A program made the position numbers and the translations under genes. The notes under the pieces are model-generated. The model saw nothing but the letters and a program-made list of their open reading frames with translations, searched no databases and was not told the origin of the DNA. 64,000 nucleotides of DNA from assembly GCA_015075175.1 (NCBI GenBank), contig JABTUV010000001.1:558001-622000 (forward strand), given 5' to 3'. The stretch is from a bacterium (GTDB lineage Bacteria; Hinthialibacterota; Hinthialibacteria; H5-UNCL2). Below are positions 1 to 64,000 of this stretch, in pieces. Position 1 is the stretch's first letter; each line of letters opens with the position of its first letter.

Positions 1-495
1 CTGCACGAACAGCACCACACCCACCACGCCGAAGGGATAGGCGATGCCGTAGCCGACCGCCACGTGGGGATCGGAGAGGCTTTCCTGGGCGGCGGCCAGG
101 CCGGGGGTGGAGGTCAGGGCGCCGGTGAAGACGCCGGTGGAGAGCGCCGGGCCGAAGTGGAAGGCAGCCTCCACCACGGCGGCAGCCGCGAACCCCGCCG
201 TAATCGTCGCCACGGCCAGCCAGGCGAACATGAGCGCGCGTTTCTGGAAGGTCTTGAAGAAACGCGGTCCGGCCGACAACCCGATGGAGTACACGAACAG
301 CACCACGCCCAGCGTCTCTATTTCGGGCGATACGGTGACGCCGTAATGGCCGAAGAGGAGCGCGACGAAGAAGACGCCGCTGGTGCCCAAGGAGACTCCG
401 CGAATGCCCAGTTCACCGACCAGGACGCCCAGGCTGAGGATGACAAAGAGGGTGAAGATTGCGTGGTTGGAGAGGAAGTCGATGAGAGCGGGCAC
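1..495 (-). CDS. AspT/YidE-type transporter, N-terminal part (runs off the left edge)
   Basis: Reading the minus strand from a GTG at 495 gives 165 uninterrupted codons to the window edge. The protein is strongly hydrophobic with four to five predicted membrane segments. It contains a run like FFVALLFGHYGV and a segment STGVFTGALTSTPGLAAAQ, typical of the duplicated membrane domain of the aspartate:alanine antiporter family (AspT, YidE, YbjL). Members are usually about 530-560 aa, so roughly a third is present. The family exchanges or exports small carboxylates or amino acids across the inner membrane; no substrate can be assigned here. The GTG has only a weak upstream purine stretch, and the frame stays open further upstream, so the start is tentative. 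It is the last minus-strand gene seen at this edge and is separated from the Trm112-like gene by repeats. Confidence 0.8.
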   Translation of the reverse strand, partial: MPALIDFLSNHAIFTLFVILSLGVLVGELGIRGVSLGTSGVFFVALLFGHYGVTVSPEIETLGVVLFVYSIGLSAGPRFFKTFQKRALMFAWLAVATITAGFAAAAVVEAAFHFGPALSTGVFTGALTSTPGLAAAQESLSDPHVAVGYGIAYPFGVVGVVLFVQ

Positions 496-714
496 GATCG
501 TGAACTTTCGGTTTGATGGCGCGAGCTGTAGTCGTTTTGCGGCGTCGGAGCGTCAAGCGACCGAAGGCACGCTACACCGCGCACGCGGGGGTGTCAAGTT
601 GGGTGGACTTTGGGGTTCAGGCGTAAGAACCTGCGGCTGCCAACCACAGGCACTGCTGCAGCCGGTCGCCGCGGTTCCGCTGGAGTTGCGCATGCCTTGC
701 GACCGAAACCTCCT

Positions 715-743
715 TGTCATTTCGACCGCAGGGAGAAATCTTC
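715..743 (+). repeat. TGTCATTTCG-type dispersed intergenic repeat, single arm
   Basis: This stretch starts TGTCATTTCGACC and ends GGGAGAAATCTTCC. It matches the arms of the inverted repeat at 4972-5062. Only one arm is present here, directly next to the paired-hairpin element at 775-867. The rest of the 496-872 gap between the transporter and the Trm112-like gene shows no convincing gene. Confidence 0.6.
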
Positions 744-774
744 CCCGCCGTCATCGCGGGTCGAGTGCGCGGCG

Positions 775-867
775 GGAAAATTGGGGTCAGCGCCCAATTA
801 TGCGGGTGCATACTGACCGCCATCTGCCAGCGGTCCGGCATAATTGGGCGCTGACCCCAATTTTCCG
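775..867. repeat. REPIN-like paired hairpin element, copy 1
   Basis: Two inverted arms of about 28 bases flank a spacer of about 40. Each arm is itself a small hairpin. In the left arm the stem AATTGGG (779-785) pairs with CCCAATT (793-799) around the loop GTCAGCG (786-792). In the right arm the stem at 842-848 pairs with 856-862 around the complementary loop CGCTGAC. The right arm ends a few bases from the stop codon of the minus-strand Trm112-like gene. The same loop recurs at 1147-1237 and 50694-50781 with different but still paired stems. No matching transposase is visible in the window. Confidence 0.8.
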
Positions 868-872
868 CCTCC

Positions 873-1130
873 TCACACCGTCCGCATGTCGATGGCTTCG
901 TCGATGAGCATGATGGGGATGTCGTCGCGGATGGGGTAGAGGAAGCGGCCGTCCTCGCGCAGGAGGCCGCCGTCGATGGGGCGGTCCTCCGCCTGCCCGT
1001 TGCGGCGCTTGACCTTGCCGGCGGCGATGGCGGCGTTGATGCGTTTGACTCCGTCGTCGCTGATGAGCGCAACGGTCTCCTTGGTTTCAGGGCAACGCAG
1101 GATTTCCAGAAGCTCGGAATCCAACGGCAT
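873..1130 (-). CDS. Trm112/YcaR-like small protein
   Basis: An 85-aa protein beginning MPLDSELLEILRCPETKE, with the late segment FLYPIRDDIPIMLIDEAI. This is the standard layout of stand-alone bacterial Trm112-like (UPF0434/YcaR) proteins: a short zinc-ribbon-like fold with the LLEILRCP start and the YPIRDGIPxML end. Only one cysteine of the usual ribbon remains (in RCP), so metal binding is doubtful. In eukaryotes and archaea Trm112 activates methyltransferases; the role of bacterial YcaR is less clear. The start is well supported: AAGGAG lies seven bases before the ATG. It is flanked on both sides by the paired-hairpin repeats, one just after its stop and one just before its start. Confidence 0.88.
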   Translation of the reverse strand: MPLDSELLEILRCPETKETVALISDDGVKRINAAIAAGKVKRRNGQAEDRPIDGGLLREDGRFLYPIRDDIPIMLIDEAIDMRTV

Positions 1131-1146
1131 GACGCAGCTCCTTGCA

Positions 1147-1237
1147 GGAAAAAATAGGGTCAGCGCCTATTTATGCGGCGAGTCTCGCGCCTATCGCCAG
1201 GATTTCGTGCATAAATCGGCGCTGACCCTATTTTTCC
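1147..1237. repeat. REPIN-like paired hairpin element, copy 2
   Basis: Inverted arms surround a spacer of about 35 bases between the Trm112-like start and the tricorn stop. In the left arm AAATAGG (1152-1158) pairs with CCTATTT (1166-1172) around the loop GTCAGCG (1159-1165). In the right arm the loop CGCTGAC is at 1220-1226 and one stem pair is mismatched. The stem differs from copy 1, yet pairing is kept and the loop is unchanged. Confidence 0.8.
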
Positions 1238-1274
1238 ATGATACCTGCCGGCAAAGCGCTCGCCAACTGAATTC

Positions 1275-4200
1275 TCACTTGACGGCGGCGCTTTGGATTC
1301 GGCCAAGCAGCGTCTCTATGGCCGCGTCCAGTTGCGGCCGGCGGCCGGCCAGATCGTCCTCGGGCGTCTCGTCGATCCAGATGTCCGGCAGCCGGCCCTT
1401 GCCCTCCAGGTTCTTGCCCTCCAGCGTGTAGGCGCCGATGTAGGGACGACGCAACTGGAAGCCGTTGACCAACTCGAAGCTGCCGGTCCCGATCACGTCG
1501 CCCGGCGTGGCGATGCCCACGATTCTCCCCAATCCCAGCCGGCGAAAGCCCTCCGCCAGGATTTCGCTGTTGCTGCCGCTGCGCTCGTTGATGAGCAGCA
1601 CGGTGGGCTTCTCCAGTGCCAGGCTGCGAAGCAGGTTTTCAGAAATCTTTCCCAACTCTCCGACTTCGCGATAAATGAAGGGGCGCTTGATGAGAATCTC
1701 CAGGATGTGGACGGCGATGTGTCCACCGGGATTGCCGCGCACGTCCAGGAGGAGGCCGTCCTTGCCGGCGGCCTCGCCGGGCAGTTCGCGTTTGAAGCGC
1801 TCGAGCGCGTCGTTGTCCATGGCGCGCACGTGCAGGTATCCGAGTCGTCCCTCGCTCCTCTCTTTCACGTAATCGCGGTTGTGGTGAACCCAGTTCTCAT
1901 ACAGGAGATCGAAATACGCTCGGCGTGAGGTGAGCGGACGCAGGCCCACTTCGCGCGTGCCGGAGGCGGTGGGCGGGGCCAGCGTGAGGGCGACCTTGTC
2001 TCCCAACGCGTGGGCGAGGATTTCGTCCAGGCAGTCGGAGGCGGCCAGCGGGGCGCCGTTGACCGCCAGCACTTCTTCGCCCGGCGCCAACCGGGCCTGG
2101 GGCTGGTCGGCCGGACCGTCGCGCAACACCTCCGAGACCACGAACCGCCCCTGGCTCAACTGGACCGGATCGAGGCGGAATCCGAGATACTTGTGCGGGC
2201 GGCGGCTTTCGCTCCAGGGTTGGCGCGTGGAGACGCCGGTATGGCTGGACTGCATGGCGCCGATCAGGTTGCCCAGGACCCAGGCGAGGTCCTCGTCGGA
2301 GGCGACGGCGGGCAGGACGCGACGGGCCTCGTCCAGCGCGGCGGCCCAGTCCACGCCGTGATGCTCGCGATCGTAGAAATAGCGGTCCATGACCCACCAG
2401 GCTTCATGCAGGGCGGCGCGGCGCAGCGCCTGGCGATCCACGAGGGTTTCGCCGCGAAAGGCCGCCGCGGTCACGCTCTTGTTGGAGAGATTCACCTTGC
2501 GCGCCAGCCCTCCCTCCAGGAACCAGGCGGTCTTGCCGTCGGGGGCGAGCGTGAGATTGCTCTTACCGCCGCTCGTGCTGGTAATCATGGCGCGTTTCTT
2601 TTCGCCGGCGGGATCGACCGGCGTGGACCACAGTTGGGTGGCGCCGCTCATCCCGGACAAGAAGTAAATCTCGTCGCTGTCCGTGCTCCAGCGGGGAGTC
2701 CACTCGCCGGCTTCGCCGCCGGTCAACTTGCGCAGGCGTTCCTGGATGCCGTCGAAGTTGATCTCGACCGGCGGTTTTTTTTCGGGCGTGGCCTTTTTGA
2801 TCTTGCCGGAGACTTCGGGGGAGGCGGAAGCCGCGGGCGAGGCGGCCCGGGGCGGCGCGGCGACAAACAACCTGTCGAACTCGTCCACGGCGAATTTTTC
2901 CTCGGGGGGTCTTACGAGATCGACGACGAAAAGGTCGCGCTGGCCGCCTTCGGTCCCGATGAAGGCGAGTTTTTTCCCATCCGGCGACCAGGCGGGCGCC
3001 TCGCAGTCGCGCATGTAGCGCGTGACGGCTCGCGGCTCGGCGCCCGTTACTTCGCGCACGGACAGCGCTTCCGTGTACTGCGGGCCGTTGGTCACGTAGG
3101 CCATCCAGCATCCGTCCGGCGACCAGCAGAAGGCGTCGCGTTGATAGAGGCCGGCCTGGGGATAATAGACCTCGGCGAACAGCGTGTGCGCGCCGGTAGC
3201 CGGATCATAGTGCATGAGCCTGCGTTCGCCCGACAGGTAGGCCAGCGTCCTGCCGTCCGGCGACCAGAGCAGGCTGCTCTCGTCCTCGGGCGTGTCGGTG
3301 AGGCGGGTCGTGGACTGGAGGACCGCGTCGTAGGCGTAGATTTCGCGGTTGCCGTCGCGCATGGAGATGAAAAGCAGGCGGCGGCTGTCGGGGAACCAGA
3401 GCGGGGCGGTTTCGCGCTCGGGGGTGCGCGTCACCTGGCGGCTGGCGGTACTTTCGTCCGCCGAGGTGATCCAAACGTCGTGGCCGACGATATAGGCGAC
3501 TTTTTTCTGGTCGGAGGAGACGCTGTATTCGGAAGCGTTGCCGCTCCAAGTCTGGGGGAAGAGAGGGTTCTCGCGAGTGTCGGAGGCGAGTTCGATTCGC
3601 AGGGGCTGCGCCCGGCCGGTGCGGGCCGAGGCGGTCCAGAGAGCGTAGTCGCGCACGAAGGCCAGGGTCCGACCGTCGCGCGAGATCGCCAGATGCAGGA
3701 TCGAGCCGTCGGTGAACTCCGTCACCTGCCGAATCTTTTCGCGCCTGGCCGCCGCTTGCTCCTGATTTCGGGAGGTCTCGACGTAGTAGACGTTCTGCAC
3801 GTCGTCGCGCTCGGAGATGAAGTAGAGGCCGTCCCCGTCGCGGGCGAACACGGGGAACATGTCGTGGCCGTCGTAGGTCGTCACCTGGCGGAAGTTGGAG
3901 AGGGGGACGGTATTGTCGGCGAGCCAGATGTCGGCGTTCTGCGTGCCGTGGTAGCCGCCGCGCACCATGCCGCCGGGGATGCTGCGGCGGCAGAAGGCCA
4001 GGGTTTTTCCGTCCGGGCTGACCACGGGATAGTATTCCATGGTCATGTATTCGCCGGAGATTCGCACCGGCGTGCCGCCGGAAAAGGGCACGCGGTAGAG
4101 ATCGCGGTAGCCGTCGCGGTTGGAGTGGAAGAAAACGTAGCTGCCGTCGGGGCTGACATCGTGCGGATACTCGGTGGCGGAGCCGTGCCAGGTGAGGCGG

Positions 4201-4517
4201 CGGGGGCTGCCGCCATCGGCGGGCATGACATAGAGGTCGTAGAGGCCCTGGCGGTCGGAGGCGAAGACGATCCACTTCCCGTCGGGAGTGAAGACGGGTT
4301 TGGTCTCGCGGTCGGGATGGGCGGTGAGGCGGAGGGCGCGTCCGCCGCGGGAGGGCACTTTCCAGAGGTCGCCGCCGTAAGTGAAGGCGATCCACGCCCC
4401 GTCGGGCGAAAAAGCCGGTTGGTTGGCGAGCAGGAGAGGCTCGGGTTGAGCGCGCGCGGCTTCTGCGGGAAGGAGGAGCGAGGAGAGGAGCAGCGCCGCA
4501 ACGGTTCGCAGGATCAT
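1275..4517 (-). CDS. Tricorn-type secreted serine protease
   Basis: A 1,080-aa protein. It starts with a signal peptide (MILRTVAALLLSSLLLP, then AEAARAQ). The first 620 residues are WD40/TolB-like propeller repeats with recurring 'FSPDGAWIAF', 'FTPDGKWIVF' and 'WSPDGRTLAY' motifs. After a spacer comes the tricorn core, a PDZ-like segment and an S41 peptidase domain. Visible active-site elements are the histidine in SSHTG near residue 758, GNPGGH, and the serine-rich SGSNSE near residue 980. Tricorn proteases degrade oligopeptides; exported bacterial homologues of this size are common. The longer reading frame allows a start eight codons upstream, but the ATG at 4517 is preferred because GGAGG sits nine bases before it and the signal peptide then begins at residue 1. 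It appears to be a single-gene unit. Confidence 0.92.
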   Translation of the reverse strand: MILRTVAALLLSSLLLPAEAARAQPEPLLLANQPAFSPDGAWIAFTYGGDLWKVPSRGGRALRLTAHPDRETKPVFTPDGKWIVFASDRQGLYDLYVMPADGGSPRRLTWHGSATEYPHDVSPDGSYVFFHSNRDGYRDLYRVPFSGGTPVRISGEYMTMEYYPVVSPDGKTLAFCRRSIPGGMVRGGYHGTQNADIWLADNTVPLSNFRQVTTYDGHDMFPVFARDGDGLYFISERDDVQNVYYVETSRNQEQAAARREKIRQVTEFTDGSILHLAISRDGRTLAFVRDYALWTASARTGRAQPLRIELASDTRENPLFPQTWSGNASEYSVSSDQKKVAYIVGHDVWITSADESTASRQVTRTPERETAPLWFPDSRRLLFISMRDGNREIYAYDAVLQSTTRLTDTPEDESSLLWSPDGRTLAYLSGERRLMHYDPATGAHTLFAEVYYPQAGLYQRDAFCWSPDGCWMAYVTNGPQYTEALSVREVTGAEPRAVTRYMRDCEAPAWSPDGKKLAFIGTEGGQRDLFVVDLVRPPEEKFAVDEFDRLFVAAPPRAASPAASASPEVSGKIKKATPEKKPPVEINFDGIQERLRKLTGGEAGEWTPRWSTDSDEIYFLSGMSGATQLWSTPVDPAGEKKRAMITSTSGGKSNLTLAPDGKTAWFLEGGLARKVNLSNKSVTAAAFRGETLVDRQALRRAALHEAWWVMDRYFYDREHHGVDWAAALDEARRVLPAVASDEDLAWVLGNLIGAMQSSHTGVSTRQPWSESRRPHKYLGFRLDPVQLSQGRFVVSEVLRDGPADQPQARLAPGEEVLAVNGAPLAASDCLDEILAHALGDKVALTLAPPTASGTREVGLRPLTSRRAYFDLLYENWVHHNRDYVKERSEGRLGYLHVRAMDNDALERFKRELPGEAAGKDGLLLDVRGNPGGHIAVHILEILIKRPFIYREVGELGKISENLLRSLALEKPTVLLINERSGSNSEILAEGFRRLGLGRIVGIATPGDVIGTGSFELVNGFQLRRPYIGAYTLEGKNLEGKGRLPDIWIDETPEDDLAGRRPQLDAAIETLLGRIQSAAVK

Positions 4518-4749
4518 GGTGGATGCCTCCAGGACGCGCAAGTCCGGGGCGGCCGCGCGGCCGCCCGGCTATCCCTAAGTACCCGAAACGCGCCGGGTTG
4601 CCAAGGGGGAATGGCAGGGTCGGCGTCTTGTTCAGACCTGCCGGGGTGGGTTTTCGAGGCAGCTCAGCGGTAACAATAACCAGCACCGAAAGCCCTGAGC
4701 GGTTGCATGAACAGAAACCGAAGGCCCTGAGCAGCGGCGAAGCCGCAAG

Positions 4750-5025
4750 TCGATCGAGGATTACCTGGCGTTCTGCAAACAACGCGGCGGGAGTCCGGAC
4801 CAGCCCTTTTCCGGCAAGATCGCACTGCGCATTCCGCCGGAATTGCACCGCCGCGTTTCCACCGAGGCCCGCCGGGCGGACAAGAGCCTGAACAAGTGGG
4901 TGCAGGAGGCGCTGGAGCGGGCGGCGGGCCGGGGACGGCAGTTTCGATTCGTCGCACTTGTGCGTATGCATCTGTCATTTCGCCCGAAGGGAGAAATCTT
5001 CTGCCTCGCACTCGAGCCGCGGTAA
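4750..5025 (+). pseudogene. HicB-family antitoxin remnant
   Basis: The plus strand encodes SIEDYLAFCKQRG, then FSGKIALRIPPELHRRV and KSLNKWVQEALERA. This is the C-terminal half of HicB-type antitoxins, where the FSGK linker leads into a ribbon-helix-helix DNA-binding domain. No usable start precedes it: two stops occur just upstream (4696-4698 and 4708-4710) inside a 'CCCTGAGC' repeat. The N-terminal half is missing. The 3' end runs out of the antitoxin into the TGTCATTTCG repeat before a stop at 5025. No HicA toxin gene is visible. I read it as a fossil truncated by repeat sequence at both ends. Confidence 0.72.
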
Positions 5026-5062
5026 GCGCGGGGGAGATTTCTCCCTTCGGTCGAAATGACAG
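4972..5062. repeat. TGTCATTTCG inverted repeat
   Basis: The left arm (4972-5001) reads CTGTCATTTCGCCCGAAGG and continues to GAAATCTTC. The right arm (5034-5062) is its near-perfect reverse complement, ending GTCGAAATGACAG. A further partial copy follows at 5071-5083. One arm also occurs at 715-743. The element fills much of the gap between the HicB remnant and the kdsC promoter. Confidence 0.7.
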
Positions 5063-5242
5063 AATGGTTGGGTCGAAATGACAGCTTGATCCCATTTGGG
5101 GCGCACTGTCAGCTGCGTTCTCCTGCCGCTCGAAGTAGGATTGACGATGGGTAGGCGCCGTCAGGCCGGGCAGGGATGCCCGGGCCACCCAGTTGATCAA
5201 GCTTCTCCCCGGCGTGCCTCTTCTCTTGGCGGCCTCCCCCCG

Positions 5243-5271
5243 TTGACACTCTTCTGAATAACTGTTCTAAT
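5243..5271 (+). promoter_or_regulatory. sigma70-type promoter for the kdsC/LPS genes
   Basis: TTGACA (5243-5248) and TCTAAT (5266-5271) are separated by exactly 17 bases. Transcription would begin around 5277-5279, only a few bases before the ATG at 5284. No ribosome-binding site is visible, so the kdsC message may be nearly leaderless. Confidence 0.7.
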
Positions 5272-5283
5272 CTCCCCAGCATC

Positions 5284-5815
5284 ATGAGTCCCAAGCGCAA
5301 TCTGGCGCTGGAGAGCGCCCGACAGGTTCGTCTTTTCGCCCTGGACGTGGACGGCGTCCTCACCGACGGGCGCATCATCCTCTCCTCCTCGGGCGAGGAG
5401 TGGAAGGTTTTCGACGTGCGCGACGGCCACGGCATCAAGCTATGGCTGCGGGCGGGGCTGGAAATGGCCTGGATTTCCGGCCGCCAGTCGCTGGTAGTCG
5501 AGCGGCGCGCCGCGGAATTGGGCGTCTCGCTCGTCTATCAGAAGAGCCTGGTCAAACTGGAGGCGCTGGAGGACCTGACTACCCTTTATCTCTCCCCATG
5601 CACGTGGCCTACATGGGCGACGACCTGGTGGATATTCCGTGATGCGCAAGGGTGGATTGCCCATCGCTCCCAGCGGAGCCGTGGCCGAGGTCCGCGAGCA
5701 CGCGCTGCTCGTGACCGAACACATGGGCGGGCATGGCGCCGTGCGCGAGGCCATCGAGTTCATCCTCAAGGCCCAGTCGCGCTGGGAGGAGCTCACCCAG
5801 CGGTATTTCGCGTAG
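5284..5815 (+). pseudogene. kdsC: KdsC-type 3-deoxy-D-manno-octulosonate 8-phosphate phosphatase, two frameshifts
   Basis: KdsC is a HAD-family phosphatase that removes phosphate from KDO-8-P in the KDO branch of LPS synthesis. Frame one gives VRLFALDVDGVLTDG (the DxDG nucleophile motif), WKVFDVRDGHGIKLW and WISGRQSLVVERRAAELG. Near 5592-5600 the homology jumps frame to reach HVAYMGDDLVDIP. At about 5637-5641 it jumps again to GGLPIAPSGAVAEVREHA and FILKAQSRWEEL, ending at the TAG 5813-5815. Joined, the pieces give a full-length KdsC of about 177 aa with all HAD motifs. Two single-base losses in otherwise perfect sequence suggest recent inactivation or sequencing error. It is the first gene of the LPS run. 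Confidence 0.82.
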
Positions 5816-5995
5816 GCGAAATACGCTCGTAATCGTAATCTTAATCGTAATCTTGCTCGTGTTCGTAATCTTGCTCGTAATCTTGATGGAAGTTGGCAGC
5901 GGCGGTAGGGTGGGTTTTACCCACCGCCCGGTGTTGGTGGGTGGAACCCACCCTACGCGGCGCAGCGCGCTGCGCAACTACGGCGTGATAGCAAA
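5816..5995. repeat. Repeat-filled gap between kdsC and lpxL-like gene
   Basis: Three repeat types follow one another. First is a degenerate tandem of TCGTAATC/TTGCTCGTAATC units (5823-5880). Next is an inverted repeat built on GTAGGGTGGGTTT and AACCCACCCTAC (5904-5957). Last is GCGCAGCGCGCTGCGCAACTACG (5960-5982, written here in full only as its core GCTGCGCAACTACG), which also occurs twice at 47033-47106. No gene is seen. Confidence 0.6.
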
Positions 5996-6925
5996 GTGAA
6001 GCGATTGCGGCGTTGGATGGTCTATGGTCTGGTGGTGGCGGCGCTGGGCGTGATGCGGCGGCTGCCGCTGCGGTTCCTCTATGCCCTGGCGCCGGTCGTG
6101 GGAACGCTGGCGTGGCTGCTCCTTTGGAGGCAACGCCGGCGCGCTCACGAGAATCTGGCGCTGGCGTTCGGGGACGAGAAGAGTCCGGGGGAGCGGCGGC
6201 GCATCGGGCGGGGCGTCTTTATCCATCTGGCGCGCGCCCTGGGGGAGGCGCTGCACGCAGAGGAATTGGTCCGCGGCCGCCGTTGCCGGGTGGAACTTGC
6301 CGGACTGGAAACGCTGCGCGAATTGAAAGAGGCGGGGCGCTCGGTCGTCTTTGTGGGCGCGCACTTCGGTCCCTGGGAGCTCCTGACGCCGCTGGCGGCG
6401 CGCGAGGGTTTCGCCATTCTGGCGGTTGCGCGCGAGCTGGCCGATCCGCGACTGGACCGCTTCGTGCGGGGATTGCGCGAGGCGGCGGGTGCGCAGGTGT
6501 TCTACACGCGCGGAACCGACACGCTCAAGCTGGTCCGGGCCTTGCGCAACGGCGCCTCTTTGGGCATTCTGGTGGATCAGAATACGCGCGCGGCGGGGAT
6601 CGCCGTGCCGTTCTTCGGCCGGCCGGCGCATACGCCCACGGGCGCGATGGAGTTGGCCGTGGCCACGGGGAGCGCCGTCGTGCCGGTGTTTCTCCGGCGC
6701 CAGGGTTATCGCCGCTTCGCGGTGGAAATTCAGCCGCCGCTGGACTTCCCCGCCGGCGAGGCCGAGGCGCGCATCCGATGGGGCGTGGAGGAGATCACGA
6801 AACGCATCGAGGCCGTGATACGCGAGCATCCCGAGCAGTGGGTCTGGATGCATCGCCGCTGGAAGGACCGCGCGGGCCGACGGCGCTATCAACGTTTCAA
6901 GACGAGCGGGGAGGGCGGGCGGTGA
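5996..6925 (+). CDS. LpxL/HtrB-family lipid A acyltransferase
   Basis: A 309-aa protein with an N-terminal membrane anchor (residues 8-45) and the HX4E catalytic motif of the family in HFGPWE (about residue 122). Other family features are ILVDQNTRAAGIAVPFFG, TPTGAMELA and the C-terminal WVWMHRRWKDR. LpxL/LpxM enzymes add secondary acyl chains to KDO2-lipid A at the inner membrane; which chain is added cannot be read from sequence. The start is a GTG at 5996 with no good ribosome-binding site; an in-frame ATG at 6017 is an alternative. Its stop overlaps the GTG start of the next gene, so translation is probably coupled. Confidence 0.88.
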   Translation: MKRLRRWMVYGLVVAALGVMRRLPLRFLYALAPVVGTLAWLLLWRQRRRAHENLALAFGDEKSPGERRRIGRGVFIHLARALGEALHAEELVRGRRCRVELAGLETLRELKEAGRSVVFVGAHFGPWELLTPLAAREGFAILAVARELADPRLDRFVRGLREAAGAQVFYTRGTDTLKLVRALRNGASLGILVDQNTRAAGIAVPFFGRPAHTPTGAMELAVATGSAVVPVFLRRQGYRRFAVEIQPPLDFPAGEAEARIRWGVEEITKRIEAVIREHPEQWVWMHRRWKDRAGRRRYQRFKTSGEGGR

Positions 6926-7551
6926 GGCGGCCCTCGCTGCGGGTGACGACGCTGGCCTTGGCGGCGGCCCTCGTGGTCCTCGCCTGGGTCGCCTTGGCGG
7001 CGTGGATTCTGGACTATCCCGTGCCCGAGGCGGCGCGGCTGGACGCCTTCGATCCTCGCCAGGTCGCCGCCACCGAGTCCGGGCCGGCCTTCACGGCGAC
7101 CGAACTGGTCGTGCAACGGGACGTTTCCGACGGGTCCAGTTGGACGCTGTCGGCGGCGCGCATGGATTGGCAGGGGGATGATTTTCTTCTCCTGGATGTG
7201 CGCATGGTGGAGAAGGGAAGCGAGGCGCCGATGGCGGTCGCGGCGCGACGCGGCCAGGGCGACGTGTTGGCGGCGACCGGCGGCGGGTGGCTGCTCACCA
7301 GCATCGTGCTGTCCGGTTCGGTGGAAATCGACTCGTCGCGGGGACTGGCGGTGCGCGGCGAGGAGATGCAACTGGCTCCCGATCGCGGCATCCTGCGCTC
7401 CGAAATGCCGGCCATGATTCGTTTCGCCTCCGGCGACGAAATGCATCGACTCAGCTGGTTCCTATACGATATAAAGCAGGATGTCCTGACGACCGGCCTG
7501 GAGGAAGGGCAGGAACTCTTGGGGGACTTGGAGGCGTCGCGCATACCGTGA
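6922..7551 (+). CDS. lptC: LptC-like LPS export protein
   Basis: A 209-aa protein starting at a GTG that overlaps the acyltransferase stop in GGTGA. It has one N-terminal membrane helix (residues 8-30, LALAAALVVLAWVALAAWI) and a beta-rich periplasmic part with ATELVVQRDVSDGSSWTLSAARMDW. This topology matches LptC, the inner-membrane anchor that passes LPS to LptA. LptC sequences are poorly conserved, so the call rests on topology, size, beta-rich pattern and position between lpxL and an OstA-like gene. The gene before and the gene after both overlap it by a few bases. Confidence 0.68.
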   Translation: MRRPSLRVTTLALAAALVVLAWVALAAWILDYPVPEAARLDAFDPRQVAATESGPAFTATELVVQRDVSDGSSWTLSAARMDWQGDDFLLLDVRMVEKGSEAPMAVAARRGQGDVLAATGGGWLLTSIVLSGSVEIDSSRGLAVRGEEMQLAPDRGILRSEMPAMIRFASGDEMHRLSWFLYDIKQDVLTTGLEEGQELLGDLEASRIP

Positions 7552-8300
7552 TACAGACGAGCCGCATCGTCCTATTCGTTCTGGGCGCGAGCCTCGTGTT
7601 GGTGTGGGTCGCGCCGGCCGCTCCGACCGCGGGCGCGACCAAACCGGCGACGCCGGAGAAGCGCGTTTACGCCCTGGCCGACTTCTTCCAGTGGTTGTCC
7701 GGATTGCGGGGCAGCGACAACGTCCTCTCCATCGAGAAACCGCTGGGCGGCGGCAGCCGCGCGACGGTCACGCGCAAGGATGGCAAACTCGTCGAGTACG
7801 ACTATCGCAAGGGCGACAGTGTGATGCAGATCCGCGGGATGGAGTATGGGTTTGACCAGACGACGAACGAGGGTTGGTGCAAGGGATCGGTGCACATCAC
7901 CAGCGGCACGGCGTTTCTGCGGGCGGACGCGGTGAAGTATTACTTCAGTCTGGACGAAGTGCGTTTTGATGGAAGTGTCACAATAGGCAATAGTGAATAT
8001 GTCGTGTCAGGGGATCGAGGCGTGTACGACGTTGCGGCAGGGACGGTCGAAATTACGTCGAAGTCGCTGCAAGGTTGCCGTTGGGATTGGAAGGACGCAA
8101 ACACGGGCAAGACGACGACTTCAGGATACGCCAATCCGGTACGCGCGCGGCTACAAGACGGCGAGTTGGCGAACTTGGAGTTTGTGAACATCCGGGGAGC
8201 CGGGTCGTTGCCGGATGCGCGGGAGCGGTTGGTTCCCGGGGGGGCCGAGACGCGACCTGCGACGGGCGCGCGGCCGCCCCGGCGGGTTTTGACTGAGTAA
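7548..8300 (+). CDS. lptA: LptA/OstA-like periplasmic protein
   Basis: A 250-aa protein with a signal-type N-terminus (IVLFVLGASLVLVWVAPAA). The OstA-like beta pattern follows: DNVLSIEKPLGGGSRATVTR, DGKLVEYDYRKG, AFLRADAVKYYFSLDEVRFDG and YVVSGDRGVYDVAAGTVEI. LptA forms the periplasmic bridge that carries LPS to the outer membrane. The GTG start at 7548 overlaps the LptC stop (GTGA). The repeated 'colour then describe' strand pattern (SADAVKYYFSLDEVRFDG) is characteristic, though identity to model LptA is low. No lptB ATPase gene follows; the next gene is a giant secreted protein behind its own promoter. Confidence 0.66.
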   Translation: MIQTSRIVLFVLGASLVLVWVAPAAPTAGATKPATPEKRVYALADFFQWLSGLRGSDNVLSIEKPLGGGSRATVTRKDGKLVEYDYRKGDSVMQIRGMEYGFDQTTNEGWCKGSVHITSGTAFLRADAVKYYFSLDEVRFDGSVTIGNSEYVVSGDRGVYDVAAGTVEITSKSLQGCRWDWKDANTGKTTTSGYANPVRARLQDGELANLEFVNIRGAGSLPDARERLVPGGAETRPATGARPPRRVLTE

Positions 8301-8355
8301 GTGGGAAGTTGAGTTTTTAACGGCACTTGTGTGCATTTTTCGATCCAAAAAAGGA

Positions 8356-8384
8356 TTGACGCTGGGTAAGGCGGTTGATATATT
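8356..8384 (+). promoter_or_regulatory. sigma70-type promoter for the giant-protein cluster
   Basis: TTGACG (8356-8361) and TATATT (8379-8384) are 17 bases apart, a near-consensus promoter. Transcription would start near 8391, leaving about 210 bases of untranslated leader before the TTG start at 8600. I did not recognise a known riboswitch in the leader. The rest of 8301-8599 holds no convincing gene. Confidence 0.65.
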
Positions 8385-8599
8385 TCCTGAAGTTCATTAT
8401 ATGAGTGTGTGGGTGGGGCGGCGAGAGCGGCAGCAAGTTCTTCAAATCCCAGACGTTAGCGAGTGCTCGTGATCCCGCTGGGATGGTTTGTAGGTCTGGA
8501 CCAATCCGTCGGACACGCCTCCTCCGGCCCAAGGGCGCGGCGAGAGCGGGGGGAGTGCCTGTCCATTTCAGCGTGTCGGCGTCCGAAAGGAGAAGTGCG

Positions 8600-11500
8600 T
8601 TGAAGCGATTCCGAGAGACTTGGGGTGGAATGCGCGGGAGGTTGCGCGGCCTGGTCATCCTCGTCGGGATGGCGTGGGCGCTGGGGCCGGTGGGCGCGCA
8701 GCCGCTGGATCCCAACCAGCTGCCTGACTTGGGCGGGGCCACGATCCACACCGACATCGCCGGCCAGGCGCACGAATTGCCCGGCGCTCCCTTCTTCCCC
8801 CTCTTCAGTTTCACGCTGGAATCCAACCGCCAGGACGACTGGTCCGACCCGTTGCTGCTCGGGTTGGGGCTCAATATCCGCGAGTTTCCCGGGCCGCCGC
8901 CCAATCCGTCGGGCACGCCGCATATTCCCTTCGGCGCCTTTTCCGCCTTCGCTCTGGCGGTCGACAATCCCATCGCCGGAGTGCAGGGCGAGTTCGACAG
9001 CCAGGACACCATTATCGAGCGCCATTTCCTTCATTTCACCGTGCGCGACGAGGAAACCGGCGAGCTGGTACCCATCGAGAGTCGGCAGGATCAGGTGGGC
9101 TGGATGTTTCAGCCCATGGGCTCCATCGACGTGCAGATGGCGGGCAGCCGCATCGTGATCTGGGCGACGGATCCCAACGTCGGCCATCCCGAATTCCGCA
9201 ACGGTCCCAACGATCCCAACGAGCCGGGGACGTACGGGTTCGGCGTGTACCCGGCATGGGTCAATCACGCTTCGCTCTTGGACCCCATCGACGAGTTTTT
9301 TGATCCGCCCATCCCGATGGGCGGAGTCTTCTTCCCCATGGACGTGATTCCCACGGCGGAGGAGAATTTCAACCAGCCGCGGCGTTACTTCGTGCTCCTG
9401 GCGCTGACCGAGCTCATGCCGGACAATGCGCAGGTGCAAGTGCGGCTGACCAACATCGACGTGCTGCCGTCGCTGAATCCGGTGGATGACGCCAGCGGGG
9501 CGAACGGCGGGCCGTTCATTTTCCCGCTGCGGTTCACGCCCGCGCAGTTGGAGACGGCGGCGGCCGTTCTGACCAACCAGGGCGGGCACTTCAGCGTCGT
9601 GTCCAACCTCGGGGACACTTTCTATCCGGGCGAAACCATGAACACCAGCGGGATTCCGCGGTTCTTCAACGCAGCGACCGGCCAGCCGGGGAATCTTCTG
9701 CCCGACAGCGGTCCCGGTTACTACCCTCCGTTTACGATTCCACTGAGCGACAGCGCCCATCGCCATCAACGCATTATCATCGGCCCGCACCAAACACCCA
9801 TTCTGCACAGCCAGGAGACGGTACTGCAGATCCTGGCTCTGGACCTGGCGGCCAACCAGGTGGTCGGGAATCCGGTGCTGTTCGGGGGTTTCGGCCTCTT
9901 GTTCACGCGGGTGGGAGAATATCGGGAAATCCTGGGGGACGGCATCGACAACGACGGCGACGCCTGGATGCTGCAGCACAACGGGTTGGACGACAACCTG
10001 GACGGGGAGGACAACGACGGCAATCCGGCCACGCCGAACTGGGCCGATGGCATCGACAACGACGGCGACGGGCTGACCGACGAGGGCATCGACGATCCGA
10101 TGGAGGGCGTCGACGAGACGTTCCGGCTGACCATGCGCGGTTTTAACGGCATCGATGACTCCCCGTTGGATGAGGAGGGCAACTATCAGGCGGAGTTGGC
10201 GCCTACTCCCTTCGGTCCGCTGCCGATCAAGGACGGCATCGACAACGATGGGGACGGGCTGATCGACGAGGGCATCGACGAGCTGGAGGAGGCCATCGGC
10301 CTGGATCCGGTGCAATTGGCGGGGCGCAACGACGACAAGGATTTTCGCACCCTGGATGGACTGGGCATTCGGGAGGTGCCGTTCCTCTTCGAAAACGGCA
10401 TTGACGACGACCTGACCGGGTTGACCGACGAGGCCGCGGAGGGGACCGGTCCGAACGTAGCCATCCTGCGCTACCAGGCGAACATTTTTTACAATCCGGA
10501 CGGCAGCGACCACTTCTACTCCGACAAGGCGCTGACGGGCGAGTCGATCGTTGATTATGTCAGCCGCACCTTCATCATCCCCATCGAGCGCGGCGAGCAT
10601 CCGGACTATCCCGGTTTTGTCCGCTGGGCGACCGGTCCCAACAACCGGCTGATCGCCGTGACGATGATGGGGGATTTGCCGGTACTCTATCCGTACCAGA
10701 TCGTCGGCTTCGACAACGATTACGACAATCTCTATGATGAGGACCCGCGGGACGGGATGGACAACGACGGGGACGGGTTGATCGACGAGGACGTGACCTG
10801 GTGTCCGCTGATCCCGGCCATCGACGAGGAGGTCTTGGACTACTTCGTGGACGGCTTCACGGTGTTCGGGGACAACCGGGTGGGCGTCTATGACGAGGGC
10901 GCGGACGAGTATTATATCGACTTCAACATGAACGGTGTGTTCGACCAGGGCATCGGGGACGGGGACGGGGTCTTCCTGTCCGAGTATCGCGGCGGCGGGC
11001 GGGGATTTCCGTCGCTGCGCAACGGAGAGAGCTATTTCCAACTGGGCTTCGTCTATCCCCTGGACAACGACGGGGACGGGGAGGACAACGATAACGATCC
11101 GTCCACGCCGCCCATCGCCAACGGGTTGGACGACGACGGAGACGGCTTCACGGACGAGGGCTTTAACGAAGACGTGCATGATTCGCGCTCGGATGCGCCG
11201 GTGTTCCTGAACTTCGACGGCAGCGTGCCGGCAATCCAGGTGTTTCAGGATAACAAGACGGCGGGGCTGATCGGCCAGTTGGACGCCGCGGACGCGCGCA
11301 TGGAGGTCGGCGCCGCGCCGGATCCGTTCAATCCCCAGTATATCGTGGTCTCCATGCAGGGTGTTCAGGAGCTCCTGACGCTGCCGGCGGTGGACGACTT
11401 CGCGTGGGATTATTTCGTCACTCTGTGGCTGGACAGCGACGACAACGCGAGCGAGAGCACGCAAGACCTGTTCGGCAACTACGGGGCGCGGTACGGCGAC

Positions 11501-14500
11501 GACTGGATGATTCGAGTCACCGGCGGGGACGTGGGCTTGACCGCCAAGTGGGCGCAGTTCAACTACAGCGTGGGACCGATCGACTCGTTCAACAACGCCC
11601 TGTCGCCGGACTTCTACGTGGATTACAGCCAGGAGCCGGTTCCGCAGTCGCCGGACGGGTATCCGGCAGGGCGTCTGCCGTTCCAGCAGATCAGCCGGCG
11701 GCAGATCGCGCGCATGGTGCTCGAGGACATGGAGGGCCGGGGCATCCTGGACCATCCCTCCTCGCCGCTGGGCGGGGCTCTGGTTGCGGTGATTCTGGAG
11801 AACGCCTTCCGCACGCCGCCCGAGCCCATCTATCAATTCCTGGCGGCGGACCTGGCGCACTCCAGCAGCAACGTGACGGGACCGCCCGACGCCTTCCCGG
11901 AGCGGGAGTTTCCGCTCATGTTCACCAAGGAGGGCTTCCCACTGGTCGAGCCGGACGGCACGTCGGTGAAGCCGATCATCGGCATCAATGTGACCGACGC
12001 TTCCGCCAGCGAGGGGTTTCTGGCGATGGAGACCATCGACCAGGTGCGGGTGAACTTCGTGAACGCGCCGCAAGCGTTCGGACGGTCGCGGTTCGAGCCG
12101 ATGGACCTGAACCCGCTGCGGCCCGCGGAGCAGGGCGACGGGCTTCCGCCGCCGGGCGTGGCGCTGTACATGGACCGCTGGCCGGCGCCGGGCGGCAACG
12201 CGGACGACGATGGGGACGGCGAGGACAACGACAACAACGTCAACACGCCGGCGATCGCAGACGGCATCGACAACGACGGCGACGGCCTGACCGACGAGGG
12301 CATCAACGAGGACGACATCGACTTCATCGACAACGACGGCGACGGCTTGACCGACGAGGACCCTCCGTTTCGCAACATCGTGCACGGGACGTTCGATCCG
12401 GGCGACGTGCTGGTACCGATCAACTTGTCCGCTTCCAACTGGAACCCCGATCCCAACGATCCGGTCGTGCGGGGCGGCGGCCATTACGTGATCCTGACGC
12501 CGCGCTACGGGCTGCCCATTCCTCCCAACGACACGGACCTGGACAACTTCGGTTACGACTTCTTCGTCACCGTGACGGCCAACCCGCGGATGGACAACTA
12601 CGACGCCTTTATCGCGTACATTCGTCCGGGCGACATTCTCTGTTCGGACGGGCGGAACCTTCCGGGGGCGCAGGTGCAGACGACGCCGGTAAAGGCGGCG
12701 CCGCCCAGCATCATCGAGCCGGCGGGTCTCTCCAACATTCTCACGCGCAACAGCCGCTCGATTCCCGTGTTGGGCATCAACACGCACGACAGCAACGACA
12801 TGTTCGATCCGCGCTTTGTTTACGATCTGGCCATGGGGCAGCCGGCGCCGCAGCGGCTGGCGGGATTCTGGCTGGTATTCCACGAGGAGCAGGATCCGGA
12901 ATCCAATCGCCCTTTGCGTTTCTTCACCCCCAGCGATCTGGCGCCGCTGCAGAATCTCCTGGTCCCCTCGCCCAATACCGGCCGGTTGATGTCGATGTCC
13001 GGCCTGGCCATCTATCGGGACGAACCGGGCAGCGACACCAACGGCGGTTTCGACGATCCCGACGATCCCGACGTGAACGTGCCGGACACGCCGGTGCTGT
13101 TGTCGGGCGAAGAGGCGTTCGGATTGCTGCAAGGCCGGCCGGGAGCGGTGCAGGTCTGGCTGGATCCGCCCCTTTACCAGGGGCGAAAGGACGTCAGTCC
13201 CATCGATCCCAATGATCCCGATCCCTATGAGCCGCTTCCGCCCGACGATCTGGGCGAGAACGCCGGCGCGGACTTTTTCGTCGTCCTGCGCACCAGCAAC
13301 ACCATCGCCCAGGGCGATGCGTTTTACGTGAGCCTGACCAATCCGGTGGCCTCCCAGTCCTCGACGGCGCCGGGATTCATATCCATGGCGCTCGTCTACT
13401 ATCCGCTTTATCGATATCACATGCTGAATCCGGGCGCTTCCCTGCTTGACCGATGGGATGTCAGCACCCAAACGGGGCGGTCCAGTCAGCTGGTGAATAC
13501 GCAGCCGTTCGACGCGGCGCCGACGCTGGTGTTCGAGCAGCCCAAGTTCATCCCCAACCAGACGGTTCCCACCAAGATTTCGACCAGTTACACGCTGGCG
13601 TGGACGGACAGCGATACCGAGCTGGACAACGACGGGGACGCCAGCACGTTCCCGCTGGTGAATCTGTACTACGCGCCCGCGGACGATCTGTCGGCGCGGG
13701 TGTTGATCAACACGGCGGGACCCATCAACGGCAGCCTGGACGGGCTTGACGACCAGTACGTCTGGGACATCCGGCGCGTGACGCCGGGCGTGTACCGGGT
13801 TCTGGGTACCATCGACGATCGGGCCAATCCGGTCGTGCTGGCGCTGGGCGGGCTGGTGGAAGTGGTGAACGTGCCGCCGGACATCACGTTGACGGCGCCG
13901 GTGGGAGAGAACTCGGTCGCGGGCGGGGTGGTGCAGGTGCGGTGGACGGACGCGGATCCGGAGAACAACGCGCAGATCACGCTGTACATCGTGCCGGCCA
14001 CGGGGAGCGCGACGGGGGCGACCGACGGCATCCTGTTGGCGACGGGAATTTCCGAGGATCCGGACGGCGCCGGCGATGTGTACGACGTGGACCTGGATCC
14101 CCTGCTGGCGTCGGGCGTGATCGAGCGCGGGATGACCTATTTCTTCCTGGGGTCCATTGACGACGGCGTCATGGGGCCGCAGCGGCCCAAGTTTTCGCGC
14201 AGTCCGGGGACGATCACGATCAAGGACGTACCGACGGTGCGCATCGTCAATCCCGGCACGCCTGCCTTGCAGGACCTCCTGCTCTATTACGACGTGACCT
14301 GGACGGATCGCGTTCCCGCGGGCCGCGGGGCGACGCTGGAACTCTTCTATTCGACCAGCAACTTCGGCTACGACAACAACGTGGCGGTGACCACGCCGAT
14401 CGTGTTGCCGGCGCAGAACCGGATCGTGCAGATCGTCGACGTGCAGGATCGCTTGAACAAGTCGTATCGCTGGCAGGTGTCGGACGGGGCGCAGCTGTTC

Positions 14501-16882
14501 CCCAACCGGCCGGCGCCGGGCGACTATTACATCTTCGGGCGGATTACGGACAATCTTGGGAATTTTACCGGTAACTTCAGCGCCGGGCGGCTGCGCATTA
14601 CCGACCACGCCCCTCAGGTATTCAGCCTGACGCAAGGGCCGGAGTACGCCTTGGAGTCGTTCACGATCCGGTGGGCGGGGATTTCCAACGATCCGGGCGC
14701 CAAGCTGGCTCTCTATTACGACGACGATGAAAGCGGCTTCAACGGTCGGCTGATCGCGCGGGTGGACTTGGGGAGCGCCTCCTATGCCTGGTCGTTGTAT
14801 CGCAACGGCGACGCGACCCAACGCAACGTGCCGGTGGGAAGTTATTTTCTCCACTACGAGGTCGAGGATCGCATCACCAATGCGGGCGGGCGGTATCGCT
14901 TTTACAGTCCGAACGTGGTGAGTGCGGGCGTGCCGGCGGTGGAGGGGCCGAAGGTGCTGTTATCCGACGGACAGGCGCTGGATCCGGCGTTGCCGGAGAC
15001 GTTTGCGGCCGGCAAGAGCCTCCTGGAGGGGTTGGTGTCGGGGACCCCGCGGGCGGTGCGCGCGGTAGGTTCGGACCGCGAGCATCCGGGGCTGTACGTG
15101 CTGGATGAGGACGGGGCGATTTACGCCATCGGGGAGGCTCCGCCGCTGGTGGGGCCGGATTTGTCGGGCGCGGCGGCGGTTGACTTGGAAAAGTCGCCGG
15201 CGGGCGGCTATTACGTGCTGGACCGCAACGGCGGGGTGCATGCGGTGGGGGGTGCGTCGAACCTGGGCAGCCTGTACCTTTCCGGCGGAACCGCGCGCGA
15301 TCTCGAGCTGACGCTCGACGGCAAGGGCGCCTACGTGCTGGAGAGCACGGGGCGCATCCATCGGCTGGTCAAGACCACGCTGGGCTACTCGTTCAACCTG
15401 GGTGCGCAGATTGCGCGCGATCTCAGGCTGGCGCCTGACGGCAACGGCGTCTACGTGTTGGACGGCTACGGCGGGGTGCACGTGGCGGGCAGCGCCCGCC
15501 GTTTCCCCGGCCCGGTGTTCGGCAGCGACATCGCGACCGACCTGTGGGTGGATCCGTCGGGCAGCAGGTATTACATTCTGGACAAGTTCGGGGCATTCAT
15601 ACCTGCGGGCGCATTTCGCAGTTGCCCAGCCTACGGCTGTCGCAGCCGATGGCGCGCGACCTCTTCGCCGCGGAGATCGGCGATCTGGGCTTGTTCTGGA
15701 CGCGCAAGTTCGCCGTCACCGTCGATGTGGACGCGCCCGCTGATCCGCAACCCGGACACGGACGGCGATTGGGTGGTGTGGGTGACTTCCGCGCCGGGCC
15801 GTCCGACCGGCGCCGACATCAGTTACGCGCGCATCAGCGACGGGGCGGCCAGTACCGTTTCCGTCGTCGGAGACCAGACGGATCCCGCCATCGACGGCGG
15901 CGTTTTGGTTTACACCAGCCGCGAGGGGCTGGACGACGATATCGTGATGGTTCCCGATCTGACGAGTCCGAACGTGCGCCACAACCTGTCGCGCAACTTC
16001 AGCGTGCCGGGCGGCACGAAGGGTTCGGACAACCAGCGCCAACCGGACGTGGCGGTGCGGCGGTTGACGACCGGCAGCGGGACTTACGCGCTGGGGGCGG
16101 TGGTCTGGTCGGCGTATGATTCGACCAACCGCGAGTGGGACGTGTATCTGCAACTGATCGCGCGCGACGGGGGGGGGCGCTTTGCGCCCGTGCCCGGCGC
16201 CATCTTGGAGATTTCCGCGGGAACCAACAACTCCGATCAGCGCGATCCCACCGTGGCCATCACGGACCTCTCGGAGGATCACGCGACGGTGATGGTCGTA
16301 TATTCGGACAATCGCAACGGCGATCTGGACCTCGTGTACGCGCTGGTGCAGGTGAAGGGTTCGGACCTGTCGACTTACCAGATCGAGGGCGGGGTGCTGG
16401 TGCAGGACCTGGTGCGGCGGGTGGGAGCGCAAGTGGATCCGCGCGTGGCGGCGGGGCAGGTGATCTTCACCGACGAGGCGGCGGGCGGGGATATCTACGC
16501 CATCCGCATGAACCTGGCCGATCCGCGGCATCCGACGCCGGCGGGGGCGGAGATCGCCGTGGCCACGTCGGCGCCGAGGCAGTTCGCGGGGCGGGTGGCG
16601 GAGGGCGACGTGATGGCCTGGATCGACCGCTACAACAGCTTCTTCGACGTGGTCGCGGGCGATCCTCGCATCGCCGTGTTCGATCGGCTGTTCCCCGGCA
16701 TGGTGCGTCCGCAGACGCTGGGGCTGGTCTCGCCGCTGAATGGTTTTGCGGAAGTGTACAGTCTGGAGTACGGCGACAAGCCGGCGGATGCGACCAAGTG
16801 GCTGGTGTGGTCGGAGCGGCGGGAGGGTCGCCGCCGCGTGGTCCTGTACGAGCAGTCGGTGCGGCCCGCCTCGGCGGAGTAG
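8600..16882 (+). CDS. Giant secreted protein A: D-rich repeats, shared modules, propeller and TolB-like C-terminus
   Basis: About 2,760 aa. The TTG at 8600 is chosen because AAGGAG lies seven bases upstream; it gives a signal peptide ending near residue 33 (VGMAWALGPVGA). Residues about 450-860 and 1200-1250 carry thrombospondin-3-like calcium-binding repeats (GIDNDGDGLTDEG). Two copies of the module shared with giants B and C start near 11960 and 12765 (IIGINVTD, VLGINTHD, ending in ADFFVVLRTSN). Ig-like segments (ITLTAPVGEN, VQVRWTDADPEN) cover 13870-14640. Five short propeller motifs such as YYVLDRNGGVHAVG lie at 15080-15600, and a TolB-like region (GGVLVYTSREGLDDD) runs to the end. Between about 15605 and 15735 the natural frame appears shifted by two compensating indels. 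No protease domain was recognised. It is the first gene of the secreted cluster. Confidence 0.85.
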   Translation: MKRFRETWGGMRGRLRGLVILVGMAWALGPVGAQPLDPNQLPDLGGATIHTDIAGQAHELPGAPFFPLFSFTLESNRQDDWSDPLLLGLGLNIREFPGPPPNPSGTPHIPFGAFSAFALAVDNPIAGVQGEFDSQDTIIERHFLHFTVRDEETGELVPIESRQDQVGWMFQPMGSIDVQMAGSRIVIWATDPNVGHPEFRNGPNDPNEPGTYGFGVYPAWVNHASLLDPIDEFFDPPIPMGGVFFPMDVIPTAEENFNQPRRYFVLLALTELMPDNAQVQVRLTNIDVLPSLNPVDDASGANGGPFIFPLRFTPAQLETAAAVLTNQGGHFSVVSNLGDTFYPGETMNTSGIPRFFNAATGQPGNLLPDSGPGYYPPFTIPLSDSAHRHQRIIIGPHQTPILHSQETVLQILALDLAANQVVGNPVLFGGFGLLFTRVGEYREILGDGIDNDGDAWMLQHNGLDDNLDGEDNDGNPATPNWADGIDNDGDGLTDEGIDDPMEGVDETFRLTMRGFNGIDDSPLDEEGNYQAELAPTPFGPLPIKDGIDNDGDGLIDEGIDELEEAIGLDPVQLAGRNDDKDFRTLDGLGIREVPFLFENGIDDDLTGLTDEAAEGTGPNVAILRYQANIFYNPDGSDHFYSDKALTGESIVDYVSRTFIIPIERGEHPDYPGFVRWATGPNNRLIAVTMMGDLPVLYPYQIVGFDNDYDNLYDEDPRDGMDNDGDGLIDEDVTWCPLIPAIDEEVLDYFVDGFTVFGDNRVGVYDEGADEYYIDFNMNGVFDQGIGDGDGVFLSEYRGGGRGFPSLRNGESYFQLGFVYPLDNDGDGEDNDNDPSTPPIANGLDDDGDGFTDEGFNEDVHDSRSDAPVFLNFDGSVPAIQVFQDNKTAGLIGQLDAADARMEVGAAPDPFNPQYIVVSMQGVQELLTLPAVDDFAWDYFVTLWLDSDDNASESTQDLFGNYGARYGDDWMIRVTGGDVGLTAKWAQFNYSVGPIDSFNNALSPDFYVDYSQEPVPQSPDGYPAGRLPFQQISRRQIARMVLEDMEGRGILDHPSSPLGGALVAVILENAFRTPPEPIYQFLAADLAHSSSNVTGPPDAFPEREFPLMFTKEGFPLVEPDGTSVKPIIGINVTDASASEGFLAMETIDQVRVNFVNAPQAFGRSRFEPMDLNPLRPAEQGDGLPPPGVALYMDRWPAPGGNADDDGDGEDNDNNVNTPAIADGIDNDGDGLTDEGINEDDIDFIDNDGDGLTDEDPPFRNIVHGTFDPGDVLVPINLSASNWNPDPNDPVVRGGGHYVILTPRYGLPIPPNDTDLDNFGYDFFVTVTANPRMDNYDAFIAYIRPGDILCSDGRNLPGAQVQTTPVKAAPPSIIEPAGLSNILTRNSRSIPVLGINTHDSNDMFDPRFVYDLAMGQPAPQRLAGFWLVFHEEQDPESNRPLRFFTPSDLAPLQNLLVPSPNTGRLMSMSGLAIYRDEPGSDTNGGFDDPDDPDVNVPDTPVLLSGEEAFGLLQGRPGAVQVWLDPPLYQGRKDVSPIDPNDPDPYEPLPPDDLGENAGADFFVVLRTSNTIAQGDAFYVSLTNPVASQSSTAPGFISMALVYYPLYRYHMLNPGASLLDRWDVSTQTGRSSQLVNTQPFDAAPTLVFEQPKFIPNQTVPTKISTSYTLAWTDSDTELDNDGDASTFPLVNLYYAPADDLSARVLINTAGPINGSLDGLDDQYVWDIRRVTPGVYRVLGTIDDRANPVVLALGGLVEVVNVPPDITLTAPVGENSVAGGVVQVRWTDADPENNAQITLYIVPATGSATGATDGILLATGISEDPDGAGDVYDVDLDPLLASGVIERGMTYFFLGSIDDGVMGPQRPKFSRSPGTITIKDVPTVRIVNPGTPALQDLLLYYDVTWTDRVPAGRGATLELFYSTSNFGYDNNVAVTTPIVLPAQNRIVQIVDVQDRLNKSYRWQVSDGAQLFPNRPAPGDYYIFGRITDNLGNFTGNFSAGRLRITDHAPQVFSLTQGPEYALESFTIRWAGISNDPGAKLALYYDDDESGFNGRLIARVDLGSASYAWSLYRNGDATQRNVPVGSYFLHYEVEDRITNAGGRYRFYSPNVVSAGVPAVEGPKVLLSDGQALDPALPETFAAGKSLLEGLVSGTPRAVRAVGSDREHPGLYVLDEDGAIYAIGEAPPLVGPDLSGAAAVDLEKSPAGGYYVLDRNGGVHAVGGASNLGSLYLSGGTARDLELTLDGKGAYVLESTGRIHRLVKTTLGYSFNLGAQIARDLRLAPDGNGVYVLDGYGGVHVAGSARRFPGPVFGSDIATDLWVDPSGSRYYILDKFGAFIPAGAFRSCPAYGCRSRWRATSSPRRSAIWACSGRASSPSPSMWTRPLIRNPDTDGDWVVWVTSAPGRPTGADISYARISDGAASTVSVVGDQTDPAIDGGVLVYTSREGLDDDIVMVPDLTSPNVRHNLSRNFSVPGGTKGSDNQRQPDVAVRRLTTGSGTYALGAVVWSAYDSTNREWDVYLQLIARDGGGRFAPVPGAILEISAGTNNSDQRDPTVAITDLSEDHATVMVVYSDNRNGDLDLVYALVQVKGSDLSTYQIEGGVLVQDLVRRVGAQVDPRVAAGQVIFTDEAAGGDIYAIRMNLADPRHPTPAGAEIAVATSAPRQFAGRVAEGDVMAWIDRYNSFFDVVAGDPRIAVFDRLFPGMVRPQTLGLVSPLNGFAEVYSLEYGDKPADATKWLVWSERREGRRRVVLYEQSVRPASAE

Positions 16883-16917
16883 GCGACGGTCCGCTTTTCA
16901 TGGAAGGAGTGAACTCG

Positions 16918-17574
16918 ATGATGTTGGCAAGACGCTTGCGCCAGGCTCTCGTGCCGGCGGTTCTCCTGGCGGCCGCTCCCCTGGTTTCCGCCACCCTCTA
17001 CAAGGAGGCCATCACGTACAACTCCCAGGTTCGCTGGTCGTCGTCGGTGTTTCCCGCCAAGGTGATCAGCAAGGAGTGTTTTCGGCATCCGCAACACGGC
17101 TACGTGATGACGCGGGTGGTCATCGAGTGCATCGAGGTGGGCGTGAAGGGGGACCTGGGCGATACCGTGGGCAAGCGGACGACCTTCAACCTCTTGGGCG
17201 GGACCAAGGACGGCGTGACCACGGCGGTCGCGGACAGTCCCTTCCTGGCGGTGGGGGACCGTGCGGTCTTCTTTCTTCAGAAAACGCAGGAGGGGACGAT
17301 CTTTCTCCCCTTCCTGGGGCATTCGGTGGTGCGCATCGAACAGGACGCGACGACCGGGCAGGACATGGTGGAAGTGAACTGGCCGGTCACGACCTACGGC
17401 AAGGCGACGGTGGGAGACTTGGAGAAGAACGCCCGGATCACGCGCAAGAGCCTGGCCAGCTTTCTGGAGGACGTGAAAGAGGTTGTGCGCCTGGAAGAGG
17501 AACGGGCCAAGGAGAAGGCGGAGCTTGAGCGGCGGCTCCAGGAGCAACAGCAAAAGGACGACAGCGGCCGATGA
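16918..17574 (+). CDS. Small secreted protein S1, partner of matrixin giant B
   Basis: A 218-aa protein with a signal peptide (RLRQALVPAVLLAAAPLVSA) starting at an ATG eight bases after AGGAG. The mature part is beta-rich: FPAKVISKEC, YVMTRVVIECIEVGVKGD, then FNLLGGTKDG and VGDRAVFFL. The C-terminus is a charged, probably coiled-coil helix (EEERAKEKAELERRLQEQQQ). The protein at 25813-26481 has the same order of elements: an exported beta domain, a conserved LGG turn and a 'VGDxxxFFL' strand. Its function is unknown. Its stop overlaps the start of the matrixin protein (ATGA), so the two are probably translated together. A role in folding, inhibiting or delivering the protease is inference. Confidence 0.75.
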   Translation: MMLARRLRQALVPAVLLAAAPLVSATLYKEAITYNSQVRWSSSVFPAKVISKECFRHPQHGYVMTRVVIECIEVGVKGDLGDTVGKRTTFNLLGGTKDGVTTAVADSPFLAVGDRAVFFLQKTQEGTIFLPFLGHSVVRIEQDATTGQDMVEVNWPVTTYGKATVGDLEKNARITRKSLASFLEDVKEVVRLEEERAKEKAELERRLQEQQQKDDSGR

Positions 17575-19619
17575 CAAAACACATGCCATTCCAGCGGACC
17601 ATCGTCATGCTCGTGGCGCTTGGCCTCGGGATTGCGGGCCTCTCGACTCCGTCTTGGGGAGGGGCGGCGCTGCTTTATCACAATCTGGAGGATACCCCGG
17701 CCCCCACGGTTCCCGGCATTCACGTGGACCCGGAGGGGGAAATCCGGTTCATGCGCTGGTATCCGCCGCAGCTGCCCGTCCCCATGTATTTCAACGACCA
17801 GGCCATTCCCGGGCGGCCTGCGGCGCAGGTGTTCGCCGTGCTCAGCGAGTCGCTGGACCGGTGGACGCGGGTTCCCGAGTCCAGTTTCGCCTGGCGCAAC
17901 GCCGGCACCACGCCCATCACCAACGCCGCCTTGGACGGCGTGAACGTCTTCACGTTCGTCGATTTCAACATTATTCCGCCCAACAGCCCGATTCTGGGCG
18001 TCACCATGTGGAATTTCACCCGCACGCCCGACGCCAACGGACCGGAGGGGCACTTCATCGACGTGGACATCGTCTTCAGCCCGTTCGAGTTGTGGGGTCT
18101 GGACGACAACACCCCGCCCGGGCAGTTCAACCTCTTGGCGGTCGCGGTGCACGAGTTGGGGCACGCCTTGGGCCTTTCCCATCATCCCAACATGGGCGGC
18201 ATCATGTTTCCCGTCTATCAGCAGGCGGAAGTGGGGCAGCCGTTCCCGTTCCCGGACGACAGTAGCATCATGAGCCTCCTGTATCCGCAGGATCCGCCGC
18301 TGAGTACCGCGTTCGGCACGATCAAGGGCCACGTGAAGGACGAGGCGGGCAATCCCATCTGGAACGCCTGGATCACGGCGGTGCGGGAGGACGGGACGCG
18401 CAACCCGGACGGTTTCGATTCCGTCGGCGCCTGGAGCCTGTTGAAGGGGGAGTACACGCTCAAGCGGGTGCCGCCCGGGCGCTACTGGCTGCAGATGGGG
18501 CCGCTGGTACCTTCCATCCGCGGCAACGATACGGGCTTGGGCGGATACGGCGTGTACGGCTCGACGTTTTTTAATCTCCTGGACCGCTTGAACAACGTGG
18601 TGGGCTTCGTGCGCGTGCGGCGCGACTATCCGGTCGAATGGTTTGACAACATCGCGGAGGCGAACGCCAACCAGCCGCCGTTCGGGGCGACGGTGCTGGA
18701 GGTGCGGGCGGGACAGGTTTACGAGAACATCGACTTCGTGGTGGGCATCGAGTTGCCGGCGCTGCCGGACGTCGAGCCCAACAACAACTTCGCAGAGGCG
18801 ATCCTGACCACCTACGGGGAGGTCAAGGCCGGGCGCATCGACCCGATACCGGCGGGGATCAATCCCGACGTGGACTTTTACGCCTTCGACGCGGCGGTGG
18901 GAGACCTGTTTGTGGTGGACGTGACGGCGCTCACGCCGCTGCTTCTGCCCTCGCCGCTGAAACCGCGGCTCACGCTGTACGATCCCGACGGCGTGGTGAT
19001 CGTGGTGCGCGACGCGGTGGGATCGGAAGTGCTGATCCCGTATCGATCGCCGCGAGCGGGCCGCTACTACGCCAAGCTGGAGGACCAGCGCGGACTGGGC
19101 TTCGGCGGACCGGACTACGTCTATCGTCTCGAAGTGGATCTGGCGGTCGCCCACCGGCTGCCGGAGGAGACCAACCTCCTGGCGCCCGCCAAAGGGCCCG
19201 CCGCCCAGGATTCCGAGCCGGTCGCGGTCGTCGGCCTGGACTTGGTGGACAATTACGGGGACGCCTACGGGGACGCCTACATCAGCAAGGTGGTGGCGCA
19301 TTTCTCGAATTTCAGCAACCGGCAGATGATTACGCCCGCCGACTTCGTGCCGGTAGCGCTGAACGAGCTTTCCGGGGTTTCATTGTGGCGGGACGTGAAC
19401 GGGGACGGCAGCTACAACTACACGCGGGGCGTGCGCAACGACGACGACGAGTTCATCCCGCTCTCCGACATCGTGGTCATCCCGGAACCGGACGGCTTCA
19501 CGGTCGAGATGTATCCGCAGGTGGCGCCCGACGGGACCGGCTCGCGCGCGGCAATCTGCCGGGCCTGGACGACGGAGGACGGTTCGATTACTTCGTGGTC
19601 ATCCGTCCGCACGACCTGA
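17571..19619 (+). CDS. Giant secreted protein B, N-terminal part: matrixin metalloprotease, CarboxypepD_reg-like and PPC-like domains (frameshifted)
   Basis: Translation starts at the ATG overlapping the S1 stop. A signal peptide (IVMLVALGLGIAGLSTPSWG) is followed by a matrixin-type zinc protease. The full motif HELGHALGLSH begins at residue 194, and a likely Met-turn lies in SIMSLLYP near residue 234. A carboxypeptidase-regulatory-like fold (GTIKGHVKDEAGNPIWNAWI) follows at 249-310. A pre-peptidase C-terminal-like domain (DVEPNNNFAEAIL through YYAKLEDQRGLG) lies near 401-523, then the first shared module (VVGLDLVDN, SGVSLWRDVNGDG). Near 19548-19552 one base seems lost: the frame ends 20-odd codons later, while the homology continues in the -1 frame to 25798. 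Joined, giant B is about 2,742 aa. Confidence 0.85.
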   Translation: MTKHMPFQRTIVMLVALGLGIAGLSTPSWGGAALLYHNLEDTPAPTVPGIHVDPEGEIRFMRWYPPQLPVPMYFNDQAIPGRPAAQVFAVLSESLDRWTRVPESSFAWRNAGTTPITNAALDGVNVFTFVDFNIIPPNSPILGVTMWNFTRTPDANGPEGHFIDVDIVFSPFELWGLDDNTPPGQFNLLAVAVHELGHALGLSHHPNMGGIMFPVYQQAEVGQPFPFPDDSSIMSLLYPQDPPLSTAFGTIKGHVKDEAGNPIWNAWITAVREDGTRNPDGFDSVGAWSLLKGEYTLKRVPPGRYWLQMGPLVPSIRGNDTGLGGYGVYGSTFFNLLDRLNNVVGFVRVRRDYPVEWFDNIAEANANQPPFGATVLEVRAGQVYENIDFVVGIELPALPDVEPNNNFAEAILTTYGEVKAGRIDPIPAGINPDVDFYAFDAAVGDLFVVDVTALTPLLLPSPLKPRLTLYDPDGVVIVVRDAVGSEVLIPYRSPRAGRYYAKLEDQRGLGFGGPDYVYRLEVDLAVAHRLPEETNLLAPAKGPAAQDSEPVAVVGLDLVDNYGDAYGDAYISKVVAHFSNFSNRQMITPADFVPVALNELSGVSLWRDVNGDGSYNYTRGVRNDDDEFIPLSDIVVIPEPDGFTVEMYPQVAPDGTGSRAAICRAWTTEDGSITSWSSVRTT

Positions 19620-22600
19620 TGCAGCACGGCGAATCCTTCATCGTTCAGATTCCCGTGGACGGACTCACCGTGATCGACCAGTTCACCCCCATCGTGGTCA
19701 ATACGGCGGATCCCCTGCCCGCCCTTCCGCAGACGCTCATCTGCGACATCGTGCAGTACGTGGTCTTCACGGATCCCCAGAACATCGACAACTTCGACTG
19801 GCCGGGGACGGGCTACTTCGCCCACCCGCTGGAGGTGGGCCGGCCGGAGTTGATCTTCGGGCTTAACACGTGGGGCAACAAGGGGGAAGGGTACAGGATC
19901 TCGAAATTGACGGTGGACCTGCGCAACGTGCTGGACTTCGAGCCGGGCGACTTGGCGTTCCTGAACAACACGGAAGACAGCGGCGTTTCGCTTTACGTGG
20001 ACAAGCCGGGCACGGCGGACGGCGTGTTCGAGGTCGAGCTGGACGAGCGGGTCCCGCTCAAGTTCCCCGAAACCCGCATCCGCAAGGCGACCGATGATGC
20101 GGGAACCTACTATGAAGTCGTCCTCGTGCCGGAAACGCCGCTGGAGGTTCCCGACACCGACCTGGCTTCGCAGAGCACCGAGAACGCCGACTTTTTCCTG
20201 GCGTTGCGGTTGTCCGGGCTGGTGCGGGACGGCGACCTTTTGAGAGTTGAGACGGCGGTCCGCGGCCAGGGACCGGTGGTATTCACGGAGGGCAGTTCGA
20301 CGCGGCGGGTGCTCAACACGGGGACGCGCCCGCAGGCGCATCTTCTGCGCATATCCCCGCAACCCGAATTCAAGTTCACGTCGCTGGTGAAGCCCGGCGA
20401 CACCATCGGGCGCGAGTCGCGCAGTCGCGCCGTCATCGGCATCAACGTGCAGGATTACGGGGCGCACTATACCAACCTGGGGCAGGACACCAAAATCTGG
20501 TTCGACTGGTTGTTCGATTCCATCCGGGTGGACTTTCTGGACGACGGGGTGCCGGGCAACTTCACGCTGGACGACCTGCGCCCGCTCAACAACGACGTGG
20601 GGTTGGACGTATACTGGGGCGAGCCGTTGAGCGGCGTGGCCCTGTACCGCGACGACAACACCGGCCTGGCCAATCAGGAGCTGGGTTCACCGGGCTGGGA
20701 CCCGGACGACGACGGGCGCGTGGGCGAGGAACTGCACAACAACATGGACGACGATCTGGACGGCTTGACCGACGAGGACATCGGGGACTTCGACGCCGCC
20801 GGCATCAAGGGCCAGTTCGACGAGTTCGACGATTACATACCCTTTACCGTGGGACGCATGTTCACAACCAACGGGCCGAGCATCGCCGATTTTAATCGTT
20901 ATTTCACCGGCCCGACGGCGAGCCAGTTGCCTACGGGCACGGGGTTTTCGGTCAACTTCACCATGCGCATCCTGCGGCGGGAGCTGCACTTCTGCGGGGA
21001 CGAGTACGTCCCGGATGGATTCATTCTGAATGAGCCGTACGCTTCCGGGCGTGCGGACGTATTGAGCGACATCTACTTCGCCTATCACGCCGTGCTGGCG
21101 GGCGAGCATCCGCTGTTCGTGACCGGCTTCGGCGGTTTCACGCAGATGCTGAGCTGTACCAGCCGGGCGCTCACGGGGGTGGGGGCGGGCGTGAACTTTG
21201 TGGCAACGCCGCACGAAAACGGCGTTCCCGACGATCCCTGCAATCATCAGGTTGTGGTAACCGGCCCGCCGTTGCCCTGCACCAACCGCTCGGGCGGTGA
21301 GCCCGTGATCCAGGTCACCTACGTGCACGGGATTGAGATTCCCGACGATGATTTCGTCGGCGGTCCCAATGACGGCGACGATTTCTACGTGGTCTTGCGG
21401 ACCAGCTCGACCCTTTCCAACGGAGACGACTTCGCGGTGCGTATCGCGCCCGGCGGCATCCGGTACTCGCGTTACGAGAGTCCAGCGATCTTCAACCTGA
21501 CGCCGCGGGCCAACCGCCACGGGATCACCACTCCGCTTTTGCGCGCGGACGTGAAGATTCAGGCGCGTCTGACGGACCTGACCTCGGAAGGCCAGTTCAT
21601 TTCGCCGGGCGCTTTGGACGAGGATCCGTTCGAGTTGTTCGGACTTAACATGGACCTGGGCGGCAGCCGCGAGGGAGTTCAGCCGGGCGTGTCGCCGGAG
21701 CGGTTGTCCGGTTTCATCCTGGAAATCTTCTCTCCCGCCGGAACGCCGGCCGACCAGCGCGTCGTGGTCTCCAACGATGCGGCGATTTCGCACTTCAATC
21801 CCATCGGTCCGGGGGCCAACAGCGGCATCCTGTTTTTTGAGGATCATCCCACCGGCAGCGGGCGCGACGGGGTGTTTGATCCCCAGATCGATCCGCGCGT
21901 GGACGTAAAGGCGGATCCGGAGATCACCGGCTCGGGGACGGTCGGCGATCCGTATCGCATCCGCATCGAGCTGGACCGGACGGTGTCGGTGTATTACGAC
22001 GATTTCACCGGGCAGGGCCAGTTTACCAATGGGGACGACTTCTTCGTGGCGGTGCGTGCGAGCGCCAACATGAAGCCGGGCACGCGCTTCGTGGCGCGGC
22101 TGCGGGCGCCCAATTTCTCCGGCACGACGGCGCTGGAGCCGGTGGGTCCGTCCGGTGTCGAGACCAACGTGATCCGGGCCGCCGTGCCCACGCAGATTCT
22201 GTCGCGCATCGAGTCGCAGCGGGAAATCGTGGACGCCAATCTCTCCCCGCGCGTCAACGCCTTCGCCATCAACGTGCGCGACGACGGCACGCGCCAGCGG
22301 CTGGATTCGCTGAAGGTGCAGCTGATTCCCGTGCAGCCCAGCCGCTTCCCGCGCGTGGTCGGCGTGGGCGGCCAGAGCATCCGCTCCTACACGCTGCCCG
22401 GCCATCCGCCGCAGATCACGGTGCTTCTGACCTCCAATCTGGGGCAGGGCGACGTGATCCAGGTCGTGAACCCGGCCAACGTCAACGCCATCCTGGCGCA
22501 GGCGAACGGACCTTCCCCGGCGGGCGGCTCCAACATCACGGTTAATGTGGTGGGCGACACCTTCGCGATCATCCTCAACAACGTGACGGGCGGCGCCAAC

Positions 22601-25600
22601 TACACGGTGCTGGACGTGCGGGAGTTCGGACAGCCGGCGATTCCGCGCGGGGCCAACTCGGAGTTCACCCTTTCCGACCTTGCGTCGCTCTCCAACTCGA
22701 TGCTGTCGGGCCTGGCGCTATACAAAGACGTGAACGTGGGGCCGATTTCGCAGAACGCGGTGTTCGACGCTTCCGACGAGCTGGTCCCGATGCTGCCGCC
22801 GGTCGCCTCGGGGCTGGACGTGACGCTGAGGTTCCTGGCGCCCTACCCGGACGTGCCGGACACGGACCTGGGACTGGACTCGGGCGCGGATTATTTCCTG
22901 GTATTTCGCACCAGTTCGTCGATCAACATCGGGGACGCCTTCGCGGTCGCCATTCCGCGCAACGGGCTGGTTTTCGCCAACGACGAGTATCAGAGTCCTT
23001 CGCCCGCGGGCAACAGCACGGCGGTGGTGTGGGCCAACCGGCGCTTCGTGCCGTCGCTGGTGATCACGCGCCCCTTGACGCCGCTGGAGCCGGGCGATCC
23101 GTCCTACACCATCCAGTGGGAGGACGATGATCCCGACAACGACGGTCCGACGGTGGCGCTGTATTACATCCCCGAGGTGGACATCGGGCAGCCGACGGGC
23201 ACGCGCACGCTGATCGTGGAGAACCTGCCCGCCATCCCGGACGGCATCTTCGACCGCTTCACGTGGCCGACGACGGGTCTGCCGCGGGGCGAATATCGCA
23301 TCATCGGCATCATCCAGGACAACGCGGGCAACGTGGTGGAAGCGACGTCGCCGGGCACGATTCTTCTCGCCAGCGACGTGGCCAATATCACCATTACCGC
23401 GCCCGCGCTGACCCAGACGGAGGAGCAGCGCACCGCCATCGGCGGCCGCTACCGCATCCGCTGGACCGACAACGACGAGGACGCCAACAGCCGCCTGCGC
23501 CTGTTCTGGGACGCCGACACCACGCCCGACGATCCGCGCGGCGTGCAGATGAACTTCATCTCCGGCAACATCAACGTGCTGGACAAGGAGAACTCGTTCC
23601 TGTGGACCATCCCGGTGGCGGTGATGGAGCAGTATCCGCAGATCCAGGTGGGATACGTACAGACGGATCCCGATCTGGACCTGCCGATCATCCGCTACGC
23701 CGACGCGCCCGTCATCATCCGGGCGGCGACACCGTCGGTGTCGGTGGACTATGCCTTCAACCTGGCGGATCCGCAGGCGCTGCGCGAGGCGCTGGCGCGC
23801 CAGACCATCCCGGTGCGCTACGTCGCCAACGACATCGACAGCAACGGCCCCAACACCGCCAGCGTCAACATGTACTACGTGGACGCCTCGCTGATCGGGC
23901 CGGCGACGGGCAAGGTGACGCTGGCGCTCCTGGACGAGCTGGCCGCCAACGGCCAGTATCTGCGCTCCACGCTGGGCGTGACCGCCGTCGACCTGCCCGA
24001 GGACCCCGCCAACGGCGGACTGGTCTTCGACTGGGACATCTCGACCGTGCCCAGCGGGACCTACGGCATTATTGCGACCGTGACCGATCGTGAAGTCATC
24101 TCCGACGCGGACCTCGTTTACGCGACCGCGCCGGCGTTCCTCACGATACCGCCGCTGCGCTTCCCCTCGCGCTTCCTCTTCGAGCGCTTCGAGCAGAGCT
24201 CGGCGCTGGCCACGGACTTTCTGGGCGCGGGAGAGACGCAGACGCTGCTCTTCGCCAAGTCGGGGCGGCTGCTCGTGCTGACCAAGACGGGGCTGCAGGC
24301 GTTCAACCGGCATCTGTTGCCGACCGCCGACTCGGGCCAGGTGGTTTCATCGCCGGCGGCGGGCGATTTCGACGTCAACCGGCCCGGAACCGAGCTGGTA
24401 GTGGGCGTGTCGGGTTCGCTGGGTCCGTCCCTCCTCTTCGTGGCGACGGACAGCGAAGGCCACGCGGCCACGCGGCTGATCCCGTTGGACGACAGTCCGC
24501 TGAAGCCGGGCGTGGATTCGACTCCCGCCGTGGGCGACCTGAACGGGGACGGCGAGATGGACGTGGTGGTCAAGCTGCGCAACGGCAAGATCGTCTCGCT
24601 GGCGGGCGACGGGGCGGGGAACTTCTCGCCGCTCTGGTCGGTGGATTCGGCGGCTCAGGCGACGCTGGGGCTGGACGGTTCGCCCGCCATCGGCAACGTG
24701 CGCGGCGACGGGGACCTGGAAGTGGTGGTGGGAACGGCCGACGGCAAGGTGCTGGTGATCGAGACGCTGCCGCAGCTGTCCGTGACCACGCTCTTCTCCG
24801 CGCCCATGCTGGGCAACGCCGCGCCGCAGGTGTTCTCGTCGCCGGCGCTCTACGACATCGACGGGGACGGGCTGGACGAAATCTTCATCGGTGTGGCGAC
24901 TTCGTTGCGGGGCGCGCTGTACGGCCTGAATGGGGACGCCACCAGCGTGGAGACGCTGTCGGTCGTGACCAAGCCGGGGCAGGATCCGGGGACGGTGCTG
25001 GCGGTCAGCGACGTGCCCGACACGGCGCCGGCGCGGTCGCTTCTGCCGATTCGCGTCTCGCCCGCCTTCGGCGACGTCTCCGGCGACGGGCGGCCGGATC
25101 TCGTGTTCGCCAGCGAGCGCTACCTATACGCTTACAGTTTCCGGCCTACCGAGCGCGCCGCCGACCTGCTCTTCTACCGCGAGGCGCCCAATTATGTGTC
25201 GGGCGCCAAGTTCACGGAGAGCTCGCCCATCCTGGCCGATCTCATTACCGGCGAGGGCGCGCAGGAGATCGTGATCGGCGCGGGCGACCAGCTCTTGATC
25301 CTGACCTACGTGAACGGACAGGTGAAGAACAGCGTGGCCATGTCGGATCCGAGCCTGCAAGAGCGGCTGGCCTTCGACCTAACGGGTCCGGGCCGAATCG
25401 CAACCACGCCGCTGATCGCCGACGCGGTCGGCGACCCGTTGGGGCAACTGGAGCTGGTGCTGGTCGTGGCGGCGGAGACGGGCGGGCTGATCGACGCGCT
25501 GGACGCCTTCGACGGGACGCTCGTGGCCAACCGCAACGTCTCCTGGCCGATGCTGAAGTGCGGTCCGTCGCGCACGGCGCGCTTCGGCGAGACGGAGGCC

Positions 25601-25798
25601 AAGACCAATCTGCCCTTTGACCTGAATAAAGACGGCGTCCTGGACTATCGCGACCTGATCCTGTTCGGCCTGTCGTGGTCGGCGACGCCGGGCGACGGCA
25701 GCGCCCTATCCGGCGCGCCGCGCACCGACTTCAACAAGAGCGGCCGCGTGGACGCCGACGACCTGTATCTCCTGATCGACGTCTGGACGCGATACTGA
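19553..25798 (+). CDS. Giant secreted protein B, C-terminal part: shared modules, Ig-like, FG-GAP-like propeller and dockerin
   Basis: This is the continuation of the matrixin protein in the -1 frame. Homology resumes at NLPGLDDGG and FDYFVVIRPHDLMQHGESF; an annotation tool might instead start at the ATG 19619, which overlaps the upstream stop as TGATG. It carries four and a half copies of the shared module (starts near 19850, 20425, 21625 and 22255), each with a 'GADYFLVFRTS' type strand. Ig-like segments (YTIQWEDDDPDNDG) cover 23040-24130. An FG-GAP/VCBS-like propeller (VGDLNGDGEMDVVVKL, ALYDIDGDGLDEIFIG) covers 24130-25590. A type I dockerin closes the protein: DLNKDGVLDYRDL and DFNKSGRVDADDL, both with calcium-binding spacing. 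Dockerins bind cohesin domains, so the protease is probably tethered at the cell surface or in a complex. No cohesin was recognised here. Confidence 0.85.
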   Translation, partial: NLPGLDDGGRFDYFVVIRPHDLMQHGESFIVQIPVDGLTVIDQFTPIVVNTADPLPALPQTLICDIVQYVVFTDPQNIDNFDWPGTGYFAHPLEVGRPELIFGLNTWGNKGEGYRISKLTVDLRNVLDFEPGDLAFLNNTEDSGVSLYVDKPGTADGVFEVELDERVPLKFPETRIRKATDDAGTYYEVVLVPETPLEVPDTDLASQSTENADFFLALRLSGLVRDGDLLRVETAVRGQGPVVFTEGSSTRRVLNTGTRPQAHLLRISPQPEFKFTSLVKPGDTIGRESRSRAVIGINVQDYGAHYTNLGQDTKIWFDWLFDSIRVDFLDDGVPGNFTLDDLRPLNNDVGLDVYWGEPLSGVALYRDDNTGLANQELGSPGWDPDDDGRVGEELHNNMDDDLDGLTDEDIGDFDAAGIKGQFDEFDDYIPFTVGRMFTTNGPSIADFNRYFTGPTASQLPTGTGFSVNFTMRILRRELHFCGDEYVPDGFILNEPYASGRADVLSDIYFAYHAVLAGEHPLFVTGFGGFTQMLSCTSRALTGVGAGVNFVATPHENGVPDDPCNHQVVVTGPPLPCTNRSGGEPVIQVTYVHGIEIPDDDFVGGPNDGDDFYVVLRTSSTLSNGDDFAVRIAPGGIRYSRYESPAIFNLTPRANRHGITTPLLRADVKIQARLTDLTSEGQFISPGALDEDPFELFGLNMDLGGSREGVQPGVSPERLSGFILEIFSPAGTPADQRVVVSNDAAISHFNPIGPGANSGILFFEDHPTGSGRDGVFDPQIDPRVDVKADPEITGSGTVGDPYRIRIELDRTVSVYYDDFTGQGQFTNGDDFFVAVRASANMKPGTRFVARLRAPNFSGTTALEPVGPSGVETNVIRAAVPTQILSRIESQREIVDANLSPRVNAFAINVRDDGTRQRLDSLKVQLIPVQPSRFPRVVGVGGQSIRSYTLPGHPPQITVLLTSNLGQGDVIQVVNPANVNAILAQANGPSPAGGSNITVNVVGDTFAIILNNVTGGANYTVLDVREFGQPAIPRGANSEFTLSDLASLSNSMLSGLALYKDVNVGPISQNAVFDASDELVPMLPPVASGLDVTLRFLAPYPDVPDTDLGLDSGADYFLVFRTSSSINIGDAFAVAIPRNGLVFANDEYQSPSPAGNSTAVVWANRRFVPSLVITRPLTPLEPGDPSYTIQWEDDDPDNDGPTVALYYIPEVDIGQPTGTRTLIVENLPAIPDGIFDRFTWPTTGLPRGEYRIIGIIQDNAGNVVEATSPGTILLASDVANITITAPALTQTEEQRTAIGGRYRIRWTDNDEDANSRLRLFWDADTTPDDPRGVQMNFISGNINVLDKENSFLWTIPVAVMEQYPQIQVGYVQTDPDLDLPIIRYADAPVIIRAATPSVSVDYAFNLADPQALREALARQTIPVRYVANDIDSNGPNTASVNMYYVDASLIGPATGKVTLALLDELAANGQYLRSTLGVTAVDLPEDPANGGLVFDWDISTVPSGTYGIIATVTDREVISDADLVYATAPAFLTIPPLRFPSRFLFERFEQSSALATDFLGAGETQTLLFAKSGRLLVLTKTGLQAFNRHLLPTADSGQVVSSPAAGDFDVNRPGTELVVGVSGSLGPSLLFVATDSEGHAATRLIPLDDSPLKPGVDSTPAVGDLNGDGEMDVVVKLRNGKIVSLAGDGAGNFSPLWSVDSAAQATLGLDGSPAIGNVRGDGDLEVVVGTADGKVLVIETLPQLSVTTLFSAPMLGNAAPQVFSSPALYDIDGDGLDEIFIGVATSLRGALYGLNGDATSVETLSVVTKPGQDPGTVLAVSDVPDTAPARSLLPIRVSPAFGDVSGDGRPDLVFASERYLYAYSFRPTERAADLLFYREAPNYVSGAKFTESSPILADLITGEGAQEIVIGAGDQLLILTYVNGQVKNSVAMSDPSLQERLAFDLTGPGRIATTPLIADAVGDPLGQLELVLVVAAETGGLIDALDAFDGTLVANRNVSWPMLKCGPSRTARFGETEAKTNLPFDLNKDGVLDYRDLILFGLSWSATPGDGSALSGAPRTDFNKSGRVDADDLYLLIDVWTRY

Positions 25799-25812
25799 TG
25801 GGAGGAAACTCG

Positions 25813-26481
25813 ATGCGACGCATACTGATCTTACTGGGGCTGTCGGCGGCGCTTCATCTGCCCGCCGGCGCGCTCCTGCTGGCGCCGGTTCCCTTCGCGG
25901 ACCTGATCGACGACGCCAAGGCCATCGTGCTGGGGGAGGTCGTCGCCCAACACTGCGAAAGGAACGCCGCCAACGGCCGCATCTATACCTATTACACCGT
26001 GAAGGTTGAGTCGGATGACAAGTCGGTCTCCGACGCCTCCGCCCCCAAGCAAGTGGTGGTGCGGATGCTGGGGGGTACGGTCGGCGAGACCAGCCTGGTG
26101 GTGTCGGGGCAGAAAATGCCGGACGTGGGGGAGAAGGTGTATCTGTTCCTGGAGACGGATACGCTGAATGCATCGCACTATCGCGTGCTGGGGATGGTGC
26201 AGGGATATTTCCAGGTGGTGACGGACGCGCGCACGGGAGAGACGCGGGCGGTGGGAATCGCACCGGAAGCGGCCGCGCTGGATCCCAAGACGCGGGCCCA
26301 GTATCGCAAGAAGGGCGGCATCGACCTGTCGGAGAACGTTCCGCTGGAGGCGGAGTTGGCGGAGATGCGCGCGGCGGTGCGCCAGCAGGTGCTGCGCGCG
26401 CAGAACCCCCGCTACCAGGTCGAGAAGGCCAGGCAGAAGGCCGGCGGACTGCCCAAGCGCCCCGCCGCCCCTGGGAAGTAA
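25813..26481 (+). CDS. Small secreted protein S2, paralogue of S1
   Basis: A 222-aa protein with signal peptide RILILLGLSAALHLPAGA; the ATG follows GGAGG by seven bases. The mature part reads AIVLGEVVAQHCERNAANG, YTYYTVKVESDD, VVVRMLGGTVGETS and VGEKVYLFLET, then a helical basic tail. S1 has the same plan, and both genes share the leader sequence AACTCGATG just after the ribosome-binding site, which supports duplication of an 'S plus matrixin' unit. It lies 14 bases after giant B and nine bases before giant C. Such small secreted proteins beside matrixin genes have no function I can name with confidence. Confidence 0.75.
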   Translation: MRRILILLGLSAALHLPAGALLLAPVPFADLIDDAKAIVLGEVVAQHCERNAANGRIYTYYTVKVESDDKSVSDASAPKQVVVRMLGGTVGETSLVVSGQKMPDVGEKVYLFLETDTLNASHYRVLGMVQGYFQVVTDARTGETRAVGIAPEAAALDPKTRAQYRKKGGIDLSENVPLEAELAEMRAAVRQQVLRAQNPRYQVEKARQKAGGLPKRPAAPGK

Positions 26482-26490
26482 CCGACGACC

Positions 26491-26763
26491 ATGTCACAAG
26501 GTAAGGCCAAGATGACCAAGCGACTTGTTGTACTTTCACTCCTCTCGCTCTGTCTCGGCATGTCGCAGTGGGCGCAGGCGTTCACGCACTATCGCGCCGG
26601 CAGCGGCGCGACGGCGCGCTGGGCGCGCGCGTCCGCCGCCGACATCGTCTATTTTTTCAATCAGGTCGGCACCCCTGACATTGCGGGCAACGGGGAATTT
26701 GACGTCCTCAAGGCCGCCTTGCACGACTGGGAGACCGTCTCCACCTCGTTCGCCGGTTACTAA
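26491..26763 (+). pseudogene. Giant C, N-terminal fragment ended by an in-frame TAA
   Basis: This is a 90-codon reading frame with a signal peptide (LVVLSLLSLCLGMSQWAQA), followed by the start of a matrixin-like domain (FTHYRAGSGATARW, KAALHDWETVSTSFAGY). It ends at TAA 26761-26763. The very next codons, in the same frame, continue the domain (DPQQHPLTAVGFNPGDGL) and stay open to 32082. The stop therefore interrupts one protein. The first ATG (26491) lacks a clear ribosome-binding site; the ATG at 26512 is an alternative. Confidence 0.72.
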
Positions 26764-29700
26764 GATCCGCAGCAGCATCCCTTGACCGCGGTGGGATTCA
26801 ATCCGGGCGACGGGTTGACCGTGCTCAGCTTCACCGGCCCCTTCATCGATCCCGATGTTCCTTTCAACGTGCTGTCCTTCACCACGCTGGTGGTCCAGCA
26901 AGTCGGGCAGCAGCCGGTGATCGTGGAATCCGACACCATCTTCAACGACCAGTTTTTCTGGACCGAGAACACCACCAATCTTCAGGTCACGCCGCAGCAG
27001 TGGAGCCTTTACGCGGCGGCGCTGCACGAGGGCGGGGCGATTCTGGGCCTGGGCAGCACCTACCTGCGCGCGCCGCTCCTTGACCTCAACCAGGTGTTTT
27101 TCCGCCCCGACCTGTCCGAGCAACTGTCGTTTGCGCCCATCATGTTCCCGTGGACGATTTCCAGCGCTTCGGCGCCCTTTACCGGCATCAACGCGATTGC
27201 GCGCGACGACGAGGTGGGCGTCTCCGAACTGTATCCTTCCATCGACTATTACGACCAGGTGGGAACCATCAAGGGGCGGCTGTTCGACGCGCAGAGCGGC
27301 AAGCCGGTCTTCCCCGTGCACGTGACGGCTTTCAACGCCAACACGCGCCAGCCGATCGTCAGCGAAGTGAACAGCAAGGACGGCAGTTTCCAGGTGCGGG
27401 GCCTGCCGGCGGGTCCGTACTTTCTTCTGTTCGAGCCGGCGCCGCCGCTGTTCCTCTTTTCCCCCTATTTCAGCGTGACGCCGGTGAACTTCATCCCCAC
27501 GTTCTACCAGGGGGTCTTGCGCGCGCCCACGGCCGGCATCATCCAGATTCCCGCCAACGCGGAGATGAAAATCGTCCAGGTCGCCGCCGGCAAGACCACC
27601 TCCGGCGTCGAGCAGGGGCTGATTCTCGGCTTTACCGGCAACGACCGGTTCGAGCCCAACGATGAGCTTTTGCTGTCGCCGGAGATTACGCCCACCAGCG
27701 ACCCCACGCAGGGTCCCATCGCAGTGATCCAGGACGTGGACAACAACCTGCGCGACCTGGACGTGTACCGGTTTTTCGCCAACCAGGGGGACCTGGTGCG
27801 CATCCGGGTGCTGGCGCGGCAGCTGGGTTCGGCGCTGGACGCGCGCGTGCGGCTTTACTCGGGCGCCGCGCTGGAACGCTACGCCGAACAGAATCCGAAT
27901 CAGCCCGACCCCACTCGCATGTTCCGCGACGTGCCGCCGCTGGCCCTGGAGGACAATGACCCCGAGACCGGCGCGCTCGACCCCGATCTGACCTATCGCG
28001 TGCAGGAGGGCGGCGCGTTCGTGGTGGTGGTGGACCGTTCGCCCCTGCAGGCCGTGCCTGCGCGCACCGACCCGCGCATCGACTATTACCAACTGGTGAT
28101 CGAGATTCTCTCGGGGGTGGTTCCCATCCCGCCCGAGTCGGATCCGTTCCCGGTGCTGTCGCTCAACCTGTCCGCGCAGGAGCTGGGGCTTAATCCGTCC
28201 AACTCGCAACTTTTGGAGATCACCTTATCCATCCGGGACTACAACAACGACGGGGACATCACCTACGATCCGGGCAATCCGCTGGCGGTCAACGACTTCA
28301 AGGATCCGATCACGGCCCAGGGCAGCCTGACGCAGAGCGGGGTGGCGCTGTATCGCAACGACGGGCCGGAAGTGGGCAAGTTCGACTTTAACATCGATAA
28401 TCCGGCCGCGGGCGACCGGCCGGTGTCGCTGTCGGAGATTCGCGTGATCGAGCACAGCGGTGAGGAGATTCGCGTCACGCTGGTTTTGGCGGGGCAGGAG
28501 CTGTTGCCCGCCGAGGCGGATAACACGGTGGACTACTGGATCGCGCTGCGCTCCAGCCTCAACCTGGCGCAGGGGGACGACTTCACCGTCAGCATTCCGG
28601 CGGGCGGGATCAAGGTGCGCGATTTGGTGGGCGGCCAGCCGCGGGATCTATCGGTGTTCTCCAGCGTCTATCCCAGCGCGGAAAAGCAGAACATCTACAG
28701 CGGGGACATCGTGAAGTTCACCATGCCCCTGCAGCCGTCGCCGGACGGCCAGCGCATCAACGCGCGTTCCACGCCGACCGCCGTTTTGGGCCTCAACGTC
28801 AAGGGCGCCGCGGGCGAGGAGTATTGGCTGCACCAGATAGACGTGACACTGGTGGGAACCAACGCGCTCTTGTTCCTGCGCGCGTTAGATTACTCGTCGG
28901 TGATTCAGAACGAGCTGTCCGGCACTCTGTTGCCACAGTTGACCGCCGGTCAGGACACCTTCCGGCTCAACGATCTCCTGGACCTTTCGGTGAGTGGACG
29001 CGGCGGCATCGGCATTTATCGAGACAATGACGGCCTGGACGCCCAGGGCAACCCGGTGGGCAAGGACGGCATGTTTGAAGAAGACGTGGACCTTCCCATC
29101 GAGCTGGAGTCGAGTGAAAACCCCCAGCTGGGACGCAGTGAGATTCCGCGCCGGCTGGTGGGGGCGCTGGTCCCGCCGTACATGGACAAGCTGCATGAGT
29201 TCGGTTCGACGCTTGACCTCGTAGACGCGCAGGCTTACGTGTTGACGCTGACGCTGAGGCGCGAGGGCCAGCAGGACAGGCTGCGTATCCCGGATACCGA
29301 TCAGGCTTCCAGCAACAGCGGCGGAGCCGATTTTCACGTGGTGGTTCGCACCAGCGGCAAGGTTTCCGCCATGGACACGTTCCTTCCCATCGTGCAGGTG
29401 GGCGGGGTGCGCGTGGCCAACGGCCTCAACGTACCGCCCGTGCCGGGGGAGGAGGTGGTGTCGGTCCGGTCCCTGTCGCGCCTGGACGACAGCTCCATTC
29501 CCCAGACCCGCTCCCTGATCTGCCGGCCCCGGCCCGAGATCACCGTCTCGGACCTTACGAGCGAGACCAGCGTTCTCGTGTCGGAAGGCGAGGACACGCG
29601 CCTGCCCGTGTTCGGCATCAATGCCAACGACCGCGGCCAGAACGCCTTCCGCATCTTCGCCACGGGCGACTACGTCACCGACCGGTATTTCAACCAGTCG

Positions 29701-32082
29701 TACACCTTTGACGCCTTTACGGTCGTGATCACGCAGGTGCTGCCGGGCCAGCCGGCGCGCGAGGTCTATCCCGCCAGCGGCACACTGGATGAGTTTGTGG
29801 ACATTTTGCAGTACTTGGACCGCAACCCGGTGATTCCCGCCGGCGGCATGAACCTTTACTTCGACGACGACACGCCCATCGGCGACGGCATCGACAACGA
29901 CGGCGATTTTCTCATCGACGAGGAACTCGTCAACAACATCGACGACGACATGGACGGGGCCATTGACGAGGACGTGGGCGACGGCGATCCGGCGGGACTG
30001 AACGGCGTCTGGGACCCGGTGGACGACGTGCATCCCGGCGGGCGCTTCTTCCGCTTGAGCCGCCGCATCAATCCCATCATTCCGCCGGCCGGCGATCCCA
30101 TCACATATACCCGCCGCCACGTTTTCAGCAACGCCAACTACCGGCTGCACGATCCGCTGACGGTCACCGAGGTGAACAACGCGCTGCGGTTGCGCGTGCC
30201 GCTGCTCATGACGGTCCAGGAGGAGGGCCGCGAGTTCTCGTTCAGCGAGTACTGGGGCGTGATCAACGATCCGCTCACGATCAATTTTGACAACGTGTTC
30301 ATTCGCACCGACTTCCAGCCGATCTGGACCGGTGTCACCGCCTTCTCCAGCGCCGCCGAAGGCGAGATCGTGTACAATGGTCCCGGCGAGATCAAGGATG
30401 CCGACACCGTGCCTCTTTTCGAGATGGCCGGGTACTATGTGGACTTCCCCGACACGGTAAACCCGCAGACCGACTTCCCCGTGCAGACGACCTACAGCGC
30501 CGTGGTTGAGTTTCCTGACGACGACATCGGGGCGACCGCAGGCCCGGATTACTTCCTGGTGGCTTCGGCCAGTCCCTCCGCTACGCCGGAAGTGCTGATT
30601 CGTTTCGAGTTCCCCTCCGGCGGCGTGGAGTACAGCGTGTTTCAGTCGCGCTGGGTGAACTTCAACGGCGCCTTTCCGGGGACCGGCGGGAATCGGGTCA
30701 AGACGGGGCCGATCCGAGTGCAGGGGCAGGCGATCATGCCCACGCTGCGCATCATTCAGCCCGGGCCGGGCGCCAACATTGCGACCAAGGACCAGACCTT
30801 CAATATTACCTGGCGGGCGGACGATCCCGACAGCATCGCCGAGATCAGGCTCTACCTGGACACGGACGCCATCGCCGGCAACGGGCTGATCGCCGGCTCG
30901 ACGGTGACGCGCATTGAGTTGACCGCCTCGCCCCTGCGCGAGGGCATCAACCCCGAGTTTTTCATCGTCAATCTCAGCCAGGTCCTCAGCGATCCGCGCT
31001 ATCGGCACCTGGGCTTTTCGCTGTCCGATCCCGCGCTGCGGTTCTACGTGGTCGCGGAGATCTACGATCGCGTGGTGGACGGGCAGCCGGATCCCGAGCG
31101 ATCGGTGACGGTGTACTCGAACGGGTACATCACGCCGTTCCGGTTGTCGGCGGCGGGACTGGTAGCTGATTATATCAAGCTGCATCGCAACGGGACGCTG
31201 TCGTCGTTCGGCGAGGCGCCCATCATCTTCAACTTCCAGCAGACGGCCAACCTGGCACTGGACTTCGAGATCACGCAGTCGGGCGGGGGCGCCTTGGGCC
31301 TCATGTCGGACGGGCAGGTGCGGGCGTCGGGCAACGTCGAGGGCCTGAACGGCGTGGTGTTCGGACAGGGCCTGGTGGACCTGACGCGGCTGGCGGGCGG
31401 CTTGCGCCAGGTCGCCGACGCGGTAGACATGGAGGTGGATTTCGGCCGCGGCGGGTTGGTGATCCTGGGTCGTTCGGGTGAATTGGCCGCTTACGGCTCG
31501 CTGTATCCCGAGAGCTTCATTGAGGCGCTTTCCAGCCAGGCGCAGGCGCGCGTGGCGGCGCTTTCCGGCGTCACCGCCGTCGATGTCGAGCTGGCGCCCG
31601 GCTTTGCCGGCGGCTACGTGCTCCTCTCCAACGGCGAAGTGCTGCGCGGGGGGACGGCCGGCGGTACCGGCAGCGGCGCCTCCAGCGGCGCTCCCGCCGT
31701 GGATCTAACCCTCCTGCCCGCGGGCAACGGTTACTACATCCTTTATGCGGATGGAACCGTCACCGCCGCGGGCGACGCCTCCACCGAGCTGGCGCGCCTG
31801 GCCACCCCGCTCAACCGCGCCGACGCCAGGGACCTGGAGGTCACGTTCAGCAGTGAAGGCCCGGGCCTCCTCATTCTGCGCGGGACCGGCCAGGTCGTCG
31901 CCTACGGCAGCGTGGAGATCGGTTTCGACGCGACCCGCTCGGAGAATCTGAGGACTACCGTGCCATCAGGTGTTCGGTTCCGCCGGTCAGGATCGCCAGG
32001 CGGTCCGGGAAGTGCTGGAGGCGCTCTATACGGCCTATACCAACGAGGACATTGGCAGTTTCATGGCCCGCGTGGCGACTGA
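26764..32082 (+). CDS. Giant secreted protein C, main part: degenerate matrixin, CarboxypepD_reg, PPC, shared modules, Ig-like and propeller
   Basis: It continues the frame of the upstream fragment after the TAA; no credible independent start exists. The equivalent of the matrixin helix reads LHEGGAILGLGS. The first His and the Glu are kept, but the second and third zinc histidines are replaced, so it should not bind catalytic zinc normally. Next come GTIKGRLFDAQSGKPVFP (CarboxypepD_reg-like) and NDRFEPNDELLLSPEI with DVYRFFANQGDLVRI (PPC-like). Three shared modules start near 28165, 28780 and 29606, with the D-rich insert GDGIDNDGDFLIDEE at 29880. An Ig-like segment (TFNITWRADDPDS) sits at 30790. 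A propeller-like region (LHRNGTLSSFGEAP, LLILRGTGQVVAYGS) covers 31170-31925. Near 31945-31975 the frame shifts and the protein continues in the next entry. There is no dockerin. Confidence 0.8.
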   Translation, partial: DPQQHPLTAVGFNPGDGLTVLSFTGPFIDPDVPFNVLSFTTLVVQQVGQQPVIVESDTIFNDQFFWTENTTNLQVTPQQWSLYAAALHEGGAILGLGSTYLRAPLLDLNQVFFRPDLSEQLSFAPIMFPWTISSASAPFTGINAIARDDEVGVSELYPSIDYYDQVGTIKGRLFDAQSGKPVFPVHVTAFNANTRQPIVSEVNSKDGSFQVRGLPAGPYFLLFEPAPPLFLFSPYFSVTPVNFIPTFYQGVLRAPTAGIIQIPANAEMKIVQVAAGKTTSGVEQGLILGFTGNDRFEPNDELLLSPEITPTSDPTQGPIAVIQDVDNNLRDLDVYRFFANQGDLVRIRVLARQLGSALDARVRLYSGAALERYAEQNPNQPDPTRMFRDVPPLALEDNDPETGALDPDLTYRVQEGGAFVVVVDRSPLQAVPARTDPRIDYYQLVIEILSGVVPIPPESDPFPVLSLNLSAQELGLNPSNSQLLEITLSIRDYNNDGDITYDPGNPLAVNDFKDPITAQGSLTQSGVALYRNDGPEVGKFDFNIDNPAAGDRPVSLSEIRVIEHSGEEIRVTLVLAGQELLPAEADNTVDYWIALRSSLNLAQGDDFTVSIPAGGIKVRDLVGGQPRDLSVFSSVYPSAEKQNIYSGDIVKFTMPLQPSPDGQRINARSTPTAVLGLNVKGAAGEEYWLHQIDVTLVGTNALLFLRALDYSSVIQNELSGTLLPQLTAGQDTFRLNDLLDLSVSGRGGIGIYRDNDGLDAQGNPVGKDGMFEEDVDLPIELESSENPQLGRSEIPRRLVGALVPPYMDKLHEFGSTLDLVDAQAYVLTLTLRREGQQDRLRIPDTDQASSNSGGADFHVVVRTSGKVSAMDTFLPIVQVGGVRVANGLNVPPVPGEEVVSVRSLSRLDDSSIPQTRSLICRPRPEITVSDLTSETSVLVSEGEDTRLPVFGINANDRGQNAFRIFATGDYVTDRYFNQSYTFDAFTVVITQVLPGQPAREVYPASGTLDEFVDILQYLDRNPVIPAGGMNLYFDDDTPIGDGIDNDGDFLIDEELVNNIDDDMDGAIDEDVGDGDPAGLNGVWDPVDDVHPGGRFFRLSRRINPIIPPAGDPITYTRRHVFSNANYRLHDPLTVTEVNNALRLRVPLLMTVQEEGREFSFSEYWGVINDPLTINFDNVFIRTDFQPIWTGVTAFSSAAEGEIVYNGPGEIKDADTVPLFEMAGYYVDFPDTVNPQTDFPVQTTYSAVVEFPDDDIGATAGPDYFLVASASPSATPEVLIRFEFPSGGVEYSVFQSRWVNFNGAFPGTGGNRVKTGPIRVQGQAIMPTLRIIQPGPGANIATKDQTFNITWRADDPDSIAEIRLYLDTDAIAGNGLIAGSTVTRIELTASPLREGINPEFFIVNLSQVLSDPRYRHLGFSLSDPALRFYVVAEIYDRVVDGQPDPERSVTVYSNGYITPFRLSAAGLVADYIKLHRNGTLSSFGEAPIIFNFQQTANLALDFEITQSGGGALGLMSDGQVRASGNVEGLNGVVFGQGLVDLTRLAGGLRQVADAVDMEVDFGRGGLVILGRSGELAAYGSLYPESFIEALSSQAQARVAALSGVTAVDVELAPGFAGGYVLLSNGEVLRGGTAGGTGSGASSGAPAVDLTLLPAGNGYYILYADGTVTAAGDASTELARLATPLNRADARDLEVTFSSEGPGLLILRGTGQVVAYGSVEIGFDATRSENLRTTVPSGVRFRRSGSPGGPGSAGGALYGLYQRGHWQFHGPRGD

Positions 32083-33289
32083 TTACCAGGACAACTCCGG
32101 CAACAACCGCGACCAGTTGCGCCAGTGCCTGTCGCAGATTTTCGATACCTATGAAATGCGGCGCAACCTGGCCCAGCGCAGCCTGATTACCCAGACGACG
32201 GAGGAGAATCCCAAGATCGAGGTGCTGGGCAACGTGGCTTCCGCCACCGTCGTCACCAGCGACGCCTACAAGATTCCCGAGCTGGCGTTCTTCGACGTGA
32301 ACGAGCAGGCGGACATCAACACCACCAACGTGACTTTCCGTTTTCCGCGCAGCGGCGGCGACGTGGATCGGATTCCCTTCAACCAGACGGCCACGCTCAT
32401 CGAGCTAGGCGACGGGCGCGGCTGGTTCCTGGAGGTTTACGATATCGAGGAAGTCGGGCGGGTGGACGTGGGCCAGGATTTCGACGGTCTGGACAACCTG
32501 ATATCGGGCCAGAGCACGACCGACTTCGACTTCATCACGCGCTACAACCGGGTGGTGCAGCGGTGGGCGTTCGAGCGGCAGCGCACGGAGGGGCCGCGCC
32601 GCATCAGCCTGGTTTACGACGGGCCGCGCGGCAACAACGTCTACATGCTGCTGTTTCATCGTTATCTTCTGGACCGGCAGAATCGCTTTACGCCGCCCGA
32701 GCTTCTGATCCGCTGGTACTCGGGGCGCGAGGTGGTGTTCCGCAATCGGGGGCTGTTCTGGGAGTTCCGCTACAGCGGGACGCGCTGGGAGCTGGTGCGC
32801 GGGCAGATGATCATGGTGCTGCCGTTGCGCGACGCGGACGTGGATCCCACCCAAGAGACGGTGCAGGATCCGATCGGCTTCTCCTTCCGCCAGCGCGGCC
32901 CGGCGATCGAGTTCTTCGAGGGCGACGTCGATTTCCACTACATCGACGAGGCGCTGGAGACGGTTTGCACGCTCGGCGGCATCGTGGACCTGACCGACCA
33001 GTTCGGCATCGACAGCATCGAGGAGGCGGTCTCGCGGCTGGAGGAGATGAAGAAGATTTCCCGCGCACTCCTGCAGCCTACTTCCACGCCCGTGGTGGAT
33101 CACGTCTACATGGTGCTCAGCTGCGACGGCGGACCTTCGGATTCATCCGGGTGCTGGAGATTTTCAACAAGGACGATGAGCCGACCTTTGACGACGACAA
33201 CGAGGCTGTTGGTGGACAGCGCGCTGATCTTCCGACTGGCGGTTCGAGGAGACGTTCAAGTTGGGGCAGTAGAAGGGGAGGCGACGTGA
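31970..33289 (+). CDS. Giant C, C-terminal part: NTF2/SnoaL-like domain and beta-rich tail (several frameshifts)
   Basis: The frame opens after the propeller of giant C and begins AVREVLEALYTAYTNEDI, then FMARVATDYQDNSGNNRDQL. This is the classic start of an NTF2/DUF4440-like domain, and a second beta-rich region follows (RISLVYDGPRGNNVYMLLF). It is read as the C-terminus of giant C shifted by one frame near 31945-31975. Toward the end the homology jumps frame again at about 33125 (TFGFIRVLEIFNKDDEPTF lies in the +2 frame). It jumps back near 33215, and a last jump near 33242 gives FEETFKLGQ and a TAG at 33270-33272. At least four indels therefore affect the 3' part of giant C. The NTF2-like fold could bind a small ligand or be structural; no catalytic residues can be assigned. 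Confidence 0.62.
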   Translation: MFGSAGQDRQAVREVLEALYTAYTNEDIGSFMARVATDYQDNSGNNRDQLRQCLSQIFDTYEMRRNLAQRSLITQTTEENPKIEVLGNVASATVVTSDAYKIPELAFFDVNEQADINTTNVTFRFPRSGGDVDRIPFNQTATLIELGDGRGWFLEVYDIEEVGRVDVGQDFDGLDNLISGQSTTDFDFITRYNRVVQRWAFERQRTEGPRRISLVYDGPRGNNVYMLLFHRYLLDRQNRFTPPELLIRWYSGREVVFRNRGLFWEFRYSGTRWELVRGQMIMVLPLRDADVDPTQETVQDPIGFSFRQRGPAIEFFEGDVDFHYIDEALETVCTLGGIVDLTDQFGIDSIEEAVSRLEEMKKISRALLQPTSTPVVDHVYMVLSCDGGPSDSSGCWRFSTRTMSRPLTTTTRLLVDSALIFRLAVRGDVQVGAVEGEAT

Positions 33290-34284
33290 ACGCGCGTTGG
33301 CCGGTGTAATTGCTCATAGGCGTGACGGCGTTTGCGCTGGCGGTGCTGTTGTGGCTGCCGCCGCCGCCTTCGCGGGAGGTGCGTGCGCTGCCGGCGCCGC
33401 CCGCCGCGCCGCCGGAATCCGCAGCGTCCCTGTGGCCCGGAGCCGGCGTTTGCGCCGGTTGCGGCGGCTCCGCGCCCGCCACGGACGCCCTATTCGCCTC
33501 CACGGACGAGTAGCGTCGGCGAGCGCGTGCTGGCCTCGCTGCCTTCCTCCACTGACCATCCCAACGCCAGGTCCGCAGGGCTCTTCGCCATCCTGGCGAC
33601 GCAGTACGTGTACGTCGGTTTCACCGAGTTCAACGACAGCCGCCGCGGGACCCTCATGCGCCGCTCCAACCGCGAGCGCATCGCCGTACAGGAGCGGACG
33701 GAAATCGACGGCATGACGGTGCGTTCGCTGGACCGCGAGCGCTGCGTTTTGGCCCAGGGTCCCAATACCTACACGCTCTACCTGGTGGACATGGACTATA
33801 TCGAGCGGGTCAGGAACCAGTTGCCGCTGCCCGTGCCAGCAGCAGGATCAGGCCAAGTGCTGCAGCGCTATTACGAGGAGATGTTCAACCGGCCGGAGCG
33901 GGCGCGCAACGCGCGCGTGGGCGAGGTCAACTATCCGACGCGGCCGCTTTCGCCGGAAGAGGAGGAAGAGGGCAAGCGCGCCTACGTGGACGCCACGCTG
34001 GGGCCAAAGTTGGACCGGATGCGGCAGGGCAGGTCGGGGAAGAATCTCCATCCGGGCGCGGCGCTCTCTCCCGACGAGCGCGGCAACAGGACCCTCTCAG
34101 CGGTCCGCCCCAGCATCCCAGCCAGATGCGACCGCTCACGCCAGGGTAGTATCGCGAGGCCTTCCGGCGTTATTGGGAGCGCAACTGGCCGGGCCGCACG
34201 CCCCTGCCCGGGGCCGACGAGCCGCCTCCCCCGCCCGCCGATCTCTCCGATATTGTGGTTGAGCGCCGCGGCGGTTCGCGCTAA
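33286..34284 (+). pseudogene. GspC/PilP-like single-pass membrane protein 1, broken
   Basis: The GTG at 33286 follows GGGGAGG. It encodes VNARWPV, a TAA (33307-33309), then LLIGVTAFALAVLLWLP and a proline/alanine-rich linker. Homology shifts frame near 33425-33450 into a beta domain (QYVYVGFTEFNDSRRG, IAVQERTEIDGMTVRSLD) and a helical C-terminus (RYYEEMFNRPERARN). It shifts again near 34080, passes an in-frame TAG at 34147-34149 and ends YWERNWPGRTPLP to TAA 34282-34284. The gene at 34318 has the same plan and is intact. There LTPEQIEKNRQAYY matches LTPG-stop-YREAFRRYW here, placing the TAG at a glutamine position. The fold resembles the periplasmic domains of GspC or PilP, but that is a tentative, topology-based call. 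Confidence 0.6.
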
Positions 34285-34317
34285 CATCAAGTTGCTGCCC
34301 GGAGGGACGGTGCAACG

Positions 34318-35244
34318 ATGAAAGACAAGCTGATGATCGTCGTGCTGTTGGCCGCGGTACTGGTCGCGGTGCTGGCCGTGATTCTGGTGAACCGGCGTCC
34401 CGCCCCGCCGGTCGTGCCAGTGCGACCCGTGGCGGTCGAGCGGCCGGTTAAGCCCGAGACGCCGCCGGTGGTTGTTCGTCCTCCCATAGAAGACGTGCCT
34501 GTCGCCGTGGCGCAACCTGTCGAGGCGCCCGTTGCGGCCACGCCCGAGTTACCGTCGTCCACTTCCGAACCGGAGTACAGCGACTTCGACAACCTCCAGT
34601 GGATTCACTCCAAGTACGTTTACGAGAGCTTCACGCAACTGGGTTCCACGCGCGTGGGCAAGATGTTCAATCACGAGAGCCGGCAGACATTCACCATCAA
34701 CGAGGGCGACGAACTGGAGCCGGGCACGGGTGTGATGGTCGAGTCGCTTGATTCCGAGAAGGCCATCGTGCGGCTTCGGGACGCGACGGACACGATGATT
34801 TGCACCGGCAATCCCAGGTATGCCTTTCTGGAGGAGTGGCGCAAGAATCCGCAGCCGCCGACGCCCGAGGAGGAGCGGCTGGCGTTCGAGGTGTACATGG
34901 CGCAGCATGGGCTGCGAGCCAACCTGGCGGCGCGGCGCGCGGGGCGTCCCCCCGCGCCTGCCTGGCGCGAGCCGACCGAGGACGAGCTGCGCGATCAGAT
35001 GCGCCATTACCTGGCGACGACGGGCAAGGAGGCCGAGGAGTTCCAGAAGGATTACATCTGGACCCAGCCCAATCCGCGCCTCTTGACGCCCGAACAGATC
35101 GAGAAAAACCGCCAGGCCTACTACAAGGCGATGGGGATTCCGCCGGACACCAAGCCCATCTACCGCCACGAAGAGCGCTACGAGCCGCGCGTCAAGAAGC
35201 TGGGGCTGGAGGACGAAGTGGAAAATCCCCCCAGCGCGCCGTAA
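34318..35244 (+). CDS. GspC/PilP-like single-pass membrane protein 2
   Basis: A 308-aa intact protein; GGAGG precedes the ATG. It has an N-terminal membrane helix (LMIVVLLAAVLVAVLAVILV), a proline/valine-rich linker to about residue 80, and a compact beta domain near 95-165 (YVYESFTQLGSTRVG, FTINEGDELEPGTGVMVESL, KAIVRLRD). The remainder is a charged helical region. The plan (short cytosolic tail, one helix, flexible Pro-rich linker, small beta domain) is that of inner-membrane components such as GspC of type II secretion or PilP of type IV pili. No signature residues prove it. It is a paralogue of the broken gene just upstream and ends the giant-protein run, so a role in exporting or anchoring the giants is plausible but unproven. 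Confidence 0.62.
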   Translation: MKDKLMIVVLLAAVLVAVLAVILVNRRPAPPVVPVRPVAVERPVKPETPPVVVRPPIEDVPVAVAQPVEAPVAATPELPSSTSEPEYSDFDNLQWIHSKYVYESFTQLGSTRVGKMFNHESRQTFTINEGDELEPGTGVMVESLDSEKAIVRLRDATDTMICTGNPRYAFLEEWRKNPQPPTPEEERLAFEVYMAQHGLRANLAARRAGRPPAPAWREPTEDELRDQMRHYLATTGKEAEEFQKDYIWTQPNPRLLTPEQIEKNRQAYYKAMGIPPDTKPIYRHEERYEPRVKKLGLEDEVENPPSAP

Positions 35245-35259
35245 GCACGAACAAAACCA

Positions 35260-35345
35260 CCCCGACAGCCCTGAGCGCAGCCATACCACCACCCCGACAG
35301 CCCTGAGCGAAGCGCGGAGCGCGGAGTCGAAGGGCGGCGTTGAGC
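35260..35345. repeat. 'CGACAGCCCTGAGC' intergenic repeat
   Basis: CCACCCCGACAGCCCTGAGCG occurs here twice in tandem as the core ACAGCCCTGAGC (near 35270 and 35297), followed by GAGTCGAAGGGCGGCG. A related CCCTGAGC core occurs twice at 4690-4732 by the HicB remnant. The rest of 35245-35527 shows no convincing gene. Confidence 0.55.
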
Positions 35346-35527
35346 GCAAGCGTCTCACTCGAAGAGCGGCCTTCGACACGCGGCCCGAAGGGGGGGTCCT
35401 ACTTCCGCGCAGGCATCCGCCGGGCCGCTGCTCAGGCCTGTCGGTTTGGGTTATCGCGGCGGCGGGGAGAACAGCCACGGCCGTGTCCGCGACAGGCTTT
35501 CGATCCGTCGCGGCTTTCAGCCTTGCC

Positions 35528-35557
35528 TTGACAGACTCGCCGCGCGGTTGGTAGGTT
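35528..35557 (+). promoter_or_regulatory. Possible dapA promoter
   Basis: TTGACA (35528-35533) is followed after 18 bases by TAGGTT (35552-35557), about 30 bases before the dapA start. The -35 is perfect and the -10 is weak. Confidence 0.4.
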
Positions 35558-35586
35558 GGCGCTAATCTCTCCCCCAGGAGGCTCCC

Positions 35587-36486
35587 ATGCCTTTCAGCGG
35601 TTCCGGCGTCGCCATCATCACTCCCCTCAAGAACGACCGCATCGACTTTGACGCTTACGGCAAGCTGCTCGACTTCCACGCGAAGAACAAGACCGACGCC
35701 ATTGTGGTCTGCGGGACCACGGGCGAGTCGGCCACGCTTACGGTCGAGGAGCAGAAGAGACTGATCCAGTTCACCGCCGAGCACGCGCGGGGGATGCACG
35801 TGACGGCCGGCGTCGGCAGCAACAGCACGCACAAGACGGTCGAGCTGGCGCGCTGGGCCTGCGGCGTCTCCGGCGTGGACAGCCTCTTGGTCATCACGCC
35901 CTATTACAACAAGCCCAGCCAGGCGGGTCTCGTGGCGCATTTTTCGGCCGTGGCGGAAGTTTCGACGAGGCCCATCATCATGTACAACGTGCCGGGCCGG
36001 ACGGGCGTGAACATGACGGCGGCGACCACGCTGGAGCTCGCGAAGGTGAAGAACATTGCGGGGGTCAAGGAGGCCAGCGGCGATCTCAATCAGATCAGCG
36101 AGATATGCGCCCATGCGCCCAAGGGATTCGCCGTCCTGTCGGGAGACGATGCGCTCACGCTGCCGATTCTCTCCGTCGGCGGCGTCGGCGTCATCAGCGT
36201 GACGGCCAATGTCGTTCCCGAGCGGCTCTCGCGCCTGGTGCACGCCTGGCTGGAGGGCAGGCGCGACGAGGCCCGCGACATCCACCACCAACTTTTGAAG
36301 TTGAACCAGACGATGTTCGTGGAGACCAATCCCGTCCCGGTGAAGACGGCCGTCAACCTTTTGGCTAAGTCCGGCAAGTACGGCCTGCCCGACTGCGGCC
36401 ACGTCCGCCTGCCGCTGGTGGAATTGCAGAAGGCGAGTTTGGACAAGCTGGTGGCGGCGATGCGGGAGTTCGGGCTGGAGGTGTAA
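35587..36486 (+). CDS. dapA: 4-hydroxy-tetrahydrodipicolinate synthase
   Basis: A 299-aa TIM-barrel protein of normal DapA length. Visible motifs are CGTTGESATLT (phosphate/pyruvate-binding loop), YYNKPSQAGL, the catalytic tyrosine in MYNVPGRTGVN, and the Schiff-base lysine in GVKEASGD (about residue 162). DapA condenses pyruvate with aspartate semialdehyde at the start of the lysine/diaminopimelate branch, which Gram-negative bacteria need for peptidoglycan. An AGGAGG ribosome-binding site lies seven bases before the ATG. The gene stands alone, with repeats on both sides, and a long inverted repeat begins five bases after the stop. Homologues acting on sialic acid or keto-sugars exist, but the motifs fit DapA best. 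Confidence 0.92.
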   Translation: MPFSGSGVAIITPLKNDRIDFDAYGKLLDFHAKNKTDAIVVCGTTGESATLTVEEQKRLIQFTAEHARGMHVTAGVGSNSTHKTVELARWACGVSGVDSLLVITPYYNKPSQAGLVAHFSAVAEVSTRPIIMYNVPGRTGVNMTAATTLELAKVKNIAGVKEASGDLNQISEICAHAPKGFAVLSGDDALTLPILSVGGVGVISVTANVVPERLSRLVHAWLEGRRDEARDIHHQLLKLNQTMFVETNPVPVKTAVNLLAKSGKYGLPDCGHVRLPLVELQKASLDKLVAAMREFGLEV

Positions 36487-36490
36487 CTTC

Positions 36491-36685
36491 GCCCGGGGTG
36501 CCACCCTTTTGTACTCAAAAGGGTGGTCGTGGCCGCGAGCCCTCCCGTCTGGAGTGCGGCTGCTTGCTGCCGCCGACGAACCTGGAACAATGCGGCAGCA
36601 AGCAGCCGCACCCCACATGATCGCCGCTCCGAGGACGCTTGTGCGCGTCGAGCAACCTTTTGAGTACAAAAGGGTGGCGCCCGGC
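36491..36685. repeat. Nested inverted repeats after dapA
   Basis: The left outer unit (36491-36526) contains a perfect hairpin: stem CCACCCTTTTG, loop TACT, then the complementary stem. The right outer unit (about 36653-36685) is its inverted copy with a slightly changed stem. Between them is a second inverted pair, GTGCGGCTGCTTGCTGCC (36554-36571) and its complement (36594-36611). Related sequences occur at 48621-48647 and 53756-53782. The first hairpin could also serve as a terminator for dapA, although no T-run follows it. Confidence 0.68.
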
Positions 36686-36751
36686 GCAAGCTCGAGTCGT
36701 AGCGGCGACATGCTGTCGCCGGTCTCGGGGACGTTGCGTCCCCGATGCAGG

Positions 36752-37936
36752 CTAGGGCCGCTGGCGCTCGTACTCCACGTGGTGCAGTTGCAGCAGGTGC
36801 GTGAGTTCCGCGCGTTCGTCCGCCGTCCAGTCGCCGGCTGCGATCTCGCGTTCGACTTCATCCAGCGTGCGGCGCACGTATTCCCAGTCCAGCGTCTTGA
36901 TCAGCCCGCAGCGCGCGCAATCGAAGACGTAATCGCCGGTGATGAACGAGCGCCGCAGATTCCGCGCGGTCTCGCCGTGCATGACCTGCCACAGCGTCTC
37001 GTGATGGAGGTCCCCGAGCACGAAATCCGACACGCAACAGGGCCGGACGTCGCCTTCTTTATAGAGAAACGGCATCTGCCACGGAAACGTGCAATAGCGC
37101 CGCACGCCGTCATCTTTCCTGTTGATGACCCTGGACTGTCGACGCGGGTCGGGCTGGTTGTAAAGATACTGGAAGGCGACCCCCAGCCTTTTCGCCAGCC
37201 GGCGCGCGCGGAACATGTAATACTTGAACCGCCAGGTGTGGCAGACGCTTTCGGAGAGAAACTCGGGTTTGTGGGCGATCATGTTGAAGATCTTCAACTC
37301 GCGCAGTGTCAATCGTCTGCACAGTCGCACCATGTCCGGCATCTGGTGCATGTTGTTCCTGCTGACGACCATATGCATGTCCACCTGCGGGGCGGACAGG
37401 CCGCGCCGGTTGCGTTCGGCGATCAGCCGCTCGACGTTGGAGAGGATCGGAGCGAGCTGGAACCCCGCGCGCAGGTCGGCGGTCGTCTCCTCGGTAGTGC
37501 CGTCCAGGCTGACGATCATCTCGTCCAGCCCCATATCCAAGAGATGGTTGATGCGGCGGTCGTCGAGGAGCGTGCCGTTGGTCGTCAAGTGCACTCTCGC
37601 GCCGGCGCGCTTGCAGGTTTCGGCGACGTCGAAGAACCGCGGGTGCATGGTAGGCTCGCCGTGGCCGGTGAAGGCGACGAAGTTCACGAGATGCAGGTAC
37701 GGCGCGACCTGGCCGAACATCTCCATCGTGAAGATGCCGTCCTTCTTGTGATGCATCGATTCTCGCCCGCAGAAGCGGCATTTGAGGTTGCAGACGTCGG
37801 AAAATGAGAAGAAGATGAAGGAGGGGAAATGGAAGAGCTCGTCGACCAGCGAGGTGAGCGCCAGTTTCTCCTTCAGCGTGTTGACCTCGCGGCGGCTGCG
37901 GCGAATCAACTCAAGCTCGGCGGTCGTGGCAAGCAT
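36752..37936 (-). CDS. Radical SAM protein with SPASM-type C-terminal cluster domain
   Basis: A 394-aa protein. The radical SAM cluster motif CNLKCRFC lies near residue 50, followed by GHGEPTMHP (the 'GGEP'-like SAM-contacting motif), LTTNGTLLD and VSLDGTTEET. The C-terminal region has further cysteines in YCTFPWQMPFLYKEGDVRPCC and then FDCARCG, the SPASM arrangement that holds auxiliary iron-sulfur clusters. Such enzymes modify peptides or carry out sulfatase maturation or other radical chemistry. No precursor peptide or partner was recognised nearby, so the substrate is unknown. The ATG at 37936 is the only sensible start. The gene is divergent from the DUF123 gene, 52 bases away. Confidence 0.85.
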   Translation of the reverse strand: MLATTAELELIRRSRREVNTLKEKLALTSLVDELFHFPSFIFFSFSDVCNLKCRFCGRESMHHKKDGIFTMEMFGQVAPYLHLVNFVAFTGHGEPTMHPRFFDVAETCKRAGARVHLTTNGTLLDDRRINHLLDMGLDEMIVSLDGTTEETTADLRAGFQLAPILSNVERLIAERNRRGLSAPQVDMHMVVSRNNMHQMPDMVRLCRRLTLRELKIFNMIAHKPEFLSESVCHTWRFKYYMFRARRLAKRLGVAFQYLYNQPDPRRQSRVINRKDDGVRRYCTFPWQMPFLYKEGDVRPCCVSDFVLGDLHHETLWQVMHGETARNLRRSFITGDYVFDCARCGLIKTLDWEYVRRTLDEVEREIAAGDWTADERAELTHLLQLHHVEYERQRP

Positions 37937-37988
37937 GTCGCATCCTTCGCATCGTCTCCTTGGCTGGTTATGCTGAGTCTTTCAGGCG

Positions 37989-38370
37989 ATGGATGTCAAT
38001 TTTCTCGAAAACCTGCCGGAGGGCGGCTGCTACCGGCTGCTCCTGGTGCTGGAGGCCGCGCTGGATCGCGGTGGGCGCGCTGGGGCGGGTGCGGTTTCCG
38101 GCGGGGCGGTACGTTTACACCGGCTCGGCGCGGCGCAACCTGGCGGCGCGGTTGGCGCGCCATGGGCGTCGCAGGAAGCCGTTCCGCTGGCATATCGATT
38201 ACTTGCGACGGTACGCGCGACTGGCGGGCGTCGAGATCCATCCCTTGGACGGACCGGGTGAATGCGAGCTGGCGCGCGAGATGCTCGCCCTGCGCGGCGC
38301 GGAGATCGTCGCGCGCGGATTTGGGAGCAGTGATTGCATGTGCGCGACGCACCTGGTGCGCCTGCCGTAG
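37989..38370 (+). pseudogene. DUF123 (GIY-YIG superfamily) protein, one frameshift
   Basis: The protein starts MDVNFLENLPEGGCYRLLLV, then jumps frame near 38058-38068 into AVGALGRVRFPAGRYVYTGS, LAARLARHGRRRKPFRWHIDY and GFGSSDCMCATHLVRL. Joined, it has every hallmark of DUF123: the 'G.LG.v.FPaG.Y.YvGSA' strand-turn, the 'WHIDYL' segment and a C-terminal 'GFGcSDC.C.THL' motif. DUF123 is a small GIY-YIG-like domain, sometimes fused to endonuclease III; its function is uncertain. One single-base indel breaks the gene. Its start lies 52 bases from the divergent radical SAM gene. Confidence 0.75.
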
Positions 38371-38441
38371 GGTGCGCACTGCGCACCACTCAAGGCGCGC
38401 AGGGGGCGGAAGGCAGCCGCAGTCCACAAGCCGGCGTCATG

Positions 38442-41400
38442 TTACTTGTAGAGCCGGGCCTCCGCCCAATCGGCGTGATCGTAATCCTGATCGCCCAGGT
38501 TGTCGCATACGAGCGTCAGCACGCGCGCGCCCTTCAACTCATCGACCACGAGCGTGATGGGCGGCGAATCCTCGCGCATTTCGGGCGTTTCCAAGACGAC
38601 CCTGCCGTCCAGCTCGACGCGGAATTGCACGGCCGCCTTGCCGTGGCCGGACTTGGCGGTTGCGTCAAGTCCAACGACGGCGACGAAATGCGTGTAACCC
38701 CCGCCGGCGATGAAGTAACTCGTGCGCTGCGGCGCATGCGCCCCAAGGCCGGTGGCGTAGGTCTTGCCGCCCAGGATGATCGGTGCGCCGGTGACGCTGC
38801 GGTTGATCCGCAGGCGACCATAACCCTGCTCGTGCGCAATCACGATCGCGTCGTGCAACTTCGACAACTCTTCATAGTTGCGACCCTTCGGCATCACCGC
38901 GCCGGTGCGAAAGGCGACGGGAACCTCCAGCCGCGCGGGCGCGACGCCCTCGGCCGTCTCCAGCACGACGGCGGAAACGAAATCCGACTTGGGCGCCAGT
39001 TTCCTTGTGTCAACCGTGAAAGGAATGCGGTAAGGCTTCCCGACGGCGAAAGGCTCGGCCACGGCGAGATTCAGCCAAAAATCGTTGGCAGACGCTGCTA
39101 TGATGGGAATGCGATCGACGTCACAGTACACTTCGATAAAACCCGAACGCGATTCGCCTGGAGTGATGACGCCTAATTCGACGCGTGCGGGAGCGGGGCG
39201 CGCCAGCGTCAACTTGCCCTCCTCCAGAAGGGCCGACCAGCGCGCCTTGCCGCCGGTTTGCGGGATGATGCACAACTCGACGATACCGGGCGACTCGGCC
39301 AAATACTCGACCTCCATCTTACCATTATCACAGTTTAATTGAGACGCCGGGCACCGCGATGCGTGTAACGTGATGCGATACGGATCTCCGGCCACGAGAT
39401 GGTCGGAGAGGCCGGAAACGCGCCAGCGGCCGTCGCCGTCGGCGGTACAAGCATACTCGATCAAGTCCAACCCGCCCATGGTCGTGTGGCGGTCCGTCGC
39501 CAGGAGTCGCGGTCCTTCCCCCGTAGGTTGAACCGCGTAGGCGCGGCCTTCCAGCGGCTTGGCGTCGGGCAGTCGCACCGTGTCCTGCGAGTCGAACTCG
39601 CCCAGATACTTGTGCTCCCAGAAGGACCAGACGTGATAACGGCCGGGCGCCAAGTCGAGACGGGAGAGCGGCAGCGACTGACGCCGGGGTTCGTCGCGGT
39701 AGTTGAAGAGTCCCACCACGTCCCACTGACCGTAGGGACGGCGGAGCTTCAGATCAAATATCTCATAGCTCTCCCAGTCGGGCGTGATGCGATAGAGCTG
39801 GGTGGGATAGATGTCGATCATGGGAATGCTCTTTTGCAGGACGCGCGTGATGGGTTCGGGATAGAGCGTCCAGGTTTCGTCGGTGCTGAATTGCTGCCCG
39901 GTGAGTGTGCGGGCCTGGGCGCGCAGGCGGGTGTGCTCGGGCGTCTTGTCGTGCATGTAAGAGAGGGAATCGGGATCACAGTACCACGCGGTATTATTAA
40001 GATACTGCCACTCGACGATGGTGCGGATATTATGCTTGAATCCGCCGCTGTCCTGGCCGGTGCGACTGCCGTTTGCAAAGCCCATGGCGTCGACGGGCAT
40101 GCCCCAGCATAGATTGATGAACTTGGTCGCGCCCACGACCTCGCGCGCGATCTCGATGCCGCACTGAATGCCGAGCATGGGATCGGTGAAGCGGGCGCGG
40201 TCCAGATCGGCGGCCTTGAAGTAGGCGTCAATCGCGGTCGGAATGCCGTCGATCTTGAAGTAATCAAAGTTCCAGACGTCGTTGACCTTTCTCCACCAGT
40301 GGCGATACCACTCCTCGGCGCCACGGTTGGAAAGATTGAGCGCGGCGCCCTCCCAGGCCATGCCGGGGTCCCTGTACGTGTGGCCGGTGAAACTGTGGAT
40401 GCGCGCGCCCGTCTCGTCATGCAGGAACCAGTCCGGGCGCCGCTCGAAATGTTCGGGGAACGCAGTGGAAAAGGGCGTGAACCAGATGCCGGGGATCATG
40501 CCCTCGTGCCTTACTTTGTCGGAGAGGCTGCGCATGAGTTTGTCGTCGCGGCGATCGTAACAATCATCAAATTGAAACACTGACAACCCATAGGGCGCAA
40601 GATGTCGGCCGACCCACTCGATCTGAGGATCGAGCCGGTCATGGTTTTGGCAGCTGATTTCCCAGGCGCGAATGCCGTACCAGGTCATGGCGAAGGTGGG
40701 CGCGACCGGCCAGGTGGATTTGTCAATGGGGCGGAAGAAGCGCACGCCGAGGGCGCTCTGATAATAGTAGGGTCGCGCCGTGATTCCGAGGACGCGTTGA
40801 CCCGAAGCGGCGCGAGAGGTGATGTGATAGCCCGCCTCGTCGGGAACCATGCGAACACTGTGGTTCCAGGCGTCAAAGGTCAGGGCGATGTCACGCTCGC
40901 GATCATAGAGACTGGAAAGCGAAGGCGAGGCGGCGAAGCCGCTGGTCATGGTCAAGACCTTGCGGTCGCCGCTGCGTTCGGCGTGGGTGCGGCAGAGGAT
41001 GGGGCGCTGCATGTTGGTGGTGGCCACGAGTTCGACTTCGCCGAGTCCATCGGAAAAGACGGCGTCGATTTCGACCCGGTCGGCCGTGCGCATCAAGATG
41101 GGCACGCCGTTTTTTCGGGGAATGATCTCGGCGATACCGGGCGGGGCGTCGGACTTGATGAGTTGGAGGAGCAGGCAATGCCAGGTTCCGCGGGCGTGGG
41201 GAAGACGCAGGCTTCCGAGTCGCCCGCCTTCCGCGAGCACGCGGGGAAGGGCATCGGGCGTGGCTTGGCCGAGCAGGCGCCATTTCTTGACGACCATGGG
41301 CGCGGCCTCGACGACTTCGACTTCGTCCATCTCGGCGGGTTGGGTGAAGCGCAGTGAGAGCCAGGCGTCGTGCACGTGGAAGGTTCCCGCGCGCCAGGGG

Positions 41401-41786
41401 GTACCCGAATTGCCGTCGATGGCGTTGGGGGGACCGCAGGTGGCATGGTCGTGGCGCCATTCGGTCCCCCCGACGGACGCGGAGAAAGCGTGGACGGTCG
41501 CGGGAAAGCGCCGCGTGGTGAGCGACAGCGTGAAACTGCGGTCGGGCGGCCGCAGCGTCATGCCGTTGCGGGTCGAACGTCCCGTGAGACTTCCATCGGA
41601 CAGGCTGTAGCGCCGATCGGCGCGGAGGGCCTTGACATCCGTGATGACGAGCACCAGCGGGTCAGGCGCCGGGCCGGGCTGGGTCAGGCAGCGTGAGGAC
41701 CAGTGCAGTTTCATGGGGGATGCCTCTTTCGCAGGGGATGATGAGCAGCAGGCCAGCAGGATGACGGACAGGAGCCATAGCCGCAT
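38442..41786 (-). CDS. Secreted melibiase-like glycoside hydrolase with NPCBM-like C-terminus
   Basis: A 1,114-aa exported protein with a signal peptide ending in a possible lipobox (ILLACC). Residues 90-200 look like a discoidin-type binding domain. A TIM-barrel hydrolase follows: YGLSVFQFDDCYDRRDD, MIPGIWFTPFSTAFPEHF and the GH27/GH36-type nucleophile segment FDYFKIDG. The C-terminal 140 residues have the NPCBM pattern: INRSVTGAPIILGGKTYATG, LGAHAPQRTSYFIAGG, FVAVVGLDA and QFRVELDGRVVLE. This predicts cleavage of alpha-galactosyl or related residues from polysaccharides outside the inner membrane. The exact substrate is unclear because bond specificity in this clan varies. GGAGGT lies just before the ATG. 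galT at 55.3 kb would fit galactose use. Confidence 0.84.
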   Translation of the reverse strand: MRLWLLSVILLACCSSSPAKEASPMKLHWSSRCLTQPGPAPDPLVLVITDVKALRADRRYSLSDGSLTGRSTRNGMTLRPPDRSFTLSLTTRRFPATVHAFSASVGGTEWRHDHATCGPPNAIDGNSGTPWRAGTFHVHDAWLSLRFTQPAEMDEVEVVEAAPMVVKKWRLLGQATPDALPRVLAEGGRLGSLRLPHARGTWHCLLLQLIKSDAPPGIAEIIPRKNGVPILMRTADRVEIDAVFSDGLGEVELVATTNMQRPILCRTHAERSGDRKVLTMTSGFAASPSLSSLYDRERDIALTFDAWNHSVRMVPDEAGYHITSRAASGQRVLGITARPYYYQSALGVRFFRPIDKSTWPVAPTFAMTWYGIRAWEISCQNHDRLDPQIEWVGRHLAPYGLSVFQFDDCYDRRDDKLMRSLSDKVRHEGMIPGIWFTPFSTAFPEHFERRPDWFLHDETGARIHSFTGHTYRDPGMAWEGAALNLSNRGAEEWYRHWWRKVNDVWNFDYFKIDGIPTAIDAYFKAADLDRARFTDPMLGIQCGIEIAREVVGATKFINLCWGMPVDAMGFANGSRTGQDSGGFKHNIRTIVEWQYLNNTAWYCDPDSLSYMHDKTPEHTRLRAQARTLTGQQFSTDETWTLYPEPITRVLQKSIPMIDIYPTQLYRITPDWESYEIFDLKLRRPYGQWDVVGLFNYRDEPRRQSLPLSRLDLAPGRYHVWSFWEHKYLGEFDSQDTVRLPDAKPLEGRAYAVQPTGEGPRLLATDRHTTMGGLDLIEYACTADGDGRWRVSGLSDHLVAGDPYRITLHASRCPASQLNCDNGKMEVEYLAESPGIVELCIIPQTGGKARWSALLEEGKLTLARPAPARVELGVITPGESRSGFIEVYCDVDRIPIIAASANDFWLNLAVAEPFAVGKPYRIPFTVDTRKLAPKSDFVSAVVLETAEGVAPARLEVPVAFRTGAVMPKGRNYEELSKLHDAIVIAHEQGYGRLRINRSVTGAPIILGGKTYATGLGAHAPQRTSYFIAGGGYTHFVAVVGLDATAKSGHGKAAVQFRVELDGRVVLETPEMREDSPPITLVVDELKGARVLTLVCDNLGDQDYDHADWAEARLYK

Positions 41787-42114
41787 GGAGACCTCCGAGA
41801 GCGCTGAGGGTGATGGACGGCGCCATGGTGCTAAAACAAGGAGGCGCTGTCAACGGGTGTTGTCGGAAGGGGCGCGGATGGAACTCTCGGTTGGGACAGG
41901 CGACGGCTGTTCAAGAGGCATCCGGTTTCGGAGTGGAAGTTGCTCGCGCGGGCCGGCGCATCTCCGGCAGACTCACCCCCGCCTCCCGAAGCCAGGGGGA
42001 AGCGGGGCGCACCGAGGCGCTGCGGGGAGACTCAGGTCGCCGGATTGTGGAGGATCGCGCGGCAACGCCGGCGATGGAATCCATGTTCTCCGGGATATCC
42101 TGAGGCAAGGACAA

Positions 42115-42143
42115 TTGCAAAGGCGGGCCGTCTTGTATAGAAT
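42115..42143 (+). promoter_or_regulatory. Promoter for the CPBP protease gene
   Basis: TTGCAA (42115-42120) and TAGAAT (42138-42143) are separated by 17 bases and lie about 30 bases before the ATG at 42174. The remainder of the 41787-42173 divergent gap holds no gene I can support. Confidence 0.55.
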
Positions 42144-42173
42144 ACGGCGATTTGATGCGATGAAGGTGGGCGC

Positions 42174-43043
42174 ATGATTGTGATTGAACCGGAGTATGTG
42201 TCCGAAAGTCCCCAAGTGGCTGCGCCCACAGCGCCGCGGCGACTGGCGTGGTGGGACGGGTTGTTGCTGCTGGCAATGATGCCCGTATTGTACCTGACGA
42301 GCGCGGCGCTGGTGGGAGCCGTGCGCAGCTTCCAAGTCGCGCTGTCGCATCCCGGCCTTTCCCGCAGCGAGCTGGTTGCGCGCCTCAATACGCCGGGCGT
42401 GGTGTTCGCGGCGTCGGCGCTGGCACAGGTGCTGCTCGTGTTGTGCCTCTTAGCCTGGACGCTCGTGCGCCTGCGGGGCCGGACGCGTCCGGAGCTGGGA
42501 TTGGTCGTGGACTTGCCGCCGGTAGCCTGGGTCCTCGCGCCGGTTCTTGCGCTCGCGCCGCTGGTTCTCCTGCCGCCGCTGGTCTTTGCCGCGCAGTTTC
42601 TGGGAGAGGCGCCCGATGTACCTCTCGAGCGGTTGATCGAGCGTGCCTCGTTCACGGAACTGGTTTGGTTTGCCACCTTCGGCGTGGTGCTTGCCCCGCT
42701 CTGCGAGGAGTTGATTTTCCGGGGCTTTCTTTATCCCATCGCCGCTCGTTACGTGCGCGGTTGGCTGGCCATCGCCGCCGTTTCGGCTGCATTCGTGGTC
42801 GTGCACGTGGCCCAGACGGGCGCCTACTGGGTCAGCATGATCCTGATCGGGTCGGTCGCCGTTCTGCTGACGTGGCAGCGGGCCTATTTCGGCTCCGTCA
42901 TTCCCTCCTGGATCACGCACACCTGCTACAACGCCGTCGTGTTGGGCATCGCGGCCGCGGGGCTTTCGGGCCAGGCGATATTGAAGCTCTACTATTACGC
43001 CAGCAGCTTTAGAGCGCTTCTTCCCGGACAGTGGAACCTGTGA
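42174..43043 (+). CDS. CPBP-family intramembrane protease (ABI/Rce1-like)
   Basis: A 289-aa protein with seven to eight membrane helices. The family's catalytic motif EExxxR is present in CEELIFRGFLYPIAARY (about residues 178-194). A second motif with a histidine (AFVVVHVAQTG) and a third in WITHTCYNAVV complete the metal-independent glutamate protease signature. Bacterial members cleave membrane-embedded or prenylated proteins, or protect against bacteriocins; no substrate can be assigned here. The N-terminal 30 residues are hydrophilic and cytosolic. Its ATG follows GAAGGTGG. It is divergent from the melibiase-like gene and 45 bases ahead of the sugar-binding lipoprotein. Confidence 0.87.
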   Translation: MIVIEPEYVSESPQVAAPTAPRRLAWWDGLLLLAMMPVLYLTSAALVGAVRSFQVALSHPGLSRSELVARLNTPGVVFAASALAQVLLVLCLLAWTLVRLRGRTRPELGLVVDLPPVAWVLAPVLALAPLVLLPPLVFAAQFLGEAPDVPLERLIERASFTELVWFATFGVVLAPLCEELIFRGFLYPIAARYVRGWLAIAAVSAAFVVVHVAQTGAYWVSMILIGSVAVLLTWQRAYFGSVIPSWITHTCYNAVVLGIAAAGLSGQAILKLYYYASSFRALLPGQWNL

Positions 43044-43088
43044 CTATCGTCATGGCGCATTAACAGGTTTTGGCATAAGGAGGCGATT

Positions 43089-44039
43089 ATGCACACGAGT
43101 ACGCGCTCACGGATTGCAATCGTACTGGCTGCGCTGGCCGCCTTTTTCGGCTGTGGGACCCGGGAGCCGTCTTCCGAGCGTCCGAGGATTCTTTTTCTCG
43201 TCAAAACGCTCTCCAATCCGTTCTTCCTCACCATGCAGGAGGGCGCGGAGCGGGGCGCGCGGGAGGCCGGCGTGGAGTTGATCTTCATCGCGCCGCAGCG
43301 CGAGACCGATATCGACGCGCAGGTGGGAATGCTCCTGGACAAGCTCAATCAGGGCGTCTCGGCCGTCTGCATCGCTCCCGCCGGCTCGAGGGAATTGGTT
43401 CCTCCGCTTTTGGAGGCCAATCGCCGCGGCATTCCGGTGTTCAATATAGACAACCGTCTGGACCCGGCAACCGTCGAGAAGGAGGGCCTCCGGCTTGTCA
43501 GCTACATCGGCGCCGACAACGAGCAGGGCGGATACCTGGCGGGCAGGTACCTGGCGGAGAAGCTGGGCGGACAGGGGAAGGTAGCCATGCTGGAGGGAAT
43601 TCCCGGCGTGGACAACGCCGAGAACCGCAAGGCTGGATTCCTGCGCGCGGTGGGAGAGCATCCCGGGATCAAGGTGGTCGCCAGCCAGGCGGCGATGTGG
43701 GACCAGGACAAGGGCTACGATGCCATGGCGGACATTCTCCGCGTTTATCCCGATTTGGCCGGCCTCTTCTGCGCCAATGATATGATGGCGCTGGGCGCCA
43801 TCCGCGCCATCGAGCAGGCGGGCAGGACGGGGTCAATCATAGTTACGTCTTATGATAATCTGGTTGCCGCACAGGAGGCCATCAAGGCGGGGCGAATAGC
43901 GTGCAGCATCGAGCAACACCCGGACCTGATGGGCTATGAGGGCGTGGTGCGAGCCGCGGCTTACCTGCGGGGCGAAGCGGTTCCGCCGGAGCTTCTCGTC
44001 AACCTGGAGGTCATCGACAAGTCGAAACTTGTGCCGTAA
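43089..44039 (+). CDS. Sugar-binding lipoprotein (RbsB-type, periplasmic-binding-protein fold I)
   Basis: A 316-aa protein with a lipoprotein signal (IVLAALAAFFGCG, lipid-modified Cys near residue 22). The mature part matches type-1 periplasmic sugar-binding proteins: ILFLVKTLSNPFFLTMQEGA, GVSAVCIAPAGSRELVPPL, GIPVFNIDNRLD, YIGADNEQGGYLAGRYLAE and LFCANDMMALGAIRAIEQAG. Such proteins deliver ribose-, galactose- or inositol-type ligands to an ABC transporter. No permease or ATPase gene is next to it, so its partners must lie elsewhere, or it may act as a sensor. AAGGAGG lies seven bases before the ATG. It is convergent with the serine hydrolase gene 26 bases downstream. Confidence 0.87.
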   Translation: MHTSTRSRIAIVLAALAAFFGCGTREPSSERPRILFLVKTLSNPFFLTMQEGAERGAREAGVELIFIAPQRETDIDAQVGMLLDKLNQGVSAVCIAPAGSRELVPPLLEANRRGIPVFNIDNRLDPATVEKEGLRLVSYIGADNEQGGYLAGRYLAEKLGGQGKVAMLEGIPGVDNAENRKAGFLRAVGEHPGIKVVASQAAMWDQDKGYDAMADILRVYPDLAGLFCANDMMALGAIRAIEQAGRTGSIIVTSYDNLVAAQEAIKAGRIACSIEQHPDLMGYEGVVRAAAYLRGEAVPPELLVNLEVIDKSKLVP

Positions 44040-44065
44040 GCGCAACCGAGCGGCGCCCGGCGAAG

Positions 44066-45535
44066 TTACTCTTGCTGCTGTTTTGCGCGAGCGAAGGTGG
44101 CGGGCGGAAGCGCCGGCTCCATCGGCGCTGACAGCCCCGAAATCGATCCGTTCGCATCAACGGCGAAAGTGACCATCATGGACCAGTCGCGGTGCGTGTC
44201 GCGGAGCGTAAATGTATCATAGTGGTAGTGTTCGAGCGTCGCCTCCAGAAGTTCGTAACGTGCGAAAAGATTCCTTCCCTTGCGGGTGACTTCGATGATC
44301 CCGTATCCGGGATGCTCGTAGCGGCCGGCATAGTCGGCGAGAGGATGCGAGGGGCGCGTACCCTTGATTCGCTCGGCGGCGCGTTTGCGCTTTTCCTCCT
44401 TTTCCTTCTTCTCCGCTTCGCGCCTCTCCTTCTTGAAGCGCGCGCTCCAGTTGATTCGCTCGCCGCCGAGGACGCGATCATAGAGGGAAAGCTCCAGAAT
44501 TGCGGGGATGGGATTGCCCGAGCGGTTGGTCAGGACGACCAGACCCAGCCCGAGCGAAGGCGCAAACGAGAGGCGCGTGGAGAATCCGTCAATGCCGCCG
44601 GAGTGCGTGACGCGCAAGAGACCCCGGTAGGGCGACACGCTCCAGCCCAATCCATACGCGGACATGGGAATCTCGGGATGCGGGTAAGGCCCGGGAACGA
44701 CGACGTGGGGCGCGTGCATGTCGGCCAGCGTCTTCCCGGAGATGAGCGCCTTGCGTCCCCTCTTGCCCTTGGCCAGATGCAACTTGAGCCACTCGGCCAT
44801 GTCGTTGACGCTGGAGTTGATCGAGCCGCAGGCCGTCACGCCGTCCAGGGAACGATAGGGAACCTCGCGCAGCTTGCCGTTCCGCTCCATGTAGGCGAGC
44901 GCGACGTCAGGCATCTTGCCAAGGTCCGCAATGTGGAAGGAAGTATGAGTCATCCCCAGCGGTTTTAATATTCGCTCCGTCGTAAACTCCTCCCAGGTGC
45001 TGCCGGACACGCGCTCGATGAGGACGCCGCACGTCGTATACATTAAATTGTTATATTGATAACAAGAGCGGAAGTCTTTGCTGGGAGGCAGGTGCCGCAG
45101 GCGTTTCACGAGGCTGTAGCGATCATAGTTGGTGTAGTACCAGGTGCGATCGTGGCGTGGTACTCCCGTGCGATGGCAGGCAAGGTCGCGCGGGGTCGTG
45201 CGCTCGGTCGCCACGGGATCGTGGAGTTGAAACTCGGGTAGATACTCGCGTACCGGCTTGTCCCAGTCCAGCTTGCCCTCGTCCACGAGCATCCCCAGCG
45301 CCATGGTCGTGAAAGCTTTGGTCACTGAGGCGATGGGAAACACCGTGTCGGGCGTGACGGGCAGGCGTTTGCGGAGGTTGCGGCTGCCGTAGCCGCGCGA
45401 GAGCACGACTTGGCCGTCGCGGACGATCACGACCGCCGCGCCGGGCACGTTCCAGTCGCGCAACTGGCGCTTGACAAAGGCGTCGAAGTCCGAGAGGTCC
45501 AGTTTCCGCGCGCGCTTCACGGGTTTTTGAGGCAT
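44066..45535 (-). CDS. Serine hydrolase, beta-lactamase/class C family, copy 1
   Basis: A 489-aa penicillin-binding-protein-like hydrolase without an obvious signal peptide. The SxxK motif is in FPIASVTKAFTTMAL (serine about residue 71). The tyrosine motif is in CYQYNNLMYTTCG, and the third motif appears as THSGGIDGFST. A charged insert (KKERREAEKKEKEEKRKR) precedes a C-terminal DUF3471-like beta domain (GRYEHPGYGIIEVTRKG). These proteins act as esterases or D-aminopeptidases as often as on beta-lactams, so resistance should not be inferred. Its start lies three bases after the stop of copy 2, so the two form one unit. Confidence 0.87.
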   Translation of the reverse strand: MPQKPVKRARKLDLSDFDAFVKRQLRDWNVPGAAVVIVRDGQVVLSRGYGSRNLRKRLPVTPDTVFPIASVTKAFTTMALGMLVDEGKLDWDKPVREYLPEFQLHDPVATERTTPRDLACHRTGVPRHDRTWYYTNYDRYSLVKRLRHLPPSKDFRSCYQYNNLMYTTCGVLIERVSGSTWEEFTTERILKPLGMTHTSFHIADLGKMPDVALAYMERNGKLREVPYRSLDGVTACGSINSSVNDMAEWLKLHLAKGKRGRKALISGKTLADMHAPHVVVPGPYPHPEIPMSAYGLGWSVSPYRGLLRVTHSGGIDGFSTRLSFAPSLGLGLVVLTNRSGNPIPAILELSLYDRVLGGERINWSARFKKERREAEKKEKEEKRKRAAERIKGTRPSHPLADYAGRYEHPGYGIIEVTRKGRNLFARYELLEATLEHYHYDTFTLRDTHRDWSMMVTFAVDANGSISGLSAPMEPALPPATFARAKQQQE

Positions 45536-45538
45536 CGG

Positions 45539-47001
45539 TCAGTTCTTCCTTTCGTCGGGTTTCTCGCGTTCAAAAATGATCGGGCTTACGTTGGGTTCCA
45601 GGGGGACGGCGACGCGAACAATGCGCCCCGAGGAATCGTCTTGGAAGGTGGCGGTGTAGTCGTTGTTCCAAATCTCCTCGTGGAATTGCCAGCTGTCATA
45701 GCTGCGATGAACCATGGGCGCCGTGAATTTTCCGATGGTAATCGCCAGCCCGCCTCCCTCGCGGGCGATCTCGAGCGGGCCGTAGCCGGCATGGACGTAT
45801 CGTCCGGCGTATTCATGAAGGGGACGGGTGGGACGCGTGCCCTTGCGGATCGCGGCCGCCTTCTTCCGTCTTTCCTTCGCGGCCTTGTTCTTGGCGTCCG
45901 CCCATTGCCTCTTCAGGCGACGATTCCAACTGACGGGGTCCATGCCAAGCAGGCGGTCGTAAATCTGATACTCGATGACGTGCTGGGCGGGATGGTCATG
46001 CTTGTTGGTGAGGACCACGAGGCCCCAGTTGCGCTCGGGCATAAAAGAAGCGACGGTGCGGAATCCATCGATGGCGCCGTTGTGCATGACGCGTTTTTCG
46101 CCGCGATATACGGACACCATCCAGCCGAGCGCATAGGCGCTCATGGGGATTTCGGGCCAGGGATAAGGACCGGGAATCACGGTTGCGGGACTGTGAATCT
46201 GGGCCAGGTTTTCTTCAGATATGAGGCGTCTGCGTCCCCATTTGCCTCGGCGGAGCTGCAATTGAACCCAGCGGATCATATCCGCCGCGCTGGAGCAGAT
46301 GGTTCCCGCCGGTCCGCAACTCTGGAAGTCCTTGGGCGCGACGGGGACGACGCGGCCGTCTCTTTCAAGATATGGGGTCGCCAGGCGGGGATGGCCGAGG
46401 ACGTCGGGGAGAATGGGATAGGTGGAGCTCATGCCCAGAGGTTTGAAAATGCGCTCGCGCAAGTTCTGTTCCCAGCCCATGCCAGTAAGTGTTTCCACCA
46501 GCACGCCGGCGGCCATGTACATGAGATTGTTGTATTGATAGGCGGCGCGCAGATCTCGTGAGGGTTGGAGGTGGCGCAGGCGCGCGAAGATTTCACGGCG
46601 GGTGAATTCGGTGAAGTCCCACATGTTGTCGTGGCGCGGCAGGCCGGTGCGATGGCAGACGAGGTCGCGGGGCGTGACGCGCTCGGAGGCGACGGGGTCA
46701 AAGAGCGAGAACTCGGGCATGAAGTCGCGTACCGGCTTGTCCCAATCCAGTTTACCTTCGTCGACCAGCATTCCCAGCAGCGTAGTCGTGAAGGACTTCG
46801 TGATCGAAGCGATGGGGAAAACAGTGTTGTCGGTCGCCGGCTGTTTCTTTCGCAGGTTCTGCCAGCCGTAACCCTGGGGAGAATCACTTCGCCGTCGCGG
46901 ACCAGGGCGAGGGCGACGCCCGGGATGCGCCAGTCGGCCATGATGCGACGCACGAAAGCGCCGAAGCCATGGAACGGGTCTTTCTTTCGTCCGCGAACCA
47001 T
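45539..47001 (-). pseudogene. Serine hydrolase, beta-lactamase/class C family, copy 2, frameshifted near the start
   Basis: It begins at the ATG ending at 47001 with MVRGRKKDPFHGFGAFVRRI and ALALVRDGEVILP. About 40 codons in (46868-46880) the frame slips by one base, then runs GYGWQNLRKKQPATDNTVFP and on to the stop at 45539. The SxxK motif (IASITKSFTT), the tyrosine motif (YQYNNLMYMAAG) and HNGAIDGF are intact downstream. It is about half identical to copy 1 along its length, and the slip lies exactly where copy 1 has VVLSRGYGSRNLRKR. The pair clearly arose by tandem duplication. One indel is the only defect. Confidence 0.8.
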
Positions 47002-47032
47002 TGGGATAGAGGCCCCCTGTCACGAATCGCCG

Positions 47033-47106
47033 GTAAGCGCAGCACGCTGCGCAACTACGCTGCACCGCCGGTCGGCGCAGCACGCTGCGCGACTACGGCG
47101 CCGGGC
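47033..47106. repeat. 'GCTGCGCAACTACG' repeat, two copies
   Basis: GCGCAGCACGCTGCGCAACTA is present here twice (core GCAGCACGCTGCGC at about 47038 and 47076), separated by CCGCCGGTCGGC. A third copy lies at 5960-5985. The repeat fills most of the 213-base divergent gap between the serine hydrolase pair and the metallo-beta-lactamase gene. Confidence 0.6.
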
Positions 47107-47214
47107 GCTAACTCCCGCCACCATAGCAAGTTCGCGCGCGGCGGGAAAGCAGGAAAATCTGGACGGGACGCAAAAGCGCCGTTAGATTGGGCCATCCTGT
47201 CGCGGAGGTTCCTC

Positions 47215-48603
47215 ATGCGTCTCTGGTTCATGGGCGCGGCCCGCACGGTGACGGGCTCGATGCATCTCATCGAGGTCAACGGCTCGCGCGTGCTGCTGGA
47301 GTGCGGCCTGTTTCAGGGGCCGCGCAAGGAGTCCGCCGAACGCAATCGGGCGCTGCCCTTCGCTCCCGAAAACATCGACGCCGTGGTCCTTTCCCACGCG
47401 CACATCGACCATTCGGGCAACCTGCCCACGCTGGCCAAGCGCTACGACGGCAATATCTACACGACCTTCGCCACGCGCGACCTGTGCAGCCTGATGCTGA
47501 TGGACAGCGCGCACATTCAGGAGAAGGACGCGGACTGGGTCAATCGCCACGAGGAGCTGGAGGGCGAGGAGCGCATCGAGCCGCTCTACACGCCCGAGGA
47601 CGTGCAGAAGGCGCTCTCGCAGTTCGTCTCCATCGCCTACCATCGCCCGCTTCCCATCGCCGACGGAGTCACGCTTACCTTCATCGATGCCGGCCACGTG
47701 CTGGGTTCGGCGCAGGTCGTGCTGGACGTCCGCGAGAACGGCGTGGAACGGCGAGTGGTCTTCTCCGGCGACATCGGCCGCCGCCATACCACGCTCCTGC
47801 GTCCCTGGGAGCCCGTGCCCGAGGCCGATATTCTGATCATGGAGAGTACCTACGGCGGGCGCGAGCACGGTCCCTTCGCCGCCATGGCCGGCCATCTGGC
47901 CGACGTCGTCAATCGCACCGTGGCCCGCGGCGGCAAGATCATCATTCCCAGCTTTGCGCTCGAGCGCGCGCAGGAGATCGTTTTTCATCTGCGCAACCTT
48001 TTGAAAGAAGGCAAAATCCAGCCGCTGCCCGTCTACGTCGATTCTCCCCTGGCCGTCAACATCACCGACGTGTTCAGCCTACATCCTGACTGCCTTGCGC
48101 CCGAGATCAACCAGTTCTATCTCAAGCGCGAGGACCCCTTCTCGTTTCCGGGTCTGAAATACGTGACCGAAGTGGAGGACAGCAAGGCCATCAACGACGA
48201 GAAGACGCCGTCCGTGATCATCAGCGCGTCGGGCATGTGCGAAGCGGGCCGTATTTTGCACCACCTGCGCAATAACATCGAGAACGAGAACAACACCATC
48301 CTGATCGTGGGCTTCCAGGCGCAGCACACGCTGGGGCGGCGGCTGGTCGAGCACGAGCCGGAGGTGAAGATCTTCGGGGTGCCGTATCCCGTGATGGCGG
48401 AGGTGGTGGTACTGAACGGGTATTCGGGCCATGCCGACAAGCACGGCCTGCTCGGTTACGCCAAGAGCACAAAGGAGAGCCTGTCGCGGGTGTTTCTGGT
48501 GCACGGCGACCCGGACCAGTCGCAGAAGCTGGCGGCGACGTTGCAATCGGAGGGTTTCGCGCGGATCCACGTTCCCGAATTGGGGGAACGGGTGGAGCTG
48601 TAA
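47215..48603 (+). CDS. Metallo-beta-lactamase/beta-CASP nuclease (CPSF-like)
   Basis: A 462-aa protein. The metallo-beta-lactamase core has the metal-binding motif SHAHIDHSGNLP (about residues 60-71), DAGHVLGSAQ, and FSGDIG with its aspartate ligand. A beta-CASP insert and the RMMBL-type end follow: SASGMCEAGRILHHL, GYSGHADK and VFLVHGDPDQS. Proteins with this order are RNA-processing exonucleases or endonucleases related to CPSF-73, acting in the cytosol. GGAGG lies six bases before the ATG at 47215; the frame is open further upstream, but only through repeat sequence. It probably forms a single-gene unit. Confidence 0.92.
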   Translation: MRLWFMGAARTVTGSMHLIEVNGSRVLLECGLFQGPRKESAERNRALPFAPENIDAVVLSHAHIDHSGNLPTLAKRYDGNIYTTFATRDLCSLMLMDSAHIQEKDADWVNRHEELEGEERIEPLYTPEDVQKALSQFVSIAYHRPLPIADGVTLTFIDAGHVLGSAQVVLDVRENGVERRVVFSGDIGRRHTTLLRPWEPVPEADILIMESTYGGREHGPFAAMAGHLADVVNRTVARGGKIIIPSFALERAQEIVFHLRNLLKEGKIQPLPVYVDSPLAVNITDVFSLHPDCLAPEINQFYLKREDPFSFPGLKYVTEVEDSKAINDEKTPSVIISASGMCEAGRILHHLRNNIENENNTILIVGFQAQHTLGRRLVEHEPEVKIFGVPYPVMAEVVVLNGYSGHADKHGLLGYAKSTKESLSRVFLVHGDPDQSQKLAATLQSEGFARIHVPELGERVEL

Positions 48604-48748
48604 TCGTGGGTGCTGGACGGTGTGGAGTGCGGCAGCTTGCCGCCGCGGCTTCAGGACGTCGCCACGACCGGCGACTGAAAGTCGCCGTTACGGCAATCTG
48701 TGCTTGACAGCCTGCTGGGTCCAGGCGCATAAGAGAAGGACTTTCTTG

Positions 48749-48770
48749 TATACTTTCAACAAACTTGTTG
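48749..48770 (+). promoter_or_regulatory. -10 element with overlapping palindrome ahead of the SSS symporter
   Basis: An extended -10 (TG then TATACT at 48749-48754) is followed at once by CAACAA-AC-TTGTTG (48757-48770), a perfect palindrome with six-base arms placed where transcription would start. No good -35 lies at the right distance. The gene starts at 48787. The position suits a repressor operator. Confidence 0.4.
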
Positions 48771-48786
48771 GCAGGCAGGGCGTCCC

Positions 48787-50286
48787 ATGAACTTCTCCCC
48801 CATCGACGGCGGCATTGTCGGATTGTACCTGGTGACGACCATGGTCGCCGGCATCTGGGTCCGACGCTACGTAGGCAAAGTCGAACACTACTTGGTCGCG
48901 GGACGCGAGATGAACCTGTACCTGGGCATCGCGTCGCTGGCGGCGACCGAGTTTGGCATCGTCACCTGCATGTACACGGCGCAGAACGGCTATCTCTACG
49001 GATTCGCCGGCGCCTGGCCGGGAATCGCCATGGCCCTGGCCATGGTCGTGGTCGGCTGGACCGGCTTCTGCATCAAGCCGCTGCGCGACGCCCGCGTCAT
49101 GACCATCCCCGAGCTTCTGGAGAAGCAGTTCGGCAGCCGGGTGCGCTGGCTGGCGGGCGTGGTGATCGTGCTGGGCGGCCTCCTTAACATGGGCGTCTTT
49201 CTGCGCATGGGCGGCGACTTTTTGATCGCCGTCACCCACACTCAGCCCGAGGGCGCCTCGTTTCTGGCCGCGCACCTCCTGGAGATCACCATGACGGTGC
49301 TGCTCGTGTGCGTGGCGCTCTATACCGTTTTGGGCGGGATGCTCTCGGTCCTCGTCACGGACTACTTGCAGTTCATCGTGATGAGCCTGGGCCTCTTGGC
49401 GGTCACCGTGTTCATTCTCATGACCATCGGCTGGGAGACGATCAGCGCCAGCGTCGCCGCGCGTCACGGGGCCGGCGGTTTCAACCCGTGGGTGAATCCC
49501 GATCTTGGACCCGCGTTCGTCATCTTCATGCTGATCCACAACCTGGCCGTGGTACTGACCTGGCAGACCATCATCCAGCGGCTCCTGTCCGCCAAGGACA
49601 CGAGCACGGGGCGCAAGGTGTATACGCGCACGAGCTTCTTTTTCGTCTGCCGTTTCGTGATTCCCGGATTGTGGGGGGCGGCGGCGCTGGCGTGGCTGGC
49701 GCCGGACATCAACGTCGGCGACAAGGGCATCCTGGCCATGCCCACGCTCCTGGGCGAGATCGTCCCCGTCGGCCTTCTGGGCATCCTGGTCGCCGCCATG
49801 CTGGCGGCGGACATGTCGACCGACTCGGCTTACATGCTCACCTGGGGCAGCGTGATCTACAACGACATCCTGGCGCCGCTGCGCCGCCGGCGGGCGTGGT
49901 CCGAGCGCAGGGGACTGCTGGTCAATCGCACCATCGTCGCGCTGATCGGCGCGTTTCTTCTCTTCTATGGTCTCTGGTACGAGTTCGAGGGGGACGTCTG
50001 GACCTACTTGGCGGTGACGGGAACCATCTACCTGGCCAGCATGTCGGTTCTCCTCGTGGCCTGCTGCTATTGGAAGCGCGCCAACAGTTGGGGCGCCATG
50101 GCGGCGCTGATTGCCGGGGCGGTCGTGCCCTGTCTTTTTCTCGTATTGGAGAAGATGGAGTGGAGCAAGCCCTGGGCCGAGGGCAAGGGCAACTTCTTCG
50201 GCCTGACGACCTATGCCGTAGTCATCCTGGCCATGGTCGTCGGTTCGTGGCTCAAGGTAGCATTAAGCAACAAGGAGGCCCGTTAA
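48787..50286 (+). CDS. SSS-family sodium:solute symporter
   Basis: A 499-aa protein with about 13 membrane helices. It has typical SSS features: DYLQFIVMSLGLLAVTVFIL (the sodium-site helix), the paired-aspartate region ADMSTDSAYMLTWGSVIYNDI, and early VEHYLVAGREMNLYLGIASL. SSS transporters import sugars, amino acids, carboxylates or vitamins with sodium; the substrate cannot be read here. The start is the ATG at 48787, after GGCAGGGCG. A 51-aa membrane protein begins one base after its stop and its ribosome-binding site lies inside this gene's end, so the two are co-expressed. Confidence 0.88.
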   Translation: MNFSPIDGGIVGLYLVTTMVAGIWVRRYVGKVEHYLVAGREMNLYLGIASLAATEFGIVTCMYTAQNGYLYGFAGAWPGIAMALAMVVVGWTGFCIKPLRDARVMTIPELLEKQFGSRVRWLAGVVIVLGGLLNMGVFLRMGGDFLIAVTHTQPEGASFLAAHLLEITMTVLLVCVALYTVLGGMLSVLVTDYLQFIVMSLGLLAVTVFILMTIGWETISASVAARHGAGGFNPWVNPDLGPAFVIFMLIHNLAVVLTWQTIIQRLLSAKDTSTGRKVYTRTSFFFVCRFVIPGLWGAAALAWLAPDINVGDKGILAMPTLLGEIVPVGLLGILVAAMLAADMSTDSAYMLTWGSVIYNDILAPLRRRRAWSERRGLLVNRTIVALIGAFLLFYGLWYEFEGDVWTYLAVTGTIYLASMSVLLVACCYWKRANSWGAMAALIAGAVVPCLFLVLEKMEWSKPWAEGKGNFFGLTTYAVVILAMVVGSWLKVALSNKEAR

Positions 50287-50287
50287 G

Positions 50288-50443
50288 ATGCCTTCACATC
50301 CCTTCTGGCTGGCCGTGGTGGTCGCCTGCCTGGCGTGGTATTCCGTGCTCACCGTCTACGTGGGCATCCGAGGCGCCGCGGACATCCGCGGGATGCTGCG
50401 CCGGCTGGGAGAGCAGGCGCGGGAGAATTCCCGTAAAGACTAG
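50288..50443 (+). CDS. Small membrane protein (51 aa), companion of the SSS symporter
   Basis: An ATG at 50288, nine bases after a perfect AAGGAGG in the last codons of the symporter, opens a 51-aa frame ending at TAG 50441-50443. It has one membrane helix (FWLAVVVACLAWYSVLTVYVG) and a charged tail (DIRGMLRRLGEQARENSRKD). Small single-helix companions encoded directly after SSS symporters are known in several groups and may be accessory subunits. I cannot name a family. The strong ribosome-binding site and close spacing make it a real gene. Confidence 0.72.
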   Translation: MPSHPFWLAVVVACLAWYSVLTVYVGIRGAADIRGMLRRLGEQARENSRKD

Positions 50444-50644
50444 AACTCGCGTGATTTCAAAGAGTTAAGTCACTTTCGCAAGCCTGCCGCCGTCCCATGG
50501 GGCGCACTCCTCGGAAATTTTCTCGGATTGATTGTTACAAAACGGCGTTTTCTTCGTAATAGGAAGCAAGAGGTCTCTGCATCCTCGGCTTGTTCGCCAT
50601 TATACCATCTTCCTGCCGGGCTTAGCGCGAACGAAACCCAGTGG

Positions 50645-50682
50645 CCCCGGATTCCGCGAGCGGCTCTCCGTGGAATCCGGGG
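50645..50682. other. Stem-loop (11-bp stem)
   Basis: CCCCGGATTCC (50645-50655) pairs perfectly with GGAATCCGGGG (50672-50682) around a 16-base loop. No T-run follows on either strand, so it is not a classic terminator. It stands just before the third paired-hairpin element. The rest of 50444-50693 shows no supported gene. Confidence 0.5.
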
Positions 50683-50693
50683 CTTCTCTGTTG

Positions 50694-50781
50694 GGAAAAA
50701 TGGGGTCAGCGCCTATTTTTCCGGGCAGCTTCAACGTCAACAAGCGACTTTCTGGAAAAATGGGCGCTGACCCCATTTTTC
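50694..50781. repeat. REPIN-like paired hairpin element, copy 3
   Basis: In the left hairpin AAAAATGGG (50696-50704) pairs with CCTATTTTT (one G:U pair) around the loop GTCAGCG (50705-50711). In the right hairpin AAAAATGGG (50756-50764) pairs perfectly with CCCATTTTT around CGCTGAC. The two arms are inverted copies separated by 35 bases. The element ends three bases from the stop codon of the minus-strand glycosidase gene, the same placement as copy 1. Confidence 0.8.
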
Positions 50782-50783
50782 TC

Positions 50784-53606
50784 TCACTTGATCGGGACTT
50801 CCCGCGTGCGCACGACCTCCCGCAGTTCGCCTTGCATCCCCCAGTCCAGGATGATCCAGGGCTTCTCCGCGCTGACGCCCGTCGTCTTGAGCAGATTGGC
50901 CAGCACCTTCTGGCAGGCGGGCTGCTGGGTTTCCTTGAGGACGGGCAATTGGCAGAGGACGATCCGGCCCTTGCCGTGGTCTCGCACCGCCAGCACGCCC
51001 GGCGAAATCAGTTCCAGCCAGCCGTTGAAGCCGGTCACGTCCAAGGCGTCGTTGACCACGTTGGCGAAGCGCAACTCCTGGTTGGAGACGCCGGAGACGA
51101 GCGGATGGCTGACGGCGACCTTGGCCAGGTCGCCGTCGGTATCGGTCCCGCGAAGGCGGCCGGGCAGCCAGCGCAGCGAGACGCCGGGGAAGTCCTGGTT
51201 GAAGATGATGAGCGTCAGGCCATCCTCGACGCGGGCCAGGAGCGCGCGCCCGTAATCCTCCGGCAGGGTCCGCATGGCGGCGCTGTTGCGCCCGAACACC
51301 AGCGCCGAAGCGTTGGTCGTTGAAAAGCTTTCCAGTTCGCGCATGGAGACCCGCAGGTTGGGATAGATGCCGAAGGGCGCCAGGTTGAGGAAGTTATACA
51401 TGGGCACGTAGCAGTTGTCGGCGCTCCAGAAGGGGTTCTTGCGGAAGCTCTCCGGCGCGGGCGACAGCTTGCGGGCGAACTCGATGTCCTTCTCCGCCTC
51501 CGGCGTGTACATGGCCCACGAGAAGCGCCCTTGCAGCCAGATTTCATGCTCGATGTAATTGCGCAGGCCGATGCCGGCCACGACCTTCCAGTGCTCCAGC
51601 GCCTTCTGGAGATGCGCGACGGCTTCCGCGCGCCGGGCCTCGTCTCCCGTCGCAAGAAGAAACATGAGGGCGACCGCGCCGCGGATCTTCTCGGCGTAGT
51701 AAAGCCCCATGTAGGCGGTCGCGCGCAGATCGTCCACGGTCGAGAGATACTCGCCGTGGCTGCCGACCACGCGCTCGGGCGAGGTGGCGTCCAGCTGGGC
51801 GATGGTCTCCCGTGCGTACGCCTCCAGCCGGTCGGCCACCTGGCCCGGCGTCATGCCGGGGAGCGTCTTGCCCTGCAACTGCGCCGTCACGTACTGCGCG
51901 ATGTTCTGGTAGTCGTCGTCGATGGTGTGGTTGAACATCCACTCCAGCACGTCGTGGAACCGGCTTGTTTCCTCCTGCGGGTTGTAGAAGCGGTAGTTCC
52001 GGCCGCGGCCCGCGCCGGTGTTCCAGGGGCCGAGATTGCCCTCGATGAAAGTGTCGCCGTTCATGTAGTTCCAGTGGAAGCGCAGCGAGAGCGGGAAGAT
52101 GTCGCCTGCCGCGTTGCTGGCGGCGAACAGCCGCCGGCCCACTTCGTCTCCGAAACGCACTTGAAAGTGGCGCTCGAAAAGCGCGTCCGGCAGGTCCGGG
52201 TTGTAGCCCAACCGGCCCCAGATCATGAAGCGCAGCCAGTGCCGCTCGAACATGTATTTCCAGTTGCGCCGCGCCATCACCTCCGGCCGGCTCACGTAAT
52301 CCTCGCCGGGGATTTCGATCTCCGAACCCACTAAAAATCCGCCGCCGTGATACTTCTTGCAGTTGCGCACCACCTCGCGCGCAAACTGCGGGCGGCCCCA
52401 GCGCAGGAGAAACAGGTTGTCGTTGCGCAGGTGCCAGACGACTTCGTAAGTCTGGCTCTCCGCCAGCCAGGACTGGCCCTCGGGCGCGTTGTAGTCGTAA
52501 AAATGCGGCTTGGTGTCGCTGTACATGGACTCGCCGTTGTACTTGATGTCGAGATAGACCGGACTGTGCTTGCCGGCGATCCACTCCTGCGTCTCCTTCG
52601 GCTGGCCGCCCCAATAGCGGATGTTGAAGGGCACGTTGCGGCCGCTGCGCCGGATGCCTTCCAAGTAGGTCTTGGCGATCCACTCGCTGGTCCGAGCTGC
52701 CGACATGCGCATGTTCTCGCCCGGCGTGGTACCCAGTACCTTGATCTCTGGATATTCCAGCAGCGCCTCCTTGACGCATTCGGCCATGTAGTCGAGCACC
52801 AGCTCGCTCCATTGGTCCGTGCCCGAGGCGATGCCGCCGGCCTTGTCGCCGACCGTCCTGAGGTTGTGCCTGGCGGCGAAGTTGGGCGAGACGTAGACGT
52901 TCCAGGTGAAGATGCAGATGTCCACGCCGTGCGCCTGCGCCATCTGGAAGATCTTGTGGAAGTAGGCGATGTTCTTGTCCAGTTCCTCGTCGGAGAGCTG
53001 TTGCCCCTCGGGATACTTCTTCACGCGCACCATGTGGAACCAGGGGTTGCTGGCCCAGAGCGAGACCTGGTTGTAGCGGTTGCGGGCGCACATCTCGAAG
53101 AAACGCTGCCAGAACTCGATGTCGTAGAAATAGGCGTTGCGCTCCTCCGCCTCGGCGCTGAGGTAGCCCGTGCCCGCCAGGGGCAAGTTGAACTTGTAGT
53201 CGCGCACGCCGAGGAAGGGATCGCGCCGGCCCTGGGCCAGCGTGTCCAGCGAACCGTAAAGTAGCAGATGCACGGCGATCTCCAGCCCGCCGTACATGGC
53301 TCCGCGCACGCCGTGGCCCTCGACGCTCCAGGCGTTCCCCTCGCGCGTGAGGGTGTAGGACTCGCCGTCGCGGGGCAGGGAAGCGTCGGTCCGGACCACG
53401 AGCGATACGGAAAGCCGGCCGCGGGCGTGCCTCTCGATTTCGGCGGCGGCGAACTGGAGCGGCGCTTCCCGGCCCGGCTGGTCGCACTGGATTTCGACGC
53501 GGACGGCGCCGGCGCGCTCGCCCGACGTGGTCTGCCGGGTTTCGCAACTCCAGAGGAGCATCGTGCACAACACGGCGATGATGGTACACGGCGTAAGCGG
53601 TCGCAT
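50784..53606 (-). CDS. Large secreted glycoside hydrolase, alpha-glucuronidase/GH20b-like N-terminus
   Basis: A 940-aa lipoprotein. The start at 53606 gives MRPLTPCTIIAVLCTMLLWSC with a lipobox cysteine and a GAGGAG ribosome-binding site; the frame is open 75 codons further upstream, but only through repeats. Residues 35-130 form a GH20b/GH67-like domain (LQFAAAEIERHARGR, YTLTREGNAWSVEGHGVRGA). A large alpha/beta barrel follows (RNRYNQVSLWASNPWFHM, GVDICIFTWNVYVSPN, VLGTTPGENM, GEDYVSRPEVMARRNWKY) and then a helical region. This order is seen in uncharacterised secreted hydrolases related to alpha-glucuronidases and GH115. Glu residues in TPGENM and EIEIPGED are candidate catalytic acids. Substrate is unknown; a plant or algal uronic-acid polysaccharide is plausible. 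Confidence 0.76.
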   Translation of the reverse strand: MRPLTPCTIIAVLCTMLLWSCETRQTTSGERAGAVRVEIQCDQPGREAPLQFAAAEIERHARGRLSVSLVVRTDASLPRDGESYTLTREGNAWSVEGHGVRGAMYGGLEIAVHLLLYGSLDTLAQGRRDPFLGVRDYKFNLPLAGTGYLSAEAEERNAYFYDIEFWQRFFEMCARNRYNQVSLWASNPWFHMVRVKKYPEGQQLSDEELDKNIAYFHKIFQMAQAHGVDICIFTWNVYVSPNFAARHNLRTVGDKAGGIASGTDQWSELVLDYMAECVKEALLEYPEIKVLGTTPGENMRMSAARTSEWIAKTYLEGIRRSGRNVPFNIRYWGGQPKETQEWIAGKHSPVYLDIKYNGESMYSDTKPHFYDYNAPEGQSWLAESQTYEVVWHLRNDNLFLLRWGRPQFAREVVRNCKKYHGGGFLVGSEIEIPGEDYVSRPEVMARRNWKYMFERHWLRFMIWGRLGYNPDLPDALFERHFQVRFGDEVGRRLFAASNAAGDIFPLSLRFHWNYMNGDTFIEGNLGPWNTGAGRGRNYRFYNPQEETSRFHDVLEWMFNHTIDDDYQNIAQYVTAQLQGKTLPGMTPGQVADRLEAYARETIAQLDATSPERVVGSHGEYLSTVDDLRATAYMGLYYAEKIRGAVALMFLLATGDEARRAEAVAHLQKALEHWKVVAGIGLRNYIEHEIWLQGRFSWAMYTPEAEKDIEFARKLSPAPESFRKNPFWSADNCYVPMYNFLNLAPFGIYPNLRVSMRELESFSTTNASALVFGRNSAAMRTLPEDYGRALLARVEDGLTLIIFNQDFPGVSLRWLPGRLRGTDTDGDLAKVAVSHPLVSGVSNQELRFANVVNDALDVTGFNGWLELISPGVLAVRDHGKGRIVLCQLPVLKETQQPACQKVLANLLKTTGVSAEKPWIILDWGMQGELREVVRTREVPIK

Positions 53607-53755
53607 GGGTCTCTCCTCGCTATAGAATCGTTTCGCGGATGGCAACGACGGCATCTTGGCGACGGGTCGGCGCGCTGTCAAGCATTCTGCGACTTTTCCG
53701 AAGGAGGGGCAATGGATGTGCCGCGCAGACCTAAGCCCCGCAGGGGCGGCAAGCG

Positions 53756-53782
53756 GGCGGCAGCGAGCAGCCGCACTCCACA
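53756..53782 (+). repeat. 'GCAGCGAGCAGCCGCACTCC' repeat
   Basis: This unit resembles the inner arms at 36554-36611 and the copy at 48621-48647. It lies in the 53607-53966 divergent gap. A possible small frame starts at ATG 53712 with AAGGAGGGG before it, but it runs straight through this repeat and was not accepted as a gene. Confidence 0.5.
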
Positions 53783-53966
53783 TCTGTTCATGCTGTGTAT
53801 TGCTCTTCCCACAGTCGGCGGCCGATGCCACCCGTCCTACTCAGCGGCTTTTCGCGGCGCGCTCCCCAATGCCTCGATTCAGTGAATGGCGTCCCCCGCG
53901 CAACACTGGCACGAAGCCTGCTCTCGTGCCTCGTGTGCGCAGGGTTTGTCAGAGGGGAGTCATCTC

Positions 53967-55110
53967 ATGCAATCCGGTCAACTTGATTGCGAACGGGCTT
54001 TCCACGGCGGCGGATTCTTCGCGGACGTCGGACCGCGCTTCGTCGACCTGGACCGCCGGCATGGCGTCATCAACGCCGACGTGGTGGACGCCTGGTACGA
54101 TCCCTCGCCGCGCGTCATCGGGGCGCTTGCCGACTGCCTTCCCTGGCTCCTGAAAACCAGCCCTCCCACCCACGCCGAGGGACTGGTCGAGACCATCTCC
54201 GAAGTCCGCGGGATTCCCGCCGACCGGCTGATGGTCGGCGGCGGCTCCTCCGACCTGATGTACCTCGCGTTTCCACATCTGGTTTCCGCCGCCGAGCGCG
54301 TGGTCATTCTCGACCCGATGTACGGCGAGTACGCGCATCCTCCAGCACGTCGTGGGGGCCGACGTGAAACGCAGCCAGCTCGACAAGGATCGTGGCTTTG
54401 TCCCCGACCTGGGCGCACTGCTGCGCGACGCCGCCGGCGCGACCATGCTCGTGCTCGTCAATCCCAACAATCCCACCGGCGCGTTCGTGCCCTCCGAGTT
54501 CATCGAGGCGGTGCTATCGATGCTGGACCCGCGAACGCTGCTCCTGGTCGACGAGACCTACGTCGATTACGTCTCGCCGTCTCCATCAGTAGAGCGAAAA
54601 GTCGCCGGCCGCGACAACCTCCTGGTACTCAAGTCCATGTCCAAGTATTACGCTCTTTCCGGTGCGCGCGTGGCCTACCTGGCCGCGCCGTCGCGGATCA
54701 TCGGGCGTCTTTCAACCATCTCTCCGCCCTGGGCGGTGGGACTGCCGAGCCAGGTCGCCGCGGTTGCGGCGCTCGGCGACGAGAGCTACTATCGCGAGCG
54801 CGTTCGCCAGACGCGCCAACTCCGCGAGCGGCTGGCCGCGGACTTGCGCGGCCTTCTGGGCTTGCGCGTTTATCATTCGGTCGCCAATTTCATCCTGATG
54901 GAGTTGCTGGACCCGTCTCTGTCCGCAGAGGTCGTCTACTGTGAAATGAAGCGGCGCGGCGTCCACGTTCGCAATTGCGATTCCCAGAGCGTCCAATTCA
55001 ATGGCCGCTTTCTTCGTACCGCGGTCAAGGACGCCGTCGGCAACCGCGTTATCGCCGCCGCGCTGCGGGAAGTGCTGGAAACGAGAGAGGTCGCCGCTGC
55101 GACGGGTTGA
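53967..55110 (+). pseudogene. HisC-like PLP aminotransferase (class I/II), one frameshift
   Basis: The start ATG (53967) follows GAGGGGAG. Frame one gives VDLDRRHGVINADVVDAWYD, IPADRLMVGGGSSDLMYLA and VVILDPMYGEYA. Near 54333-54340 the homology moves to another frame and continues ILQHVVGADVKRSQLDKD, LVNPNNPTGAFVPS, LLLVDETYVDY, LVLKSMSKYYALSGARVAYL (PLP lysine in SMSK) and FNGRFLRTAVKD. The order and motifs match histidinol-phosphate aminotransferase and CobD-like decarboxylases; the exact reaction is not clear. The slip is in a run of alternating GC (TACGCGCATCC), as if two bases were lost. It is convergent with galT. Confidence 0.82.
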
Positions 55111-55270
55111 TCCACCACCGACTGCCGCTAGGAAAGTGCGCGCGACCAAGCCGTCCTCTCGATACGCGGAGTACCGCTACTCGAGGACTCGGTCTTCTCC
55201 CTAATCGTACTGTCGACAATATCCATCCCGTTCATCCCGTCATCCCGTCAAGAAAGACCCGTCCATCCCG
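55111..55270. repeat. 'ATCCCGTC' repeats between convergent genes
   Basis: The gap contains CTCGATACGCGGAGTACCG next to TACTCGAGGACTCGG. It then has a tandem of CATCCCGTTCATCCCGTCATC-type units (55222-55275, core CATCCCGTC repeated about five times) that run into the galT stop. No gene or clear terminator is seen. Confidence 0.55.
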
Positions 55271-56305
55271 TCACAGCCGTCCCCTTCGCAGCTTCTCCGC
55301 CGCCTGTTCCGGCGTCAGGTCGCGCTGGGGTTCGGCGGCCATCTCGTAACCCACAAGGAACTTCTTGATGGTCGCGCTGCGCAGGAGCGGCGGGAAGTAA
55401 TGCAGATGCAGGTGCAGGCCCGGATACTCGCGTCCGTCCGTGGGCGCCTGGTGGATGCCCATCGAGTACGGGCAGTCGGTGGAAAAAATCCGGTTGAGCA
55501 TCCGCGCAGAGGTCGAAAGCATGTCGGCCAGCCCAACGCGCTCGTCGTCGTCAAAGTCGGATAAAGATATGAGATGCCGGCGCGGAAGCACGAGCAACTC
55601 ATAGGGCCAGGTCGCCCAGAAGGGCACGACGCAGAGAAAGTGTGCGTTTTCGGCGACCACGCGTTCGCCCAGGCGCGCCTCCAGCGCGGCGTACTCGCAC
55701 AAAAGGCACCGCCCGCTTTCCTCCAGATGCAATCGCTGCGCCGAAAGTTCGCGTTCGACCAGCGTGGGAATGCGATGACTGGCCCAGATCTGGCTGTGCG
55801 GATGGGGATTGCTGCAGCCCATCATGGCGCCCTTGTTCTCAAAGATCAGCACGTGGTTGATTTCGTCGCGCGCGCCCAGCTCCTGGTACTGCACCGTCCA
55901 GACGCGCACGACCTCGCCGACTTCAGGCGGCGACATGTCCGCCAGGGTCACGTCGTGGCGGGGGGAGAAGACGACCACACGGCAGACGCCCGGCTCTCCC
56001 TGGAGTCGGAGCAGGCGTTCGTCGTGGAGGTTCACCTCCACGTGGGGCGTGTCGGGCAGGAGCGCGGCGAAGTCATTGTCGAAGACGAATGTCTGGTCGA
56101 AGTCGGGATTGCGGGCGCCGCCGGCGCGGACGTTGCCCGGGCACAGGTAGCAGTCGGGCTCGTAGCGCAGTCGATGCTCGGGCGGCGGCGCCTCGATCTG
56201 TCCGCTCCACGGCCGGCGCGTGCGGTGCGGAGAGACCAGAATCCATTCGCCCAGCAGCGGATTGTAGCGGCGATGCGGATGGAGGCTCAAGTCCAGCGTC
56301 GGCAC
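55271..56305 (-). CDS. galT: UDP-glucose--hexose-1-phosphate uridylyltransferase
   Basis: A 344-aa protein of normal GalT length. The HIT-like active site appears as GCSNPHPHSQIWA (the second HPH histidine is the nucleophile), with zinc-site CYLCPGNVRAGG and C-terminal LCVVPFWATWPYELLVLPRR and GLHLHLHYFPPLLRS. GalT exchanges UMP between UDP-glucose and galactose-1-phosphate in the Leloir pathway in the cytosol. The ATG at 56305 is supported by the family-typical start (DLSLHPHRRYNPLLGEWILVS). No galK or galE is adjacent. A melibiase-like hydrolase at 38.4 kb could supply galactose. It is divergent from the C26 hydrolase, 81 bases apart. Confidence 0.93.
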   Translation of the reverse strand: MPTLDLSLHPHRRYNPLLGEWILVSPHRTRRPWSGQIEAPPPEHRLRYEPDCYLCPGNVRAGGARNPDFDQTFVFDNDFAALLPDTPHVEVNLHDERLLRLQGEPGVCRVVVFSPRHDVTLADMSPPEVGEVVRVWTVQYQELGARDEINHVLIFENKGAMMGCSNPHPHSQIWASHRIPTLVERELSAQRLHLEESGRCLLCEYAALEARLGERVVAENAHFLCVVPFWATWPYELLVLPRRHLISLSDFDDDERVGLADMLSTSARMLNRIFSTDCPYSMGIHQAPTDGREYPGLHLHLHYFPPLLRSATIKKFLVGYEMAAEPQRDLTPEQAAEKLRRGRL

Positions 56306-56386
56306 GGCGACCTCGCGTTAATTTTGTCTGGCAAGACGGCGGTCCGCGGATTATCGTAGCGCGAGCAACGCAATTGGAGAAGAGTC

Positions 56387-57124
56387 ATGGCGACAGCTCG
56401 GCCGCTCATCGGCATCACCTGCAACTACGAACCCAGCAGAGAATACCCCGGCGAAAGGGACGTGTGCAAGCAGCACGTGGCGTATTATCGCGCGCTGGAG
56501 CGGGCCGAGGCGCTGCCCGTGCTCCTGCCCGCGATCAGCGAGCAGCAACGGTTGGCGGAGTACTTGGAGCGACTGGACGGGATCATTTTTTCCGGCGCGC
56601 TCGACCTGCCGCCGGAAACTTACGGCAGACCGCCGCATCCCAAAACCGAGGTCATGTCGCCGCAGCGGTTTCAGTTCGAGTGGCCGCTGGCGAAGCTGGC
56701 GATGGCCCACCGCCTGCCCGTCCTCGGCATCTGCGGCGGCGTGCAACTCCTATCGACGTTGATGGGAGGAACGCTGTATCAGCACATTCCGGACGAGATT
56801 GCCAACGCACTCGTGCACGCCTCGGGCAAACACGAGGACGCGCGCCATGAAGTCGAACTCGCACCCGGCAGCCGGCTGGCGGAAATCTTCGGGACCCGCG
56901 CCACCGTCAATTCCGCCCACCACCAGGCGATCGACAAGCTGGGCGACGGGTTCGTGGTCGTGGCGCGCGCGAGTGACGGCGTGATCGAGGCCATCGAGCA
57001 GCCCGGAGAGCGCTTCCTGGTCGGCGTGCAGTGGCATCCGGAGCGCTGCCCGGAGCTGCCGGGCCAGAAGGAAATCTTCGACGCCTTCGCGGCCGCGTGC
57101 CGGCGGTACCGCCGCGGAAAGTAG
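56387..57124 (+). CDS. Class I glutamine-amidotransferase-like hydrolase (peptidase C26, PuuD-like)
   Basis: A 245-aa protein with the triad of the PuuD/C26 family. The nucleophile cysteine is in VLGICGGVQLLSTLMGG (about residue 114), and the histidine and glutamate are in FLVGVQWHPERC. Early GITCNYEPSREYPGERDV and VNSAHHQAIDKLG are also family features. These enzymes cleave gamma-glutamyl bonds, as in gamma-glutamyl-GABA or folate polyglutamates. The substrate here is unknown because no polyamine genes are nearby. The M28 peptidase starts six bases after its stop, so they are probably co-transcribed. Confidence 0.88.
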   Translation: MATARPLIGITCNYEPSREYPGERDVCKQHVAYYRALERAEALPVLLPAISEQQRLAEYLERLDGIIFSGALDLPPETYGRPPHPKTEVMSPQRFQFEWPLAKLAMAHRLPVLGICGGVQLLSTLMGGTLYQHIPDEIANALVHASGKHEDARHEVELAPGSRLAEIFGTRATVNSAHHQAIDKLGDGFVVVARASDGVIEAIEQPGERFLVGVQWHPERCPELPGQKEIFDAFAAACRRYRRGK

Positions 57125-57130
57125 GGGCGC

Positions 57131-58159
57131 ATGAAATTCACGTTCACGCTCTATCCGCGCGGGCGGCGCGCCTGGCGGCGCTTCGCTCTCACGTGGTGCG
57201 GGGTGGTTCTCGTTCTCTTTCTGGGAGGATGCTGGATGTTCGTAATGCCCGGCCGCTCCTACTCGGGTCCGCTTCCCGCGCTCACGAGCGAGGAGCGCGA
57301 GATCGCCGACAATCTCGAGCGCCACGTGCGGGCGCTGGCGGGGGAGATCGGCGAGCGCAATGTTTTCGTATATCACCAACTTGTTGCATCCGAGCAGTAC
57401 ATATCCAATCAATGGCGGGTGCTGGGCGCAAGCCCGGAAAGACAGGCTTTCGCCGCGTATGGGAGGGAAGTCGCCAACGTCGAGATCGCCATGCCGGGAG
57501 CGAACCGTCCCGACGCGATCTTCGTCGTGGGCGCCCATTACGACTCGGCTCAGGGATCGCCCGGCGCCAACGACAACGGCTCCGGCGTCGCGGCGCTGCT
57601 TGAATTGTCGCGTTTGCTCGGGGACCAGAGGTTCGCCATCACGCTGCGACTGGTAGCTTTCGTCAACGAGGAACCGCCGTTTTTTCACGGGCCGGAGTCG
57701 GGCAGCCACGTCTATGCGAAGCGCTGCAAGGAGCGCGGCGAGAACGTGGTGGGCATGATTTCGCTGGAGACCATCGGCTACTATCGCGACGAGCCGGGCA
57801 CGCAGAGATACCCGCCGCCGTTTGCGTGGTTCTATCCCGACCGGGGCGACTTCATCGGATTTGTGGGGAACCTGTCGTCGCGGGGCCTGGTGCGAGAGGC
57901 GATCGGGTCGTTTCCCCGGCACGCGCGGTTTCCGTCCGAGGGGACCGCCGCCTGGGGGGCGATGACGGGCATCGGATGGTCGGACCACGCCTGCTTCTGG
58001 AAACAGGGCTATTCCGCCATCATGCTCACCGACACGGCGCTCTTTCGCTACCCGTACTATCACAGCGGGGAGGATACGCCCGACAAGCTGGACTACGAGC
58101 GAACGGCGCGGGTGGTGGGGGGGATCGCGGCGATGCTCTCGGACCTCTGCGCGCGCTGA
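57131..58159 (+). CDS. M28-family zinc aminopeptidase, membrane-anchored
   Basis: A 342-aa protein with an N-terminal membrane anchor (LTWCGVVLVLFLGGCWMFV) placing the rest outside the inner membrane. The M28 co-catalytic zinc ligands are visible: FVVGAHYDSAQG (His-Asp), GANDNGSGVAALLEL (Asp), VAFVNEEPPF (Glu-Glu), ISLETIGYY (Glu) and YYHSGEDTPDKLDYE (His). Members release amino acids from peptides or act as glutaminyl cyclases; the motif set fits a peptidase. Its 3' end overlaps the end of the convergent TIM-barrel gene by 67 bases. Confidence 0.88.
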   Translation: MKFTFTLYPRGRRAWRRFALTWCGVVLVLFLGGCWMFVMPGRSYSGPLPALTSEEREIADNLERHVRALAGEIGERNVFVYHQLVASEQYISNQWRVLGASPERQAFAAYGREVANVEIAMPGANRPDAIFVVGAHYDSAQGSPGANDNGSGVAALLELSRLLGDQRFAITLRLVAFVNEEPPFFHGPESGSHVYAKRCKERGENVVGMISLETIGYYRDEPGTQRYPPPFAWFYPDRGDFIGFVGNLSSRGLVREAIGSFPRHARFPSEGTAAWGAMTGIGWSDHACFWKQGYSAIMLTDTALFRYPYYHSGEDTPDKLDYERTARVVGGIAAMLSDLCAR

Positions 58160-58968
58160 CGGATGCGCGGAAGAAGGAACGCGGCCGCCTGCCGAGCGGC
58201 GCTGTCGGGATCGGGATGCGGCAGGATTTCCGCCGTGATCCATCCGTCATAATTTATGTCCGAGAAAATCTGAAAGATTTCGTCCCACGGTAGGTGGCCC
58301 CATCCGGGCGCCAGCCGGTTGCTGTCGGCGACGTGGACGTAGCTGATGATGTCCCGTCCCAGCTCGAAAACCTCGCGGAACGAGGCGTCCTCGATGTTCA
58401 TGTGGAAGAGATCGGGCATGAGTTTGACGCAGGCGCGGCCGGCGGCGCGGACCAGCTCGATTCCCTGCAGCCCGTTGTTGATGAAATTGACCTCATAGCG
58501 GTTGACCGGCTCGACGATCAATTCGACGCCGAGCGGTTCGGCGACGTCGGCGCAGCGATGGAGACAGTTCAGGTAGCGCCTGCGCGCGGTTTCCGGCGTT
58601 TCGCCGGGATGGATGATCCCGCGCACGCGGCCGGTGTTCACCTTGGCGCCGAACTCGGCGGCGAGGCGGATCATGTCCACGATGCGCTGGGTCGCGGCGG
58701 CGCGCACGTCGGGGTCGGGATGGGTGAAGTACAAGCCGTCGGCGGCGAACACCTGGCCGGACGAGATGCAGGGGATCTCGAGTCCGGTCGCCGCCAGGCG
58801 GGCCTTGACGCGGGGAACATCCACCTCTTCGGCGTGGCGCAGGGCCAGCTCGACGCCGTGATAGCCGAAGGCGGCGCAGCGATCCACGCAACGCGCCAAG
58901 TCGTCGCGAATCACCACGAAGGCGGAGGGTAACGCCTCTCTGCCGGCCACCGCCAATCCCAGTTTCAT
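58093..58968 (-). CDS. TIM-barrel sugar isomerase/epimerase (xylose-isomerase-like)
   Basis: A 291-aa protein of the sugar phosphate isomerase/epimerase family (AP endonuclease family 2 fold). Seen are FGYHGVELALRH, ELIVEPVNRYEVNFIN (metal-binding glutamate), VKLMPDLFHMNIEDAS, YVHVADSNRLAPGWGHLPW and GWITAEILPHPD (second glutamate). Such enzymes act on tagatose, erythrulose, apiose, hydroxypyruvate or inositol derivatives. The ATG overlaps the stop of the transketolase C half by four bases (ATGA), so it is the last gene of the sugar operon. The final 20 residues are charged, look non-conserved and overlap the convergent M28 gene. Confidence 0.85.
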   Translation of the reverse strand: MKLGLAVAGREALPSAFVVIRDDLARCVDRCAAFGYHGVELALRHAEEVDVPRVKARLAATGLEIPCISSGQVFAADGLYFTHPDPDVRAAATQRIVDMIRLAAEFGAKVNTGRVRGIIHPGETPETARRRYLNCLHRCADVAEPLGVELIVEPVNRYEVNFINNGLQGIELVRAAGRACVKLMPDLFHMNIEDASFREVFELGRDIISYVHVADSNRLAPGWGHLPWDEIFQIFSDINYDGWITAEILPHPDPDSAARQAAAFLLPRIRQRAQRSESIAAIPPTTRAVRS

Positions 58969-59933
58969 TTCTTTCGCTCCAGGGCGCGTCGGACGGCGCT
59001 CGTGATGTCGGCGCGGCTCATGCCGTAGCGATCCAGCAGCGCGTCATAGGGGCCGGTTTCCGCGAATCGATCGGCGACGCCGACCCGCTCCAGCGGGACC
59101 GGATGCCGCGCCGCCAGGACTTCGGCGACGGCGCCGCCCAGGCCCCCGATCACGGTGTGCTCCTCGACCGTGACGAGGGCGCCCGTCTCACGCGCGCAAC
59201 GCACGGTCAGCTCCTCGTCCACCGGCTTGAGGGTGTGCATCTCCACCACGCGCACGAAAATTCCATCTCTCGCAAGTTGTCTCGCCGCTTCGATGCAGCG
59301 CGCCACCAGGACCCCGCAGCAGACAATCGTCGCATCTTTTCCGTCCATGAGCACGATGCCCTTGCCGATCTCCGGATCATAGTTGTTCTCGTGAAATACC
59401 GGTATGACCTCGTTGCGACACAGGCGAAAATAGACCGGTCCCGGCCACTCGAGCGTCTTCTTGAGAAGCTTCCTGATGCTGACCGGATCGGAAGGCACGA
59501 CGACCGCCAGATTGGGGAGGCTGCGCAGGATGGCCAGGTCGCTCTCGGACTGATGCGTGGGTCCGTCGAAGGAATCGGAAAGCCCGCCGTAGGCGCCGGC
59601 CAGTTTCACGTTGGCCTCGCCATAGGCGCAGTGCGTGCGCACCTGTTCGAGCGCGCGCGTGGCGAAGAGAAACGCGAACGTGTTGGCCACGGGCAGCTTC
59701 CCGCTGTGAGCCATTCCCACCGCCACGTCCACCAGCGCCTGCTCGGCGATGCCCACGTTGAAGAAGCGCTCCGGATAGACCGCCTCGAACATGAAGCTAT
59801 GATCCGAGTTGGATACATCGGCCGAAAGCACCACCATGTTGGGGAAATGTTCGCCCATTTCCACCAGCGCCTGGCCGTAGGCCTTGCGGGCGGAGAAGGG
59901 TTCGCCGAAGGTCTCGCGCACTATCGTTCCCAT
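58965..59933 (-). CDS. Transketolase-like protein, C-terminal (pyrimidine-binding and C) half
   Basis: A 322-aa protein with the pyrimidine and C-terminal domains of transketolase: VVLSADVSNSDHSFMFEAVY, FFNVGIAEQALVDVAVGMA (thiamine-site glutamate), FAFLFATRALEQVRTHCAY, GPTHQSESDLAILRSLPN and VVEMHTLKPVDEELTV. The ATG at 59933 lies inside the N-half gene, whose stop is at 59921, so the two are translationally coupled. A longer upstream frame exists but is only a shadow of the N half. Split transketolases work as a heterotetramer in the cytosol. Their place in a sugar operon suggests a dedicated pathway rather than the general pentose phosphate route. Confidence 0.88.
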   Translation of the reverse strand: MGTIVRETFGEPFSARKAYGQALVEMGEHFPNMVVLSADVSNSDHSFMFEAVYPERFFNVGIAEQALVDVAVGMAHSGKLPVANTFAFLFATRALEQVRTHCAYGEANVKLAGAYGGLSDSFDGPTHQSESDLAILRSLPNLAVVVPSDPVSIRKLLKKTLEWPGPVYFRLCRNEVIPVFHENNYDPEIGKGIVLMDGKDATIVCCGVLVARCIEAARQLARDGIFVRVVEMHTLKPVDEELTVRCARETGALVTVEEHTVIGGLGGAVAEVLAARHPVPLERVGVADRFAETGPYDALLDRYGMSRADITSAVRRALERKK

Positions 59934-60823
59934 TGTTCGGCCCCCTTGCGCAGTTCCTGGAGTGCGGCGGCGAACTGCTCGGGCGTGGGCGGCGCGCCGT
60001 GCCAATACGAGTCGCCCTCCATAAAGCTGACGCCCTTGCCCTTGGTCCCGCGCCCGATAATGACGGTGGGACGCCCGTGCACTTCGTCCGCCTGGTCCAG
60101 CGCGTCCAGCACCTCCGCCATGTTGTGTTCGTGAATGTCGAGGACGTGCCAGTTGAAGGCGCGCCACTTGTCGGTGATCGGTTCGGTCGGCATGACGTGG
60201 GTGGTCGTGCCGGTCTGCTGCACGCCGTTGTAATCGACGATGGCGACGAGCTGGTCGAGTTGATACTTGGCGGCGACGAGGGCGCCTTCCCAGATGGGGC
60301 CGGAGTTGAGTTCGCCGTCGCCGAGGACGACGTAGACGCGATGCCTCCTGCCATCCATGCGGGCGGCGTGGGCCATGCCGGCGCCGATGGCGACGCCGTG
60401 GCCCAGCGGCCCGGCGGGAACCTCGATGCCCGGCAGCTTCTGCCGCTCGGGATGCCCCTGCAGGCGGCTGTCCAGCGCCCGGAAGGTCATCAGCTCCTCC
60501 GGCGGAAAGAATCCACGATACGCCCTGCACGGGTAAAGCATGGCGCAGGCGTGGCCCTTGGAGAAGATCAGGCGATCGCGCTCCGGCCAGTCGGGCCGCT
60601 CCGGATCCAACCGCAGATGGTGAAAGAAAAGCGCCGTCAGGACCTCGGCGATGGAGAAGGCGCCGCCCAGGTGCCCGGTCTTGTAGTTGTATATCATCCG
60701 CAACACCTGGATGCGGAATTCCCAGGCCGCCCGTGACAGATCGGCGATCATCTCGGGGGAATGGCAGGTTCCGCGCGGATAAACCCGCGGCGGTCTTACT
60801 GTGATATTGCTGGTCGTGGCCAC
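59921..60823 (-). CDS. Transketolase-like protein, N-terminal (thiamine-diphosphate) half
   Basis: A 300-aa protein with the PP-domain of transketolase. It carries TGHLGGAFSIAEVLTALFFHH (the phosphate-binding histidine region), RLIFSKGHACAMLYPC, GPLGHGVAIGAGMAHAAR and the thiamine-diphosphate motif GDGELNSGPIWEGALVAAKYQLDQLVAIVDYN (written here from GDGELN onward as separate motifs GDGELNSG and VAIVDYN). Together with the C half it makes one complete enzyme that moves two-carbon units between sugars. It starts 19 bases after the symporter gene and overlaps the C half by 13 bases. Confidence 0.88.
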   Translation of the reverse strand: MATTSNITVRPPRVYPRGTCHSPEMIADLSRAAWEFRIQVLRMIYNYKTGHLGGAFSIAEVLTALFFHHLRLDPERPDWPERDRLIFSKGHACAMLYPCRAYRGFFPPEELMTFRALDSRLQGHPERQKLPGIEVPAGPLGHGVAIGAGMAHAARMDGRRHRVYVVLGDGELNSGPIWEGALVAAKYQLDQLVAIVDYNGVQQTGTTTHVMPTEPITDKWRAFNWHVLDIHEHNMAEVLDALDQADEVHGRPTVIIGRGTKGKGVSFMEGDSYWHGAPPTPEQFAAALQELRKGAEQWER

Positions 60824-60842
60824 GATCTCGTCTCCGTATTCA

Positions 60843-62579
60843 TCATTGCCAAACGAACAAGAGGCGCGTCAAGAGCCAGGTGCCGGCCACGAGGGCCACG
60901 CACATGGCGGTGATGCGGAAGAACCCTAAAAAATACCACGGCAGCGTAGGCTCGCGCCGCAGCTCAATGGTGCTGTCCGGACCGAAGAACTTGTCCCGAC
61001 AATCCTCATCGTACAGCCGCCCCAGCACCTCCGGATTGAGGCGTTCGGGTTTATTCTCCACCAATTTCATGTCCACCAGTTGGGGGAGCACGATGCCGGC
61101 CTCCACCAGGCGGGCCTCCCGGCCGATGGGCGTGTTCAGGATAACATGGAAGCGCTTGATTTTCAGGGGGTCTTCAGGCGAGCCGACAAGACAGCCGACG
61201 ATCATGCCGAGCAGCGCCAGGGCGGTGGGAATGAACACTCCCAGAATATTGCGCGCTTCGGTGAAGCAGAACAGCGGGAACGTGTCCGGCAGGAACACCA
61301 TGATGGTCAGGTAGGATGCGATGCCCAGCACCAGTGAGGCCCACATGCCGGCGCGATTGGAGCGCTTCCACCATACGCCGAAGTAGATGGGGATGCCGAG
61401 AAACGACAGAAGCGCCATGGTGATATCGACGTAGCGCTTGATGGAGCCCACGCCCTGGGTGGTCGCGGCGGCGATGACAACGGAAAAGAAGGCCCAGAAG
61501 CGGGCGGAAAGCAGATAGTGGGGCAAGGGACGGCCCGGATTGAGGACCTTGCGGTAGAAGTAGTCGATGACCATGGCGGAAGAAGTCGTGGCATACGTGG
61601 CGGCGGAGGACATGACGGCGGCGAAGAAGCTGGCGATCAGCAGGCCGAGCACGCCCCAGGGCAGGATCTCCTTCATCACGGCGCCCCAGGCCAGCTCGGG
61701 ATCCGCCAGCCCGGGTTTGTAGATGGCGAAGAGAATTCCGTAGAGGGCGAACAGGAGCGTGATGATGCGTTTCCAGAGATGGCCCCAGCCGCACTGGGTA
61801 GCGGCGCGCTCGGAGCGCGAAACCGCGATCCAGTTGTAAATCCAGGGTGCGGCGATGCCGCCGACCAGGGCCGAAGTGTTAAGCGAGAGCACCTTCCAGA
61901 GGGTGAGGTTGGGGCTGGTCAGATTCCAGGTTTCCTTGGGTAGGGCCTGCAGCGCGGGCCAGCCACCCGCGTGGATCCACAGGAAGGGAAGCATGATGAA
62001 GCTGAGAATGAAAAGGCACATGAGGCCCTGCAGGACATCGGTCAGGAGGGTGGACATCATGCCGCCGGCGAACACGTAGGCGCCCACGATCAGGGTGATG
62101 ACCACGATGCACTGGGGCAGCGAGAGGGTCGTCAAGCCCACGAGAATTTTGCTGATGGCCAGAAGGAACATGCCGATGAAGAGGATGCAGATCACGCCGG
62201 CGACCGCCGAGTAGAGCGCGGAGGCGCCCCGACCATAGCGCATTTCGAAAAACTCGGCCAGGTTGTACACGCGCGCGCGGCGGAAGTAGGTGGCGAAGAG
62301 ATAATAGATGGGCGTGGCAAAGAGAAAATTCCACCACAACCAGACGCCGGACAGCCCCCCCTTGTAGGCCTGCCCGCCGACGACGACCGCCTCGTTGCCG
62401 GCGACCGCCGAAGCGAAGACGAAAATAAACGAGATCAACGCGCCCCACTTGCCGCCGGCCACGAAAAAGTCGCCCAAAGTCTTGGTGCGACGCCCGCCGT
62501 GAAACACTCCCACGTAGAGAATGACCGCAAAATAGGTCATCACGATGGCGAAGTCGACCGGATGCACGCCCAGGATCAT
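60843..62579 (-). CDS. SSS-family sodium:solute symporter of the sugar operon
   Basis: A 578-aa protein with about 14 membrane helices. SSS features include TKTLGDFFVAGGKWGALISF, the sodium-site helix STLLTDVLQGLMCLFILSF, and FFAAVMSSAATYATTSSAMV. The C-terminal 90 residues are a cytosolic tail (ARLVEAGIVLPQLVDMKLVE) ending in one last helix. Its position between the sugar isomerase and transketolase genes predicts uptake of the sugar handled by this operon. The start lies four bases after the upstream stop. It is not closely similar to the symporter at 48.8 kb. Confidence 0.88.
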   Translation of the reverse strand: MILGVHPVDFAIVMTYFAVILYVGVFHGGRRTKTLGDFFVAGGKWGALISFIFVFASAVAGNEAVVVGGQAYKGGLSGVWLWWNFLFATPIYYLFATYFRRARVYNLAEFFEMRYGRGASALYSAVAGVICILFIGMFLLAISKILVGLTTLSLPQCIVVITLIVGAYVFAGGMMSTLLTDVLQGLMCLFILSFIMLPFLWIHAGGWPALQALPKETWNLTSPNLTLWKVLSLNTSALVGGIAAPWIYNWIAVSRSERAATQCGWGHLWKRIITLLFALYGILFAIYKPGLADPELAWGAVMKEILPWGVLGLLIASFFAAVMSSAATYATTSSAMVIDYFYRKVLNPGRPLPHYLLSARFWAFFSVVIAAATTQGVGSIKRYVDITMALLSFLGIPIYFGVWWKRSNRAGMWASLVLGIASYLTIMVFLPDTFPLFCFTEARNILGVFIPTALALLGMIVGCLVGSPEDPLKIKRFHVILNTPIGREARLVEAGIVLPQLVDMKLVENKPERLNPEVLGRLYDEDCRDKFFGPDSTIELRREPTLPWYFLGFFRITAMCVALVAGTWLLTRLLFVWQ

Positions 62580-62583
62580 TGCG

Positions 62584-64000
62584 TCACACCACCCGGTCCA
62601 CGGGAATCTTCAAGAGCCGGCAGTAGAACTCCAGCGCCTCCCGATGGTCGCCGGGGACGACGTGGAGATGGTTGGTGTTGAACACCGACAGGAAATCATT
62701 GGGAGCGACGTTCATTTCGACGTAACCGTGGGGCCAGGCGGCGCAGGTCTCGGCCATCTTTTCGCGCGGCATGTCTACGAAACGGCCGCGGGCCAGGAAC
62801 ATGCGATACTCGCCGGATACGCGGGAAAGCCTTGCCAAAGTGATCTCGCCGGCCTTGCAGACAAACGGGAAATGCGCCCCCACGCCCCCGTACTTGGGAA
62901 TGACCGGCGCCAGCGCGACCTGCGAGAGGTTCTCGTCCGGTTCGTCGCTGCGGGCCGCGTACCAGGTGGGCATCGCCCCGCAGTTGCAGCACACGTAGAG
63001 CTTCTTCTCGAAATCATAGCTGCGCACGTCGAACAGGAGCGAGGGGAAGCCGCTGATGAGCTTGAGTATCTGCATGGTCAGAGCGCCGTCGCCGTCCGCC
63101 TCGCAGGCCATGACGATGGGCTCCTTAGGGCCGTCCCAGTCGTAAGGATCATTCAGAAAGGCCGCCGACACGCACTGGGTGGCAAAGTATTCGGACAGGT
63201 CGTAGTGGCACTTGACGCCCACGAAGTCCAGGCCGCGGTCGGCGATGATCCGGCGCGTGGCAATGTAATGGCGGATCTGGGTCTTCACGTGTTCCGGCGC
63301 GGCCTTGCCCTCGGTGGAGACTTGGCCCATTTTCGCGTTCATCCAGGCGTAGGCGCGCTCGACTTCGGCGGCATCGACCAAGTCGGCGCGGCGCACGATC
63401 TCCAACTGGTCGACGTGCTCGACGTCGACGCCGAACCGCTCCATCCACTGGGCGGTGTTGACCGCGCCGGTGTTCATGCCGATGGAGCGGCCGCCGATCA
63501 GTCCGTAGACGCTGCCTTTCATGCGCTCGATCACGCCCGAAGCGCGACAGAAGGCGCACAGGGTCGCGGCCAGTTGCTCGTCATGGGAAGGATCGCCCCA
63601 TATCTTCAGGCTGGGATGGCCGATCTGAGCCAGGGCGCCGTGCGTGGCCATGATCCCGCCCAGACCCGGCAGCTTGCCCTCTTGGGGAGAAGACAGGATG
63701 ACCGGCAGGCCCAGGACTCGCGCGGCGATGACCGCGAAGTTGGGAAAAGCGAAGACGGGGATGTTAAACACCGCCGCCTCGGCGTCCGCCGCCAGGAGGG
63801 CCTTGGCGCCCTGCCGCGCCAGCTTGGACGAGTGGGCGATTTCTACCGACGGCAACGCCGCCAACAGAGGGTCTCGCCCAAGGGCGGTCCGCAGCGCCGC
63901 CTCGTGGCGGACAATGGTTTCCGCCAAGGTCTCGTGCACGCGCAACCGTCCGTCCGAAAAGGACAGGATTCCGACCCGGTACGGGGTTACAGGAGAGGTA
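62584..64000 (-). CDS. L-fucose/L-arabinose isomerase-like protein (5' end beyond the window)
   Basis: An open frame runs from beyond 64000 to a TGA at 62584, giving at least 471 aa. The visible N-terminal region (YRVGILSFSDGRLRVHETLAE) matches the start of this family, so only a few residues are missing. A TTG at 63943-63945 is in frame but too late to be the true start. Further features are the LPVILSSPQ strand, GLIGGRSIGMNTGAVNTAQW, and C-terminal FNTNHLHVVPGDHREALEFYC with histidines suited to metal binding. These enzymes interconvert aldoses and ketoses with Mn(II) in the cytosol. Members of this subgroup lack assigned sugars. It is the first gene seen of the sugar operon; further operon genes may lie beyond the edge. 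Confidence 0.84.
   Translation of the reverse strand, partial: TSPVTPYRVGILSFSDGRLRVHETLAETIVRHEAALRTALGRDPLLAALPSVEIAHSSKLARQGAKALLAADAEAAVFNIPVFAFPNFAVIAARVLGLPVILSSPQEGKLPGLGGIMATHGALAQIGHPSLKIWGDPSHDEQLAATLCAFCRASGVIERMKGSVYGLIGGRSIGMNTGAVNTAQWMERFGVDVEHVDQLEIVRRADLVDAAEVERAYAWMNAKMGQVSTEGKAAPEHVKTQIRHYIATRRIIADRGLDFVGVKCHYDLSEYFATQCVSAAFLNDPYDWDGPKEPIVMACEADGDGALTMQILKLISGFPSLLFDVRSYDFEKKLYVCCNCGAMPTWYAARSDEPDENLSQVALAPVIPKYGGVGAHFPFVCKAGEITLARLSRVSGEYRMFLARGRFVDMPREKMAETCAAWPHGYVEMNVAPNDFLSVFNTNHLHVVPGDHREALEFYCRLLKIPVDRVV

Follow-up and report, generated by a model that had tools for sequence, protein, structure and literature searches.

The closest described counterparts of the proteins considered here include two systems. 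On the one hand, a domain of the T. forsythia sialidase NanH has been described as a sialoglycan-binding module and constitutes family CBM93, equivalent to PF14873 (PMC9472817). On the other hand, the giant adhesin MpAFP contains a region II made of about 120 identical extender repeats of 104 aa, and all of its regions need millimolar calcium to fold (PMC3492233).

This report focuses on a module repeated in three giant proteins, here named A, B and C, encoded in a window of 64,000 nucleotides (the whole stretch of DNA that was analysed; contig JABTUV010000001.1, positions 558,001 to 622,000) from an uncultured bacterium of the class Hinthialibacteria. We lean towards the reading that the units form one unnamed family with a CBM93-like fold and work as calcium-rigidified spacers in extracellular giant proteins.

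The Giant Proteins and Their Surroundings

The three proteins are encoded one after the other on the same strand, and their main parts are as follows.

8405..16882, + strand: giant protein A, an open frame with coding-type codon G+C; units A1 and A2, followed by stretches that look Ig-like and propeller-like by eye
17571..25798, + strand: giant protein B, two overlapping frames; five units, Ig-like stretches, FG-GAP repeats and a dockerin-like tail (Pfam matches)
18060-18266, + strand: matrixin protease of B (Pfam match)
25616..25777, + strand: dockerin-like C-terminus of B (Dockerin_1, E 0.016, below the cut-off)
26512..32082, + strand: giant protein C, with a CarboxypepD_reg-like part, three units and a Big_7-like part; in-frame TAA at 26761

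Codon-position G+C is of the coding type in all three giants (0.65/0.43-0.45/0.85-0.88). The reading frame is broken by a frame change in B at 19545 and by the in-frame TAA in C at 26761, and further frame changes were seen by eye near the ends of C (about 31975) and A (about 15600). Coding character persists on both sides of the breaks, as in B, where G+C is of the coding type on either side of the change near 19545, and the frame of a C-type relative in genome G005 is open; the breaks may be long-read assembly errors.

Besides its FG-GAP repeats, B gives weaker Pfam matches to CarboxypepD_reg, PPC and dockerin, and the HExxHxxGxxH motif of its matrixin is intact. By eye, the N-terminus of C (26512-28100) resembles a degenerate matrixin without the full motif, as does that of the G005 relative (L034, from 12854), and may be a pseudoprotease copy of which B retains the motif. 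In a C-type protein of G004, the first unit directly follows a signal-peptide-like stretch. Between B and C lies a small protein (25807-26481) with a signal-peptide-like start (MRRILILLGLSAALHLPAGA), for which a Pfam search at E 0.01 returned no match. Just upstream of A (5284-8300) are genes resembling KdsC (E 1.6e-27) and, both weakly, LptC and LptA; LptA is matched weakly, too, in the vicinity of a C-type giant in G004 (L040, 322-924) and G006 (L037, 11267-11932). Neither a surface anchor nor a secretion system was identified for the giants.

One Family of Repeated Units

The preliminary description of this DNA, made by eye, had counted ten units, of which A holds two, B five and C three, with a recurring order of motifs running from a VLGINVxD-like strand through SGVALYRD, an Asp-rich insert, PDTDL and GADFFVVLRTS to GDxFxVxIPxxGI. 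All ten units were recovered within about 30 bases of the starts then given, with the motifs in the same order, and A may hold one or two more in degenerate form.

11969..12706, + strand: unit A1, leave-one-out 58 bits; pairs with a G005 unit at 100%
12755..13396, + strand: unit A2, leave-one-out 90 bits
19215..19684, + strand: unit B1, split by the frame change near 19545 into halves in different frames (E 6e-20 and 2e-9)
19841..20308, + strand: unit B2, leave-one-out 62 bits; structure predicted
20417..21493, + strand: unit B3, leave-one-out 85 bits
21620..22141, + strand: unit B4, leave-one-out 57 bits
22241..23002, + strand: unit B5, 90-99 bits; extra insert before the FTLSDL strand
28138..28635, + strand: unit C1, leave-one-out 45 bits; structure predicted
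28765..29433, + strand: unit C2, leave-one-out 60 bits; pairs with a G005 unit at 98%
29590..30654, + strand: unit C3, leave-one-out 28 bits; groups with G005 and G004 units at 94%
8795..9475, + strand: weak candidate for a degenerate unit of A (E 4e-4 over 34 residues)
9818..11560, + strand: weak candidate for a degenerate unit of A that carries a long Asp-rich insert (E 0.03; motif order by eye)

The module had been given a length of 150-350 aa. Its core is in fact 140-160 aa, to which inserts are added at recurring sites. A first alignment brought out N, G, G, P and D columns in common, and identity between units of different positions is low, at about 20-30%. No DNA-level tandem repeat covering the units remains, which marks them as old duplications.

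That the units are homologous, as had been proposed, was borne out with leave-one-out HMMs, in which the tested unit is excluded from the profile (12 units, eight from the window and four from a fourth giant protein, D, described below). Real units score 28-104 bits, whereas the best score among 200 shuffles per unit ranges from 3.5 to 13 bits. It is scarcely credible that the likeness merely reflects convergence of low-complexity, Asp-rich stretches: such stretches do give weak HMM matches by themselves in A and D, but compact units that lack Asp-rich arrays can be aligned over their whole length, and the groups that units form by position are highly supported in the tree. Convergence was rejected for the main units on the margin over the shuffles, the two degenerate units of A being excepted.

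Database Matches and Predicted Fold

The preliminary description could name no domain for the module, and scans of the units against Pfam and NCBIfam likewise gave none over the cut-off. A PDB sequence search with two profiles returned nothing at E up to 10. A single one of 25 diverse members gave a weak match to GEVED (PF20009; E 0.0032), and the other members gave none. The sequence family is undescribed as far as Pfam and NCBIfam go, and the fold predicted for it is already known.

The AlphaFold2 model of B2 is a beta-sandwich in which most of the core has a pLDDT of 83-94, with dips; that of C1 is also a beta-sandwich, of moderate confidence. In the B2 model, the strands include 94-98 (within SGVSLYVD), 163-167 (DFFLALR) and 178-183 (LLRVETA). 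The models thus place the conserved motifs on strands of the same sandwich and not in separate folds, in agreement with the single domain family that had been proposed. The fold itself is not new: for each model, nothing else scores as high as the PF14873/CBM93 domain of sialidases. In a second-look structural alignment against the PDB, the ten best matches of B2 were all N-terminal domains of GH33 sialidases (Z 11.2-11.6), the next fold reaching 7.4. The same domain supplied the ten best matches of C1 (Z 8.2-8.6, next fold 5.7), a Z of 8 being modest for this model and near the level reached by unrelated models. The B2 and C1 models share most of their alignment rows and are therefore not fully independent. 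Foldseek alone ranked the sialidase domain weakly for B2 (E 1.7e-3) and placed no sialidase in the top 50 for C1. Comparison with viral protein structures gave nothing convincing.

At the level of profiles, the PF14873 HMM gave no match anywhere in this genome, with E values up to 1 allowed; it does find a protein of G013, a genome of the same class. With hhalign, the units and PF14873 were linked at a probability under 1%, using a profile that held few PF14873 members. A weak intermediate in L050 reaches 11 bits with the module HMM, which is above all shuffles for one profile but not for another, and a search of two phyla for more PF14873 members or intermediates yielded no significant link. 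Since both models best match the CBM93 fold and the profile comparisons are not significant, what we claim is a shared fold rather than common descent: on the evidence of the predicted models, the units have the fold of the PF14873/CBM93 domain.

Cohesins appear among the lower structural matches (Z 4-7), the genome contains eight cohesin matches and B ends in a dockerin-like stretch, all of which would suit units serving as cohesin-type docking modules for partner proteins. The sialidase domain nevertheless fits the models better than cohesin does, and we regard such a docking role as very improbable. Membership of the units in the cohesin family itself (PF00963) was rejected, as its HMM matches eight other places in the genome and no unit, and Pfam scans of the units gave none. 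As a separate matter, the cohesin matches, on G000 contigs C1, C5 and C34, and the dockerin-like stretch in B could belong to a cohesin-dockerin assembly.

The Asp Hairpin and the Proposed Function

Few features of the family are as well conserved as a hairpin of the form Y-x-D(n)G-x-F-D-x-x-D: among 25 diverse members, its residues are kept in 23 (D), 23 (G), 24 (F), 22 (D) and 25 (D), respectively. Its loop sits between strands in the B2 model. The EF-hand spacing D-x-[DN]-x-[DN]-G-x-[hydrophobic]-D-x-x-[DE] is near-canonical in a minority of relatives, such as YRESNGNGVFDAGD in L061, while units of the window mostly have other loop lengths. In three units, the loop carries a long insert.

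12176..12385, + strand: Asp-rich insert of A1 with two IDNDGDGLTDE motifs, between Y-M-D and G-T-F-D (read from sequence)
20654..20809, + strand: Asp-rich insert in the B3 loop (read from sequence)
29866..30003, + strand: Asp-rich insert of the C3 loop (IDNDGDF, IDDDMDG), at the same place in G005 and G004 (read from sequence)

These inserts, of 46 to 70 residues, are placed exactly between the first Asp and G-x-F/W-D. The conserved Asp loop and the Asp-rich inserts fit a calcium-bound stalk. Judged from sequence, the EF-hand-like hairpin of each unit probably holds a calcium ion, and in A1, B3 and C3 an Asp-rich IDNDGDG array would have expanded the loop and probably binds further ions. In function, the units would be spacer modules stiffened by calcium, which, with Ig-like and propeller domains, would build long giant proteins presumably exported to the outside of the cell; giant B would present a metalloprotease at its start and a dockerin-like tail at its end.

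The main rival to calcium-stiffened spacers is glycan binding, in which the units would be carbohydrate-binding modules distantly related to CBM93 and their array would give avidity for polysaccharides or cell-surface glycans. Their models match a domain that others have shown to bind sialoglycans, and a conserved Arg in the RTS strand (19 of the 25 members) could point into a cleft, an arrangement suggested for CBM93. However, a common fold shows no function, CBM93 is without a profile link to the units, the strongest conservation lies at the Asp hairpin and not at surface aromatics or arginines, and units of different positions have diverged to the low identity given above. We consider glycan binding rather unlikely, and prefer the calcium-stiffened spacer.

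Distribution and History of the Arrays

The family had been described from the three giants of the window, but it extends well beyond them. A fourth giant, D, of 3825 aa and overlooked at first, lies on another contig (C5) of the same genome. Four of its units are clear, and a fifth, D1, seems to be interrupted by an Asp-rich insert of about 700 aa. D1 occupies L021 11665-14439 (- strand), and its insert contains many DVDGDGxLD-type repeats. Units were found in all 14 sampled genomes of the class Hinthialibacteria and in 15 of the 372 sampled genomes outside it, the latter spread over ten family-level groups; searches of plasmids, phages and viral contigs returned no relatives. Among the genomes outside the class, G042 has 20 matches: 14 fall within a single open frame (L077, contig C2, 48111-91103; 22,286 aa), and the other six within a frame of 10,454 aa on contig C40. 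The module is thus used repeatedly in giant open frames of unrelated lineages, with up to 14 copies per frame.

In a tree of 37 units, those at the same position in different genomes group at 93-100% for A1, A2, C1, C2, C3, D2, D3 and D5, with D4 reaching 68%, and the deep branches are without resolution. This grouping of equivalent positions across genomes indicates that the arrays are old and colinear, their order having been kept since before the families split. B3 falls together with the C3 group at 94%; the loop insert is therefore probably older than the separation of the genes for B and C.

A broader and more tentative proposal, which we put forward as a possibility, is that this unnamed, widespread family supplies a fundamental module from which several uncultured lineages build giant proteins, and that its single calcium loop serves as an evolvable insertion site for whole Asp-rich calcium arrays, stiffness being adjusted for each unit in turn along an array that is ancient and fixed in position.

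Comparison with Known Systems

The family merits a Pfam entry, which would annotate blank parts of giant proteins both in a little-known phylum and in ten or so other family-level groups of bacteria. The predicted calcium loop hosting inserted calcium arrays is a directly testable idea. If the units and CBM93 had the same ancestor, a sugar-binding domain of sialidases would be linked to structural repeats of giant proteins.

Among described domains, PF14873/CBM93 (7qxo, 4fj6, 4bbw, 6mrx) is the nearest in predicted structure, with an rmsd of 2.6-3.0 over 138-144 residues for B2 and an alignment over 121-126 residues for C1. On visual comparison, strands and motifs also follow the same order, LYY... 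and G-x-NYFW of PF14873 standing against LYRD and G-x-DFFV of the units. However, the EF-hand-like loop and the inserts of the units are not seen in the PF14873 members compared, and the sialidase domain is single and lies next to the sialidase, whereas the units described here are repeated in giant proteins. The likeness to cohesin (PF00963) is that of a beta-sandwich. With the extender repeats of MpAFP, the units share the arrangement of tandem beta-sandwich domains in a giant protein. Calcium dependence is known for MpAFP and predicted here, and the repeats of MpAFP are many and identical, whereas the units of these giants are few, diverged and fixed in position.
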